The position numbers were made by a program, and so were the translations under genes. From the NCBI GenBank assembly GCA_947646735.1, contig CANTFK010000054.1:372001-436000 (forward strand): 64,000 nt of DNA. The letters run 5' to 3'. The notes beneath the pieces were generated by a model. The model did not search any database. It saw nothing but the letters and a program-made list of their open reading frames with translations, and was not told the DNA's origin. Positions 1 through 64,000 of the stretch are shown here, piece after piece. Within the stretch, counting starts at the first letter, position 1, and each line of letters begins with the position of its first letter. This DNA is from Peronospora farinosa (Eukaryota > Oomycota > Peronosporomycetes > Peronosporales > Peronosporaceae).

Positions 1-135
1 GGCGGACCAGGACCCAAGGTGGTCTCGGCACCCAGGTGACCAGGATGCCCCAAGGTGGACCTGGAACCCCAAGTGACTAGGATGACCCAGATTGGACCCA
101 GCACTGCAGGTGATTAGGACCCAAGGTTATAGAGG
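1..135. repeat. Tandem minisatellite, cut by left edge
   Basis: About 3.5 imperfect units of roughly 33-38 bp, each built around GACCAGGA...CCAAGGTGG and ending near CAGGTGA. The array runs off the left edge, so its full length is unknown. No coding sequence is recognised in it. Confidence 0.6.
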
Positions 136-1229
136 ATACAAGGCTTCCCTGGTCAAAAGCCCCTTTGTAAGAAGATTCGCATACTATTGTTAGCTTTACT
201 ATCTCGTCCGGCTTGTACTTGGCTGGATTGAACATATACGGCGAGTATGTTTGTCGAGATGGAGTAGAAGAGCACCCGGTAGCTGCCGAGTTGCCTTGTT
301 TCACTTTAACCGACCACTGACTTAATACCGGAGCTTGCTTCCATTTGAGCCGACTGACGTGTTTGCGAACCATTTCCACAAATGCCCATTTCGTTACGTA
401 CAGGTCCTTAATCACTGGTAGGAGCGTTCGATTCTATGCTTCTTCCCCCTGTGCTCCAAGGATACAGGCTTGTTCAAATAAGGTGAGTAGTGCTACGCGC
501 TCTGCCCTGATCAAGCGAGGATAACGTTGCCGTTCGACGGGTAATTTATCCTTGTTGACCGCTAAATGGTTCGATGCTTTGTGTACATTACTTGGATGAA
601 GCGAAGCCAGAATCCAACGGACCCTCGTCGGGGTGGGCCTTCATCTCATCTACTAAGGCTGCATGAAGACATCTTTCATCATCAACCATAATAGCTTCAG
701 GGCGCTCTGAAGTGCTCCCTCCGCTCTTCGAGAAAGCGTGTAGCCTTAGATCCGGTCGGTCGCCCCTAACTAATCTTTCCGCGCCCGGTTTGCTACCAGT
801 GGTGGTGCCCGTCTGGGCTGCGCCTGTTGGGCCATCCAGACCTGGCGGAGACATTCGTGAAGGAGTGACTGGAAAGAATCGGTCCCCGTCCATATCCAAT
901 TTACCATTGGATTGGTGCGGGTCTGATGCCATCCAGTCGTTTTCCCTATCCTGCTGCGGATACTTGGGGAATACTTGCGTCTTGAGTGGCAATGGAGGTG
1001 GTACTGGCCGTCCTGAATCGTCACCATTGTCTTCCGTCCCGTTGTCAAGAGGAGGGTCGGCCATGGGATGAAAATCACGGGGTGTTGCTGAACGAAGCCT
1101 TCTGTGGCAGTCTGTCTCGTTTATACTCGCCGCTCGTACTGCACAGATTGGAAAGTGGCAATCCTCAATTATCTCAGGAACCCGAGTGAAAATTCACTCG
1201 CGAAGTAGACGAAACCAACACACGCTTGA
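136..1229. other. No recognisable gene; chance-like open frames
   Basis: I recognise no domain here. A 158-codon frame is open on the minus strand (588-1064), with proline-, glycine- and aspartate-rich composition, and a 119-codon frame overlaps it on the plus strand. Opposite-strand openness in GC-rich DNA is common, and neither protein shows a motif. The stretch sits directly 5' of a decayed Gypsy integrase fragment and may be old transposon sequence. Confidence 0.4.
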
Positions 1230-2420
1230 CGGAACGCTTCTGACGTACACGATGGACGTCTTTGATTCCCCGCGTGTCGTCATCCCTGCTGATGACGACC
1301 TTCGAGCGTGATTGGATCATGAATTTCACGACAGCCCAGCTGGCGGACACCTGGGTTGCGAGAAGACGTTTGCGGCTATATCTCGTGTAGTTTTCTGGCC
1401 GCGAATGTATAAGTACATCCAGAAATGGGTGCGCTCCTGTGAAACCTGTCAGCGTGTGAAGCCCACTCCGTCCTCACAAGCCCTATTACATCCGCTTTCA
1501 ATTGATACTCAAGCCTAGCGTTCGGTCAGCATGTATTTTGTTTTTGGACTTTCACCGGATGAACAGAAACGCACGGGCGTATTGGTAATAGAGGATCGAT
1601 TTTGCAAAATGGTGTATTGTGCTCCGGTCTCCACCAACATTACGGCGGAGACGAAAGCAAAGATCTTCATTGATCATATCTTCAGGCATCACAGCTTTCC
1701 AGAATCTATTGTTTCGGGCCCGCGTTTCACTTAGGCTTTCCGGGCCGAATTATTTTAGCTATCAGGCACGCGGTTGCTTATGTCTACGGCGGCCCATCAA
1801 AAGACGGATGGGCAATCGGAGCGTGTGAACAGAGTGCTCGACGATGTCTTTGGCACCTATGAAACATCGTTTTCGTCATAGAGTTCGTTTCATCCACTTG
1901 TCGAGTGTGCAATCTATAGTGCTGTACATGCGTCAACCGGGTTGACGCCTTTTTTCGTTAGCAACGCGAGGGATCCTCATGTTCCGGCGCTTCTTGCTCT
2001 CCCAGCTTCGTAGCACCCAGTCTCAAAGCTTGGTGGGGAAATATCTCCCGATGGAATTGCGCCGAAACTATTGATGATTAATTACGATGCGAATGAGGTT
2101 GCTGCCGATGCACCTAATACTGGTAATTTTGTGGCCAACGGCATGTCGACTCCTGACGCGATGCATTCCATCGCGTCCCCCCTTGCTAATTTTGCCCCAA
2201 ACAGAATACGTCGCCTGTAAGTTCGGCTGCAGTAACCGAATTTCTGCTCTTACGACAAGGAATCACGCGTTTTGTGCGTGACGCATACAAGAAGAAGTCG
2301 ATAAGCAAAAGGAGAATGCAGACAAAAGAGGTCGAAAGAATATGTTGACATTTCGAGAAAGTGTGATGGAGTGGATTCTCAAACAACGTCGGAGATCCAC
2401 AAGCACACACAGCGCTGAAC
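1230..2420 (+). pseudogene. Decayed Gypsy integrase fragment (D/E-like family)
   Basis: The plus strand encodes a broken integrase. An H2C2 zinc-binding region (HEFHDSPAGGHLG ... CETCQRVKP) lies at about 1312-1490. Integrase core pieces follow at 1531-1734 (VFGLSPD, DRFCKM), then QKTDGQSERVNRV near 1797-1840 and GLTPFFVSNARDPHVP near 1940-1985. A lysine-rich GRKNM...TFRE piece near 2330-2360 matches the integrase C-terminal region of element D. Several stops and frame changes interrupt it, and no LTR, gag or RT accompanies it. It is a dead fragment of the same broad family as elements D and E. Confidence 0.8.
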
Positions 2421-2990
2421 TGCCAACTTACGGAGGGGTAAACTCGATACCGTGTTGCGTCAACCTTTGGTCTTACCTTGTGTACCCGTCGGCGTGGCTG
2501 GTCTTGCTCCTCGTTAAACGCAGAAGACTTATAGACTTGGTCTTGTATAGAAGGACTTGGTGGTCCCCGAGTGGATTTACTTCACTTGGGACCGGTATTC
2601 TCGAGCTCGATCGACTGAGTCAGGAGCGATGCACCTGGTACTATGTACCCCTTCGGTGGCTGACTGTTCTTGGTCCTTGGGCCCCTTTGTGTTCTTCCCC
2701 GTAGAAAACCTGCTTTCTGTAGCGGGTCGTTGAGTCTTGACACTTGCTTGACACCTTAGGCCAACTATTTTGAGGTTCAACTTGCGTATCTTGAGCCGTA
2801 TAGCACCTCCTGACGTCGGGGGGCCAAAGGGTATCCCACCCGGAAGAGGTGAGGTGACGGAGAAGCTTGGAAGGGGCGCTTAATGCTGCCACGTATTATG
2901 CAAATTCGAGTGTGTTTATTTGTCTTATTCTCTGTATGCTTTTCTTGCCTAACTCTAACCCTTCGCTATAAATGGTACCACGTGTCAACT
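2421..2990. other. Intervening DNA without a recognised gene
   Basis: Short frames exist on both strands, but none carries a recognisable motif. It may be the eroded 3' end of the Gypsy fragment to the left, before the LINE begins. Confidence 0.4.
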
Positions 2991-2991
2991 T

Positions 2992-4067
2992 GTGACAGAA
3001 CAAGTGTCTCTTTTAGGACCCTGGACTTGTACCGCTTCTGCACTGTATAAGTTCCGGGATGTAACCGCAGAGGAGTGGATAACAATCGAAGGCCTGGCAG
3101 AAGGATCCATCGCGTGCCGTCAGCTCCCGTCCTTCGTACAGAGTATACTAGATAGTACAAAGCGCATCCGGCTGTTTAACACGATCGAAGCACAGGTGGA
3201 GGGAGAGCTGATTATGACGCTACAACGCCATCATCATATTCGAGTCAGTAGGCAAAGCACTCACAGCATCATCACTTCGATACTGGAATCGGCTGAGTTG
3301 GTACGGGTCAGTTTGTCAGCGCTTCACGCGCTGATAAGCCAAACTAAGAAGATTATATACGACAAAGTGACAAAATCAATTTACTTCTTTTTCTTGAAAA
3401 GAGAAACGGCACGAAAGCATCAGAGTGTGGCTATTCCGTGTCGGGGTGGAAGCTTTTTACTAGCTAACCCACATGGGCCACACCATGGAACAGTATGGGA
3501 CCGACAGCGTGGTCCAAATGTGACCAAATGCGGCGGCAGGCAGAGTATACGGTCTATATTCGTAATTTGACCCGATTTCACGACATCGGAAAGCTTATGG
3601 CTTTCCTTAGAAGCAAAATCCATACCCCATTTGAAGTGAAAGATATGGATACGTGCACGCCGGCTTCCAGAACGTCGACGATGTGGAAACTCACTTTCCA
3701 GCTGGAGGGTCGCCCAATATTTCCTGAAGGGGAAGTGACAAACATATGGTCTGGCGCCATTCTTATCGTCTCTCATCCAAACGTTGATCGACGATTACAA
3801 TGTCTACAGTGTGGTATCATTTGTCACCCACTTGCGCGTTGCAGTTTCTCTGACGCCCAACTTCGGGGTTCTGGCGACATCGTGGCTGCCGAGCAGGACA
3901 TAGCCAATATGGGCGACACCGCACGGCCTTTCGCCAGTCTAAATGAGCTTAGGGACACCGTTCGCGCACGTATTGCCGAACACCGCCTGGCTCAGGAGAC
4001 TCCAAGAACGCCGGAAACTCAGACGACTGCTCCTCCGACACACGCCAGTCTGTCTGACTCTAATTGA
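2992..4067 (+). pseudogene. LINE ORF1 (gag-like, CCHC knuckle)
   Basis: Two overlapping frames (2992-3570 and 3495-4067) together make one ORF1 product broken by a frameshift near 3490. The second frame carries CLQCGIICHPLARC at about 3801-3842, a C-x2-C-x4-H-x4-C zinc knuckle typical of LINE ORF1 and retroviral nucleocapsids. The upstream part is predicted to be the RNA-binding/assembly region (inference). It precedes the endonuclease-RT frame, as expected for ORF1. Confidence 0.7.
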
Positions 4068-6639
4068 GAGACGCAACGAAACCCAAAACCGGTGGATAGA
4101 GAAGCGGGAACTTTACCTGCGGACGTAGAGCTTCAACCAGAACCCAAGGAACCACAACCGTAGATTACCCACAGAACTCAAAAGGGACAAGTTTCTACGG
4201 GACGTGCAGAGAAATCCAAGACAAGTAGTGACAAGGGTACTAATCGAGAAAAAATGGCGTGGAAATCAGCGAAAACCCACCACTGACTCCCCAAACACCT
4301 GCCGTGCCGAGTAGTAAAAGCGTTTCTGATGAAGTAGCCGAAGTTACGGTCACTTCGACGCAACCGATCCTATCTTCATCTGAAGAGCTACTTCGTATGG
4401 AAGGTATGGCGAGGGTACAGCCTCCACAAGTACATAGCATCTGCTGCTTAGCCTTCAGACGAAATATCGGCAAAAAATTTAAAGATGGTGCAGGCCAGAT
4501 GCGGAGGCCCTCCAGAGGTGGGTTCACCTGGTCCCATGCTAACGGCAGTGCCTCAGACTTTTGCAGCAGCAATTGAAAGCTTTCGGCTGCACGAGGCTGT
4601 GACCCTGGCTTCCGATAATTGCCTAGACATGGCAGTAGTGCAAGGAGCAACAGGGGCAGACCTCGACGAACCAACTTCAAAGATTGAACAGCTGACGGCA
4701 ACCGATAAACTAGGGCTTAAGGAGTTTCGGGCTTCCAAACTTAGAAGACCGCATACCGCATGACGTCCGGGTGCACATTTTACAAAATTTTAACCGTGCT
4801 TGGCCTACCATGACGCGGCGAGAGTCACTTCTTCAGCTCAATATTTTCTTTAGGACTACGCATCCAGTTCTTCGAACAAGACGCGGTTATCGCAGAGAAT
4901 TCGTGGGGTGGAAACGACATTATCGAACTTGCAGCAATGTTTTGCGTCGAAACATATACGTGCTTAAATTAGTCGACACACGCGTCAAACCTTGGTGTTG
5001 CAGGCATTTTGGACCAGGAGTGACATCCATTAAAGCGAAGAGTGTCGCAACGTACACCGAGAGTCCGTTGGAAACTTTTGAGTGCCTTGATGCTATCAGG
5101 GCGGACATCATCGACTCATCAGCTCCTCCAATTGTCTTTCGGTATTGAGGTAGGCATTACTCGGCCGCCATTCCCCGGTCTAAATCAACAAGGGAATTTG
5201 AAGTACCTCGCGACGCTATCAAGGACGAGACAACAAATCAGCAAGATGCAAATGACCTAATGGAGTCCACTTCCACGACTAGGGGCCTCGTTATATTTCG
5301 TGCAAAATCAAAGCAGCTCGCGCTAATAAAGAGCAATACGGCCAACGCCCTGGCAATCATGAATATCAACAATTCCGGCACATGCCTTACCCAAGGTGAC
5401 GACGATACACCGCCTCCCCAAATTTGCACCGCTGAAAGACAATCGCGTAAGCGCTCCCATTTACCTGCTCCTGACGAATGGGTTCAGGACGAAATGGCCT
5501 TAAAATATACACACTGGGTCCTACTGAAAAAAGGAAAGCCGGAAGAGTACGCGCTTGTTCAATATTCAATTCGGGGGACGTCTCCATGAGCGAATCCACG
5601 CGGTATTGGGACGCGATATGAAATCGAGGCAGCGTCCGGTGGCCTACAACGGCTAGCGTTCAGTTTCCTTTGGTGGAAAGCGGATCCGTTTTCTGGGCGG
5701 CGGCTGCGGCGGAAACGCAGGAATTACTTCTTCGAGTCCAATTTTTTCATTTCCCTGGAGAACTCATCAACTATCTTGCCGACTCAGTCATCGTTCAGTA
5801 GACAGAGCACTGGCGGCGGAATGTCTCCCGCACTGTCTAGCGCGTTACCGGAATAAGTTTCCGTCACAAGCAACGAAGGCGTGTCTGGATCAGTGGGTGC
5901 AACAGACTAAGATGCTGCAGGAGCGAAAGGTCGCCGGTAATTTATGTGATGACGCAGATCATTGGAAACGACTCCGTTTCAATAAATGTGGGAGTGACGA
6001 TCTTCTACAGCTTTGTGATCCAGTTTGGCGGGTAAAATTTAGCCACTACACGGTATGCGCACATCTGTTTCAAGTTAAAATTGCAGAGCTTTTATTGCTG
6101 ACCGATATGAAAGCTAGTCGTCGGAACTTGATGGAGACTCACGTCCAGCTTTTGAAAATGATGCGAGCTATAAACTCAGCTACAAAGGGGATGGGAAAAA
6201 GGCCAAGTGGGCCAGTATAGCGCATTATCTTGAAGCAGCCTTCGAGAAGCCAATATCCGTCGAGCCACTGACTACTAAATGCAAATCACAGACGACGGCT
6301 CGGTCACCGCTTCCGATTTTAGGGGGGATACAGCTGATGTGTACGGTCACTACATGCACGATAGACTGATGTTTCAACGAGCGCGTTCCCAGCGTGCGTC
6401 GTCGACAACTATGTCGCGAAAATAATTCGCAGAATGTACGCGGTTTTTCTTGCAAATCTCGACCAGTGTGGATGGCAACATGGCGTAATGCGCCACGAAA
6501 AAGACGACCAGATATATGATGTATATAAGAAACACACGTCGCCACTTAAAAGGAAGCGGAAGACATATATATCGTGACTAAAGAAGAATTTGGGGGTTAT
6601 CCACAGAAGATCCACCGTCACCTCTTTCTTACTGGAGCC

Positions 6640-7190
6640 TGGGAACGCGCCAAGCGGGAAGAGTCGCTATTCTTCTTACACCAGAAATGGCACAGGCGGC
6701 ACAGCCATGGCCGGACCTCCTCACCAATCCTAGGCAGATTGCGCTAAACGTCCTGGACAACTTTCTACTTGTAAACATTTACGCACCTAACGAACGTGCA
6801 GAACGGGAAATGTTTTTCGAGGGGCTAGAAGGGTTGCAGCAGTCACCCACCCCAGTCATCCTAGCCGGAAATTTCAACTGCGTCCAACATCCCTCGGTCG
6901 ATATACTGGGGTCACGCACTGCTAGTCGCACTGAAAGACATGCTTTGGATACTCTCGCTGACATGTGCCAGATAGTCGACGCGCTAGATCTAATCCCTCA
7001 TCCGGACGATGGAGTGGGAGCCATCAACCCACTTCACGTATTGGGCAGGGTCGGCTGCCAGCAGAATTGACCATTTCTACGTATCCCACACATGGAAGAC
7101 CGAGTACAATGGTTGGAATCCATTCTTCCACCAACGGCATCTGATCATCAGCAAGTCACCTTGCATTTATCTTCTGACAATTGAAATTGA
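6640..7190 (+). pseudogene. LINE APE-type endonuclease domain
   Basis: The frame at 6687-7070 contains LLVNIYAPN and ILAGNFNCV. These correspond to the conserved N-x-Y-A-P and G-D-F-N blocks of the exonuclease-endonuclease-phosphatase fold; here GNFN replaces GDFN. After a frame change near 7070, SRIDHFYVS supplies the C-terminal S-x-I-D-H block at about 7058-7085. In LINEs this domain nicks target DNA to prime reverse transcription. Upstream sequence (GRVAIL near 6655) belongs to the same domain. Frameshifts and the D-to-N change argue against activity. Confidence 0.8.
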
Positions 7191-7424
7191 GATCGCCATC
7201 CAAGTAAAGTCGCGTACCCCATCCGGTGTGCGAACCAGGATGGCACCGTCGCATAACTCATCAACCACACCACAGATATCGGTATAAATGATTTAACCAC
7301 GGTCCTGACCTGGGATCAGGGAGCCCGTAGCTTCTGGCGGGGAATCACAGCTATTGCTCGAAGGCTCAAGCAACGGCGATCACGGTACATCCATAAGCTC
7401 AGACGGCGAGCACGAATTCCACTA

Positions 7425-8760
7425 TTGACACGCCAGGCCTGGCACCAAGTCCAACAAGAGGATCAACAGGAGGCTCACATCAGTCGGGTCGGCCTCTTGC
7501 TTCAACGAACAACCGACAAACTTTGCGAGAAATTTAAACGGGTTTCAGAATGGGAACGCGATCAACGAGTTACCGCCATCAGGAGGCTCCACGGTAATAA
7601 GTTTCCGGGAAATTGCAGTATTGCCGACAAATTTGGTTCCGAATGGGATCATGTGCTGGGGAAGAGTCACCGTACCGTACCAGATACGGAACTGCGTACG
7701 GCTCTTCACCATTTTGTTACTCTTCCGTCCGACCACATTGTGACCACCGCTGAAAATGGCGCTCTTATGGCAACTATAACGGAAGCCGAGGTGGTCCTCG
7801 CAATACGAGCACTCAGTCGGCATAAAGCCCCAGGAACCGACGGCTTAGGGAATGATCTGTATAAGGATCTCCAATCGCTGTTAGTTTTGCCGCTGGTGGG
7901 TATACCTAAATCATTCAAGGGGCACACCCACCCAAGTCATTCATGGAAGCGCTTATAATCCCACTGCGTAAGAAAGGAGATTCCGACAACGCAATGGACT
8001 ATCGGCCGATTTCCCTTTTGCAAACGGGGCAAAAGGTTATTGCGAAGGTCTTGGCTACGCGTATGCAGTCGTGTTTGCCGCATGTCATTGGTGCTTCTCA
8101 ACAAGGCTTTGTTCACGGACGACAAATGCAAAAGACGGTATCCATGATGCTCGCTCATCTTTAAAGCGCACGGGAGGAGAGCACATTAAACTCCGACGCC
8201 AGCCGCGCCATTGCCTTATTGGATTTTCGGAAGGCATACGATACAGTCGACCTAGACTTTATGGTGGAAGCGCTTCGACTCTTCGATTATGTAGAATACT
8301 TTCATTTGCTAATTTAACAGCTTCATATTAATACGACAGCATGGTTTACAGTCAATGGTGAGCTTTCTTCAATTCGGGGAGTTAGGTCGGGTATTCGGCA
8401 GGGCTATCCTCTTGCTTCCCTTCTCATTCTGGTAGTAGTAGAGGTATTGGCAATTGCAATGCAAACATCGCCCCAACTTCAGGGTCTCACACTTCAGGGA
8501 GCACACACACAAAGTCACATCGTTTTGGGGTTCGTCGACGACTCCACATTATTTTTTTTAAAAAGCAAGTTTACTACAACCGGCTATGGAAAGTAATACT
8601 GAGCTTGGACGGCTTTCGGGGTTGCAGTGCAACCAACAAAACGCCAAATCATATATTTAAATGCGTCTATCCATCAACTCACGTACCAAGAAATTGCAGT
8701 GGTTGCTCCGTCAACAACAACGAGATATCTCGGATATCAAGTGAGGACAGGAAAGTTGCG
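7425..8760 (+). pseudogene. LINE reverse transcriptase
   Basis: RT blocks are in order but spread over several frames: RALSRHKAPGTDGLGNDLYK (about 7805-7864), PLRKKGDSDNAMDYRPISLL (about 7961-8020), ASQQGFVHGRQ (about 8095-8127), and the catalytic GFVDDSTLFF block near 8528-8556. FVDD replaces the usual F/Y-A-D-D, and both aspartates are kept. Stops and frameshifts between the blocks show that it cannot make an active enzyme. Confidence 0.85.
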
Positions 8761-8882
8761 TAATATTAATTGAGCTTTCCGCAATCAAAAATACACAGCG
8801 CCGCCTCCTCACTGCAACGCGAGTATCAACTACTCTCGAGAATCGTGTCCTTATACTCAACACGATAGTTCTCCCCGGAATA

Positions 8883-10799
8883 TTGTTCACAGCAGCGGTC
8901 TTCGAGCCCCTCGGATGGGCGCTAAAACAACTGGACCACCTCTATAAACAATTTCCCTGGAAATCTTCCAACAAGATCGAACCTGGGAGACACAAAGTAG
9001 CTCCAGGCCTACTGTACACTCCCCGCAATGCAGGAGGAATTGGCCTAGTGTCCGTCCCAGTTGCTATTAAAACACAGCGAGTGAAACACGCGCTTCTGGC
9101 ACTTACTCGGCCGGAGGATATGTATCTCACAGCGTGGGTGTCCTGGAACACGCATGGTGCACGTAACACGAGCATCAGCCTGCATCGACCGAGCGTAAAA
9201 CACATCGTATCGCCGTCGTTAGAGCGTTATCCAACTTTGATCCATGAACTCGGCTACACATTAAGGCCAGATATCGCACAAACGGAGGTAATCCTAGCAC
9301 GAGTACAGGAACATCTACCGAACCTTCGGTCATCATCGACCAGTTGGTAGAAAAAAATGACCGAATACTGCACCTCTCCGAGACCCTTCTGTGGCGGCCT
9401 CAGAGGGATGGGATTTGGCCCCAGGAGATTAACGATTTTTGGCAGACGTTTCAGTGGAGTGATAATCCTTGGGTTCTCTCACCGCAGGCGCTAGAGCTTT
9501 CCCGATCAAATATTACAGAGTTTGTGATGTCTTCCTCGAACAACTCCACATCCAGCGGACTGCCCCCAAGAATACTTCTTCAGCGGCATTGGCACGGATG
9601 TCCATGCCCCCCGCCATTCGCATGCGAAACTTCGAGAAAGGGCGATCATAATGTTACTTTCGTCGCCGCCACTAGATGTGGGGAATACGGTAGGGTGCCC
9701 GATCCCATTGCGGCTAAGGCAACAACCACCAATCACGCAAGCCATTTCGTGGGAGCTGGTCGGACCAGGCAAGGTTCGGGACTTTTCTCTCTCTGTTAAA
9801 TCTGATCACCCAAAGAGTTGGGAGCTCACTCAATGGCATAACTTTGATTTTCGACGGCGATCCGCCGCTGGTAAAAGGGAAGTCGATGGAACTCACCCAA
9901 CAAGCGGAAAGCAAGCTCAGCTGACATGGGGTTGTCTTTTTTTCAACCCACAGATCCACCACTATCCGTGGTCCGCACCGCCTACGGTCCTCAATCATCG
10001 ACTATTCACTTTTCTAAAAAAAAAATTTTTTTAGGCGACAAAGCGCGGTCTCGCAGCACCGCTGAAGCAGGTCATCGTTCGTCTAGCCACCAAGAGCCAG
10101 ACTACGCGGTGGCAACGCACAGCTTTAGATGTCACGCCGGCTAAGCTATTGGATCACGGTCATGCGGTAACGGAATACCAGCTATGGACACGATATCGAC
10201 ACGCTACCGGACAGCTAAACTTTTGGTACCAAAACCGACCCCCGGACGGATCATGTACATATTTGGAATGTGTAGGCCAAAAGGAGGCCCAGGAGCATCC
10301 CCTTTGGGGATGTCCACGTGCTTAGGCAATCTGGGCCCGGCTTATCAGTCATTGGGAGAGTACACCTCAACACTCTATATACCTCCTGGATTGTCTCGAG
10401 CACTGCGCAAACTGTAGCGTGCCACAAATCTCGCCGCAGGTCACAGCAAAGCTGTTAGCCCGGTACCTGGAAGACATGAATCAATTCGTCACAGCCTGGA
10501 GGACGATTTGGGAAGTCGCAGTGACCGTCATTATCACAATGCTCTGGCAACTTCGCGTGGATAGGATTTTTTACAATGCGCATATCCCGATACAAGCCAG
10601 TGAAACTTTGATCTGGAATAGGATTCAGGTCCAACTGAGGGCGCTCATCAAACGTCTCCATTGCAGGGCGGCCACAGCCGTCCATGGACCCCAACTATCT
10701 GCATGTTACGACATATTTGTATCAGAAACGAGAGGTCAGTCCGGTGTTCATAGACGTGCTGCCAGCCGTAGGCAATGCCTGGACCCTCAGCGTTGCTAG
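8883..10799 (+). pseudogene. LINE ORF2 C-terminal region with Cys/His finger
   Basis: Frames at 8883-9350, 9344-9799 and 10419-10799 continue the ORF2 product after RT. A finger-like CTYLECVGQKEAQEHPLWGC at about 10251-10310 matches the Cys..Cys..His..Cys motif often found at the C-terminus of LINE ORF2 proteins. The rest has no named domain. The region ends near 10799, and the next 200 bp up to the Gypsy element is featureless. Confidence 0.6.
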
Positions 10800-10999
10800 T
10801 GTGGTTAATTGCCTACCAGAGATCTTGCACTAACCAGTAAATAGACAATCTGTTCTCTCTCTAATTGATGATTGCTTCATAGAAGGGATCATTTGCGTAG
10901 GATTCATCGATCTGATTTCGGATCGACAGCACGGGTATCGAAATCATCATCGCATTGAGCCCCAGCTCAATACAACACGTACATATATCTTCATCTTCA

Positions 11000-11874
11000 T
11001 CAGCATTTTTTCGTTTGATGAACTATGTCGCGTCGAGGATCGTAATCAGGACGACGAGAAAGCGTGTCAGCAAAAATGTTATTCTTGCCAGGCTTGTAAT
11101 GCACCACAAAATTATACTTGGCAAAAAATGACAACCACCGTGCCATACGCTGGGACAAGTGAGGACTCTTGACGGCGGTATGCCATGATGCGTGATCTGT
11201 GTAGATAGAAAACATCTTTTCGCCGAGCAAATATACTCTAAACTTGATTAGCGCGTAACGCATAGCCAAAAGTTCTTTGTCGTGTACCGAATAATTTTTC
11301 TCGGCGGGTTTCATCTGTCGTGATTGAAAACTCACGACGCGCTCTCGACCCTCGTCATCAAATTGCATGAGGGCACATCCTATAGCAAAATTGCTAGCGT
11401 CAAATACGACGTGGAATGGCTTAGAGTCATCAGGTAAAATCATCTTCGGTGCCTCGTAAAGCTCTTCTTCACGGAGCTGTGAACAAAAATGTCGTCAAAG
11501 TAGCTCGGTGCAAAGTCGCGAAGTGGGCGGAGTACTTGTGTCACCATCCGATTGAACGTAGCTGGAGCATTCTTAAGGCCTTGTGGCATGACTAACCACT
11601 CCCAGAGCATCCCGCTTGAGGTGCTGACCGCAGTGAACGGAATGTCACTGTCCCTCATGAGGATCTGATAGAAACCGTCTGTCAGATCTATGGCGCTGTA
11701 GATCTCGCTCCCGGACATGGTATTCAATACCATGTCTTTTCGAGGGATAGGCGTTTGAGCCGGGATCGTGGCGTATTTCAGCTTGTTGAAGGCGTGCACA
11801 ATGCGCCAACCGCCGGTGGCTTTCTTCACACAGAAAGTCGAGCTCGAATGTGGCAAGATACTCTCGCGGACATG
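11000..11874 (-). pseudogene. Gypsy E reverse transcriptase and RNase H
   Basis: The 11440-11856 frame holds the RT core: [61 protein letters not shown] and the catalytic [10 protein letters not shown]. The downstream frame (11000-11443) holds RNase H with [33 protein letters not shown] and IYTDHASWHTA. A frameshift with loss of the thumb/connection segment separates the two. Without frame repair no polyprotein is made. Confidence 0.85.
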
Positions 11875-11880
11875 GCCAGC

Positions 11881-13025
11881 CTAACGGAGACCCTCGAAAA
11901 ATTCATCAATAGCGATGACTTGGTCGCGCGGTAACGGCCACTGCCGTGTCACGCAATATTTCGATCCTGGCACGAGATCTATCTCGTGCCGCACACCACG
12001 ATCCGCCGGAAGTTCAGCAGGAATTTTCTCCGGGAAAGTATCGGCGTATTCACGGGCGATATCGTATACAGGGTTGCCCGAAGCACGAAGAGCATCCCAA
12101 GACTGTGCCGCGAAGCGTTCTTCACGCGCTGATTTAGGCTCGGCGCTCTTCGGGCGAGCCTCCAGAACTTCTTCACTGGCTGCTTCGGTGGCCGAAACGA
12201 TGCACACTTGCTCGATGTCGCCGGCCTTGAGGTCATGAAGAAAGTCTTTCCATGCAAGGTCTGACAGAGATGTGATCTCTGCAGCAGTGCACGATGGGCT
12301 CGCTACCTCAATGTAGCGGCCACGATGTGGAGATCCCTCCACATATTCAAGCGCGCATACGGATTCCGTCACTACGGAATCAAATGCATCAGCATCTTGA
12401 CGTGAATTTTAGTCGTCTCGGTGATCGGCGTGCTCCTTTCTTGCGTTTTCTCTTGCGTCTCGAGCCCCTGCTCGAGACTGGCACGTCGCTATCACAAGAG
12501 GATGATATACCCCCTTCTAGACGTGGGAGATCTGTCTCCACTACGTCGGTCTCATGCGGATCCATAGTCCGCCCATTCTCGTCAATCAGAGGCGGGAGCT
12601 CGTCTTCGACCGCTTCACTTGTTTGCGGGAGCCCCTGCTCGACCGCCTCGATATTTATCGGGAGTCTCTGCTCGTCCGATGTACTTGTACGCGGGAGCCC
12701 CTGCTCGACCGCCTCGAAATGATCAGGAGCCTCTGCTCGTCCGATGTGCTTGTATGCGGGAGCCCCTGCTCGACCGCCTCGTTGAGAATCGGGAACCCCT
12801 GTTCGACCGATGTCTGTGTATGCGGGAACCACTGTGTATGCGGAAACCACTGTTCGACCGCCTCGTTCTGTGGCTCCGTCAGTGTAACGGGACATACCGC
12901 GCTCAGAGGGTCATCGCTTTCTCTGTGTTGACTACTAGTCGTGGCGAGTTCGTTCACGACCCTGACGTGAGGCCAATCGGATGACGCGCCCAACTAATGA
13001 GTAAACTCTCACTGATGTCATATCA
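11881..13025 (-). pseudogene. Gypsy E pol linker with EQGLP repeats
   Basis: The minus strand encodes the region between protease and RT. Frames at 11881-12372, 12389-12895 and 12655-12993 continue one another through frameshifts. The middle part repeats the motif A-V-E-Q-G-L/F-P several times with spacers of 8-20 residues; element D carries related V-E-Q-G-L-P and V-E-P-G-F-P repeats at the same place. The segment nearest RT ([11 protein letters not shown]...[11 protein letters not shown]) is the standard lead-in to Gypsy RT. The function of the repeats is unknown. Confidence 0.7.
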
Positions 13026-13253
13026 GCCTTGTCCTTTGACGGACCGAGATAGTGTGGTGAAGTGCTAATTTTGTGATGTGGAGGTCCCAGACTCCAGTTG
13101 GATTCGGAGCATAGGCCGTGGTTCAGGGACAGGGGACCAGAGAGACAGGGGCCTCGAAGGGGAACGACCGTTGGTGGAGAACAATCCGCAGGATCCGCCG
13201 AAGAAAATCAGTATCAAAATACCGGTTAACCGGTACCAAAGGGAGTTGATCAT

Positions 13254-13467
13254 GGCCCCTCATTGATCGACCTGGCCCCTCGTTGGTAGATCCGGGTCCC
13301 TCATTGTTAGATCCGGGTCCCTCATTGTTAGACCCGGTCCCTCGTTGGTCGACCCGGTCCCTCATTGGTAGACCTGGGTCCCTCATTGGTCGACCCGGCC
13401 CCTCATCAGTAGACCTGGGTCCCTCATTGGTCGACCCGGTCCCTCGTTGGTCGACCTCGGCCCCTCG
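13254..13467. repeat. Minisatellite, 20-21 bp unit, ~10.5 copies
   Basis: Units of 20 or 21 bp follow GGTCCCTCATTGGTCGACCC with small changes (GGCCCC, TTGTTAGATCC, CATCAGTAG). The alternation of 20 and 21 bp makes a protein-coding role unlikely. It lies in the insertion within element E. Confidence 0.85.
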
Positions 13468-13763
13468 GGGTTCAGCCACTCCTGACCAGTTAATACAAGG
13501 ATCAGACCAGTCGACGCAAGGAATCAGAGCTTCAGGCAAGGATAGAGTAAAGGAGTTAAAAGGATAGGACTATATTAAATACTACTCAATTTGCGATCTA
13601 CGTGGCACGACTCCGTCACCCAAGAAGAACTTGTTCTAAGTTACTCACTGTTCCGGGAAGGGATATATTTTGGCCCCCCGTCGAAGACAGTTGTGTAGCG
13701 AAGTTCAAGGGCGAATAGAGCTCCAGGATATATTTGGCCTGTGAGCTCGTTCGAGTAGCAACA

Positions 13764-13775
13764 CCCCCCCCCCCC
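13764..13775. repeat. Homopolymer run of 12 C
   Basis: A run of twelve C lies inside the insertion in element E. Exact length may be affected by sequencing error. Confidence 0.8.
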
Positions 13776-14195
13776 AAGACCCGCTATCGGAAGCGGTCTC
13801 CCTCACCTCAAGGTCCAGGAGCAACGTAAAGGTCAGGTGGTTAATACCCCTGAAACAGAAGGAAAAGGCAAAGGACGACAAGCGCCCCTGAAGAATTTGG
13901 CTCTAAGTCCACTCTCGACAAGGTCGATCGAGTGGCCACCTACCGGCCCACCGAGTGAAGCATATCCACTCGAGGCACCCCAGGTCTACCTCCCTCAAGG
14001 CAGACATCTACATCGTCACCAAGTCCTCCGAAGAGTGCAACCCGCCAGCCGACGGGTACACAAGGTGAGAGAAGGTTCATACGCGGCATCGGGGTACCCC
14101 CTCCGACAGTCGGCAGTCCGGCACAGTGAGTGGTTTGGGATCTCATCATACAATTTTGAGAACCCACTCCACCACAATAGCCAATCTATCTTCGG

Positions 14196-14610
14196 CTAAA
14201 ACCGTGACAGCCACGGTATCCCAAGTATGCAATCAAATGCACATTCATCGCGTACACCATAAAACTCTTCGTTAATCTGGAAACTGTCGAAAGTGTACGG
14301 TAAAACCACTGTTTTACGCGGAACACGTTTTAATTGTCCATCGACAAGTTTGACCTGGACCTTCTCGAACCGTGACAGTGGATGGGAGAAGGGACAAACA
14401 GGATTCAAGAAAGAAGTTGTTGAAAGCGCCAGAATCCAACAACGCTCGAAGTGGTCGCTTCATTCCAGCGACGATGAGGCTGATAATAATCAGTCTCGAA
14501 TCATCTCGCATGGTGGTGGCATTGAATTGTGTATGAATCACTTTGGGGCTAGGAGCCCGAGCTGCCACCTGAGTACTCGGGGCTCCATTTCTGCCAGTAG
14601 GGCGCCCCAC
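14196..14610 (-). pseudogene. Gypsy E aspartic protease region
   Basis: The minus strand carries the retropepsin-like region in two frames. The 14314-14610 frame has LRALLDSGAFNNFF, with D-S-G as the catalytic triad; the 14196-14408 frame ends FDCILGIPWLSRF, the conserved I-L-G-x-x-W-L block. A frameshift separates them. The upstream edge lies within the stem-loop of the frameshift cassette, so this frame should be reached only by -1 slippage from gag. Confidence 0.8.
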
Positions 14611-14634
14611 GCCTACTGGAACCGCTCGTTTTTT
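14594..14634 (-). promoter_or_regulatory. Candidate -1 frameshift cassette, element E
   Basis: On the minus strand gag reads CAA AAA AAC GAG CGG TTC CAG TAG. The heptamer A AAA AAC is in the correct gag phase and is followed by 9 nt. Then comes an inverted repeat with arms CCAGTAGG and CCTACTGG, extended by further GC pairs. The gag stop TAG lies inside the 5' arm. The protease frame is -1 and is open through the stem, reading P-V-G-V-G-R-P-T. Structure inferred by eye. Confidence 0.8.
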
Positions 14635-15545
14635 TGCGGTACCACCGACGACACAGCGTCTCCTCGTGATACAGCTGTTTTCATCGTCACCGGCGCAGGT
14701 GCTCGACAGACAGCCTCACGATGACCTATCTTACCACAGCGGAAACACTTCATCGTGTTAGGATTGCGAATGTCGCAGCCTAATGGTTTGCCACGACCAC
14801 GAGAGAGCTCGATATTGCGTCAAGTTCTTTTGGCTCTGGGCTAGACGTCCGGGGATGTGGTGACGCTGCGTGCAGGTACGACGACGCGATAGTGCAATCC
14901 TCACGAAGCGCGAGGGCAAATGCCTCCTCGAGGGACTTTGGCTCAGCACGTGTGAGGCAGTAACGCGTCATGCTCTCTTGCATACCAAAAATAAAAACAT
15001 GAGCTGAGTGAGAAGAAGTCTGCACGCAAGCGAGATTCATATTGAGGAGGCTCGAATGCCAGTCGTAAGTCACGCTGGGTATTGTCCAACTTAGGGAACG
15101 CTGACTCATCTACGACGAGCTTTCCGAGAGCCCATTCCTTGGCTTTGCCAGCATTTTGAGACAGCAAAAAATTAACTTTGGCCGTTGGAGCGTCAATTAA
15201 TCTTGAGCGATCGCAATTCCAACCTCGCGAAACCAGCGATGGAGGGGGAGACGATCCGGACCATCACCGGAGTACGTTGACGTGTCCATCTTGGTAGCGT
15301 CAAGCGTCATGGTGCGAAGCGCGCGAGGGAGTCAATACTTGCCGATTCGCTTCGGCGAGCTCGCGCACCATAAAGTCTTGGATGCCGGCACGTTGATCAT
15401 CGGACGTCGCTATGCTCAGCAGCGACGTCACAATAGTTATACCAGACACCGCCGCGAGGCGATGTAGTGCCTGCCACTCCACCGAGGTGAGATGTGGAAA
15501 ATCAGAATGCTCCAGCGAGACCCGAAGACTCGCCCATGTTCATCT
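14613..15545 (-). pseudogene. Gypsy E gag
   Basis: Fragments on the minus strand match the gag of element D: HLTSVEWQALHRLAAVSG near 15480, the capsid-like region at 14943-15167, and a final zinc knuckle CFRCGKIGHREAVC (C-x2-C-x4-H-x4-C) near 14715-14757. Several frameshifts break it. The stop TAG (plus 14613-14615) is inside the stem-loop of the frameshift cassette. Confidence 0.75.
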
Positions 15546-15566
15546 CGAATCTAGTCATTGGAAGAT

Positions 15567-15582
15567 CTACGAAGTGCTACCA
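15567..15582 (-). other. Primer binding site, element E
   Basis: On the minus strand TGGTAGCACTTCGTAG lies 2 nt inside the LTR end. The first eight bases can pair with a tRNA 3' end ...UGCUACCA, as expected of an initiator-type tRNA (inference). Confidence 0.75.
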
Positions 15583-15584
15583 GT

Positions 15585-15741
15585 TGTAACGGCTAAGGAC
15601 TTGTTAGCGTCTTACACTAAAAGGGCGTTGAGGAAGTGCTCCTAATTAACTCGTAAATATAACTCTATTTTATTTTTTGTTTTAGTTGGTAATTCGACGT
15701 AAGTGCGAATATGTTCCCTAGCTCATGGGAACCACTCAATA
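15585..15741 (-). repeat. Interrupted 5' LTR of element E
   Basis: It begins TGTAACGGC (plus orientation) and follows the D LTR in outline up to GGGAACCACTCAAT, where element C starts with its own TGTAAC. The rest of the E LTR is not found further right. Confidence 0.65.
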
Positions 15742-16342
15742 TGTAACAGGGTATCTAGTTACACGTAAACATAAAGTAATATACTATATGTTTGGTCTAA
15801 AAGTATCCATGATTACTTTTGACCTGTCACTTGGGTGCGATACACAAATGTGATCCACCCTCGTGAATGTGATATCCATTGATGGATTAACATAAGAAAG
15901 GATGACGCTAGTTGAAGCTAGGCATCACGACGTCTCAGAAGGACGTCAGTTGCGATCTTAAATCTAGATTTAAGATCATGCGACAGGATACGCTTCTAAC
16001 GAGTCGCGTATCCGATCTATATATATATATATAGCCAATCAGTAGTTAAACATATATTTAGTTATAATTAATTAAATATATCTCAGTCTTGAATTTACTT
16101 ATACAAGCACACCACGCACGAGAAGTTGAGAAACTTCTGCGTGACGTCGGTGACTTCTTGTCTTAGAAGTTCGTTGCACTCTCGCTCAAGCGAGAGGCAA
16201 CTGGTGGTACGACTGCTTAAGCAGTCGACCAACCTCCCAACCACCCTCGCACGCGAAGGTAAGACGGTATAACCGCTTCCTCGCTTGTGCATAAGGTGTG
16301 TGCTCGTAGTACGAGGCAACTTCGTAGAAGTGTCCGTCTACA
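15742..16342 (+). repeat. 5' LTR of element C
   Basis: It starts TGTAACAGGG and ends CTACA, with the TG...CA ends of an LTR. The end lies 2 nt before the PBS. A TA-repeat block (16018-16033) and an AT-rich stretch lie in the second half. The first ~25 bp hold TGTAAC...GTTACA, the same terminal palindrome style as the A/B LTR. Confidence 0.75.
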
Positions 16343-16344
16343 CT

Positions 16345-16359
16345 TGGTAGCACTAGTAG
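16345..16359 (+). other. Primer binding site, element C
   Basis: TGGTAGCACTAGTAG starts 2 nt after the LTR end. It has the same core as the PBS of elements A, B, D, E and F. Confidence 0.8.
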
Positions 16360-16470
16360 TCCTTCCCACGACCCGTCTCTCTGAGCGTGCGTGTGGTTGA
16401 CATGGTCCTTAATATGGACTGGAGTGACTTCCCTCACCTCTCCTAACATCATAGGGAGTTGGCAGAGCAT

Positions 16471-17483
16471 ATGGCGCAGGGACTTGGTGAACAAGCCCTG
16501 GTCAATCTCTTGCATTGTCCTCCTGAGCAACATGTTGCTCAGTTGGAGCAATTGAGACGTTTGTGCTCGGACAGCGTAGAAACGCGTCCGAGGTAAACAG
16601 CCAAGCCACCTCTGAGTCCATCACTAAGACTCAGGATGAGCTTAGGCTTGAGCAGGCACGTAATGAGGCGCTCAACAGGACTGTTGAGACGCTCTCTGCC
16701 CGGCCTGCTCAACCGAGGCCCATTCGTATGGACCCTCCGAAGTTCGATGGAACTAGCCCTCACACGATTGTTCACTGGCTATTAGCAGTGGAGCAATGTG
16801 GAGTGGCGCAGCTCATCGAAGACGACACCAGAATGGTGTCGTATGCGATGTCCAACTTGCGTGGCAAAGCGTCAGAGTGGGCATACTATGCTCTGATGGC
16901 TAATGCTGATGCATTTCCATCATGGGCGATCTTTAAGGCAAATATTCGCGCCATGTACCAGCCGCCTAACAACGAAGTGTTGCTTATGGCGCGCTTCTTT
17001 GGAGCACGACAGGCGAAACGCTCTCTGCAAAAATTTGTGCTGGAGATGCGTTCGCTGTCGGCGTCCATCAATGAAGAACCGATACCAGAACGTATTAAGG
17101 TGGCCACGTTCATGAATGGACTTAGGCATGGCCCATCGCGTCAGGCCCTTTTCAGAAAGGTGCCAGCGACGATGGAAGAGGCAATTGACATTGCCTTAGT
17201 TGAGGAGCAATCCTACAACAGCGCCTCGGCGACAGCCTATTACAGGCCGTCGTCCGAGAGGTCTGATGCCACTCCTCTTGAGTTAGGCAAAGCAGATGTG
17301 ATCTGCTACAAGTGCGGCGAGCGAGGCCATAGGATGGCTCGCTGCTATGCCAAGGTAGCTGCTGGTGCTAAGGCAGCCAGCAAAAGATCTCCCAACCCGA
17401 AGGGAGGTGCGAAGAATCAGCGTACACGACGCACGGGTTCAGCACCTGCCCAAGATGGGTCGGGAAATGCGGGAGCGCAGTAG
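16471..17483 (+). pseudogene. Gypsy C gag with zinc knuckle
   Basis: An ATG at 16471 begins MAQGLGEQALVNLLH. This frame closes near 16600, and the main gag frame continues from about 16563 to 17483 in another phase, so a 1-base frameshift has occurred near the start. The main frame has the Retrotrans_gag-type capsid region (PPKFDGTSPHTIVHWLLAVE ... SLQKFVLEMRSLS) and ends with CYKCGERGHRMARC, a C-x2-C-x4-H-x4-C knuckle. The stop TAG (17481-17483) lies in the stem-loop of the frameshift cassette. Gag forms the particle and packages RNA in this class of element. Confidence 0.85.
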
Positions 17484-17501
17484 GGGCGGGATGCCCTACT
17501 G
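17462..17501 (+). promoter_or_regulatory. Candidate -1 frameshift cassette, element C
   Basis: Gag reads TCG GGA AAT GCG GGA GCG CAG TAG. The heptamer G GGA AAT (17462-17468) fits X-XXY-YYZ in the gag phase, is followed by 9 nt, then an inverted repeat CAGTAGGG...GCCCTACTG (17478-17501) with the gag stop in its 5' arm. The protease frame is -1 and reads V-G-A-G-C-P-T through it. Confidence 0.8.
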
Positions 17502-17504
17502 TCG

Positions 17505-18847
17505 CGGACTCTGAAGCTACCCCTAAGTTCAGAGTGATCGAACAAATGGGTAGCATAGTCCCTGAGGTTCCGAAAGGTCGGACCTCAACCCTTTTGGTCT
17601 ATAGCGCTCGAGTACGAGACTATGAACAAGTGATGACCCTTCTCGTGGATTCGGGTGCATCACAAAACTGTGTGAAACTAGCGGCTCTGAAAAAGAGACC
17701 GGCGAGTTATGAGGCGCTTTGCCAGGATGGCAAGCGAGAAGAGGCGATCGTTCGTTTAGCGAACGGCGCGCTCGTTAAATCGGAGGGAGTTCAAGTTGAA
17801 ATCGCCTTCAGTTTCAGTGACTTCTCTTGTAAAGATAAGTTCACAGTGCGAGGTATGGAGAGTCGTATGACCTCATCCTAGGCATGCCTTGGTTGGCTAA
17901 ACACCAACCAAGGATAGACTGGTGTACACGCACAGTCGCTAGCTCTACGCAAGACACCGGAAAGGATGTGCTCTTGCGAGAGGCTTATGTGGCTGATGCT
18001 GTGTCCAACACAGTCGAGGGTGCGATGACGGTATGTCAATCGACACCAGGAACTACCCAGATCGAAAGTAGTGGTGTAGTTGGAAGTGCACTGGCGGAAA
18101 GCCAGGTGACACATATTCCTACCCAGGTCGAAGAGACTGGTGTAGTGAATGAGGTAGTCATGCGTCCAATAGTCCTGCATAGAGCCGAGAGCCTGTGGCA
18201 GTTGATGGTGGGCTGACAGGAAGTCAAGCGCCACAAGAACCGGCACAGAGCCAAGAGCCTGGTGCGGTTGGAAGGCGTGCGTTAGCTGAGATAGCAACGA
18301 CACCTTCTTCCACGTCAAAGGTCGTGGTGACTCGAAGAACGAGCACCAGACGTATCAAGACGATCAAGGGCACGTCGAAACGAGTGAACCTTGGATCAGT
18401 CTCGGTCCAAGAGGACGGAACTACGAACGAGTTGTTCGAGGCCGTCGAAGAAAAAATGCCGGATGTGTCCTCAGTTGAGGTGCTCCAACTTGTCTTGGCA
18501 TCTGCCGAGGAGATAGTAAATCTCTCGGAGCTGACGTGGGATCTGTTCCTGTCCGAACTAAAGGAAGGAAAGATCCACGAGATAGTCGCACCAGTTCCAG
18601 AAGAGAACGTGGTGGACTGTTGCTCTTCATCCACAATGGATGAGAGCGTCTTGGAGACCGACAAAAAGAAACGGTTCGCTGCTCAAGGCTGGGATGCCTT
18701 GAAGGACAACCCGTTCTATGATGTTTTGTGGAAACACCGTGATGTGTTCCATCAGAATTGCCGAGCCGCCTACCGGCCGATAGGGGCATCAGGCACGAAA
18801 TTGACCTGGAGCCTGGCACCAAGTATTGTGTGACCAGGTAATGGCCG
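17505..18847 (+). pseudogene. Gypsy C protease and linker
   Basis: The frame at 17534-17881 carries the retropepsin-type site VDSGASQNC; GTG at 17534 is only the first in-frame start-like codon, since the frame is open back to the frameshift cassette. Fragments at 17884-18216 (MPWLAKHQPRIDW, the I-L-G-x-x-W-L block region) and 18195-18833 form the linker toward RT. They are joined by frameshifts. The TAA at 18839 interrupts the pre-RT motif VTR-WPLPKEQ. Confidence 0.75.
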
Positions 18848-20062
18848 TTGCCGAAGGAGCAAGTCGATTACATCGATGAGTTCTTCGACAGGCGAGCCAA
18901 GGCGGGACATGTACGTGAGAGCAAGTCGCCTCGCTGCAGCCCGACCTTCTGTGTGCGTAAAGCAACGGGTGGATGGCGCGTGGTTCATGCTTATAATAAG
19001 CTGAACACGGCCACCATTCCAGCTCAAACGCCGATCCCGCGGAAAGATGTTTTGTTGAATTCCATGGGAAAGTCAACTATCTTTTCCGCGTTGGATATGA
19101 AGGATGGCTACTATCCGGTTCTCATGAGAGATACCGATGTAGCCAAAACGGCAGTAAGCACCCCAAGCGGTATGCTGTGGGAGTGGCTTGTGATGCCACA
19201 AGGGTTGAAAAATGCTCCGGCAACATTCAACCGAGTGATGGCTCACGTGATGCGTCAGCAACGTGCCTACGCGCCTCATTACTTTGACGATGTATTCGTG
19301 CATAGTAGGGCGGAGGACGGTCTGAGTGCAATAGAGTCGCACAAGCTTCATTTAGACGCTGTGTTGCAGACTCTGGGTGACGCCCAATTATACGTGAACT
19401 TGCAAAAGTGCGTAATAGGGGTCCCCGAGATACCTGTACTGGGCTGCATCGTAGGTGCACATGGTGTACGAGCAGACCCAGAAAAGGTAAAGGCTGTAAA
19501 GGAATGGCCAGTCCCATGTCATGTGAAGGATTTGCGCCACTTCCTTGGGCTCGCTAATTACTTGCATAAGTACAGCAAGAATTATGCGGAGCAGACTAAG
19601 CCAGTGTCTGACCTTTTAAAAAAGGATTCAGAATGGACTTGGTCAAAGGAACAAGAAGATGCGTTCACTTCAGTGAAGCAATCTCTTGTAGAGGCACCGG
19701 TCTTGGCAGTGCCAGACGCGGATAAGCCCTTTAGCGTCGTCTGCGATGCAAGCAATTTTGCAATCGGCAGCGCGCTCATGCAGAAGGATGACAACGGCGT
19801 TGGCCGTGCCATTTCTTATCAGTCTCGGCTTTTAAAAGCTGCCGAGCTGAATTGCCCTGTGCATGACAAGGAGCTACTTTCAATTAAGTATGCCCTTGTG
19901 AAGTTTCGGGTGCACCTCTTGGGCACTGAACCTTTTGTGGTTTATACGGATCACGCATCACTGCGGACCGCTATAAATTCACCGCACCTCTCGCCGAGAA
20001 TGGCAAGATGGCTAACATTCTTCTCTGAATTCAATTTTAAAGTTGAATATAATCCGGGTTAA
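18848..20062 (+). pseudogene. Gypsy C reverse transcriptase and RNase H
   Basis: A 404-codon frame carries complete RT and RNase H motifs: [54 protein letters not shown] (catalytic F-D-D), [53 protein letters not shown] and [11 protein letters not shown]. It is the longest intact stretch of this element, but stops occur just before (18839) and just after (20060-20062) it. It would copy RNA to cDNA and degrade the RNA strand. Confidence 0.85.
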
Positions 20063-20089
20063 TCGAATGTCTTTGCTGACCCGTTATCG

Positions 20090-21600
20090 CGCAGACCAGA
20101 CTTCGAGGCAAGACACCAGGATAGTGTGTCTCGTGCGAAAGCACAAGTTGAGTCGTCAACATTGGTAGCCATGAAGGCCTACCATGTGACGAGCTCAATG
20201 GCCTCCGATATCAAGGAGTGTTACAGTCAGGACGAACATTGTCGCCCTGCTGTTGGATCATTTTGGTGGGCGAAAGGTTACCCTTCCGTCGCGCCTCAAA
20301 GCGAAGTTAAATCGCTTTAGTTACAGTGATGGCCTGTTATGGCATCAACTGTCACCTGTGATCCCTTGAGAATCTATGTCCCTCATGACACAGATCTCAA
20401 GCTGATGATACTTCACGAGTGCCATGATGCGCCATCTAGTAGGCATCTGGGCCGTGAAAAAAAGACATTCTTACGAGGAATTTTGGTGGCCCCGCCTATA
20501 TCGGTGGGTGGCCAACTATATTCGCTCTTGCGAAGAGTGTCAGCGCATAAAGCCTGCACCTTCAAACAGTGCGCCACTGAAGCCACTGCCGATTCCAACT
20601 GAATGTTGGAAGTCAGTCAATTTGGACTTCATGTTTGGCGCCTGACCATAAAGGCAGGACGGGGCTCGTCGTCTTTGTAGATAGACTGAGCAAGATGGTG
20701 CATTTGGCACCATGTAGCACCAAGATCTCAGGAAAAGAGGCTGCCCTCTTGTTTCTGGAATACGTGTATCGACTACACGGGATGCTCGAGTCCATAGTAT
20801 CGGACCGGGATCCGCGTTTACGTCGGGTTTTTGGCGACATGTGTTCGAGCTGATGGGTAGCAAGCTCCACATGTCAACAGCCAATCATCCCCAGACCGAT
20901 GGCCAAACAGAACGGGCCAATCGAGTCGTGGCGGATGTGTTGCGTACAATAGCGACTCCCAAAGAATGGAGCAAGCAATTGCCATTCGTGGAGTTCGCTA
21001 TTAATAACAGTGTTCACGCCAGTACGGGTGAAACACCGTTTTACATTAACGGACTGCGTCATCCTCGAACGCCAGTCTCGTTTGTACGCAGCCCGAGTCT
21101 TAGTGGGGGAGGGCCCCTCACTTCGCTCGGTGCGAATGCCAAAGAGGGCCAAGGTTGCCCTATTGACACTGCTAATTTAGCAGTGGTCACGACACCTATA
21201 GGTGTCATAAAGGAGGCACGGCAAGAAATGCCAGTGCTCCTTGATGATGACACCATAGTGTTATCAACAGCGTAGACCCATGAACGACCTCTTGGAGGCG
21301 TCATAGGCGAGCTGGATGTTAAAAGCGTGAGAGAAGCTCAGCGCTTTGTGGATGAGCAATTAGCCATCACACGTAAAGTCCGTGACGCGATGGCAAGCGC
21401 ACAGGACAAGCAAAAACAATATGCAGACCAGCATGGTCGCAAAAACAATGAACACTTTAGTGTGGGGGACAAAGTGCTATTAAGTACTGCTACCCTACCT
21501 AAACATGCAATTTCTCCCGTACTACTAAGCTATTGCCCCGATTCATTGGGCCCTTTACAGTGGTTGAAGAAGTTGGAGACCTAAATTATAGGCTCACTCT
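20090..21600 (+). pseudogene. Gypsy C integrase
   Basis: Integrase is broken over frames at 20339-20602, 20424-20645, 20635-20853, 20841-21275 and 21327-21584. Visible parts are the H2C2 region (HECHDAPSSRHLGRE ... CEECQRIKP), the core segments [22 protein letters not shown] and [16 protein letters not shown] with D and E of the DDE triad, and the downstream [20 protein letters not shown] block. The integrase C-terminal region continues at 21533-21850 (PRFIGPFTVVEE ... HPVFYVGRLKRY). Confidence 0.8.
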
Positions 21601-22870
21601 CCCACCGTATATGAAGACGCACCCCGTATTTTACGTGGGTCGTCTGAAACGGTATGTTGATCCAGAAGAGATCACATATCCACATCAGTCTAACGAGACC
21701 GATGGTGACGTCGACTGTGAGTCGAGCGTCGCGACCGATCAGGCGACGAGGAAGCCGAGAGGCTCCCCGTGTATGAACGAGGCGATAGAGGACTCGGTGA
21801 TCGAGGAGGACTCCGCGCTTGACGCGGTCTCTCATTACCAGTCGCTCTAAGATGTACAAACGGGTCTTCAGGCGGCCATACCCCTGACGGTCTCTCGCCC
21901 TCACATCACGCAGATCCGAGGTCAGTCGCGAGACTTGACTCTCGAGATCTGTCACCTGCCTCTTCAGCGCAGCGGAATAAGCCTGCGACTGAACAGCAGC
22001 AGGGTAGGCAGCCGCGAGTAGGTGGGCGTAATCGCCACTCCTATCAAGCGCCACCTGTGTTGGTGGACACGGATGGGAACACGCGCTTCCTTGTTGGAAG
22101 GATGTTGGCCCACCGGTTGTGAAGCGAAAGCTCCAAATCTTTGTCCAGTGGAAGGGTTACCCAACGAGCTTTGACTCGTGGGAGCCTGTGGACGCTTAGC
22201 GCGTTGACGTGCCTGGGCTGGTGACTGCTTATGTGAAGCAGCACCAGCTGTCTTCTTTCTGCTAGGTCCGAGGGACTAGCAGAAGAAGCGTGGCGAGAAT
22301 TAATTGGGGGTCGCTTACCGCCCATAATTTCACGCTTCATGGCGAAGCTAATTCGCTGCGACCGCTGTTTAGTTGCATCTTCATGCAAGGTAACACGGCG
22401 CCGAAGTTCAGCTTCATAGTCGTCGGCTGTTTCGTTAGAACGCAGCAAGAATGGAATTGGGAAAGCACGACCAAGTGCTTTGCCCTGCTTTTTCCACAAG
22501 AGAAAGACGCTATAAAATCTATGAGCGTCTATAGTGGCACGCTGCATAAGCGCTGCGCTAGAACCATCCGAGTTCATCCACTCAGATGGAGGTGGCATTG
22601 GTGGCAAGCCACCACTCACGTAGCCGCCCTCGCGACGGCGGGCTAGTGAGGCCGAAGGTGTACTTGGTGGAGCTTTAAGCTCACACTCACCTGAGTCTGA
22701 CTCTCCATTATGGATTATCAAGACATCAGCTTGAGGAGTTACATCTGACTGAGTCGCGACTACTCCTTTCGAAGTAGCGTGCTAAGTCTTAGTCGCTGCG
22801 CTCGTAGGCGCAGGCGAAGAGGTTTTACCTTCGCTTGTAGTGAGGCCGCTGTCACCATCTTAAAGGCTGC
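21581..22870 (-). pseudogene. Antisense reading frame of element C, coiled-coil C-terminus
   Basis: On the strand opposite pol, a 225-codon frame (22044-22721; TTG is only the first start-like codon, and the frame continues upstream to a TAG near 22785) runs into a second frame at 21581-22054 through one frameshift. The first part includes PPPSEWMNSDGSS and GRAFPIPFLLRSNETADDYE. These loosely resemble the middle of the antisense protein of element B (SGW..., [17 protein letters not shown]). The second part has a heptad coiled coil at about 21839-21967 with L/V at a and d positions. It lies antisense to the linker between integrase C-terminus and chromodomain. Function unknown. Confidence 0.5.
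22040..22260 (+). pseudogene. Gypsy C chromodomain
   Basis: The plus strand reads NTRFLVGRM, then after a small break KLQIFVQWKGYPTSFDSWEPVDA. This is the V-K/Q-W-K-G-Y-P...S-W-E-P core of a chromodomain. In chromoviruses this domain guides integration toward modified histones. The stop TAG after EPVDA and the break upstream show decay. Confidence 0.75.
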
Positions 22871-23037
22871 ACTGTATTGTAACAGCAAAAACATCTACCA
22901 GAGACTCGTTTCTGTTTTAGCAACTATTATTAGAGCTGGATACCGTTCGGAGTCAATGCGCAACAAACAGCATTTGCATTTCAAGAATGCTTTGGCGAAA
23001 CGACACTTTCGCCTAAACGAGCAGTGACATATAGTAA

Positions 23038-23086
<49 letters not shown>

Positions 23087-24308
23087 CTATAGGTCAGGAA
23101 GTATTAGGACAGTCTCATGACGTGCAAGTCTTAGATCCTGTAGTAGAGAAGACATCTGCCACAAATCCCCAAATCCAGTCATTAAAGCTACTGTCTGGTT
23201 TGGTCATTGGCAACACATCACGCTGCCAAAATTGTGTGACTTCATCCTAATCTGGTTTACCCCTCCCATAAGCCTTAGGACCCCAACATGTTGTGCTTTC
23301 CTTCGATCATCTACTGAGCATGCTCTTCTCGCTTTCCCGAGAAAGAATCCTTCGCTCGATGTGAGCCTCCCGGTGTGAAAATGTTGACCGTCTAACATTT
23401 GCTTCAAATGCTGCCCGCTGGCACCTCGAGTCAGTTTAGCAACATCATTTCCTGCTGCAGTTTTTGGATTCCTGCCATGATTTTCGGGCTTCATTCCGGT
23501 GTTTGATTTGCTAAATCGGTGCTACTTTAATATTTAATGTCAGTCATGCGGAGTTGTTGTGGAAGAAGCCAAAATTCTCACTACTCCTTTTGACGAGCGT
23601 ACTGAAATCGTTGTGCAAGAATCCGAGTCTATGACTTTAAGATGCGCATCAAACTGACCATCACCGTTTAATTATTGTTCCAGCTCACACACCTAGTCTG
23701 GATAGTCTGCGGCTACCGCTACACCGATGCATTCACGACTGAAGTGAGACCTTCACGATCGAATGCAGTGTCCGTAGAATGAACTTGAAGAGTGCCGACC
23801 ATCAACGCATTGTTCTGCAGCTCTGAGTGGACCACGTTTGTGTCGGAATGTCACTTTTTATGTCGTTTATGTTTTGCAATCTTGATTTTGCTTTTGAAAA
23901 TGAAGGCACCCCGGTGAAGATGGAATGTTGTTTTAAATTTGTAATATTATTTCTTAGCTCGAAAGCTAATGCTACGGTGAAGCTACCTACTAGCGCTACG
24001 AATTTGAAAGTCGATTGTTTCGATTTAATGAAGATACAAGTCATCTGAGTCTAAAAATCACGGAGGTTTTGGAATAGAGAAGAAATACTGGACCGGGCAG
24101 CAATTTACCCGCCACTTGACTTAAACTTCCTGGGGGTCTGTGCCAGTCGACAAGTTCACAGCATACCCGAGTACCGAGCGAAAATACTAGCGGACCGATT
24201 ACAGGATGACGTGTGTGAAGCCGAACGTGTCTGGACGCAAATTTGGCAAGTCCTTGCGACGTTATATCAAACACATATTTGGTAGACAGAAATGCAGCCG
24301 TCTTCTAG
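22871..24308. other. Gene-poor segment between elements C and A
   Basis: No domain is recognised on either strand. Short minus-strand frames at 23204-23494 and 24041-24274 have no motif that I know. The segment holds a trinucleotide repeat with inverted flanks (next entry). It could be diverged element DNA. Confidence 0.4.
23030..23091. repeat. (ATA)n microsatellite flanked by an 11-bp inverted repeat
   Basis: Forty bases of pure AAT-type repeat (23041-23080) lie between TATAGTAAGTA (23030-23040) and its exact reverse complement TACTTACTATA (23081-23091). Confidence 0.85.
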
Positions 24309-24947
24309 TGTAGCGGAGCTATACAGCTCTTTAGCCAGAGGAAGACTTTCGGCTGGAAGCCTCTTAGTTCTAGAGAACTAAATAGAGTGAAGGCTAAAAG
24401 CCACTTAGTGATAAGGAGCTAATTAAACGACTTGAAGTCACCCTGTTCTAAGGAACGAGAAAGAGACTTTTAGTCAGCAAGCAATAAGCTTAAGGTTCAG
24501 AGAACCAACGCACAGAGTGCAAGAACAAGCTAGAAGCTTAGGGGTTCAGAGAACCAACGCACGAAGTGCACAAGAGAGCAAGTCAGAACGACTTGCGATC
24601 TTAAACTCAAAAGGAGAACTGATTATATTTATGCTTTAAGATTTTATGAATAGTCCTACTCTAAGTACACTACACTAGATTAATTACTATAATAGTAATT
24701 ATTATATGCAGACTTTGCTATTGGACGACGTATCGTCTAAACATCTGTGTATGATGTACTTAATACAGCGTTAGTGATTTATCGAATCCCAATCGATAAG
24801 ATACGGTATTACCGAATACCGTATTATAACGCTTATACTTAATACCTCTCTAAAGAGAAGTATAATAATGCATTATATGCAATAGAAAGGAGAGTTTAAG
24901 CGTAAACTCTCGGAAAGACGCTACAACCGTCGTGTAACCCCGTTACA
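24309..24947 (-). repeat. LTR 1 (3' LTR of element A), 639 bp
   Basis: It begins TGTAGCGG and ends CGTTACA in plus orientation. It differs from LTR 2 at roughly ten places by eye, including GTGATAAGGAGC for GTTCTGAGGAAC near 24407. It contains two direct copies of GGTTCAGAGAACCAACGCAC and a palindrome TACGGTATT...AATACCGTA. Confidence 0.9.
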
Positions 24948-24959
24948 CCCTCCCCCACC
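24948..24959 (-). other. Polypurine tract, element A
   Basis: On the minus strand GGTGGGGGAGGG directly precedes the 3' LTR, the normal place for plus-strand DNA priming. Element B has the same tract at 32321-32332. Confidence 0.85.
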
Positions 24960-25058
24960 AGACTGACGTTCCCATAGAATGTCACTCGACATCTTTCCTC
25001 GTAGAGGTAGTGCTTTAGCGAACGTTTAAAACCTCACGGTTTGTTCACGGCACATAAC

Positions 25059-26342
25059 ATGACGCCTCCCGATAGTGAGTCACAGACTCTTCGGGACCTC
25101 ATTGAAGACGACCTTGACGAAGCGGTTGATTACGAAAGTGACACCGTCTTTGTGGGACCCGATGGGTCCCCTTTAGCCATCCTCACGGGTGAAGATGACA
25201 CTCGTCATGCACCGAATCCGTTCCCTGAACGTGGTGCAGCAGATGCGCTAACAGCGTTACGTGACCCGCCTGACGTATCATCAACGGCGACGGTTACTAA
25301 CCCACTCGACGAGCAGCAACAGCGGTCCATCGACCAAGAGGAAGGCGCCAAGCGCCGGACGAAGAATATGACAAGACTGCAGGACCACCGACAGTACAGG
25401 TTCAAACCACCTACAGTGGAAGAACGCCTAAAGGAAGCATCTGGGCATTCCCTTTCTGGATGGACCAGTGGAACTGAGGCAATTTCACCTGAGGATGTTG
25501 CCACGCGCACGGCACTTCGACAACGATATCTGGAACCCCACATTACTACACAAAGCCAATACTTGGCACGCCTTAACAGGCAAGTGCGCGGTGCGCCAGT
25601 TCCTCCCATAAAGGGTGTTCCCATCCTTCTGTTCGCGGGGTAAACCGAGGACGAAGAAGACACGGCTTTCAGCCGCTGGGCGCATTATGCGCGACGTTTA
25701 AGCAGCATGTGGGCCCTACGGGCAAGTGCCGATGTGGCAGATGTTCGACTTGAGCGGAAGATGCGTTATGATTACGCTAAATTGAAGGCCCGGGGAAAAT
25801 TGAAATCCCAACGAACGCATTATGCGCCTGCTACCCAGCAGCCTAATGTTTCGGCTACCCCTGTAGCCGCGAGTTCACGACAGCCCGAGGCCGCTAACCC
25901 GCCTACCCTCACCATTACTGGTATGAAGCGTCAGCGCCAACAGGCAGACCCTGCGCACGACGCTCAAAAACGTCCACGGCGTATGGGCAGTCCTGCCGAA
26001 GGGGAGTCTCAAACTCCCATGAATTCCACGATTCGGGATAACCCCGCCACTTCACCAGATACTGGTTTTGGCCATGGCGGCGACGCTTCTGCAGTAGACG
26101 CTCCACATGGAACTGCAGGTTCCCCTGCGCATCGAGCAAAGGAGGAGGAGGCCGTTGTATCGGTACAAGCTCATGCCGAGCTTGTTCAGGAGGTGCGGTC
26201 CCTTCGTGAGGAGAGGCAGACGATGAACTCCCGGCTTGAGTCCCTGGAAGAGAGTCGGACCCGAATGCAGGGTCAGCTTGACTTGTTGGTGCAGATGCTC
26301 CGTCCCGCGACAATGCCAATGGGCTCGGCGCGAGCGCCTTAG
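25059..26342 (+). pseudogene. Antisense reading frame of element A, interrupted
   Basis: This is the plus-strand counterpart of the intact B frame. ATG is at 25059; a TTG 18 bases earlier is an alternative only. The frame is interrupted by TAA at 25641-25643 (GGGTAAACC where B has GGGGAAACC) and reopens at once in the same phase to 26342. By eye A and B differ by about eight or nine amino-acid changes plus the stop, and by a similar number of silent changes. No strong selection is visible between these two copies. Confidence 0.6.
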
Positions 26343-27268
26343 CGTCTATTTGGGACGGATCCCGATAAGGTTTTAGCATGGCGACATAGAACACAGGATG
26401 TGTACGCAATTTGCGCGGCAAGTTAAGCGTATACGCTGTGCCTTTCTTGGCAATGACCTTAAATAAAGCGCGGGCGCAACTTCGTCTTAAAGACAGCGGA
26501 TACTACATTGGTAGGTAGATTTTTAGCATTTAATAATACTTGGTCTCCGACCTCATAATCATCAATACAACTTCTGCCTTTCGCATCTGCATATTCCTTT
26601 TGTTTATCTTGACTATCAGCCATTGCATCTTGCACATGTCGTAAGACATTTAGTCGCGTTGCGAGAAACGCATTTACCTGTTTCTTAACAGTATTAGGGC
26701 TGACATCAGCAAGCCGATCGGCAACCTCTCCCCCACCAAGCCCTGAACCACTCGGTGGTAGCGTTAACGGAACGCGTGGGTGTGTAAGACCATTCACATA
26801 GAACGGAGTGTAGCCGGTAGAGGCGTGCACGGAGTTATTGAGAGCAAACTCAACTACAGGGAGCATAGCGCTCCAACGCTTAGGCGTTTCAGCACAAACG
26901 CTGCGTAGGATATCTTCAACAACGCGATTTACGCGTTCAGTTTGACCATCGGTCTGCGGATGATCCGCTGTGGACATGTCCAAACGAGTGCCCAGCACCT
27001 GGAAGACGGACTTCCAAAATTTACTCGTAAAACGCGGATCACGATCAGAAACAATTGCCACTGGCAAGCCATGTTGGCGAAACACCCGATCGATAAACAG
27101 CTCCGCTGTACCCATACCATCGATCGAATCTGGCACAGCCGCTAAGTGAGCCATCTTGCTCAAACGGTCAACAAAGACCACAATACCTGTATTGCCCTGC
27201 GAATCTTTCGGTAGGCCAAATACAAAGTCCATACTAATGGACTCCCAGCACCCAGTGGGAATAGGCAA
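25915..27268 (-). pseudogene. Gypsy A integrase and chromodomain
   Basis: The minus strand has integrase core in 26459-27268 ([47 protein letters not shown]), ending at LRPRFI. There an 8-bp deletion relative to B breaks the frame. The chromodomain frame follows at 25915-26421 with [21 protein letters not shown] and [13 protein letters not shown]. Both halves are nearly identical to B. Confidence 0.85.
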
Positions 27269-27269
27269 G

Positions 27270-29093
27270 CTAGCCAGCGGCGCTGCCGAATGGGGCGAGG
27301 GGTTTCACCCGTTGACACGTTTCACACGTGCGCACATATGTACTCACCCATTTGTATAATTTGGGCCACCAATAACTTTGGCATACTGCCCCATAGGTCT
27401 TTTCACGACCCAAATGACCACCGATGGCGGTGTCATGTACCTCATAGAGGATACGATACTTCAGGTCCTCGTCATGAGGAACTACAATACGCGGAGGATC
27501 CGCTACATCTGTACGATAGTACAACAGCCCCTCATCGATAGAATATCGATGGAGGCTCGCACGTAATCGTGCCGACAATTTAATGTCCGAGTCTTTAAAC
27601 TCCTCACTGCCAAGAGCATGTAGCAACGCTATACAGTGATCATCTTTAGCATACGCCGTACGAATGAGATCTGTGATAGAAGACGACAACGTCGTCACAT
27701 GAGCAAGCTCATAATCAGGTCTGCGTGACAACGCATCAGCCAAAGCATTTTGCTTGCCCGGCTTATATTTCACCTCGAAATTATATTCGGCAAAGAATGA
27801 CAGCCATCTGGCCATTCTCTGCGAGAGATGCGGCGACTGAGTCGCAGTGCGTAACGACGCATGATCGGTATAGATCACAAAAGGCTTTGAGCCCAGCAGA
27901 TGAACTCTGAATTTGACCAGGGCATACTTCATCGCAAGTAGCTCTTTGTCATGAACTGGATAGTTCTTTTCTGCAGCTTTCAGCTGGCGAGATTCAAAAG
28001 CGATTACACGCTCACGGCCTTCATCATCTGATTGTAACAGAGCACTGCCAATGGCAAAATCCGATGCGTCACAGACGACGCTAAACGGTCGGTCAGGGTC
28101 TGGCAAAGCCAAAATAGGAGCATGTAGAAGGCTCGCCTTCACCGCTTGAAAAGCATCTTCGTGTTCGGCATGCCAACACCATTCCACATCCTTTTTAAGG
28201 AGATTGGATAACGGCCGAGCCATATCAGCGTAATTCTCGCTATACTTGTGTAAGTAATTGGCAAGGCCAAGCCATTTACGCAAGTCCTTTTGAGACTGTG
28301 GAACAGGCCAATCGACTATGGCTTTGACTTTGGCGGGATCCGCTCGTAGGCCCCGCTTCCCAATGAAGCACCCTAGAAAGGGAATCTCTTCGGCCCCGAA
28401 GATGCACTTAGATGCATTAGCATATAATTTATTAGTGCGCATGCACTCGAGCACTGCTCGTAAATGAACAATATGGTTCTCAATATCTGACCGCCCATGT
28501 TCAGCTCGGCTATGGACAAAAATGTCATCAAAATACGTCTGTGCATAACTTCGATGGGGTCGAAACAATTGCGTCACCAAACGGTTAAACGTAGCCGGAG
28601 CATTAGATAGCCCCTGGGGCATCACTAACCACTCCCAGAGCATACCGCTCGGAGTACTAACAGCAGTAAGCGGAATATCACTAGCTCGCATGAGCAATTG
28701 GTAATAACCATCGACTAAGTCGAGCGCACTGTACATGGTACAACCGACCATATTGTTCTGAAGAACATCCTTTCTAGGTATCGGTGTCTGTGCAGGTATA
28801 GTGGCCGCATTGAGCTTATTATAAGCATGAACGATACGCCATTTACCATTTGGTTTCTTAACACAGAAAGTGGGTGTCGAGTGCGGGGATTTACTCTCAC
28901 GCACCATGCCCGCCGCGTGCTTTGCACGAAAGAACTCGTCAATGACGTCACACTGTTCTTTGGGTAAAGGCCACTGCCGTGTTACACAGTATTTGGTTCC
29001 GGGAACCAAGTCAATTTCATGACGTACGCCCCTATCAGGTGGTAGAACCGACGGTGGATCGTGACACACCACGTCCTGGAATTCCTTTACCAA
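27270..29093 (-). pseudogene. Gypsy A RT, RNase H and integrase zinc region
   Basis: A 607-codon frame reads [51 protein letters not shown] (catalytic F-D-D), [30 protein letters not shown], then the integrase HHCC region [15 protein letters not shown]...CETCQRVKP. An extra G near 27300, seen against B, shifts the frame just after CQRVKP and separates this part from the integrase core. The upstream end is cut by a one-base difference near 29117. Confidence 0.85.
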
Positions 29094-30636
29094 AGGATAG
29101 TAGGGATCTGAAGGGTCCTTTCAGAATAGATGCCCCACTACGTGCACTTAGTGCCGCTTTGGTATCTTCAAGGACTGTCTCATCGACAAGCGAGGATGAG
29201 TTCAACTCGAGGTTAGGTCGAATGACCACCATATCGGATAGAGCACCTGCCTTCAAGGCCTGATGAAATTCATCCACAGACATTTCGTCTAGCTCTAAAA
29301 GAGCATTTAATGATGGGAGGGCCTCAAGGTCAACCTCACCATCTACATCACCTGTCACTCCGTTGACCAGGGTGTACAACTGGTCATTGACATTACTATG
29401 CGATAAAACAGACGCTTTGCGTCTCGCAGCCGCCATCTGGCGACGCTGCCGTCTCATTGACGAGACCGTACTCTTCAAAGTACTTGGGATATTATCATCC
29501 CCAAGGTCAACAGACCCCTTGTCGTTTACTTGCCCTATGCGAGGGCCGATGTCATTACCGACACCCAGTGGGTCACTAGTACCAGTGACTTCACTAACAA
29601 GGTCATCGACCTTCACTTGCTCTATACGAGAGCCGATGTCATTATCGACATCCAGTGAATCGCATTTACAGCCAATATCACTAACAAGGTCATCGACCTT
29701 CACTTGCTCTATACGAGAGCCGATGTCATTATCGACATCCAGTGAATCGCATTTACAGCCAATATCACTAACAAGGTCATCGACCTTCACTTGCTCTATA
29801 CGAGAGCCGATGTCATTACCGACATCCAGTAAATCGCATTTACAGCCAATATTACTAACAAGGTCATCGACCTTAACTTGCTCTATACGAGAGCCGATGT
29901 CATTACCGACATCCAGTGTCTCAATATTACTTTGAGTATCACTCAACGGAGTACGTGCCGTTCCACTAAGTGTCATTGAGCTCTGCTCGACACTATTATT
30001 GTTGACATCGGAGTTTATCAACTCAGACACTCCAATGTCCAGCACACTAACTGAATCAGTTAATGGCTCGCGCCAATAGCACTTTTGTTTTCTAGCGAAG
30101 GTGGGTTCATGACTCTCCAAAGCTTCGCTAGGAACATTGCGCGTTGCGCCTAAAGTTTTGGATCTCCAATCGATCCACGGCTCATGGCGTTCCAGCCAGG
30201 CCATACCGAGAATGAGATCATATCTCGAGTCCAAATCTAGGACAAGACAGCGTTCAACGCTATTGAAGTCTAAGAACTTCACACCTAAGTTCAACGGAAC
30301 TTTAGGAACGGTGACACGTACACCGGTCGCGAGACGCACGGTTATACTGTCACCCTCTTGCGCTTCTAGCGCCTCAGCATACAGCTGACTCCCTTCAAGG
30401 GAGCGACGTCGGACATAATTCCCTGACGCCCCTGAGTCAATTAAAATTGACCATGGTTTCTCAAAACCCTTAACGGTTGCCGACACAACCAACAAGCCTG
30501 GCTTGTAATTTTGTTCTATGGGAGCATCCACAGAACCACCTGGGGCTAAGCCCTGTTTACCTTTACCTCCTAAAGATTCAACAGAACTTAGTTCTTTCCC
30601 AGTAGGGCGCCCCGCGCCTACTGGGAGTTGACGTTT
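29035..30636 (-). pseudogene. Gypsy A protease and 29-residue repeat linker
   Basis: The 29035-30531 frame contains the protease site [12 protein letters not shown] and the [17 protein letters not shown] block. Five tandem copies of a 29-residue unit follow (about 29510-29930), with consensus [23 protein letters not shown]. The frame is open upstream of its first GTG at 30531 into the frameshift cassette, so it should be entered by -1 slippage. The frame is lost near 29117. Confidence 0.8.
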
Positions 30637-30641
30637 TCCCC
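30598..30641 (-). promoter_or_regulatory. Candidate -1 frameshift cassette, element A
   Basis: It matches the B cassette base for base: GGGGAAAAC, 9 nt, then the CCCAGTAGG...CCTACTGGG stem with the gag TAG in its 5' arm. The slip run is slippery-like but not a canonical X-XXY-YYZ heptamer in the gag phase. Confidence 0.65.
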
Positions 30642-31619
30642 TGCGGTGCTCGCCTTTTGGCTAGGAGCAGGGTTTCGGCTTTGCCGATTTGAACGTTGCT
30701 TTCGCAACGGACAGCTAGGGCGGAGATGCCTAGTGCTTCCGCACATATAACATCTACGGATGTTACCTTGCTGTTCAGCAGCTTGAAGCTCAGCTTCTTC
30801 AGCATGGCTGAGATCCATGGGTTCCGCCCTATTAGAGGTATTTGATTGATACCAGGGCAGACCATATCGAGCAGATTTAAAATTAAATTCAGCGTTAAAC
30901 GCTACGCTTACTGCCTCCTCAAAAGTTGAAGGCTGGACACGGAAAACTTCCGTCCTGGCGACCCCAGTGCGAAGTCCTTCCATAAAAATGGTTACTCGGA
31001 CTTCCTCTGCCAGTGGGTCCTGCTGCATAGCAGCAATGAGAGTTCTCAACTCTTGGACATAGTCCGACAATTCTTTCTTACCCTGTCGGGTAGCTAGGAA
31101 GCGTGAGCGCACACGATAAGCCTGATTAGGCGGTGCAAACACACAAGTTAATTGCTTTTTAAGCATTTCCCATGTGGGAAATGCAGCATTTACAGAGACA
31201 TCGCTCGTTAGAGCCCACTCTCTAGCTCTTCCACCGAGCTTAGAAATGGCCAAGCCAACTCGTTGCTTATCTGATACAAGCATGGCGGCATCCATTGCCA
31301 TTTCAACTTCTCGGATCCAGAGGAGAAGGTTCTCTCCCTCCTTCCCCTCGAAGGTCTTTACATTTAAAACAAGTGGGCGAGCCTTTGGCTCTGCATCGGG
31401 CACAGGTACCGGAATGTACTGTGTAGGCGCAGCTGACGCTGCCTGGTCATGGACCTGCCCGAGGAGCGTTGCCTCATAACGCATAAAGGCCTCAAGGCGA
31501 GCATTTAGAACCTCGGGGCCTTGGGCCAAAAGGGCCTCGATTTGATCAGGCCCGACGAACGCAGATAGTTTATCTAAGGCGAGTCGTTGTGCCTCAGAGA
31601 GGTGATTTTGATTCTCCAT
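30618..31619 (-). CDS. Gypsy A gag
   Basis: An intact frame of 333 codons starts at ATG 31619; a GTG two codons earlier is less likely. It contains a Retrotrans_gag-type capsid region ([20 protein letters not shown] ... [20 protein letters not shown]) and a nucleocapsid knuckle [14 protein letters not shown] (C-x2-C-x4-H-x4-C) near the end. It stops at TAG inside the frameshift stem-loop. The PBS lies 44 bp upstream. Gag would form the cytoplasmic particle that packages element RNA. Confidence 0.85.
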
Positions 31620-31662
31620 TCTCACAGAGGGTCAGTCTTTAAAGACTCAGGTGTAGGATTGA

Positions 31663-31677
31663 CTACGAGTGCTACCA
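31663..31677 (-). other. Primer binding site, element A
   Basis: Minus strand TGGTAGCACTCGTAG, 2 nt from the LTR end at 31680. Its 3'-terminal match UGCUACCA suits an initiator-type tRNA (inference). Confidence 0.8.
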
Positions 31678-31679
31678 AG

Positions 31680-32320
31680 TGTAGCGGAGCTACACAGCTC
31701 TTTAGCCAGAGGAAGACTTTCGGCTGGAAGCCTCTTAGTTCTAGAGAACTAAATAGAGTGAAGGCTAAAAGCCACTTAGTTCTGAGGAACTAATTAAACG
31801 ACTTAAAGTCACCCTGTTCTAAGGAACTAGGAAAGAGACTTTTAGTCAATCAAGCAATATGCTTAAGGTTCAGAGAACCAACGCACAGAGTGCAAGAACA
31901 AGCTAGAAGCTTAGGGGTTCAGAGAACCAACGCACGAAGTGCACAAGAGAGCAAGTCAGAACGACTTGCGATCTTAAACTCAAAAGGAGAACTGATTATA
32001 TTTATGCTTTAAGATTTTATGAATAGTCCTACTCTAAGTACACTACACTAGATTAATTACTATAATAGTAATTATTATATGCAGACTTTGCTATTGGACG
32101 ACGTATCGTCTAAACATCTGTGTATGATGTACTTAATACAGCGTTAGTGATTTATCGAATCCCAATCGATAAGATACGGTATTACCGAATACCGTATTAT
32201 AACGCTCATACTTAATACCTCTCTAAAGAGAAGTATAATAATGCATTATATGCAATAGAAAGGAGAGTTTAAGCGTAAACTCTCGGAAAGACGCTACAAC
32301 CGTCGTGTAACCCCGTTACA
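31680..32320 (-). repeat. LTR 2, shared by elements A and B, 641 bp
   Basis: One LTR serves as the 5' LTR of A and the 3' LTR of B. It begins TGTAGCGG and ends CCCCGTTACA (plus). It is almost identical to LTR 3, with two or three differences by eye, and more distant from LTR 1. Confidence 0.9.
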
Positions 32321-32431
32321 CCCTCCCCCACCAGACTGACGTTCCCATAGAATGTCACTCGACATCTTTCCTCGTAGAGGTAGTGCTTTAGCGAACGTTT
32401 AAAACCTCACGGTTTGTTCACGGCACATAAC

Positions 32432-33715
32432 ATGACGCCTCCCGGTAGTGAGTCACAGACTCTTCGGGACCTCATTGAAGACGACCTTGACGAAGCGGTT
32501 GATTACGAAAGTGACACCGTCTTTGTGGGACCCGATGGGTCCCCTTTAGCCACCCTCACGGGTGAAGATGACACTCGTCATGCACCGAATCCGTTCCCTG
32601 AACGTGGTGCAGCAGATGCGCTAACAGCGTTACGTGACCCGCCTGACGTATCATCAACGGCGACGGTTACTAACCCACTCGACGAGCAGCAACAGCGGTC
32701 CATCGACCAAGAGGAAGGCGCCAAGCGCCGGACGAAGAATATGACAAGACTGCAGGACCACCGACAGTACAGGTTCAAGCCACCTACAGTGGAAGAACGC
32801 CTAAAGGAAGCATCTGGGCATTCCCTTTCTGGTTGGACCATTGGGCCTGAGGCCATTTCACCTGAGGATGTTGCCACGCGCACGGCACTTCGACAACGAT
32901 ATCTGGAACCCCACATCACTACACAAAGCCAATACTTGGCACGCCTTAATAGGCAAGTGCGCGGTGCGCCAGTCCCTCCCATAAAGGGTGTTCCCATCCT
33001 TCTGTTCGCGGGGGAAACCGAGGACGAAGAAGACACGGCTTTCAGCCGCTGGGCGCATTATGCGCGACGTTTAAGCAGCATGTGGGCCCTACGGGCAAGT
33101 GCCGATGTGGCAGATGTTCGACTTGAGCGGAAGATGCGTTATGATTACGCTAAATTGAAGGCCCGGGGAAAGTTGAAATCCCAACGAACGCATTATGCGC
33201 CTGCTACCCAGCAGCCCAATGTTTCGGCTACCCCTGTAGCCGCGAGTTCACGACAGCCCGAGGCCGCTAACCCGCCTACCCTCACCATTACTGGTGAGAA
33301 GCGTCAGCGCCAACAGGCAGACCCTGCGCACGACGCTCAAAAACGTCCACGGCGTATGGGCAGTCCTGCCGAAGGGGAGTCTCAAACTCCCATGAATTCC
33401 ACGATTCGGGATAACCCCGCCACTTCACCAGATACTGGTTTTGGCCATGGCGGCGACGCTTCTGCAGTAGACGCTCCACATGGAACTGCAGGTTCCCCTG
33501 CGCATCGAGCAAAGGAGGAGGAGGCCGGTGTATCGGTACAAGCTCATGCCGAGCTTGTTCAGGAGGTGCGGTCCCTTCGTGAGGAGAGGCAGACGATGAA
33601 CTCCCGGCTTGCGTCCCTGGAAGAGAGTCGGACCCGAATGCAGGGTCAGCTTGACATGTTGGCGCAGATGCTTCGTCCCGCGACAATGCCAATGGGCTCG
33701 GCGCGAGCGCCTTAG
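32432..33715 (+). CDS. Intact antisense ORF of element B (427 aa), coiled coil
   Basis: The frame runs on the strand opposite gag-pol. It starts at ATG 32432, about 110 bp inside the 3' LTR; a TTG 18 bases earlier is only an alternative. The N-terminal ~100 residues are acidic ([19 protein letters not shown]), the middle carries an SGW segment and [20 protein letters not shown], then a basic stretch ([20 protein letters not shown]). Residues about 375-414 form a regular heptad coiled coil whose a/d positions are mostly L, V and M. It overlaps the 3' 428 bp of pol; its third codon positions face pol second positions. No known family is recognised. An antisense regulator in the style of HBZ is one idea; chance openness opposite a biased pol is the alternative. 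Confidence 0.6.
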
Positions 33716-36700
33716 CGTCTATTTGGGACGGATCCCGATAAGGTTTCAACATGGCGACATAGAACACAGGATGTGTACGCAATTTGCGCGGCAAGTTAAG
33801 CGTATACGCTGTGCCTTTCTTGGCAATGACCTTAAAGGGTCCGATAAAGCGCGGGCGCAACTTCGTCTTAAAGACAGCGGATACTACATTGGTAGGTAGA
33901 TTTTTAGCATTTAATAATACTTGGTCTCCGACCTCATAATCATTAATACAACCTCTGCCTTTCGCATCTGCATATTCCTTTTGTTTATCTTGACTATCAG
34001 CCATTGCATCTTGCACATGTCGTAAGACATTTAGTCGCGTTGCGAGAAACGCATTTACCTGTTTCTTAACAGTATTAGGGCTGACATCAGCAAGCCGATC
34101 GGCAACCTCTCCCCCACCAAGCCCTGAACCACTCGGTGGTAGCGTTAACGGAACGCGTGGGTGTGTAAGACCATTCACATAGAACGGAGTGTAGCCGGTA
34201 GAGGCGTGCACGGAGTTATTGAGAGCAAACTCAACTACAGGGAGCATAGCGCTCCAACGCTTAGGCGTTTCAGCACAAACGCTGCGTAGGATATCTTCAA
34301 CAACGCGATTTACGCGTTCAGTTTGACCATCGGTCTGCGGATGATCCGCTGTGGACATGTCCAAACGGGTGCCCAGCACCTGGAAGACGGACTTCCAAAA
34401 TTTACTCGTAAAACGCGGATCACGATCAGAAACAATTGCCACTGGCAAGCCATGTTGGCGAAACACCCGATCGATAAACAGCTCCGCTGTACCCATACCA
34501 TCGATCGAATCTGGCACAGCCGCTAAGTGAGCCATCTTGCTCAAACGGTCAACAAAGACCACAATACCTGTATTGCCATGCGAATCTTTCGGTAGGCCAA
34601 ATACAAAGTCCATACTAATGGACTCCCAGCACCCAGTGGGAATAGGCAAGCTAGCCAGCGGCGCTGCCGAATGGGGCGAGGGTTTCACCCGTTGACACGT
34701 TTCACACGTGCGCACATATGTACTCACCCATTTGTATAATTTGGGCCACCAATAACTTTGGCATACTGCCCCATAGGTCTTTTCGCGACCCAAATGACCA
34801 CCGATGGCGGTGTCATGTACCTCATAGAGGATACGATACTTCAGGTCCTCGTCATGAGGAACTACAATACGCGGAGGATCCGCTACATCTGTACGATAGT
34901 ACAACAGCCCCTCATCGATAGAATATCGATGGAGGCTCGCACGTAATCGTGCCGACAATTTAATGTCCGAGTCTTTAAACTCCTCACTGCCAAGAGCATG
35001 TAGCAACGCTATACAGTGATCATCTTTAGCATACGCCGTACGAATGAGATCTGTGATAGAAGACGACAACGTCGTCACATGAGCAAGCTCATAATCAGGT
35101 CTGCGTGACAACGCATCAGCCAAAGCATTTTGCTTGCCCGGCTTATATTTCACCTCGAAATTATATTCGGCAAAGAATGACAGCCATCTGGCCATTCTCT
35201 GCGAGAGATGCGGCGACTGAGTCGCAGTGCGTAACGACGCATGATCGGTATAAATCACAAAAGGCTTTGAGCCCAGCAGATGAACTCTGAATTTGACCAG
35301 GGCATACTTCATCGCAAGTAGCTCTTTGTCATGAACTGGATAGTTCTTTTCTGCAGCTTTCAGCTGGCGAGATTCAAAAGCGATTACACGCTCACGGCCT
35401 TTATCATCTGATTGTAACAGAGCACTGCCAATGGCAAAGTCCGATGCGTCACAGACGACGCTAAACGGTCGGTCAGGGTCTGGCAAAGCCAAAATAGGAG
35501 CATGTAGAAGGCTCGCCTTCACCGCTTGAAAAGCATCTTCGTGTTCGGCATGCCAACACCATTCCACATCCTTTTTAAGGAGATTGGATAACGGCCGAGC
35601 CATATCAGCGTAATTCTCGCTATACTTGTGTAAGTAATTGGCAAGGCCAAGCCATTTACGCAAGTCCTTTTGAGACTGTGGAACAGGCCAATCGACTATG
35701 GCTTTGACTTTGGCGGGATCCGCTCGTAGGCCCCGCTTCCCAATGAAGCACCCTAGAAAGGGAATCTCTTCGGCCCCGAAGATGCACTTAGATGCATTAG
35801 CATATAATTTATTAGTGCGCATGCACTCGAGCACTGCTCGTAAATGAACAATATGGTTCTCAATATCTGACCGCCCATGTTCAGCTCGGCTATGGACAAA
35901 AATGTCATCAAAGTACGTCTGTGCATAACTTCGATGGGGTCGAAACAATTGCGTCACCAACCGGTTAAACGTAGCCGGAGCATTAGATAGCCCCTGGGGC
36001 ATCACTAACCACTCCCAGAGCATACCGCTCGGAGTACTAACAGCAGTAAGCGGAATATCGCTAGCTCGCATGAGCAATTGGTAATAACCATCGACTAAGT
36101 CGAGCGCACTGTACATGGTACAACCGACCATATTGTTCTGAAGAACATCCTTTCTAGGTATCGGTGTCTGTGCAGGTATAGTGGCCGCATTGAGCTTATT
36201 ATAAGCATGAACGATACGCCATTTACCATTTGGTTTCTTAACACAGAAAGTGGGTGTCGAGTGCGGGGATTTACTCTCACGCACCATGCCCGCCGCGTGC
36301 TTTGCACGAAAGAACTCGTCAATGACGTCACACTGTTCTTTGGGTAAAGGCCACTGCCGTGTTACACAGTATTTGGTTCCGGGAACCAAGTCAATTTCAT
36401 GACGTACGCCCCTATCAGGTGGTAGAACCGACGGTGGATCGTGACACACCACGTCCTGGAATTCCTTTACCAAAGGATAGTAGGGATCTGAAGGGTTTTT
36501 CAGAATAGATGCCCCACTACGTGCACTTAGTGCCGCTTTGGTATCTTCAAGGACTGTCTCATCGACAAGCGAGGATGAGTTCAACTCGAGGTTAGGTCGA
36601 ATGACCACCATATCGGATAGAGCACCTGCCTTCAAGGCCTGATGAAATTCATCCACAGACATTTCGTCTAGCTCTAAAAGAGCATTTAATGATGGGAGGG

Positions 36701-36995
36701 CCTCAAGGTCAACCTCACCATCTACATCACCTGTCACTCCGTTGACCAGGGTGTACAACTGGTCATTGACATTACTATGCGATAAAACAGACGCTTTGCG
36801 TCTCGCAGCCGCCATCTGGCGACGCTGCCGTCTCATTGACGAGACCGTACTCTTCAAAGTACTTGGGATATTATCATCCCCAAGGTCAACAGACCCCTTG
36901 TCGTTTACTTGCCCTATGCGAGGGCCGATGTCATTACCGACACCCAGTGGGTCACTAGTACCAGTGACTTCACTAACAAGGTCATCGACCTTCAC
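33288..36995 (-). CDS. Gypsy B pol: RT, RNase H, integrase, chromodomain (1,235 codons)
   Basis: Domains in order: linker end, pre-[15 protein letters not shown] with [20 protein letters not shown] and catalytic [11 protein letters not shown], RNase H ([28 protein letters not shown]), integrase HHCC ([24 protein letters not shown]) and core ([38 protein letters not shown]), integrase C-terminus ([30 protein letters not shown]), and a terminal chromodomain ([20 protein letters not shown]). It is open throughout. The apparent GTG start at 36995 only marks the rearranged repeat region; the natural product would be a Gag-Pol fusion. The last 428 bp overlap the antisense frame. Confidence 0.9.
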
Positions 36996-37966
36996 TGCTC
37001 AGGCTCACTAACAAGGTCATCGACCTTCACTTGCTCTATACGAGAGCCGATGTCATTATCGACATCCAGTGAATCGCATTTACAGCCAATATCACTAACA
37101 AGGTCATCGACCTTCACTTGCTCTATACGAGAGCCGATGTCATTACCGACATCCAGTAAATCGCATTTACAGCCAATATTACTAACAAGGTCATCGACCT
37201 TAACTTGCTCTATACGAGAGCCGATGTCATTACCGACATCCAGTGTCTCAATATTACTTTGAGTATCACTCAACGGAGTACGTGCCGTTCCACTAAGTGT
37301 CATTGAGCTCTGCTCGACACTATTATTGTTGACATCGGAGTTTATCAACTCAGACACTCCAATGTCCAGCACACTAACTGAATCAGTTAATGGCTCGCGC
37401 CAATAGCACTTTTGTTTTCTAGCGAAGGTGGGTTCATGACTCTCCAAAGCTTCGCTAGGAACATTGCGCGTTGCGCCTAAAGTTTTGGATCTCCAATCGA
37501 TCCACGGCTCATGGCGTTCCAGCCAGGCCATACCGAGAATGAGATCATATCTCGAGTCCAAATCTAGGACAAGACAGCGTTCAACGCTATTGAAGTCTAA
37601 GAACTTCACACCTAAGTTCAACGGAACTTTAGGAACGGTGACACGTACACCGGTCGCGAGACGTACGGTTATACTGTCACCCTCTTGCGCTTCTAGCGCC
37701 TCAGCATACAGCTGACTCCCTTCAAGGGAGCGACGTCGGACATAATTCCCTGACGCCCCTGAGTCAATTAAAATTGACCATGGTTTCTCAAAACCCTTAA
37801 CGGTTGCCGACACAACCAACAAGCCTGGCTTGTAATTTTGTTCTATGGGAGCATCCACAGAACCACCTGGGGCTAAGCCCTGTTTACCTTTACCTCCTAA
37901 AGATTCAACAGAACTTAGTTCTTTCCCAGTAGGGCGCCCCGCGCCTACTGGGAGTTGACGTTTTCC
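36992..37966 (-). pseudogene. Gypsy B protease and repeat linker, broken at its 3' end
   Basis: The frame holds the aspartic protease site [12 protein letters not shown] and the [16 protein letters not shown] block, then tandem 29-residue repeats. It closes with DDLVSEPEQ and a stop at 36992. Against A, several repeat units are missing and a junction with TGCTCAGGC joins two copies of AAGGTCATCGACCTTCAC out of frame. Upstream the frame is open past its GTG at 37858 into the frameshift cassette and the gag overlap, in the -1 phase of gag. Confidence 0.8.
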
Positions 37967-37968
37967 CC
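37925..37968 (-). promoter_or_regulatory. Candidate -1 frameshift cassette, element B
   Basis: The minus strand reads GGGGAAAAC, 9 nt (GTCAACTCC), then CAGTAGG...CCTACTG with arms extended to CCCAGTAGG/CCTACTGGG and a GC-rich inner stem. The gag stop is in the 5' arm. The pol frame is -1 and passes through as P-V-G-A-G-R-P-T. Gag phase is GGG GAA AAC, so tandem slippage is less canonical than in D, E or C. Confidence 0.7.
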
Positions 37969-38946
37969 TGCGGTGCTCGCCTTTTGGCTAGGAGCAGGGT
38001 TTCGGCTTTGCCGATTTGAACGTTGCTTTCGCAACGGACAGCTAGGGCGGAGATGCCTAGTGCTTCCGCACATGTAACATCTACGGATGTTACCTTGCTG
38101 CTCAGCAGCTTGAAGCTCAGCTTCTTCAGCATGGCTGAGATCCATGGGTTCCGCCCTATTAGAGGTATTTGATTGATACCAGGGCAGACCATATCGAGCA
38201 GATTTAAAATTAAATTCAGCGTTAAACGCTACGCTTACTGCCTCCTCAAAAGTTGAAGGCTGGACACGGAAAACTTCCGTCCTGGCGACCCCAGTGCGAA
38301 GTCCTTCCATAAAAATGGTTACTCGGACTTCCTCTGCCAGTGGGTCCTGCTGCATAGCAGCAATGAGAGTTCTCAACTCTTGGACATAGTCCGACAATTC
38401 TTTCTTACCCTGTCGGGTAGCTAGGAAGCGTGAGCGCACACGATAAGCCTGATTAGGCGGTGCAAACACACAAGTTAATTGCTTTTTAAGCATTTCCCAT
38501 GTGGGAAATGCAGCATTTACAGAGACATCGCTCGTTAGAGCCCACTCTCTAGCTCTTCCACCGAGCTTAGAAATGGCCAAGCCAACTCGTTGCTTATCGG
38601 ATACAAGCATGGCGGCATCCATTGCCATTTCAACTTCTCGGATCCAGAGGAGAAGGTTCTCTCCCTCCTTCCCCTCGAAGGTCTTTACATTTAAAACAAG
38701 TGGACGAGCCTTTGGCTCTGCATCGGGCACAGGTACCGGAATGTACTGTGTAGGCGCAGCTGACGCTGCCTGGTCATGGACCTGCCCGAGGAGCGTTGCC
38801 TCATAACGCATAAAGGCCTCAAGGCGAGCATTTAGAACCTCGGGGCCTTGGGCCAAAAGGGCCTCGATTTGATCAGGCCCGACGAACGCAGATAGTTTAT
38901 CTAAGGCGAGTCGTTGTGCCTCAGAGAGGTGATTTTGATTCTCCAT
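37945..38946 (-). CDS. Gypsy B gag
   Basis: An intact 333-codon frame from ATG 38946, essentially identical to A gag. It has the capsid region ([13 protein letters not shown] ... [13 protein letters not shown]) and the zinc knuckle [14 protein letters not shown]. It ends in TAG within the stem-loop. The PBS is at 38990-39004, 2 nt from LTR 3. Confidence 0.85.
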
Positions 38947-38989
38947 TCTCACAGAGGGTCAGTCTTTAAAGACTCAGGTGTAGGATTGA

Positions 38990-39004
38990 CTACGAGTGCT
39001 ACCA
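38990..39004 (-). other. Primer binding site, element B
   Basis: Minus strand TGGTAGCACTCGTAG, identical to the element A site. Confidence 0.8.
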
Positions 39005-39006
39005 AG

Positions 39007-39639
39007 TGTAGCGGAGCTGCACAGCTCTTTAGCCAGAGGAAGACTTTCGGCTGGAAGCCTCTTAGTTCTAGAGAACTAAATAGAGTGAAGGCTAAAAGCC
39101 ACTTAGTTCTAAGGAACTAATTAAACGACTTAAAGTCACCCTGTTCTAAGGAACTAGGAAAGAGACTTTTAGTCAATCAAGCAATATGCTTAAGGTTCAG
39201 AGAACCAACGCACAGAGTGCAAGAACAAGCTAGAAGCTTAGGGGTTCAGAGAACCAACGCACGAAGTGCACAAGAGAGCAAGTCAGAACGACTTGCGATC
39301 TTAAACTCAAAAGGAGAACTGATTATATTTATGCTTTAAGATTTTATGAATAGTCCTACTCTAAGTACACTACACTAGATTAATTACTATAATAGTAATT
39401 ATTATATGCAGACTTTGCTATTGGACGACGTATCGTCTAAACATCTGTGTATGATGTACTTAATACAGCGTTAGTGATTTATCGAATCCCAATCGATAAG
39501 ATACGGTATTACCGAATACCGTATTATAACGCTCATACTTAATACCTCTCTAAAGAGAAGTATAATAATGCATTATATGCAATAGAAAGGAGAGTTTAAG
39601 CGTAAACTCTCGGAAAGACGCTACAACCGTCGTGTAACC
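39007..39639 (-). repeat. LTR 3 (5' LTR of element B), terminal ~8 bp missing
   Basis: It follows LTR 2 to ...GTCGTGTAACC and then changes to ACTCACGACTT, where LTR 2 continues CCGTTACA. The lost end includes the LTR terminus used by integrase. Confidence 0.85.
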
Positions 39640-40878
39640 ACTCACGACTTTCCAGTGATCTTGCATGCAGTTTACACCATGTAAAGAGACGATCTGACAG
39701 AATAGAGAAGGAATACCATAGAAAAGGGGTGCTTACTCCATTAGCCTCGTAATTTCTAAGGTTTGGTCGAGTCGCTTTTTTACGGTGCAGGATAAGAGCA
39801 AGATATCATTAAATCGTGACGACGCACTGTCAGTAGCGCAGCGGGAGGAAAGCGTCACCGTCGGCATTGCGTTGTTCAACGCGCCACAGCAAGTAGAGCC
39901 TATCTTGCGACCTATTTTGACGTGACTGCAAAAAAAAATCGACTATGGTCGGGCCAACCAGGCGACTTCGCCTAGCTTGAATTAAGTGTCGAAGAGATAC
40001 AAATTCAAACGTGGTGCGATTGTCCTATCGGTTGGCGGCCAACAAACCTCATCAGCAACTCTTGCTGTGATTAGTATTCACGAAGTTGAAGGAAGACCTA
40101 GATGTGCCGAGAACCAACTTAAAACCAGAAATTCTTAATTCTTACTTGTATCTTGCTTGACCAACGCAGCTGCATTGTCGACATCTCTGCCCGATGAATT
40201 TGAGCTCAGTAACCGGCCAGTGCATCAGCATGCGAATCCGTTGCTGGTACCATCCGCTAAAATTGTATGCTTTGTGGGCTGAACCCTTTTGGCTACGCAA
40301 TGTCGTGCAGTGGATGCTGAGGCGCTCAATTTGTATGCACTGCACAATTGGCACATCAAATTTGTGTGCCAAGAAAGGTTGCGCTCTAGAAAATTGTGAG
40401 GCCTAACACACGCAGGATGTCAATCACGTCATCCAGGAAATCTTTATAAGATACGGGCCTCTTCTGACGCGTGAGCTAGTGAGTTACATGAAATTTAAAT
40501 GCGTATAAACCACACTCATGCCGCGTCGCGCTTGGCGCCGTTACATTCTGGTGTTGGAGGGCGGTTTCTGCATAGACTGGTCTCAGTTGTTGATTGTAAG
40601 CGATTTAATTGGCTGCATTCAGGTTAAATCGTCCACGTCGACAGTTCTACAGTACGTGAGTAGCTAGGACAGACCACAGACGCACCAATGACGTGGGGAT
40701 TTGCTTAAAGTGGCGTTCCGGCGCTATTTTATTCATTCCATGTTTGCATTAAGCTCGACGCCCGTGGATCTTATTGGGTCTCGCACGTCAGCCTCCATGA
40801 ATCTTAACTTCTTGAGTGATCCATCCACTACATTTTAATTTGCATCCTTTGACACAAGTCTTCAAGCATTAGTAAAAA
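39640..40878. other. Intergenic DNA 5' of the first zinc-repeat gene
   Basis: No recognisable gene. TTCATTCC at 40732-40739 fits the oomycete initiator consensus YTCANTYY about 140 bp before the ATG at 40879 and could mark its transcription start. Such an 8-mer also occurs by chance. Confidence 0.4.
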
Positions 40879-41631
40879 ATGATAACCAAGAGTCAGTTGG
40901 ACTTTATCCTGAACCCCATGGAGACCCCTCAACACGAACCGCTAACCGATACGTTACTTTCTAAATCTCCAATCTGGACATCGATCTCGCCAAACTCCGT
41001 GTCGGGCTGGAATGAAGAGCATGCACTGCTTTACTATCCACACACGTCTAATCTACACCACAGATGCGACACCCACCAACTGCCTAGTCCGGTCATGTCT
41101 CTGCCTTGCCAATTGGTACTGCCGTCGATCTTCACCCGATCGGCAACCGTCTCCTCTCCGATTAACGTGTCGACGGCTATGAACTTCGAGAAAGAGAAGT
41201 CATACCTTGACAGTCCCAAGAAGTTTTTGTCATTTTTGTCGCACAAGAAGAGGACACGCAAGTGCAATGAAAAGGGCTGCCCCAGTCTGGTGGTGTCGCG
41301 CAGGAGATGCGTACGACACGGTGGCGGCTCGCGTTGCACCTATGAGGGCTGCACCAATGGTGCCAAGCTCCGTAGTCGCTGCTTCCAACACGGTGGTTGT
41401 GCCATCTGTCAGGCCTCGGGCTGTAACAGCAAAGCCAAGCGCTACGGCTACTGCTGGTCGCATGGCGGCGGACTTATCTGTAGCGCCGAGGGCTGCCTTA
41501 AGGTGGCGGCCCAGGGCGGCTCCTGCTGGGCCCACGGCGGCGGCAACCGCTGTAAGCTCGAGAGCTGCAGCAAGCGTTCGTACCAGAAGTACGGCTATTA
41601 CTGCAAGGCTCATGCGTGCTACAACGTATAA
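40879..41631 (+). CDS. WRKY19-like zinc-repeat protein 1 (250 aa)
   Basis: The ATG at 40879 begins MITKSQLDFILNP, which aligns with the start of the downstream paralog. The first ~125 residues are polar and without a known domain. Residues about 129-246 hold five tandem Cys/His units: four follow C-x4-C-x9-C-x2-H and the fifth C-x4-C-x11-C-x2-H, with HGGG or HGGC linking the units. This CX4C...HGGG pattern is known from plant WRKY19-like and many oomycete proteins and is thought to bind zinc; the DNA- or protein-binding role here is not established. No signal peptide or WRKYGQK core is visible. No intron is needed. Confidence 0.85.
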   Translation: MITKSQLDFILNPMETPQHEPLTDTLLSKSPIWTSISPNSVSGWNEEHALLYYPHTSNLHHRCDTHQLPSPVMSLPCQLVLPSIFTRSATVSSPINVSTAMNFEKEKSYLDSPKKFLSFLSHKKRTRKCNEKGCPSLVVSRRRCVRHGGGSRCTYEGCTNGAKLRSRCFQHGGCAICQASGCNSKAKRYGYCWSHGGGLICSAEGCLKVAAQGGSCWAHGGGNRCKLESCSKRSYQKYGYYCKAHACYNV

Positions 41632-42862
41632 CTTGCCAGTACCTATTTATGTAGATTCAAGTATCCAAAGCGACGAACTTAGACGTCAAAAGTTCTAGTG
41701 AAACTTGCAGCCAAACGTTATGATAGCAAAGAAGATATGAAGACAATATGAGTAGAGCGCGTTGATTGTCTCTAATTCTTAGGGCCGTCACTCTGTTAGT
41801 CACAGGATACTCCATCATGAAGATGCCCAGCGATGTCACGGCGTCCTATACTGGCTGCTGAAATTAGCCGCTTCTATTCGTCGAAGAAAGCTACGCGCTG
41901 ATTTTAGAGGGAAGCATGATGACGCGCCGTGCTCGATTATACCCCCATCGGCGGGTTGCACCGGTCAATTTCTGCCCTTACTTGCTCATCAGCATTCAAG
42001 CAGCCTGAGAACTTTGTAACATCATTAAAGGTGGCAGCAGCTTACGCAACATTACGGTTCGTAAAGTACTTGCGAAGAGTGATGCAGTAGATAAACATAT
42101 ATGTATGGCAAGTGCAACAAAGATTCCTTCTGTTAGTTCACTAAGCAATAATGACCTTACACTTGCAAAATGGATCCGCCGCGTAATGAGAATCTTTAAG
42201 AAACGGATCCGAAAGTAAAACTGCCACATGCAGCAATTATAACCAAAAATTGGGGTTTGCTGCACGACGGAGGACGGGTGGACGGGTTGGTGCTTTTAGT
42301 CAAAGAAAGTCCTGGCGCGTCACACTGCTGTTTGGGCTTTGTTCGTACCAGTTCTTAAAAACAAACGTAGATGCTGCGAGGAGGGAGTCGATGTCACCGA
42401 GAAGGTGCTTCATTAATAAAGCAGTACTTGCAACTAAAGCTTGAGCGAGTGTGTCTCGTGATGAACAACAAAGTAGTTTCTGTAGCAATACAAAACACAG
42501 CGAAGTAGTCTCTACGTGTCATCTTGAATGAAACGAATTTAACATTCAATCTCACATGTGAGCTTACTGCATTGCATTGCCACAGACAGACAATAACAAC
42601 GTCATTCACACCGAAGTATCCATTTTAGCAGTGATAGGCAAGCCCCACCTGCGTTAGAAAGGGGGAGCATCACACAGAGCGAGACGTCACGCGCCCCATC
42701 CCACTTCGTCCGGTGCGTGAGTGAGCGTCACGCTTCACTCGAGCCAATCCTCGACGACCACTGCGTGGGACAACGGTGTAGATCAAGTCTGCCATTTCTC
42801 GATTGAAGCAGCCCGCTACACTCGTTCGAGCGACTGAAACACCAAAGCTTCGCCATTTGCCG
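41632..42862. other. Intergenic DNA between the two zinc-repeat paralogs
   Basis: About 1.2 kb with no recognised gene or repeat. It should hold the terminator of the first gene and the promoter of the second; I see no decisive motif for either. Confidence 0.5.
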
Positions 42863-43555
42863 ATGTTTCGTAAAGATGAAAACAAGACGGCGCTAGCCTT
42901 TATCTTGAACCCCTCGCCACTGCATACGCCCTCACTCGGCAGTAGCGGTGCCTTCGTGTCTCAAATCACGTCCTCACTCAACAAGGCGAACATGGGCATG
43001 TCAGACTCAGTCACCAACAATGACATCGAATTGCATGAAAACGAGGGTGGCACGCAACTCATTGATCTACATATTGGTGATTATATTTTGCTTGCAGGCT
43101 ATACCGTCATGGAAAAGCGAGCAGAGCCACTGCTGTGCTTCAGTAGACACCACGGTAAAATGCGTGTGTTCAAGTCCTCCATCTGCTCAAAGAACGACTG
43201 CCACCGTGTCGCCGTCTCGAGAGGACGCTGCGTGCGTCACGGCGGCGGTTATCGCTGCACATACCCGAATTGCACGCACGGTGCCCGACTGTACAACCGC
43301 TGCTTCCATCACGGCGGCTTCAAGCTCTGCAAGATAATGGGCTGTAGTAGCAAGGCCAAGCGGTACGGCTACTGCTGGTCACACGGCGGTGGCCATATCT
43401 GCGAATCCCCTGGCTGCTCTAAGGTAGCGGCGCCTGGTGGCTTTTGTTGGGCCCATGGGGGCGGCATACGCTGCAAGGTTGACGGTTGTAACCGCCGCTC
43501 GTATCAGAAGCACAACTACTTTTGTTCTCACCACAACGCTTCGCAAGAAAATTAG
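42863..43555 (+). CDS. WRKY19-like zinc-repeat protein 2 (230 aa)
   Basis: I choose the ATG at 42863 (MFRKDENKTALAFILNP) because it aligns with the paralog's MITKSQLDFILNP; an in-frame start-like codon 60 bases upstream would add 20 residues. Residues about 108-224 hold five Cys/His units with the same spacing as paralog 1 (four C-x4-C-x9-C-x2-H, one C-x4-C-x11-C-x2-H) and shared blocks such as SKAKRYGYCWSHGGG. The N-terminal halves are diverged. Same-strand placement 1.2 kb apart indicates tandem duplication. Probable zinc binding; target unknown. Confidence 0.85.
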   Translation: MFRKDENKTALAFILNPSPLHTPSLGSSGAFVSQITSSLNKANMGMSDSVTNNDIELHENEGGTQLIDLHIGDYILLAGYTVMEKRAEPLLCFSRHHGKMRVFKSSICSKNDCHRVAVSRGRCVRHGGGYRCTYPNCTHGARLYNRCFHHGGFKLCKIMGCSSKAKRYGYCWSHGGGHICESPGCSKVAAPGGFCWAHGGGIRCKVDGCNRRSYQKHNYFCSHHNASQEN

Positions 43556-44035
43556 GCTTTGTAAAGAACGAAGAGAATTGTATGACAAGACTTTTTGGAA
43601 TGAGCGTGGCATGGAACTCCGTGCCGACATATACTATGTTTGTTAAGATGTAAGGCAATTTATTATTAATACATTGGAACTTGGACGTTGATATGTCCTC
43701 CATTTCAGTCAAGTAAAGCACTCCTGTGGTCATCTGAGTACTTTACTCTTTTTTATCGTGTATTTTTCGATTGTGTTAACTTTTGCAAATAAGAAGCTGT
43801 AAAAATTTGAGCGAAACAATTTCGTACCATTTCATAAGCAAGTGGTGGCTATGCTTACATCGTACGTATGAAAGCTAGCTGTTTCAAATGCAACATCTAG
43901 AGGACAGCATCGCTATATACGTATATACTTGTAAAATGTGCTTTGACATTGAAACAATTATCATGTGGAGCCAATTATGTTGAAGGCTAATTGAAACCAT
44001 CGAAAAGTGCCTTTCCCTCGCATGACATTGTCATA
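43556..44035. other. Intergenic DNA, AT-rich
   Basis: No gene or repeat recognised. It contains the 3' flank of the second zinc-repeat gene. Confidence 0.5.
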
Positions 44036-44386
44036 ATGTCAAACAAAAAAAAGCTGGTCTCGGCAAGCGGCAAGCGAAAGTACTTTATCTCTTATTACAT
44101 CGTTCTTTTGCATCTCTACACCTTGATCCTGACTGCTACAGTATGGCGATACAAGTAGATTGAAGGAGTCACAGTACAGCGACGCGAGGAAGAGCAAAGC
44201 GCTGAACGTGAGAAAGAGCAGGAGAATGAACAGTTGGTGCTGCGGCTTAGAACATGAATACAAAATAAAGCTGTGCAAGCCAAACTAGAATCGAACGAAT
44301 CTATCACTGCTGTGGATGATGACAGTGACAAGCACAAAGGTGATTTCTATTGTCTTTGGTCATGGCTGCTTTGGCTTTTTCGCTAG
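44036..44386 (+). pseudogene. Host-like small ORF with two in-frame stops
   Basis: From ATG 44036 one frame reads 117 codons to TAG 44384, interrupted only by a TAG near 44156 and a TGA near 44258. The translation looks protein-like: a lysine-rich start (MSNKKKLVSASGKRKY), a hydrophobic segment (YYIVLLHLYTLILTATVW) that could span a membrane, a charged helix (RREEEQSAEREKEQENEQ), an acidic part and a final WSWLLWLF. I do not recognise the family. A decayed gene is the simplest reading; stop readthrough or an unseen intron are alternatives. Confidence 0.4.
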
Positions 44387-45313
44387 GGACTGTCTCAAAA
44401 AACAACAATCACATTGGCGCAGATAAGCAAAATTAAAGTGCGCGTGACGTCGATATAGACAATCCAGGGCAACGTGCTATATCGTGCATACGTTATTGCA
44501 TCCAGCGTCTTTGTCGTCTCTGTGCCTTTTAACGTAAAGCATGTAGTCGGCAATTCGATGTACGCGTAGCTTAACGGCCAGATCATGGCTTAAGAATACC
44601 ATTTCTTCTACTTCAAGCTCAAGATTAGAGCTTCAGTAGCAACAGGCGCTCATTGACGAGCGTAGTCGAAAGCATAAGATCTTTGCATGAAAAGATTGTT
44701 GCAGATAGAGATGGTCGCAGGATTTGACACAGTCTTCATGTTCACCAACACAGCTGGCGACGCTATCTTTGCGTAAAAAATAATTTTTGAGAGGCGTATT
44801 TAAACCGCTCGATTGTATACGTCAATTGCGCTGTCCAGGCGGTATTGGATCTTAGTCGAATTTTATATTCATTGTACGACGAAGCGTAGGCGTCACCACG
44901 GAAAAACCACGACCCACCATCAGCATGGTGACGTCTCACTCAGCAGCCAGTGTCACTTACAGTTATTCTCAATATTTGACGTGAATCAAAAAAATTAAAC
45001 GGCCTGACATTACAGAGATCTTGGAGGCAACACCAGCTTGAAATCAGCAATTCCTTCTGGCAATTGTTGCCTACTAAAGACATTTTGCGGCAACTATATT
45101 GTTTTAGCAGTTGGATTGAGAGAGAAGGGAAACCGTTAGATACAAAGCCTCTCGTATTATAAAAATCAATACAGAGAGGTTTGGACCGTTATTATATTTT
45201 CTTTCGATTTTGTCTTCCCCCTGTTAGTCGCTTCACGTCAATAGGTCGACGAGAAATTGCTGCACTGATCAAATTTTCGCAAACACTTCACACGAAGGTA
45301 TTGAACAATAATT
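44387..45313. other. Intergenic DNA
   Basis: No domain recognised on either strand. It includes the promoter region of the PMP3-family gene; no clear initiator match was found close to its ATG. Confidence 0.5.
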
Positions 45314-45632
45314 ATGGGCCACGTGATGGACGATGCCGACGATTGGTTCGAAGGTGATGAGCGACGCTCGTCCTCGAGCGCGTCGGACTTTGACTGGGAC
45401 AAAACTGCGCGCTTGATTTGCGCCGTGTTGCTACCACCTCTCGGTGTGTTCTTGCAAACTGGTTGCAACAAAGACCTAGCTATCAACGGGTTGCTTACGC
45501 TTTTTGGGTACGTGGCGCAGTTGAAGGTAAATTGATTTCGCGTTGAGAAGGCTGATCTTTTTCAATGACTGGCAATTACCCAGCTACATTCCTGGGATTA
45601 TTCACGCCATTTACGTGATCTGCGTGAATTAA
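45314..45632 (+). CDS. PMP3/UPF0057 small membrane protein (80 aa, one intron)
   Basis: Exon 1 is 45314-45507 and exon 2 is 45584-45632; a 76-bp intron (45508-45583) starts GTACGT and ends TTACCCAG. Splicing restores the family's C-terminal half: exon 1 ends at LLTLFG and exon 2 continues YIPGIIHAIYVICVN. The conserved core ARLICAVLLPPLGVFL is followed by QTGCNKDLAING. Two hydrophobic helices are predicted, as in yeast Pmp3 and plant RCI2/LTI6, which affect plasma-membrane potential and ion tolerance. An acidic, serine-rich N-terminal extension of about 30 residues is longer than in the smallest family members. Without splicing the frame would end after GYVAQLKVN. Confidence 0.85.
45508..45583 (+). 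other. Intron of the PMP3-family gene
   Basis: GTACGT donor, CCCAG acceptor, and a CTGAT candidate branch site near 45552. Phase 2: GG of exon 1 joins C of exon 2 to make a glycine codon. Confidence 0.8.
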
Positions 45633-46035
45633 GGATAAAAAGTTGTATGCAACTAATGATGCTGCAACGAGATAATGGAAAAGCAGCCATATCAAGTTAA
45701 AGTTATTGTTTAGTGGTGCCATATTTTTATAAATCGCACAGGATGACAGCCATTTCGCCTTAAACCTCATTGAAGATTAGCTCTGCACTAACGCATCGCC
45801 CAATATGGAGATCTCAGCGCCCACTTTGTATCCCTCGTTGTCTTCCTAATCACAAGTTAGAAGCGTCGGGCAACATTGGGCCACCTCCTGAGTCATCATC
45901 AAAGGCTCAACTGTGTCCATACGGCGGTTATCTAGTTGAAGAAGAACATCAGAATCTATCTAGCGCACAAACCACGACTTTTTTCTTTGTTTACAAGATA
46001 CATTGGTGAAGCGTTTATATAGCGTTTGCTCATTT
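45633..46035. other. 3' flank of the PMP3 gene up to element F
   Basis: No gene recognised. A 79-codon plus-strand frame (45770-46009) has no motif. Confidence 0.5.
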
Positions 46036-46665
46036 TGTAACGGGGTTACACGACGTTTGGAACATCATACCGAAAGTTTACGGTTGAAGTTCGTATAATG
46101 CATTCTGATACTTCTCTTTAGAGAGGTATTAAGTATAAGCGTTATAATACGGTATTCGGTAATACCGTATCTTATCGATTGGGATTCGATAAATCACTAA
46201 CGCTGTATTAAGTACATCATACACAGATGTTTAGACGATACGTCGTCCAATAGCAAAGTCTGCATATAATAATTACTATTATAGTAATTAATCTAGTGTA
46301 GTGTACTTAGAGTAGGACTATTCATAAAATCTTAAAGCATAAATATAATCAGTTCTCCTTTTGAGTTTAAGATCGCAAGTCGTTCTGACTTGCTCTCTTG
46401 TGCACTTCGTGCGTTGGTTCTCTGAACCCCTAAGCTTCTAGCTTGTTCTTTCACTCTGTGCGTTGGTTCTCTGAACCTTAAGCATATTGCTTTATTGACT
46501 AAAAGTCTCTTTCCTCATTCCTTAGAACAGGGTGACTTTAAGTCGTTTAATTAGCTCCTTAAAACTAAGTGGCTTTTAGCCTTGACTCTATTTAGTTCTC
46601 TAGAACTAAGAGGTTTCCAGCCTGAACGTCTCCCTCTGACTTATGAGCTGTGCAGCTCCGCTACA
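46036..46665 (+). repeat. LTR of fragment F, 630 bp
   Basis: It is the reverse complement of the A/B LTR type, with scattered substitutions (for example TTTCACTCTGTGCG for a longer TGCACTCTGTGCG segment near 46450). It keeps an intact TGTAACGGGG start. Confidence 0.85.
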
Positions 46666-47107
46666 CTTGGTAGCACTCGTAGGCAATCCTACACCTGAGT
46701 CTTTAAAGACTGACCCTCTGTGAGAATGGAGAATCAAAATCACCTCTTTGAGGCGCAACGACTCGCACTCGATACATTATCTGCGTTCGTTGGTCCCGAT
46801 CAGATCGATGCTCTTTTGGTCCAAGGCCCGGAGGTCCTCAATGCTTGCGTTGAGGCCTTTATGCGTTATGAGGCATCACTACTCGGGCAGGTCCACGACC
46901 AGGCAGCATCAGCTGCGCCTACGCAGTATATCCCGGTACCTGTGCCCGATGCATAGCCTTAGGCTCGCCCACTCGTTCTAAAACGTTAAAACTTTTGTTA
47001 TGAGAGGAAGAAAATCTTCTCCTCTGGATAGGAGAAGTTGAAATGGCAATAGATGCCGCTATGCTTGTGTCAGATAACAACGAGTTGGCCTGGCCATTTG
47101 TAAGCCA
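46036..47107 (+). mobile_element. Gypsy fragment F: 5' LTR, PBS and start of gag
   Basis: A plus-strand relative of elements A/B. The LTR (46036-46665, 630 bp) begins TGTAACGGGGTTACACGACG and ends CTACA; the PBS TGGTAGCACTCGTAG is at 46668-46682. Gag starts near 46726 ([16 protein letters not shown]) and is readable to about 46956, then continues in fragments ([12 protein letters not shown]) to about 47107, where similarity stops at a hairpin. Everything downstream of early gag is missing. Confidence 0.85.
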
Positions 47108-47153
47108 CGAGCATGTCACTTTGAAAATGGTCAAAGTGACACGCTCGTGGCTT
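47102..47153. repeat. Hairpin, 23-bp arms, 6-nt loop
   Basis: Arms 47102-47124 and 47131-47153 are inverted copies with one mismatch. The arms begin AAGCCACGAGC and end GCTCGTGGCTT. It sits where gag similarity of fragment F ends. Confidence 0.85.
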
Positions 47154-47270
47154 GCAGAGGAGTGTTCCCGTTGGCTGACCTCGAGATAAAATGAGAAGCG
47201 AATATATTTTGTTAGACTGCTTTGCTAGCTCATCTCGAGTCATCATGTTTTCCTACACTAATCAACATAG

Positions 47271-47332
47271 CCTCAAGGTTGGATCTGGGGTATCGTCTGT
47301 GGGCATACGATACCCCAGATCCAACCTTGAGG
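47271..47332. repeat. Perfect hairpin, 26-bp arms, 10-nt loop
   Basis: Arms 47271-47296 and 47307-47332 are exact reverse complements, starting CCTCAAGGTTGG and ending CCAACCTTGAGG. The loop begins CTGTGGG, and the sequence just outside the right arm reads GGGTCCACAG, a further partial inverted match. Confidence 0.9.
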
Positions 47333-47379
47333 GTCCACAGTTGTCGCCAGGTTTATGACCACTGTCTTGGCGTCACTTT

Positions 47380-47628
47380 CTTGCGTACGAGCAGACAGTA
47401 GTATCTAGAATCTTCGACAATCTTGTCACTCGCCCCCATGCTGGATGCTCGACAGCTTTAACACGGAAAGAGTCAGCGGATGTCTATCCGTTGTTGCGTG
47501 ACTCCGAAGTCAAGCGTCACGGTGCCGTTGTCATGCACCTCAGTGATAGCGTAGGGTCCAGTTGCGACTTGGCGCTGCTTGTTTTCGCGATCTTTCTTAT
47601 CAATACGGATCATGACATGATCTTCAAC
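47380..47628 (-). pseudogene. Retroelement integrase C-terminal fragment
   Basis: The minus strand just left of the D LTR reads EDHVMIRIDKKDRENKQRQV, then GPYAITEVHDNGTVTL and QQRIDIR before a TGA at 47473-47475. The G-P-Y-x-I-x-x-V-x-x-N-G-T-V block is typical of retroelement integrase C-terminal ends. It is cut by the LTR of element D at 47628. The parent family differs from D. Confidence 0.6.
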
Positions 47629-47960
47629 TGTAACGGGGTATCGTCACTAGCTCACATGTGCGCTTGAGGAAGACTCAAGCCCAAGTATTAGCTGTTAAGT
47701 AAATCTAACTCTGATTTTTATTTATGTTTTAATTCGTACTAATTACGAAGATTTTAGTCGTAATAAATACGACAGTGTTCCCGCCTTTCGGGAACCACAC
47801 AATTTCAGGTTAATTTGACATTGGTCCATATTGGGACTTTAGGCCCAATAATAAACCAATGATAATTTACCACGCTGTGCCCTCCATTCGGGCCGAGCAC
47901 CTGCCTACATATGTAATTTTTTATTATGTTAATACTATATGTGTAATGTAGCCCATTACA
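47629..47960 (-). repeat. 3' LTR of element D, 332 bp
   Basis: Plus orientation begins TGTAACGGGGTATCG and ends CCATTACA. It resembles the right LTR over its length with indels near the start. Confidence 0.85.
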
Positions 47961-48110
47961 TCACTCCCTTCTCAAGACAGCACTCACCAACCGTAAGTAC
48001 TTAACTGTCGAAACCCCATCGCTCACAAACGAACAAGCAATGTCCGAAGACCCAACAACCAATCCTGCAGCACTCCCAAGTACCATCAGCGGGAGTGAAT
48101 AACCAGCATC

Positions 48111-49397
48111 ATGACGCGGCAACTCACACCTTGGTCACTGTACGACTTTTCCGGAGCTCACGCTCCGGACTCACTGGACACGATGCGGGACTACTTCCGC
48201 CGATTTTGAAAACTGCGCGGGAAAGGTCTTGATGGAATCGAGCATGAAGCTCTACAACGTTCTTGGTGTGCCTTCATCCAACGTTGGAATCGGATGCTCG
48301 AGGATGGTAGCAGCTTCCAATTATGGCTCGCCAATCTAGAGGAGCTTCGCGCCGATAACTCCATCGGCACGCTACGCGAAAGAGTGTGTGAGGATGCTTG
48401 GAATGAGGACCGCTTCTGCTTCGTTCATGTCAATGAAGGATGCCAATCTTGTGACTCGACTCCACGCCCAACTCATGACGAATGGCGACGACACATCGCT
48501 GTCCACTCAGCGATCGCGAACGAAGTTGGATTGCAAAGTATGAGCGAAGTCTGAGCGAACGGAGAAGCGCAGTTATTCGTGGTGCGCCTCGCTGGCAGCA
48601 CCACTCGCGACAGCGGAGTCACTTTCCGCGGAATAATCTGCGCAGGGCAGCGACACGTTCGCTTGTCCGTCCTGCTTCGAGATTCTCGCCTCGCAATCGT
48701 GATATGTATTCACCGCGGCGTTCTCGTTCACGGCGTCGTTCTCGTTCGCGTCTTCGTTCCCGCTCTCGACGACGTGGACCTCCTTACCGCTCTCGTTTGT
48801 CACGAGAGCGTTCGCGTGCTCGCCCGCCTTGGAATAGTCCGACTTCGTGGATTCATACGACAGAACCACATCTGGAACGTCACGAAGGAGCGAGGAACGT
48901 GGTTCCCATGTATCCTGCTCGGGGAGGGAATCCAAGCCAACGTACTTGGTACCTACGCACGGATGGAACCGCACGCTTCTCATGAGCCGACTGCCGTAAT
49001 GGTTGTGGAGAGTCCTCGTGACCCACAATGCGGTCTACAATCCAGCGCACCTGTCCCTCCGCATCAACAAGCGGAGGAGGGCCCTCGCGATGGTAGTGCT
49101 GGCGTCCTGGTTGCTCAGGACGATGTTGATCAGGCCGTGAACATAGCTGCCGATGCTCAGCTGGAGGCTGAGGCTGCCAGTGAACGTGCTGCCCGGGCGG
49201 AGAAGACTTCGAGTAAGAACAGACAGTCGAACCGTGAACTGCTCGAGCGGATAAGGATTCTGGAGCGCCAGATGCTTGGTCAGGTTCAGACGGGATCGAG
49301 ACCCCGTCCCATGTCATCGGCGCGTCGAGCACGAAGGGAAGGCCGTTCGACTTACGAACCCCTGAAGCCGGCGTCGGAGCCAAACCGTGAAGCGTAG
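48111..49397 (+). pseudogene. Antisense reading frame of element D, RS-rich and coiled coil
   Basis: On the strand opposite pol. From ATG 48111 the frame reads RQLTPWSLYDFSG and, past a TGA near 48208, continues to about 48554. A second frame (48482-48985) holds an arginine-serine tract (SPRRSRSRRRSRSRLRSRSR). The first frame resumes to TAG 49395, with a heptad segment NRELLERIRILERQML near 49225-49275. Two frame changes and one stop are needed to join them. Placement, a C-terminal coiled coil, and an end opposite the pol segment FYVGRLKEYR parallel the antisense frames of B and C, although N-terminal similarity is not obvious. Function unknown. Confidence 0.45.
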
Positions 49398-50046
49398 CCG
49401 GACGATATTCCTTCAGCCGCCCGACATAGAATGTCGGGTGGAGTCGAAATGAAGAGGGGACGTCGAGTGTATAAGCGTCGCCAATTGCCTTCAGAACCTT
49501 GAATGGACCGATGAAGCGTGGCGCGAGTCTACTCGCGCCCAGTTTAGTGATCGCTAAATCCCTTAGACCTTCTGTAGATAATAATACACGGTCACCTTTC
49601 TCAAACCTGCTCATGTTCTTTCTGCCATGTTTGTCAGCGTTCTCCTTCTGTTGGTCTACCGCAGATTGTAGTGCGTCGCGTACAAACCGGGTGATGGCTT
49701 GACGTTGGAGTATAAAGTCCGACACAGCCATGTCATTAATTGGTCGCGCCGACTCAATTGGCGCGTAGTTGGCAGTAGGTGAACGCTTACCCGAAGACGG
49801 GTCAATCAATGTCTGCGCAGTCCATCGAGCTAATGGGGACGCCAAGTCTGATGGCGTCAAAGTGGCCGTCTTTGCCTTGGATCGGGTTACTGTATTAGCG
49901 CTCAAAATACCGTGAGATGCACTCGATCCTTGTTTATCAACTTTATCCCCCCCCAGAGTGGAGCCACTAGGTGTTGTGGGTCGCCCCACGGCCAGGACAG
50001 TAGGAACACGAGGGTGACGAGCCGAATTCACAAAAAATGGCGTCAA
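48830..50046 (-). pseudogene. Gypsy D integrase C-terminus and chromodomain
   Basis: The 48880-50046 frame reads [62 protein letters not shown], a proline-rich linker and RRYQVRWLGF, the start of the chromodomain core. A frameshift near 48930 moves the rest (LPEQDTWEPRSSLLRDVP) into the neighbouring frame. The chromodomain is thus broken. Confidence 0.8.
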
Positions 50047-50895
50047 CCCTGTTGACGCGTGTACGGCGTTGTTGAGTGCGAACTCAGCGAGTGGTAAAAA
50101 TGCAGAATAACGTAGCGTAACTTCGAAAAACGTCTTCGAGGACCCGATTCACGCGCTCGATTTGCCCATCCGTTTCCGGATGGGCCGCAGTCGACATCAG
50201 CAGTTTTGTCCCGTGGAGCTTGAACAGTGACGTCCAAAATGCGGACGTGATTCGCAGATCACAGTCCGAAACAATATTTTCTGGAAGGCCATGATGTGAT
50301 GACGGAACACTGCGTCGATGAAGTGCGCCGCGGTCTCTGCCGCGGTTACCTTGGCGTGGACAGGCACGAGATGTGTCATCTTGCTGAATCTGTCAACAAA
50401 GACCAAAATGCCCGTTCGAGCTTGGCTATCGGGCGCAAGCCCGAAGATAAAGTCCATCGAAACTGATCTCCAGGCCTCTGCTGCAATTGGCAACGATCGC
50501 AAGGGAGCCTGTGACGATGGAGATGGCTTCACACGCTGGCATATTTCGCACGTTCGGATCCAGTTGCGTACACACTTATACATGTGGGGCCAGAAGAAGT
50601 CTCGAGACGCAGGCGTAAAAGTCTTTTCGCGGCCTAAATGGCCGCCAGCAGGAGCATCGTGATACTCGTGAATGATTCTTGCACGCAAATCCATGTCGTT
50701 GGCAATTACCGTGCGATATGCATCGAATTGGTCGATGCTATACAGAAGCAAATCGCCATCTAAACTGTATCGATGAATATGGTCGCGCTTGGTTCGGGAT
50801 AAGGCTCCCAGTGCAGCATCGCTGGAAGCACGCAGATACTCGATAATTTCTGCATAAATCTGAATCTCCCTTGTACGCTGCGACGATCTCATCAA
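50043..50895 (-). pseudogene. Gypsy D integrase zinc region and core
   Basis: The 50197-50895 frame holds the H2C2 region ([16 protein letters not shown] ... [13 protein letters not shown]) and core start (MDFIFGLAPDS, VDRFSKMTHLVPV). A frameshift near 50290 replaces the expected SDRD block; the rest of the core (HPETDGQIERVNRV) appears in other frames near 50140-50190. Confidence 0.8.
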
Positions 50896-50999
50896 ATAAA
50901 CACAGCTCGGGTGTAACCCAAGTTAGATTCAGCGATACACACATAGCACATCGGTCATCGTCATCAGTAGCCTGACGACTCAGAGCAGTCCGAGGATCG

Positions 51000-52347
51000 T
51001 AGTCTGAACGTCGTGACAGAGCATCAGCGAGAATATTAGTCTTTCCTGGCTTGTAATGTACGACGAAGTTGTACTAAGAGAAGAATGAGAGCCATCGTGC
51101 CATCCGTTGGGACAGGGTGGGCTCTTCATCGCTGTGCGCAGCGATGCATGGTCGGTACAAAGCAAATGTACGTTCACCAAGCAGATGCATGAACAACTTG
51201 ATGATTGCATAGCGCATCGATGATAACTCCTTGTCGTGAACCGGATAGTTCTTCTCAGCTGGCTTCATCTGTCGCGACTGGTAACTCACGACTCGTTCAC
51301 GGCCCTCATCATCAAATTGCATCCGATTGCAAAATCACTGGCACCGCAAACCAAGTGGAACACTTTAAGGCCGTCCAATAGGACCAGCACTGGCGCTGAC
51401 GCTAGGCTCTTCTTAACTGCTTCGAAGGCTGCTTGGTGCTTGGGACGCCACAACCACGTGGCGTCTTTCTTCAAGAGTGACGACAAAGGCTGGATAGAAC
51501 CAGCATAATCCTTCGTATACTTGTGCAAATAATTAGCCAAGCCGAGATACTGGCGCAACTCCGTAGGGACCTTGGGTGTGGGCCAAAAACAGATGGACGA
51601 CACCTTCTCTGGATCAGCTCGAGCTTCCGATTTACTCACATAGCAACCCAGCACCGAAAACTCTGGTGCACAAAAGACACACTCCTTTAAATTCGCGTAC
51701 AAGTTGTTGTCCCGCATAACTTGAAACACTTGCTTCAGGTGTTGAAGGTGAACTTGGACATCGCTGAGGTTGCCCTCAGCGCGACTGTGGACGAAAATGT
51801 CGTCAAAATAACTTGGGGCAAAGTTCCGAAGAGGTCTCAACACTTGAGACACCATGCGATTGAAAGTGGCCGGAGCGTTCTTCAACCCTTGTGGAATAAC
51901 CAGCCACTCCCATAACATGCCACTCGGGGTGCTCACCGCGGTGAGTGGGATATCACTCGGTCGCATTAGAATCTGGTAAAAGCCATCGGTCAAGTTGATG
52001 ACACTGAAGATGACACTTCCTGACATGGAATTTAGCACCATGTCCTTCCTGGGAATTGGCGTTTGCGCAGGAATAGTGGCATCATTCAACTTATTTAACG
52101 CATGCACTATCGGCCAGCCTCCCGTAGCCTTCTTCACGAAGAAGGTTGGACTCGAATGTGGTGAGATACTCTCACGCACATGACCCGCTTTGCGGCGGCC
52201 TTCGAAGAATGCGTCAATAGCTTCGACTTGATCTCGAGGCAACGGCCACTGCCGTGTTACACGATACTTCGACCCTGGCACGAGATCAATCTCGTGCCGA
52301 ACACCACGGTCCGCAGGAAGTTCAGACGGGATCTTGTCCGGGAACAC
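51000..52347 (-). pseudogene. Gypsy D reverse transcriptase and RNase H
   Basis: The 51286-52347 frame (353 codons) has [90 protein letters not shown] (catalytic F-D-D), and the start of RNase H (FHLVCGASDFAIG, where CG replaces the usual C/F-D-A). RNase H continues in 51074-51322 ([17 protein letters not shown]). Loss of the first RNase H aspartate suggests an inactive enzyme. Confidence 0.8.
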
Positions 52348-52357
52348 GTCTGCATAC

Positions 52358-53953
52358 TCACGAGCAAGTCGTAGACAGGGTTACCAGACTATCGCAGATC
52401 ATCCCATGACTGTGATGCAAACCTTTCTTTTTACGCGCTGACTTCGGCTCAGCGCTTCGAGGACGCGCCATATGCTCCTCGTTTGCCACGGTAACCACCT
52501 CGTTGGTGATTAGACACACTTGTTCCACAGTGCCTCCCTTAAGGTCACGTAGGAAATGCTTCCAGGAAAGACCTGGAAGGATTGTAATGGAAGACGCATG
52601 ACGAGGAGGACTCTCGACTTTGATATATTGGCGCCTTTGTGGACTCCCTTCCACGTACACGATAGCGTGGACACATTCCAACGCTAAATTTTCGATGCTG
52701 TTGCCCCCATCGTGCTTCGAGTCGCTACTCGAAGCTGGCGAACCGCAGTCAGGTGATATACCATCGTCCCCCTTTAGGCGCTGGATGTCCTCATTCGCAA
52801 TGACGGAAACGCTAGACGAGGTAGCCCAAACTCGACCGTCGACACTTAATGCGGGAGCTCCAACTCGGCCGCCGTAAACCCGTGTGGGAGCCCCTGCTCA
52901 ACCACAATATGCCCATGTGGGAACTTCGGTTTGACCACAATGGGTGATGATGGGAACCCCGGTTCGACCATCATGCTCTCGCGTGGGGACTCCTGTCCGC
53001 TCACGTTGTACTTGTGTGAGAGCCCCTGCTCGACCACAATATGCCCATGTGGGAACTTCGATTTGACCACAATGGGTGATGATGGGAACCCCGGTTCGAC
53101 CATCATGCTCTCGCGTGGGGACTCCTGTCCGTCCACGTCACACTCATTGGCGAGCTCTTGCTCGTTGTCACAATGCCCTTGTGGGAGCCCCTGCTCGACC
53201 ACAGTAGGTGAAGATGGGAACCCCGGTTCAACCACTGCATTCACGTGCGGGAACCCCTGTTCAACCGCATTAATGACGCGCGGGAACCCCTGTTCGACCG
53301 CGTCGTCCTCGTCGTCCTCTTCGCTCTGTAGCGAGGAGTCACTGTCACTTGTGTCCCGAAGGACAGCACAAGCAGTGCAGAGAGGGCCATCGCTCGCTCT
53401 GTGCACCGCCAACGTCGTGGAATCACGATCCACGACTGTGACGTTCGGCCAGTCACTTGGAGATACCAAGTGATGGGTAAACACTGCACTGACATCGAAC
53501 TTGCGTTGACGTCTCACTGATCTGTCTAACCAGTCGATCTGGGGCTTATAACGTGCCAACCATGGCATGCCCAGTATGCAATCGAATGCATAATTCATTG
53601 CGATCACCAAGAAATCATCATTACTGCGAAAGCCATCAAACGTATACGGCAACGACACTTCGCGCCGCGATACGCGGTGTGGTTTCCCGTCAGCCAACTT
53701 GACGACGACTTGGACAGGTCCCTCACGGACCTGAATGCTGGGAGGCAGCATCGATAAACAAGATTCACGAAAGAGATTGTTTGTTGCTCCTGAGTCCAGG
53801 AGTGCTCGCAGAGGTCGCCGGACGCCGGCGACATGTAAACTGACAATAATCAGACGTGAATCACCACTCGTGGTGGTGGAATTTAACCGTGCGCGTAGCG
53901 CAGGAGGACTGGAAGGTTGGGCTGCCACCGGGGGACCCGGACCTCCGTTCCAA
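52358..53953 (-). pseudogene. Gypsy D protease and VEQGLP/VEPGFP repeat linker
   Basis: The 52846-53928 frame is open from the frameshift cassette: AAQPSSPPALRARLNSTT, the protease site LRALLDSGATNNLF, ILGMPWLARYKPQIDWLD, then a linker with many V-E-Q-G-F/L-P and V-E-P-G-F-P motifs, partly as a ~125-bp tandem duplication (about 52900-53130). The linker continues in the 52358-52681 frame toward RT. The proline-glycine repeats resemble those in element E but differ in number. Confidence 0.8.
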
Positions 53954-53954
53954 T

Positions 53955-53994
53955 CAGTAGGGCGCCCTGCACCTACTGGTCCCGACCGTTTTTT
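53955..53994 (-). promoter_or_regulatory. Candidate -1 frameshift cassette, element D (best example)
   Basis: Minus strand: gag codons CCA AAA AAC GGT CGG GAC CAG TAG. A AAA AAC (plus 53988-53994) is a classic retroviral -1 slippery heptamer in the correct phase. Nine nt later a stem starts, CAGTAGG...CCTACTG (plus 53955-53978), with the gag stop in its 5' arm. The protease frame is -1 and reads G-P-V-G-A-G-R-P-T without a stop. Confidence 0.85.
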
Positions 53995-55018
53995 GGACGT
54001 GCGGCCGGTACAGCACCCTCATGATGGGCATCCACTACTTGCACCGATATTGGCGCTGGCGCACGGCACTCTGCCGCGCGATGTCCTGGCTTGCGGCAAC
54101 GAAAGCAAACCATTTGACGCCCGGTGCGAGCGTCACCTTTATGAAAGACACGTCGCCGGTCACCCGACGACTCAATAACGTCGATCTCCATAGGTTCTGG
54201 ACCAGAAGGCCGGGGAACGGTGACGATCGAGGGTTTGGCATATGCCTTTGTGACCCTGAAGTCTTCACGGAGTGCGATGGCAAATGCCTCTTCCAATGTG
54301 GCAGGCTCGGCGCGCTCCAGCGATAAGCGGGTCTGCCCCTCACGCATACCATCCACAAAGACATTTACCTGCGTGTACATGTCCATGGGGTGCTTGATAA
54401 TACACGACGCCAAATGCCTATCCATCTGTACGTAGTCGCGCATCGCCATTTTACCCTGTCGCATCGACAGGAATCTTGATCGCGCCAGTTTATCCTCTTG
54501 CGGTGGCTCGAAGGCAAGACTAAGATCGTCCTGGATGGCATCCAAGGTGGGGAATGCGTGCTCGCCCACAACTAGATTACCCAGGGCCCACTCTTTGGCC
54601 TTCCTAGTGAGGCGGGAAGAAGGAAGTTGACCTTCGCCTGGGGCGCCTCAAGAAGTCTCGAGGCGTTATCGGTATCAACTTCTCGAAATCACCAATTCAG
54701 CGACAACCGGTCCTTACCTTCTCCTGGGTAGGAAGAGTTTTACATCTTCACGGCCTAATTACGTGAAGGGCGCGAGGGAGTTAAGCCTCGCCGGTTGGAT
54801 TCGGCGAGCTCGCGTGCCATAAACTCATGTATGGTGAGATGTTGCGCGTCAGGGGTCGCTGATCTCATCAACAACGCGACGAATGCCTCTCCCGATATCG
54901 CCGCGAGGCGATTCAGGGCATCCCACTCAACACCAGTAAGATGGGGGAAGGTCGCGTGCTCCATAAATAAATCTGGAGCGTCAAAGTACGACGATTCGCT
55001 CATCCCAAACTCGGGCAT
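53973..55018 (-). pseudogene. Gypsy D gag with zinc knuckle
   Basis: Two frames: 54755-55018 (MSESSYFDAPDLFMEHATFP ... HEFMARELAESNRR) and 53973-54569 (capsid part [30 protein letters not shown]), separated by a frameshift. The zinc knuckle [14 protein letters not shown] (C-x2-C-x4-H-x4-C) is near the end. The TAG stop lies in the stem-loop. Confidence 0.8.
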
Positions 55019-55026
55019 AGGAAGGA

Positions 55027-55042
55027 CTACAAAGTGCTACCA
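55027..55042 (-). other. Primer binding site, element D
   Basis: Minus strand TGGTAGCACTTTGTAG, 2 nt inside the LTR that begins at 55045. Confidence 0.8.
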
Positions 55043-55044
55043 GG

Positions 55045-55385
55045 TGTAACGGGGCTAGAACGTACCGTCACTAGCTTACACGCGCGCTCGAGGAAGACTC
55101 AAGCCCAAGTATTAGGTATTAAGTAAATTTAACTCTGATTTTTACTTTGGTTTTAATTCGTACTAATTACGAAGATTTTAGTCGTAATAAATACGACAGT
55201 GTTCCCGCCTTTCGGGAACCACACAATTTCAGGTTGATTTATCATTGGTCCATATTGGGACTTTAGGCCCCAATAATAAACCAATAATTAATTACCACGC
55301 TGTTCCCGCTATTCGGGCCCAGCACCTGCCTACATTTTAATTGTTTATTTGTGTTAATACTATATGTGTAATGTAGCTTATTACA
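55045..55385 (-). repeat. 5' LTR of element D, 341 bp
   Basis: Plus orientation begins TGTAACGGGGCTAG and ends TTATTACA. The next base, 55386, is already inside Copia integrase coding sequence. Confidence 0.85.
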
Positions 55386-58155
55386 TTGGAGATCGTATAT
55401 AGTGACGTTATGGGACCTATGGAGACAAAGTCCCAAGGAGGATCGTGATCGTCGTGACATTTATTGATGATTTCTCTAGATACATACTCACATACTATAT
55501 TACTAACAAGTCCGAAGTGGTGGATCGTTTCATCGAATACAAGGCAATGATGGAGAATAAACTGTCTAAGAAAATCAAGTGCATCCGAACAGACAATGGA
55601 TCTGAATATGTAAACAGACAATTTTCAGGAATTGTCAGAAGTCTGGAATCGTGCATCAAACGACGGTACCATATTCTCTACAACAGAATGGGCTAGCTGA
55701 GAGCATGAACCGAACACTAATGGAGCGAGCAAGAGGAATGCTCTGTCACATGCAAGTGGACAAGATTTGGTGGGCGGAAGCAGTTAACACAGCATTCTAT
55801 GTGACTAATCGAGTTCCATGTGCCAGTCATAAGAATAAGACTCCATATGAAGTAATTTACGGACGGAAACCCGATTTATCGGCTATGTGTGTTTTCGGTG
55901 CGAAGGGCTATGCACATGTGGAAAAATCAAAAAGGACCAAAACTGAACAAAAAGGCTTTTCGATGTCAGTTCCTTGGTTACTCTGATCAGATAATAGGGT
56001 TTCGAGTATGGGATGAAGAAGCAAAAAAAATAGTTTAGTCGAGATCAGCGAAATTCAATGAGCGACCGCCACATCAGTTCGTGCAACTTTGTAACAGATC
56101 AAGTGATCAACATCTTCACACAAGATGTGATGATGATGTTACATCCGTTACTCAAGAAATTTCAAGCGAAGTCGAAGAAATCGAGGTGGAAGACTTAAGA
56201 AAAACAGTCAAGATATATACATGCAAGATGGAATGACGACGTCAGAAGATCGACCAATAACAAGTATCAATTCGACACATGATATTGAAGAGCCGTACGG
56301 CACAAACCCTCTATTCGAAATTGATGATGTGATTATGACTGAAGATGATTCAGTGGTGAACGAGGAAGCTTCAGGACAAATTGTAACAAGATCGAGTCGA
56401 GACATGATTGATGGATTTTTCCGGGAGACACCAGTGGTACCATATGATTCGCAAAGTGGATCATCTCAAGCATTAGTACCAGTGAGTACTTCAAGGGACG
56501 ACGTACATCATGACGATATGCAGTTACAAGAACGAGGCACGAAGCGACTGCGTATCGGATATGAACAAGCCTGTGTAGCGCTTGAGACTCCTACGACATA
56601 CAACGAAGCCCTAAAGTCACCTCAAAAGGATGAGTGGCATAAAGCAATACAAGCTGAATTGAAGTCGTTACAAGAGAAGAATACATGGACGGTTGTGGTG
56701 CAACGGCCAAATCAAAAGGTGATCGGAACTAAGTGGGTTTTTTGCGATCAAACGTAACGAAACTGGAGAAGTTGGGCGTTTTAAGGCGCGTCTCGTTGCA
56801 CTTGGCTGCAAGCAGACGTACGGAATGGATTATACAGAGACGTATTCTCCGGTGAAGAGCCTCAATTTAATTTGAGTGTTTTTGGCGGTATGTTGTCAAA
56901 GTGGGATGTTAATTCATCAGTATGACGTCGACACAGCATTTTTGAATGGAGTTTTAGAGGAAGAGGTATACATATACCCTCCCCTAGGAGTAAGATCAGG
57001 GTATGATCAAGTACTCAAGCTGAACCACAGCTTATATGGACTAAAACAAGCGGCAGTGACATGGTTCAAGACAATATCAAGTGTCTTCGTGGATATGGGT
57101 TTATATCCATGTGTGTCAGACTCGTGTATATATGTCAGACGGAATGGAGAGTCGTGCACTTACGTTGCATTATATGTGAATGACCTTTTGATCGGAGCTG
57201 AATCAACTTGCGAGATAAATGATGTCGCAGCTACCCTTTCGAATCGTTTCAAGATGAAGATATTGGGAGGTGTCCGATTCATTCTAGGAATCGAAATCAA
57301 GTATCTTCGAGATGATCGACAACTGCAGATCAGCCAACGATCATGTATATTAAGAATGGTAGAAAAGTTTAATCAAATTGATTCAAGATCAATATCAAAT
57401 TCAAGTGTTGAAGGGCAGACTATGATCAAAAAGAAGAAAACTGACCCAAGGATGAAAATTCGACCGTATATGTCGCTAGTGGGTTCATTACTTTACGTGG
57501 CATCAGGTACGAGACCGGATATTGCGTTTGCAGTTTGCCAGCTGAGCCGGCACCTGGAATTTCCACACGTAGAGCACTGGAATGCAGCGATACGAGTATT
57601 GCGCTATCTGAAGATGACGCAAGACAAAGGAATATGCTATGAAGGAAATTTTGACAAATTTCAATTAAGCGCGTACACAGACGCGGACTAAGCGAGCAAC
57701 AAGGACAACCGCAGATCGACATCAGGTGGGTTGGTCATGATTAATGGTGCACCAGTGACTTTCAAGTCGAAAATGCAGCAAAGCGTGGCGCTGAGTACAG
57801 CAGAAGCAGAATATATGGCCTTATCGTGATGTGTACAGGAAGTGCTATGGACAATGGTTTTGCTGAAGGAGATGCAAGTGCATATCAAGTATGCAATACC
57901 GATACACGAGGACAACCAGAGTGCGATTGCCATCGCGAAGAACGACGGTTATCAAAGTCGAGCGAAGCATATCGACATCAGGTATCATTTTGTACGCGAT
58001 CAAGTAAGAACAAAATTATTGAGCCAAAGTACACTGAAACGAAGTCACAACTTGCGGACTTCCTTACCAAGCCGATTTCAAAAAAGCGTTTCGAGGCGCT
58101 ACTGGACAAAGCCAACATCGGAGACTTCAAGTCGAGGGAAGTGTTGGTAATATAG
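55386..58155 (+). pseudogene. Copia pol fragment: integrase core, RT, RNase H
   Basis: The plus strand starts mid-integrase (LEIVYSDVMGPMETKSQGGS) with no upstream gag, protease or LTR. Integrase core: VTFIDDFSRYI, CIRTDNGSEYVNRQF, YSLQQNGLAESMNRT (DDE residues visible). RT: MDYTETYSPV near 56827, YDVDTAFLNGVLEEEVYI, KLNHSLYGLKQAAVTWF, and YVNDLLIGAES, where the catalytic YVDD is YVND. RNase H: TRPDIAFAVCQLSRHLE, TAEAEYMALS, IHEDNQSAIAIAKN, KHIDIRYHFVRDQV, LADFLTKPI. Frameshifts and stops occur at about 55430, 55660, 56750, 57690 and 57828. The 3' LTR may begin TGTTGGTAATATAG at 58142 after GAGGGAAG (inference). Confidence 0.85.
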
Positions 58156-58224
58156 ACTCTGTTCTATATTCATCCACCATATGACAGAGTCGACACAACG
58201 AGATTGTGAGTAACGATGAGCATC

Positions 58225-59336
58225 GACTCATTTAGAGGTGGTACCCAGACTCAGACTCAGTGGGTAATTACCCATACCCAGACTCATGGGTTGGGTATGG
58301 GTAACTGGCCTCAATTAACCAACTTACCCATGGGTACCCATGGGCAAATGTACCAAATTTTTGGGACATACATCAGACACACCTGCTCGTATTGATTTCT
58401 ACTTGTTTAATGTATTAATGACTCATTACGCCTTTTTTGGTGAAAGTCTACCGCACATATGATGCAAAGCAACTGAAGCCGGTGGCGCAGGCCATGCTAA
58501 GCAAACTCAAGAAATATATATCAAGCTGGCGTTTAAACAGGATGCAAACTTCTTTGTGGCGGTGTTAGATCCAAGATGGAATATTAGCTGGTTCAAAAAC
58601 CTCGACGAAGGGCCAAAGCAATTTTGGGCTCTTGGCCATAGCCCACAAGCAATTGAGTTGCTTTTTGTGGATGCAGCATACAGTCATCAGAAGTCATAAG
58701 AACAATTCCCGCCTCCGCCACCTGTCAACATTTGTAACGACAAGAGCGATGACGACATGGAGCCAGACGTCTTCGCATTTGCTGAAGGCAGAGTTCTACA
58801 GACCGCAGTGAGCAAAGTCGAGGATAGAGCTCAGACTTATTTTGCTCTTTCGCCTTTCACATACACTAATTGCCATTGGAGCGATGAGCACTGCATCAGC
58901 TGCAATTCCCGACACTTGCAAGGATGGCATGATTTTATCTGGCCATCCCCGCGTCTTTAACTCCGTCTGAGAGAGGTTTCTCTCAAGGTAGAAAGACTTA
59001 TAGGTAGAACAAAACTTCGCTTTCCCCTAAAAGCTTGGAGAGGCTTTTGTGCCTCGAGGATTGGATATGGACACAGAGTCACGTTTTTTTGTCGGCAAGG
59101 GACTAGTTTTTTCCTTTGTCAGCTCGCTTGAACTTCCCAGTGGGAGACGTAGAGTGTGGATACTTTTATTACCAATTTTCATAATGCTTTTTCTCCCTTT
59201 CATATTGTTTAATAGTCCGCAACTCTGCATGTTTATTGCGCGGGTAACATGAGTAATTACCCGCGGGTATGAGTCCAAGTCGTGGGTAAACGCAATTGCC
59301 CAACCCAGACTCATGGGTACCACCTCTAGACTCATT
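58225..59336. mobile_element. hAT-derived element, 1,096 bp with 8-bp target duplication
   Basis: The element spans 58233-59328. Both ends carry the inverted repeat TAGAGGTGGTACCCA. It is flanked by the exact 8-bp direct repeat GACTCATT (58225-58232 and 59329-59336), the target-site size of hAT elements. Subterminal regions are rich in TGGGTA/TACCCA repeats. The interior keeps hAT transposase remnants in the plus orientation. Too decayed to encode a transposase. Confidence 0.9.
58490..59071 (+). pseudogene. hAT transposase remnant
   Basis: Plus-strand pieces include DANFFVAVLDPRWNISWFKN near 58548-58605. A C-terminal dimerisation-like block near 58925-59065 reads LAIPASLTPSERGFSQGRKT, then LSPKSLERLLCLEDWIW after a stop. 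The A-I-P-A-S-x-x-P-S-E-R-x-F-S core is characteristic of hAT transposases. The catalytic N-terminal part is missing. Confidence 0.75.
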
Positions 59337-60628
59337 GTTAGTTAGTAATATCGTAGTATCGATATTAATAGGTTTAGAGGTAGTGCATCGGAGCGAACTA
59401 AGCACCTAGCTAACATTAATTCACTGTTCATTTTACCTTCTTCTAGCTACTACAGCTTACTACACCCTTGTCCATTCTCATTTCCGATCAGGTAGGGCGC
59501 ACATAATGTTTGTAATAAAATTTACTCTTCGAAAACACCTTTTTGGAAAACTATCGACCTTTAAATTCAAGATATTGTCGGTGGCCCTAGAAGGTTTGCT
59601 GTGGTCGTACTGTAGTATTTAATGTCTGTGGCCATAGTAGTTTCCAAGATATTATTTTCAAATAATATTAGCAAGAAACAATATTCGCATCGGCACGTAA
59701 TATTAGTGCCAATGTTATGTAACGAGCTCACCTCGTGACAACATCGAAGCTGGTGGCTAAAGTAGAAGCGACTTATTCAGTAGGAGACTCTAGGACTAAG
59801 AGTTTGATGCAAGAATTGTCCTGACCGTCTATGAAATAATAAAGAAACATGAGGCGCGCTAACGATTATAAGTCGCCAACCCTAAGTCCGCCTTGCGTCA
59901 ATCGTTTGGATGCACCACAACATGGTACTCCGTATTATTATCGCAAAGCATTACCAGCGCTCTATCAAGGCAACTCTCAGCTCTATCAAATGGTCGCGTG
60001 ACGATAACTATCAGGATGCTTCATTCAACAAGTATTTTTGCGATGTGCGACTTACTTGGGCGCACCGTGATGGCTGTGGTCGACACTGCGCACCCGCACA
60101 CAAGAGCAAAAAATAAAAATAGTCGGTAGAGATAAAAGTAGAAGTGGTGAAGTAGTGTCGTGCTATATAAAAAGACTAAGGTGGGGGCGGCGCACGCGCT
60201 CACCCCCGCTAACAAAAATTCTACTGTGGAATTACTCAAAAGAGCATTCCTGAACCCTTACAGCACCGGAGTGCAAGGGGCCTGCTCCGGCTCATGTCAA
60301 CGCCCTCGTTGAGCAGCGTCAAACACCAGTCAGGTAAGTATGAATGTAGATGCCAGGATACACCATACTACTATATAACGATACAATCCTTACGTACAAC
60401 TAACATGTTTGTTTGTAACTTTTGCCTTCCCACTTATATAGAAAATTCGCAGAAAAGCTTCGGGGTTCATCAAGTCGATACATTACGTTTTATTACGAGT
60501 TAGCGTAGTTGTGTCCTTCTATCACTGCTTTCCATATCGAAAAATTGCAAAATATATTTCTTGAAAACGAAGTGTACGACTCGAGCCGCGTCATTCAATT
60601 TTTTTCAGCGTCGACTCCCTTACTTTTT
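59337..60628. other. Intergenic DNA 3' of the ligase/oxoamine-synthase gene
   Basis: The first part may continue the Copia 3' LTR interrupted by the hAT element. The rest has short frames without motifs on both strands. No RNA gene recognised. Confidence 0.4.
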
Positions 60629-63600
60629 CTAGCCTTGGTGTTCTTGTTCTTTTTGACTTTTCGTTTTTTTCTCCGTCTTGAAGCTGTCTATTGTCACCTT
60701 AGCAACGCCATTCGTCGCGGTTCCGTTGACATTGGAATGTCCTGGAGACGCCACAGCGACATCATCAATCTTGTCGCAAAGATACGTTTTCAGAGCAATG
60801 ACGGCGTCCTCCAGCTGCTTTGGCGTGTGCAGCGCCGATATAAAAAAGCGCAGACGACATTTGCCTTCCTCAACTGCAGGGTAGACGATAGGCTTCACGT
60901 TTATATTGTGCAACATCAGGAACTCGGACATCTTAGCAGTAGCAATAGTGCTTCCGACCATCACTACGACCACTGGTGCACCACGGAAGGTGTTCGCACC
61001 CATCGGGATCATGTGCTTCTTGCACAAGTCGTAAAAGTATTTGCTTCGCTCCTGCAATGTAACTGTGCGCGACGGGGATTCGGTCATCAATTCAATAGAT
61101 TTTAACGCGGCCGAACCACAAGCTGGGGCCAAGCCAACCGAGAATACGAAGCCACCAGCGCAGTGCTTTAGATACTTGACAAGCGCTTGCGAACCGAAGA
61201 TAAAACCACCGACTGACCCAAGAGCCTTGCTCATGGTGCCCATACGCACATCGATATCCTTCGGGTCTAAATTGAAGTGCTCGCAAATACCACGGCCTGT
61301 AGCTCCTATCGTTCCAAAAGAGTGAGCCTCGTCGAGGAATAGCAACGCCTTGTACTTCTTCTTGATGCGGATCATTTCCCGCACGTTTGGTATATCACCG
61401 TCCATACTGTACACACCCTCGATCACAATGAGCACACGACGATACTTCGTACGCAATTTCGACAGCATACGCTCAAGCGCCTTAATGTCGTTGTGCGGGA
61501 ACGGTAGAATGGTGGCGCCGCTGAGGCGTTGCCCATTCACACAAGAGTCGTGATTAAGCGCATCGCACAGAATCAAATCACCCTTCGAGACGAGTGAATC
61601 GATAGTTGTGACGTTGGCCACCCAGCCACCGACGAAGAGAATGCAGGCCTCGGCGTCGAAGAACGTACAAAGTGCCGTCTCCAAATCCACATTCACTTGC
61701 GTCTGGCCCACGATAGGGGATGAGCTCATAGTCGTGCCATAAGCCTCAATCCCTGCCTTCGACGCAGTCGCTACTTCAGGATCCGATGCATTACCAAGGT
61801 AGTTGTACGTGTTAAAATTTGTCATGCGGCGTCTTTCAGGCGTGAGCGTCTCCAGAAAGGGTACGGGCAATCCAGCACTTTCGAACTGCTTTATTTGTCC
61901 AAAGAGCCCCTGAACCTCTGGAAAGCTTTCGATATCAAAGCAGCTCGTGTCAATATCCTCCACCGTTATTGCAGCTTGAATCGATTCCACGCCATTTTGG
62001 CCGCCTCCTTCCTGGTCTTCAGTCAAATCACCTGACGCCAACCCGGAAGCATTAGCAAGTTTAAATGGTGTATCGTACTGGAAGAATGAAGAGGGAGAAA
62101 CGATGCACCCAAGAAACTCTCCCAGATCCGATGACAATCCGACAATCGACACCGAATCCATCCCAAACAAAGCCCACGGTGTGTTCGGGTCAATATCTGC
62201 AGAATTGATCGTCGTCATCACTCCAGCATCACCAGCTGCTGTCTGTACTTCCATCTCTCGCGTCACATTCTCCAGCAGCCATGCGAGAATTTCATCAGGC
62301 GTCTTTAACTTTCCACATGGAGCCACTTCCTCGAGCGATTTTGCTGGTGCTTGAAAAGACGACTCGCGTACATTGCCGGTCTTTGCCCTGTACTCATACA
62401 CGGGCTTGGAGAGTGTGTTACTCAAAAAATGCGCTTTCGAGGCACTGCGCTGGATTTTACCGCTAGTGGTCTTACAAATTGTCTTTTGATGAAGCAATAC
62501 AATCGCTTCGCATTTCAATTGATGCTCCGTGAGCACCATCTTGATGATTTCACGACAAATTTCCTCCAACGTCTGCTGTGTAGAGCCATTCTTCACCTCC
62601 GCGACAACAACAAGAGCCTCCTCATCACCTTTTTCGATGGAAAATGCAGCAGTGCAGCCCGGACGAACGTTTTCGTGAGCGCGTTCAACAGATGCCTCGA
62701 CATCTTGCGGGTACACGTTGCGGCCTCGAATAATTATCAAATCCTTGAGACGGCCGGTCACAAAGAGCTCGCTTTTATAGAGAAACCCCATGTCACCAGT
62801 GCGTAGATACGTGGTATTCACATTCTTTGCGCCATCAAGCTGTGCACAAAACACTTCCTCTGTGTATTCAGGGCGGTTCCAGTAGCCGATGCCCACCGAG
62901 GGTCCCTGCACCCAGATCTCACCGACCTCCAATTCGTCAAGTACTTTCTTGGTATTTGGGTCTACAATTACAACACAAAACGTCGGCATGGCTTTGCCAC
63001 AGCCTACAAGCTGCAGAACATCCGTGGCAGGGAATTGCTTCCCTTTGTTAGTGCTCACTACAGCGACCTTGCGCTGGATCTCTAACACGCGCTTGTTGAC
63101 ATCAAGTAGCGTCGGCTTTTGCGGCTGTTCTTGTCCAGTACACACCAGAGTAACTTCTGCCAGCCCGTAGCCACAGTTAAACGTGTTGGGCTCAAAACCC
63201 GCAGCTTTAAACTTAAACGTAAATGCTTCCAGTGACTCATGACGAATAGGCTCAGCTGCGCAAATAGTATGCTTGAGTGTACTCAGGTCCATCATCGCCA
63301 CCTGCTTGTCGCTAGTCTTTCTTGCCGCAAGCGCGAAACCAAAGTTCGGTGCACACACGTGCGTAGCCTTGTATTTGCTGGCTGTGCGCATCCAGAGTGA
63401 CGGATCCTTGATAAAACTGATTGGCGACATGCTCACACATCTCGCAGCCGTGACGCACGGAGCAATGATAAATCCGACGAGCCCCATGTCATGGTAACTC
63501 GGCAGCCAGCTCACCATCGTGTCCGTAGGGAGAATGTTCTCCCACGTCTTCATTTGTGCTTTCAAATTACCGTGGGAGATCATGACTGCCTTTGGAGCCG

Positions 63601-64000
63601 ACGTGGAACCAGAACTGTATTGGAAGAATGCAACCTCGTTGTAAGTTAAGGAAAGTGCATCCTCCTCGTCATACTGCGCGATTAGTGAGTCCGGTAGATC
63701 ATCCGTAGTGATCCACTGCACATTATCCGGCCACGATGTCTTGGCTGCGGAAAAATAGCCTTTAACTGTAGCCATTTTGCTTGCAAGATAATAGGTTGTA
63801 TCGGTCAAGACAACTCGAGCTGTCGAGTCTTTGACCAATCGGTTGAATTGAGGTAGATCCTTGGCTAATGTCCCTGGATAAGGTGGATACACTGGAATGC
63901 TCACAACTCCAGCATACAAACAGCCCCAGAAAGCCAATGCAAAGTCCAAACCTGGAGGAAAACATAGCACCACTTTGTCGCCCTTAATAACATGAGCTTG
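60629..64000 (-). CDS. Fused acyl-adenylate ligase / acyl carrier / alpha-oxoamine synthase, partial
   Basis: The frame is open to the right edge, so the N-terminus is missing; 1,123 codons are visible (numbered from the edge). Residues ~1-560 are a fatty-acyl-AMP-ligase-like domain: FFQYSSGSTSAPK (~127), WLPSYHDMGL (~165), YGLAEVTL (~278), YLRTGDMGF (~400), GRNVYPQDVE (~426) and KTTSGKIQR with the catalytic lysine ~515. An acyl-carrier-like domain follows with FGMDSVS; serine ~616 should carry phosphopantetheine. Residues ~720-1090 are a PLP-dependent alpha-oxoamine synthase (serine palmitoyltransferase / AONS family): FNTYNYLG, ALNHDSCVNGQRLSGA, FLDEAHSFGTIGATGRG, and GTMSKALGSVGG with the PLP lysine ~925. 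Likely chemistry: activate a fatty acid, load it on the carrier, and condense it with an amino acid to an aminoketone (inference). The end is lysine- and glutamate-rich. Confidence 0.85.
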   Translation of the reverse strand, partial: QAHVIKGDKVVLCFPPGLDFALAFWGCLYAGVVSIPVYPPYPGTLAKDLPQFNRLVKDSTARVVLTDTTYYLASKMATVKGYFSAAKTSWPDNVQWITTDDLPDSLIAQYDEEDALSLTYNEVAFFQYSSGSTSAPKAVMISHGNLKAQMKTWENILPTDTMVSWLPSYHDMGLVGFIIAPCVTAARCVSMSPISFIKDPSLWMRTASKYKATHVCAPNFGFALAARKTSDKQVAMMDLSTLKHTICAAEPIRHESLEAFTFKFKAAGFEPNTFNCGYGLAEVTLVCTGQEQPQKPTLLDVNKRVLEIQRKVAVVSTNKGKQFPATDVLQLVGCGKAMPTFCVVIVDPNTKKVLDELEVGEIWVQGPSVGIGYWNRPEYTEEVFCAQLDGAKNVNTTYLRTGDMGFLYKSELFVTGRLKDLIIIRGRNVYPQDVEASVERAHENVRPGCTAAFSIEKGDEEALVVVAEVKNGSTQQTLEEICREIIKMVLTEHQLKCEAIVLLHQKTICKTTSGKIQRSASKAHFLSNTLSKPVYEYRAKTGNVRESSFQAPAKSLEEVAPCGKLKTPDEILAWLLENVTREMEVQTAAGDAGVMTTINSADIDPNTPWALFGMDSVSIVGLSSDLGEFLGCIVSPSSFFQYDTPFKLANASGLASGDLTEDQEGGGQNGVESIQAAITVEDIDTSCFDIESFPEVQGLFGQIKQFESAGLPVPFLETLTPERRRMTNFNTYNYLGNASDPEVATASKAGIEAYGTTMSSSPIVGQTQVNVDLETALCTFFDAEACILFVGGWVANVTTIDSLVSKGDLILCDALNHDSCVNGQRLSGATILPFPHNDIKALERMLSKLRTKYRRVLIVIEGVYSMDGDIPNVREMIRIKKKYKALLFLDEAHSFGTIGATGRGICEHFNLDPKDIDVRMGTMSKALGSVGGFIFGSQALVKYLKHCAGGFVFSVGLAPACGSAALKSIELMTESPSRTVTLQERSKYFYDLCKKHMIPMGANTFRGAPVVVVMVGSTIATAKMSEFLMLHNINVKPIVYPAVEEGKCRLRFFISALHTPKQLEDAVIALKTYLCDKIDDVAVASPGHSNVNGTATNGVAKVTIDSFKTEKKTKSQKEQEHQG

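Follow-up and report, generated by a model that had tools for sequence, protein, structure and literature searches.

The window, the whole 64,000-nucleotide stretch of Peronospora farinosa DNA analyzed here, contains exactly five matches to CAGTAGG-N{2,14}-CCTACTG, at 14595, 17478, 30600, 37927 and 53955; the maximum count in 100 dinucleotide shuffles of the window is 0. Read on the element strand, all five consist of a slip run, 9 nt, and then CAGUAGG-N10-CCUACUG, at the junction between the gag and pol frames of the retroelement copies E, C, A, B and D:

14628..14634, minus strand: E, slip heptamer A AAA AAC, in the Gag frame
14619..14627, minus strand: E, 9-nt spacer
14595..14618, minus strand: E, 24-nt hairpin, with the Gag stop TAG (14613-14615) in the 5' arm
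14314..14715, minus strand: E, pol-frame open stretch across the junction; this copy has stops further on
17462..17468, plus strand: C, slip heptamer G GGA AAT
17469..17477, plus strand: C, 9-nt spacer
17478..17501, plus strand: C, 24-nt hairpin, Gag stop TAG at 17481-17483
16527..17483, plus strand: C, Gag ORF ending in the hairpin, Retrotrans_gag (PF03732)
17372..17881, plus strand: C, pol-frame (-1) open stretch spanning the junction and reaching into the protease region, which lacks a Pfam match and resembles the other proteases
30633..30639, minus strand: A, slip site G GAA AAC, non-canonical
30624..30632, minus strand: A, 9-nt spacer
30600..30623, minus strand: A, 24-nt hairpin, Gag stop TAG at 30618-30620
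30618..31631, minus strand: A, Gag ORF (PF03732, PF19259)
29035..30660, minus strand: A, pol-frame (-1) open stretch, aspartyl protease (PF08284)
37960..37966, minus strand: B, slip site G GAA AAC
37951..37959, minus strand: B, 9-nt spacer
37927..37950, minus strand: B, 24-nt hairpin, Gag stop TAG at 37945-37947
37945..38958, minus strand: B, Gag ORF (PF03732, PF19259)
36992..37987, minus strand: B, pol-frame (-1) open stretch, aspartyl protease (PF08284)
53988..53994, minus strand: D, slip heptamer A AAA AAC
53979..53987, minus strand: D, 9-nt spacer
53955..53978, minus strand: D, 24-nt hairpin, Gag stop TAG at 53973-53975
53973..54647, minus strand: D, Gag-frame open stretch with zinc knuckle (PF03732, PF00098)
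52846..54018, minus strand: D, pol-frame (-1) open stretch, aspartyl protease (PF13650, PF08284)

In all five copies the Gag frame ends at a UAG within the 5' arm, and the pol frame, at -1 relative to Gag, reads V-G-A/V-G-R/C-P-T through the stem. The pol frame is already open 12-35 codons upstream of the stem and overlaps Gag. The first-pass annotation had proposed a slip run, exactly 9 nt and a stop-containing stem at five sites, and all five were located with pol at -1; the range it gave, 14594..37968, spans E, C, A and B and omits D at 53955-53994. The slip runs are AAAAAAC in D and E, GGGAAAT in C, and GGAAAAC within GGGGAAAAC in A and B. A heptamer of the form X XXY YYZ in the Gag frame is present in C, D, E and a copy of a further lineage, F, at C7:316645. 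It is absent from A and B, whose G GAA AAC had rightly been called non-canonical, from the F copies C7:222097, L008 and L156, and from L157 and L158. Some families have additional pairs below the 7-bp helix (column 16-41 is C-G, G-U or U-A, depending on the family), so that the unpaired spacer may be shorter than 9 nt.

The position of the UAG in a hairpin resembles the gammaretroviral read-through site (cf. PMC4178896) and could suggest that Gag-Pol is made by read-through of the stop or by termination and reinitiation. The frames speak against this idea, which we regard as highly improbable: pol is at -1 in A to E, and the Gag frame beyond the UAG is not pol. Read-through of the gammaretroviral type was rejected as a candidate for the same reason, since it requires pol in the gag frame after the stop.

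The assignment of the elements to Ty3/gypsy rests on the Gag capsid, protease, RT and RNase H, with their order given by position. Pfam matches are to Retrotrans_gag and Ty3_capsid in A, B and C, to Retrotrans_gag in D, to RVP_2 in A, B and D, and to RVT_1 and RT_RNaseH in C, whose RT piece was the only one submitted; the RTs of A and D were identified by alignment to C. The five sites had been attributed to four different families. The protease regions of A and B are 100% identical, making these two copies of one family, and those of D and E are 61-63% identical, so the five sites represent three lineages; the fourth, F, was found in the genome outside the window.

If the copies were one family by recent descent, conservation of the junction would be trivial. 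The unity of A and B, the relatedness of D and E, and RTs that are 66% (C) and 60% (D) identical to that of A point in this direction. Against it, protease identity between the lineages A, C, D and F is 26-44% (one representative per lineage, F as L008; the pair E and L156, 75% identical, was left out because it aligns over 12 residues only and E is degraded). Third codon positions match at 61 of 215 identical residues, near saturation, and the linkers that surround the nearly fixed 24 nt are divergent, which leaves the chance of recent descent as good as negligible. Hairpin identity among the same four lineages is 19-22 of 24 nt, and 23 of 24 between A and E. These figures bear out the earlier suggestion that conservation is focused on the RNA element, and the proposed check for a single high-identity family turned out negative. 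Focused conservation of a putative -1 frameshift element across Gypsy families is thus supported.

A peptide of the type V-G-A-G-R-P-T, with small variants, is common to the families within an otherwise divergent linker, and it might be the peptide that is conserved, for example as a Gag/protease processing site, with the hairpin as a by-product. This is quite improbable in view of the codons. In the V, R/C, P and T codons the paired third position is nearly invariant, while all four bases occur at the unpaired third position of the Gly codon; outside the hairpin, agreement at third positions is the 61 of 215 given above. Moreover, two pol residues set each of L159 (PLGAGRPN) and L160 (VEAGCST) apart from its family, in both cases with pairing preserved, and the N-xxx-Q register of the Gag frame is maintained as well.

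In the 46.85-Mb genome there are 908 exact arm pairs, and 0 for the reversed pattern. Allowing a single mismatch gives 1208 places, hence 300 additional ones or about 21 per stem position, assuming a 10-base interior at all 908 exact places, as in all that were listed. The spacer measures 9 nt at 290 of 300 places among those listed, in agreement with the fixed spacing expected by the first-pass annotation. A survey of RTs in 264 kb returned 17 matches, of which 11 have a cassette upstream in the correct orientation and 3 are C-like copies with a longer hairpin. For the remaining 3 (C7:217296, C7:284313 and C7:233188, the last from another clade), no cassette of their own was found in this survey. 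The 200-kb stretch in this survey was chosen once five exact places had been listed in it, and the queries came from cassette-bearing families.

The constancy of the spacer also bears on the idea that the hairpin is kept for another RNA role (packaging, host-factor binding, or dimerization via its G-rich loop) and that the slip site alone makes ribosomes shift. The loop is indeed G-rich in the aligned copies, and sites of the A AAA AAC type can shift to some extent without a structure. Such a role could coexist with frameshifting; as a replacement for it we judge it improbable, because the distance to the slip site is fixed and the Gag stop lies inside the hairpin, where a packaging signal would not need it.

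Double changes of any kind in each of the seven stem pairs were sought across the whole genome, together with reversed-pattern controls. For pairs 1 to 7 there are 2, 1, 1, 1, 1, 3 and 3 places (12 in all), and 2, 0, 0, 3, 0, 1 and 0 in the controls; for pair 1, real and control matches are equal, at 2 each. Five of the 12 are homologous double mutants (L156-L160), and of these 5/5 are Watson-Crick and 0/5 break the helix. Pair 1 has changed from C-G to A-U in L157 and L158 (one event), pair 2 from A-U to U-A in L156, pair 3 from G-C to U-A in L159, and pair 7 from G-C to A-U in L160. These are four compensatory events across three lineages (A-like twice, C and F), three of which (pairs 1, 3 and 7) replace residues of pol on both arms when compared with their own family. 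Outside the core, column 16-41 likewise stays paired while its bases differ by family. The whole-genome pair searches returned no homologous double change for the three pairs that overlap the stop. The other seven places were judged not to belong to the elements: L161, L162 and L163 were read with their flanks, another is lettered as L162, and three, on C183, C272 and C56, were judged by their interior alone.

Random double changes are expected at about 0.49 per pair. If one third of them were Watson-Crick, the four events would compare with 0.65 expected in the four stop-free pairs (P about 0.004, for pairs selected after the fact); over all seven pairs the same estimate gives P about 0.03. 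Hairpin-templated strand switching, by reverse transcriptase or during repair, yields paired changes without selection, and the palindrome might be upheld by such mutation. This explanation appears very improbable, as a one-base bulge has been retained, uncorrected, in 20/20 aligned copies, the spacing is likewise kept, and the pairs overlapping the stop are without homologous double changes.

Folding statistics differ between copies. Compared with shuffles, A, F, L157 and L159 (z of -3.5 to -4.2) and L156 (-2.9) fold clearly better, while C, L160, D and E (-0.3 to -1.4) do not, and the minimum-energy fold of E differs from the hairpin. The folds of D and E contain a possible outer helix (GGACC/GGUCC and GGUUCC/GGAGCC), in these two families only. 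Inspection of the junction sequences by eye revealed no evident pseudoknot conserved across families: E has a possible GGGGC/GCCCC match, and none was evident in A and F. Six junctions that had not been retrieved for being double mutants show weak covariation, with 7 of 10 pairs invariant: the covariation score was matched by 24 of 500 shuffles, and the single pair changed on both sides was equalled by 366 of 500. Shifting the helix by -3 columns gives an equal score (0.167), but leaves 41.7% of cells paired, compared with 96.7% for the unshifted helix. A shuffle control on the alignment that includes L156-L160 is biased, since these were retrieved as double mutants. The compensatory stem changes that the first-pass annotation proposed to look for are present as four events in three lineages, but are not reflected in strong covariation among junctions picked without regard to double changes.

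A slip site followed by 9 nt and CAG-UAG predicts that Gag should end in N-x-x-x-Q. Among the matches listed, 124 of 163 Gag relatives with a zinc knuckle do so, from sources that include Phytophthora, Peronospora and Hyaloperonospora. The relatives were pooled from the best 120 of 270, the best 120 of 167, and 57 of 57 matches (297), of which 134 without a recognizable knuckle were dropped; besides the 124, the remaining 163 comprise 6 other Q ends, 25 other ends and 8 tails of more than 75 residues. Of the 130 knuckle-bearing relatives that end in Q, 124 have N exactly 4 residues before it, and no other position counted between 2 and 11 residues from the end carries N in over 14 of them. Protein models of several Phytophthora species, Peronospora destructor and P. 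farinosa allow the stem to be read in its three frames, and V-G-A-G-R-P-T occurs in seven Phytophthora models and one Peronospora farinosa model, eight in total, with VGAGRST as the form in one of them. Judging by these protein readings, the hairpin is probably present in other oomycete species. A search with a three-sequence RT alignment gave no confirmed relative among 40 pattern stretches each from viral and genome contigs. A stricter motif pattern had no match in viral contigs, and a looser one matched at least 120 viral stretches. As relatives of the elements these were rejected: 100 of the 120 were searched with a 52-nt covariance model, score at most 21.1 bits and are taken as chance palindromes.

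Together, the frames, the spacing, the conservation, the compensatory changes and the protein-level arrangement in other genera suggest a model that we consider very probable, namely that one large clade of oomycete Ty3/gypsy elements carries a -1 programmed ribosomal frameshift signal where gag meets pol. Ribosomes translating Gag would arrive at the slip site, A AAA AAC, G GGA AAT or, in A and B, G GAA AAC. The hairpin, predicted to have a 7-bp core (CAGUAGG/CCUACUG) beginning 9 nt downstream, then a bulge of one base, two further pairs and a loop of 5 nt, would be located at the ribosomal mRNA entry and act as a stimulator, causing a minority of ribosomes to slip back by one base. Shifted ribosomes would continue in the pol frame through V-G-A-G-R-P-T and on into the protease, while unshifted ribosomes would terminate a few codons later at the UAG of the 5' arm.

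It is conceivable, if rather unlikely, that the UAG, at a constant position within the helix, itself contributes to the mechanism. Unshifted ribosomes would terminate at a constant distance of 12 nt downstream of the slip site, with their entry channel holding the opened hairpin, and termination, queueing and re-folding of the hairpin would jointly set the ratio of Gag to Gag-Pol. Such coupling would account for the persistence of the stop-in-stem cassette through near-saturated divergence, during which slip sites were exchanged, and for the finding of compensatory changes in no core pairs other than those that lie outside the stop.

Hairpin-stimulated -1 Gag-Pol frameshift signals as such are already known. 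A literature search, partly limited to top-ranked papers, found no description of one in oomycete Gypsy elements, in keeping with what the first-pass annotation had stated, so that this would be the first for these elements within the scope of the literature searched. The compensatory variants and the three slip-site versions form a natural series for probing how slip site, stem and nearby stop affect the Gag:Gag-Pol ratio. The motif could also serve as a short and specific annotation mark, as the covariance model separates junctions (at least 27 bits) from viral contigs with chance arms.

The -1 signals of retroviruses and animal Gypsy-type elements combine a slip site in the Gag frame, a spacer of 5-9 nt, a downstream RNA structure and pol at -1. 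The oomycete junctions share this layout, with slip site, 9-nt spacer, downstream structure and pol at -1. They differ in that the 24-nt hairpin is nearly fixed across families of near-saturated synonymous divergence, in the Gag stop within the 5' arm, in the G GAA AAC of A and B, and in their oomycete hosts. At the shift site of Red clover necrotic mosaic virus, GGAUUUU, a P-site codon that starts with GA re-pairs on GGA, and the G GAA AAC of A and B would likewise re-pair a GA-starting P-site codon on GGA; the virus, unlike A and B, is an RNA virus with another A-site codon and another stimulator. A review puts pol at -1 in 28 of the 51 animal retroelements covered by a 2003 survey, many of them having a classical heptamer (PMC5009743). 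PEG10, which derives from a Ty3/Gypsy element, also uses frameshifting (PMC5009743), in the -1 direction (PMC2800197); its stimulator is described as a pseudoknot (PMC5009743), in contrast to the oomycete junctions, where none conserved was seen by eye. The plant sireviruses are Copia elements. Another parallel is their conserved 27-nt motif, with a lineage-wide covariant stem at the gag-pol boundary; the available description has pol at +1, an 11-bp stem and a 4-nt loop, and includes no -1 heptamer (PMC5009743). The oomycete motif resembles it in being a lineage-wide stem with covariation at the gag-pol junction, and differs from it, on that description, by pol at -1, a 7-bp core and a 5-nt loop.

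At all five Gypsy gag-pol junctions in the window (A to E), read directly on the element strand, a slip run is followed by 9 nt and then by a 24-nt hairpin, CAGTAGG-N10-CCTACTG. The TAG in the 5' arm ends the Gag frame at each site, and pol lies in the -1 frame, which is open for 12-35 codons upstream of the stem. Pfam matches to Retrotrans_gag upstream of the junction in A, B, C and D, to an aspartyl protease downstream in A, B and D, and to RT/RNase H in C identify the sites as Ty3/gypsy gag-pol junctions. The first-pass annotation had described the cassette, the -1 pol frame and the slip sites correctly:

A and B: GGGGAAAAC, non-canonical; the Gag frame reads GGG GAA AAC
C: G GGA AAT
D and E: A AAA AAC

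The window also contains an RNA gene:

60181-60341, minus strand: U1 spliceosomal RNA gene, full length (Rfam RF00003, 91.8 bits)

The genome around the window (46.85 Mb, 274 contigs) contains exact arm pairs in 908 places (reversed-pattern control, 0), and 1208 when one mismatch is allowed (control, 6). A genome-wide search with each heptamer speaks for the fixed 9-nt spacing that had been proposed.

Places with heptamer + N{3,15} + CAGTAGG, controls, and spacers of exactly 9 nt among the first 100 places listed
AAAAAAC: 402 places; control 18; 97 with 9 nt
GGAAAAC: 118 places; control 32; 96 with 9 nt
GGGAAAT: 302 places; control 5; 97 with 9 nt

A covariance model built from six junctions was run on the window and on a contiguous 200-kb stretch, picked after five exact arm places in it were already listed. 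There it gave eleven junctions scores of at least 45.7 bits; five of these junctions belong to the model itself. Genome copies with double changes in the stem (L156-L160) scored 33.9-50.2 bits, and arm-bearing viral stretches at most 21.1 bits (100 of 120 such stretches searched). In the 200-kb stretch, the model did not find the motif in one Gypsy element of another clade (C7:230.5-236.9 kb), which makes the cassette a mark of one clade and not of all Gypsy elements. In that element (L139, G000 C7:230518-236893) the hairpin cassette is missing, and the Gag, which has zinc knuckles, is a different one. Three C-like copies (L141, L142 and L143; G000 C7 near 259600, 268270 and 274820) scored 27 bits; they have a Gag-tail stop in common, and their hairpin is longer by two bases, with arms that remain paired. 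This suggests that a defective derivative was duplicated or was copied in trans.

Could the conservation be trivial, reflecting a single family? The first-pass annotation had spoken of different Gypsy families, and this holds for A, C, D and F (a fourth lineage elsewhere in the genome, represented by copy L008), but A and B belong to a single family, and E is related to D. In amino acids, the protease regions of A, C, D and F are 26-44% identical to one another; where the residue is identical, the codons agree in their third position at only 61 of 215 sites, close to saturation. The hairpin, by comparison, is identical at 19-22 of 24 positions (23 of 24 between A and E), and the linkers on both sides of it differ between families. 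Judged by these comparisons, hairpin conservation is not trivial descent, and the proposed focus of conservation on the RNA element is borne out. Across 20 aligned copies, all four bases occur at the unpaired, bulged third position of the Gly codon, whereas there is hardly any variation at the third positions that pair, those of the V, R/C, P and T codons.

The shared fold consists of a 7-bp helix followed by a bulged base, two more pairs (G-C or G-U; C-G or U-G) and a loop of 5 nt; 99.4% of 180 cells in the aligned copies pair in it. For an extra pair below the core helix, column 16-41, A, E and one D copy have C-G, C has G-U and F has U-A; in the window D copy this pair is broken. A whole-genome search for changes on both sides of each of the seven core pairs, complementary or not, yielded homologous double changes in pair 1 (A-like, two copies representing one event, in a search whose control matched as often as the real pattern), pair 2 (F), pair 3 (A) and pair 7 (C). 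Pairs 4, 5 and 6, where the stem overlaps the UAG, yielded none; about 0.49 per pair are expected by chance. Watson-Crick pairing was kept in all five copies. Relative to their families, L159 has V to L and T to N in pol and Q to H in Gag, L160 has G to E and P to S, and L157 has P to Q and G to W, all with the pair intact. On the other side, 24 of 500 shuffles came up to the covariation score of six junctions that had not been selected for double changes, and a helix displaced by -3 columns matched it. Folded singly, A, F, L156, L157 and L159 do clearly better than their shuffles, and C, L160, D and E do not. Folding also pointed to neighboring structures:

30580-30600, minus strand: second small hairpin in family A directly 3' of the main stem, in the window copy GAAC-UAA-GUUC; the hairpin is kept in the diverged L157 and L159
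53935-53987 (D) and 14575-14627 (E), minus strand: possible additional outer helix that would pair the spacer with a stretch lying about 12 nt beyond the stem

In three protein searches, 297 Gag relatives were listed (120 of 270, 120 of 167 and 57 of 57 matches); among their sources are Phytophthora fragariae, rubi, idaei, cactorum, cinnamomi, ramorum, nicotianae, infestans and others, Peronospora farinosa, effusa, matthiolae and destructor, and Hyaloperonospora. Among the matches listed, Q is the last residue in 130 of 163 zinc-knuckle relatives (tails up to 75 residues), and N stands exactly four residues before it in 124 of these 130, although N accounts for 6% of tail residues. Between N and Q stand three variable residues, and the tail after the knuckle ranges in length from 23 to 56 residues. 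In the tails listed, the residue before N is G (26/44) or E (16/44) in A relatives (among P0001-P0120); in D relatives it is K (43/47) and in C relatives G (29/33). These are the residues expected from GGA, GAA and AAA codons, and the A family looks as though its P-site codon had changed between GGA and GAA. In protein models that span the stem, the -1 frame reads V-G-A-G-R-P-T, -C-P-T or -R-S-T (eight models), the 0 frame R-G-A/D-L-L (four), and the +1 frame A-P-Y-W (eight) or A-A-Y-W (one). Since P-Y-W implies CCN TAY TGG, the arm there must read C-N-T-A-Y-T-G-G. This agrees with the 3' arm CCTACTGG and determines the two T that occupy third positions of the pol frame; these protein-level readings come from models of Phytophthora megakarya, idaei, fragariae and rubi and of Peronospora destructor.

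Together, our data on frames, spacing, conservation and compensation support the earlier reading of the cassette as a -1 frameshift RNA element. Most likely, the hairpin acts as a stimulator that holds ribosomes while their P and A sites lie over the slip site. A share of these ribosomes, at a rate we can only infer, would shift to -1 and make Gag-Pol, and those that do not shift would end at the UAG in the arm. In A and B, a glutamate tRNA that has read GAA would presumably shift to GGA and pair there through a central G-U pair.

In keeping with the first-pass annotation, we found no paper describing a frameshift signal in oomycete Gypsy elements in the open-access literature (titles and abstract starts, partly best matches); an earlier description may exist in subscription journals. 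The oomycete element treated in the available part of PMC7082073 is Copia-like, and the word oomycete is absent from the available main text of PMC5009743. According to that text, a pol frame at -1 is common in animal LTR elements, and plant sireviruses have a common stem with covariant bases at the gag-pol junction. The oomycete cassette resembles the sirevirus arrangement in this stem, but PMC5009743 places sirevirus pol at +1, and oomycete pol lies at -1. The mechanism is of a known kind; what is new is a cassette kept throughout a lineage, with a stem that contains the stop and with slip sites that have been exchanged.
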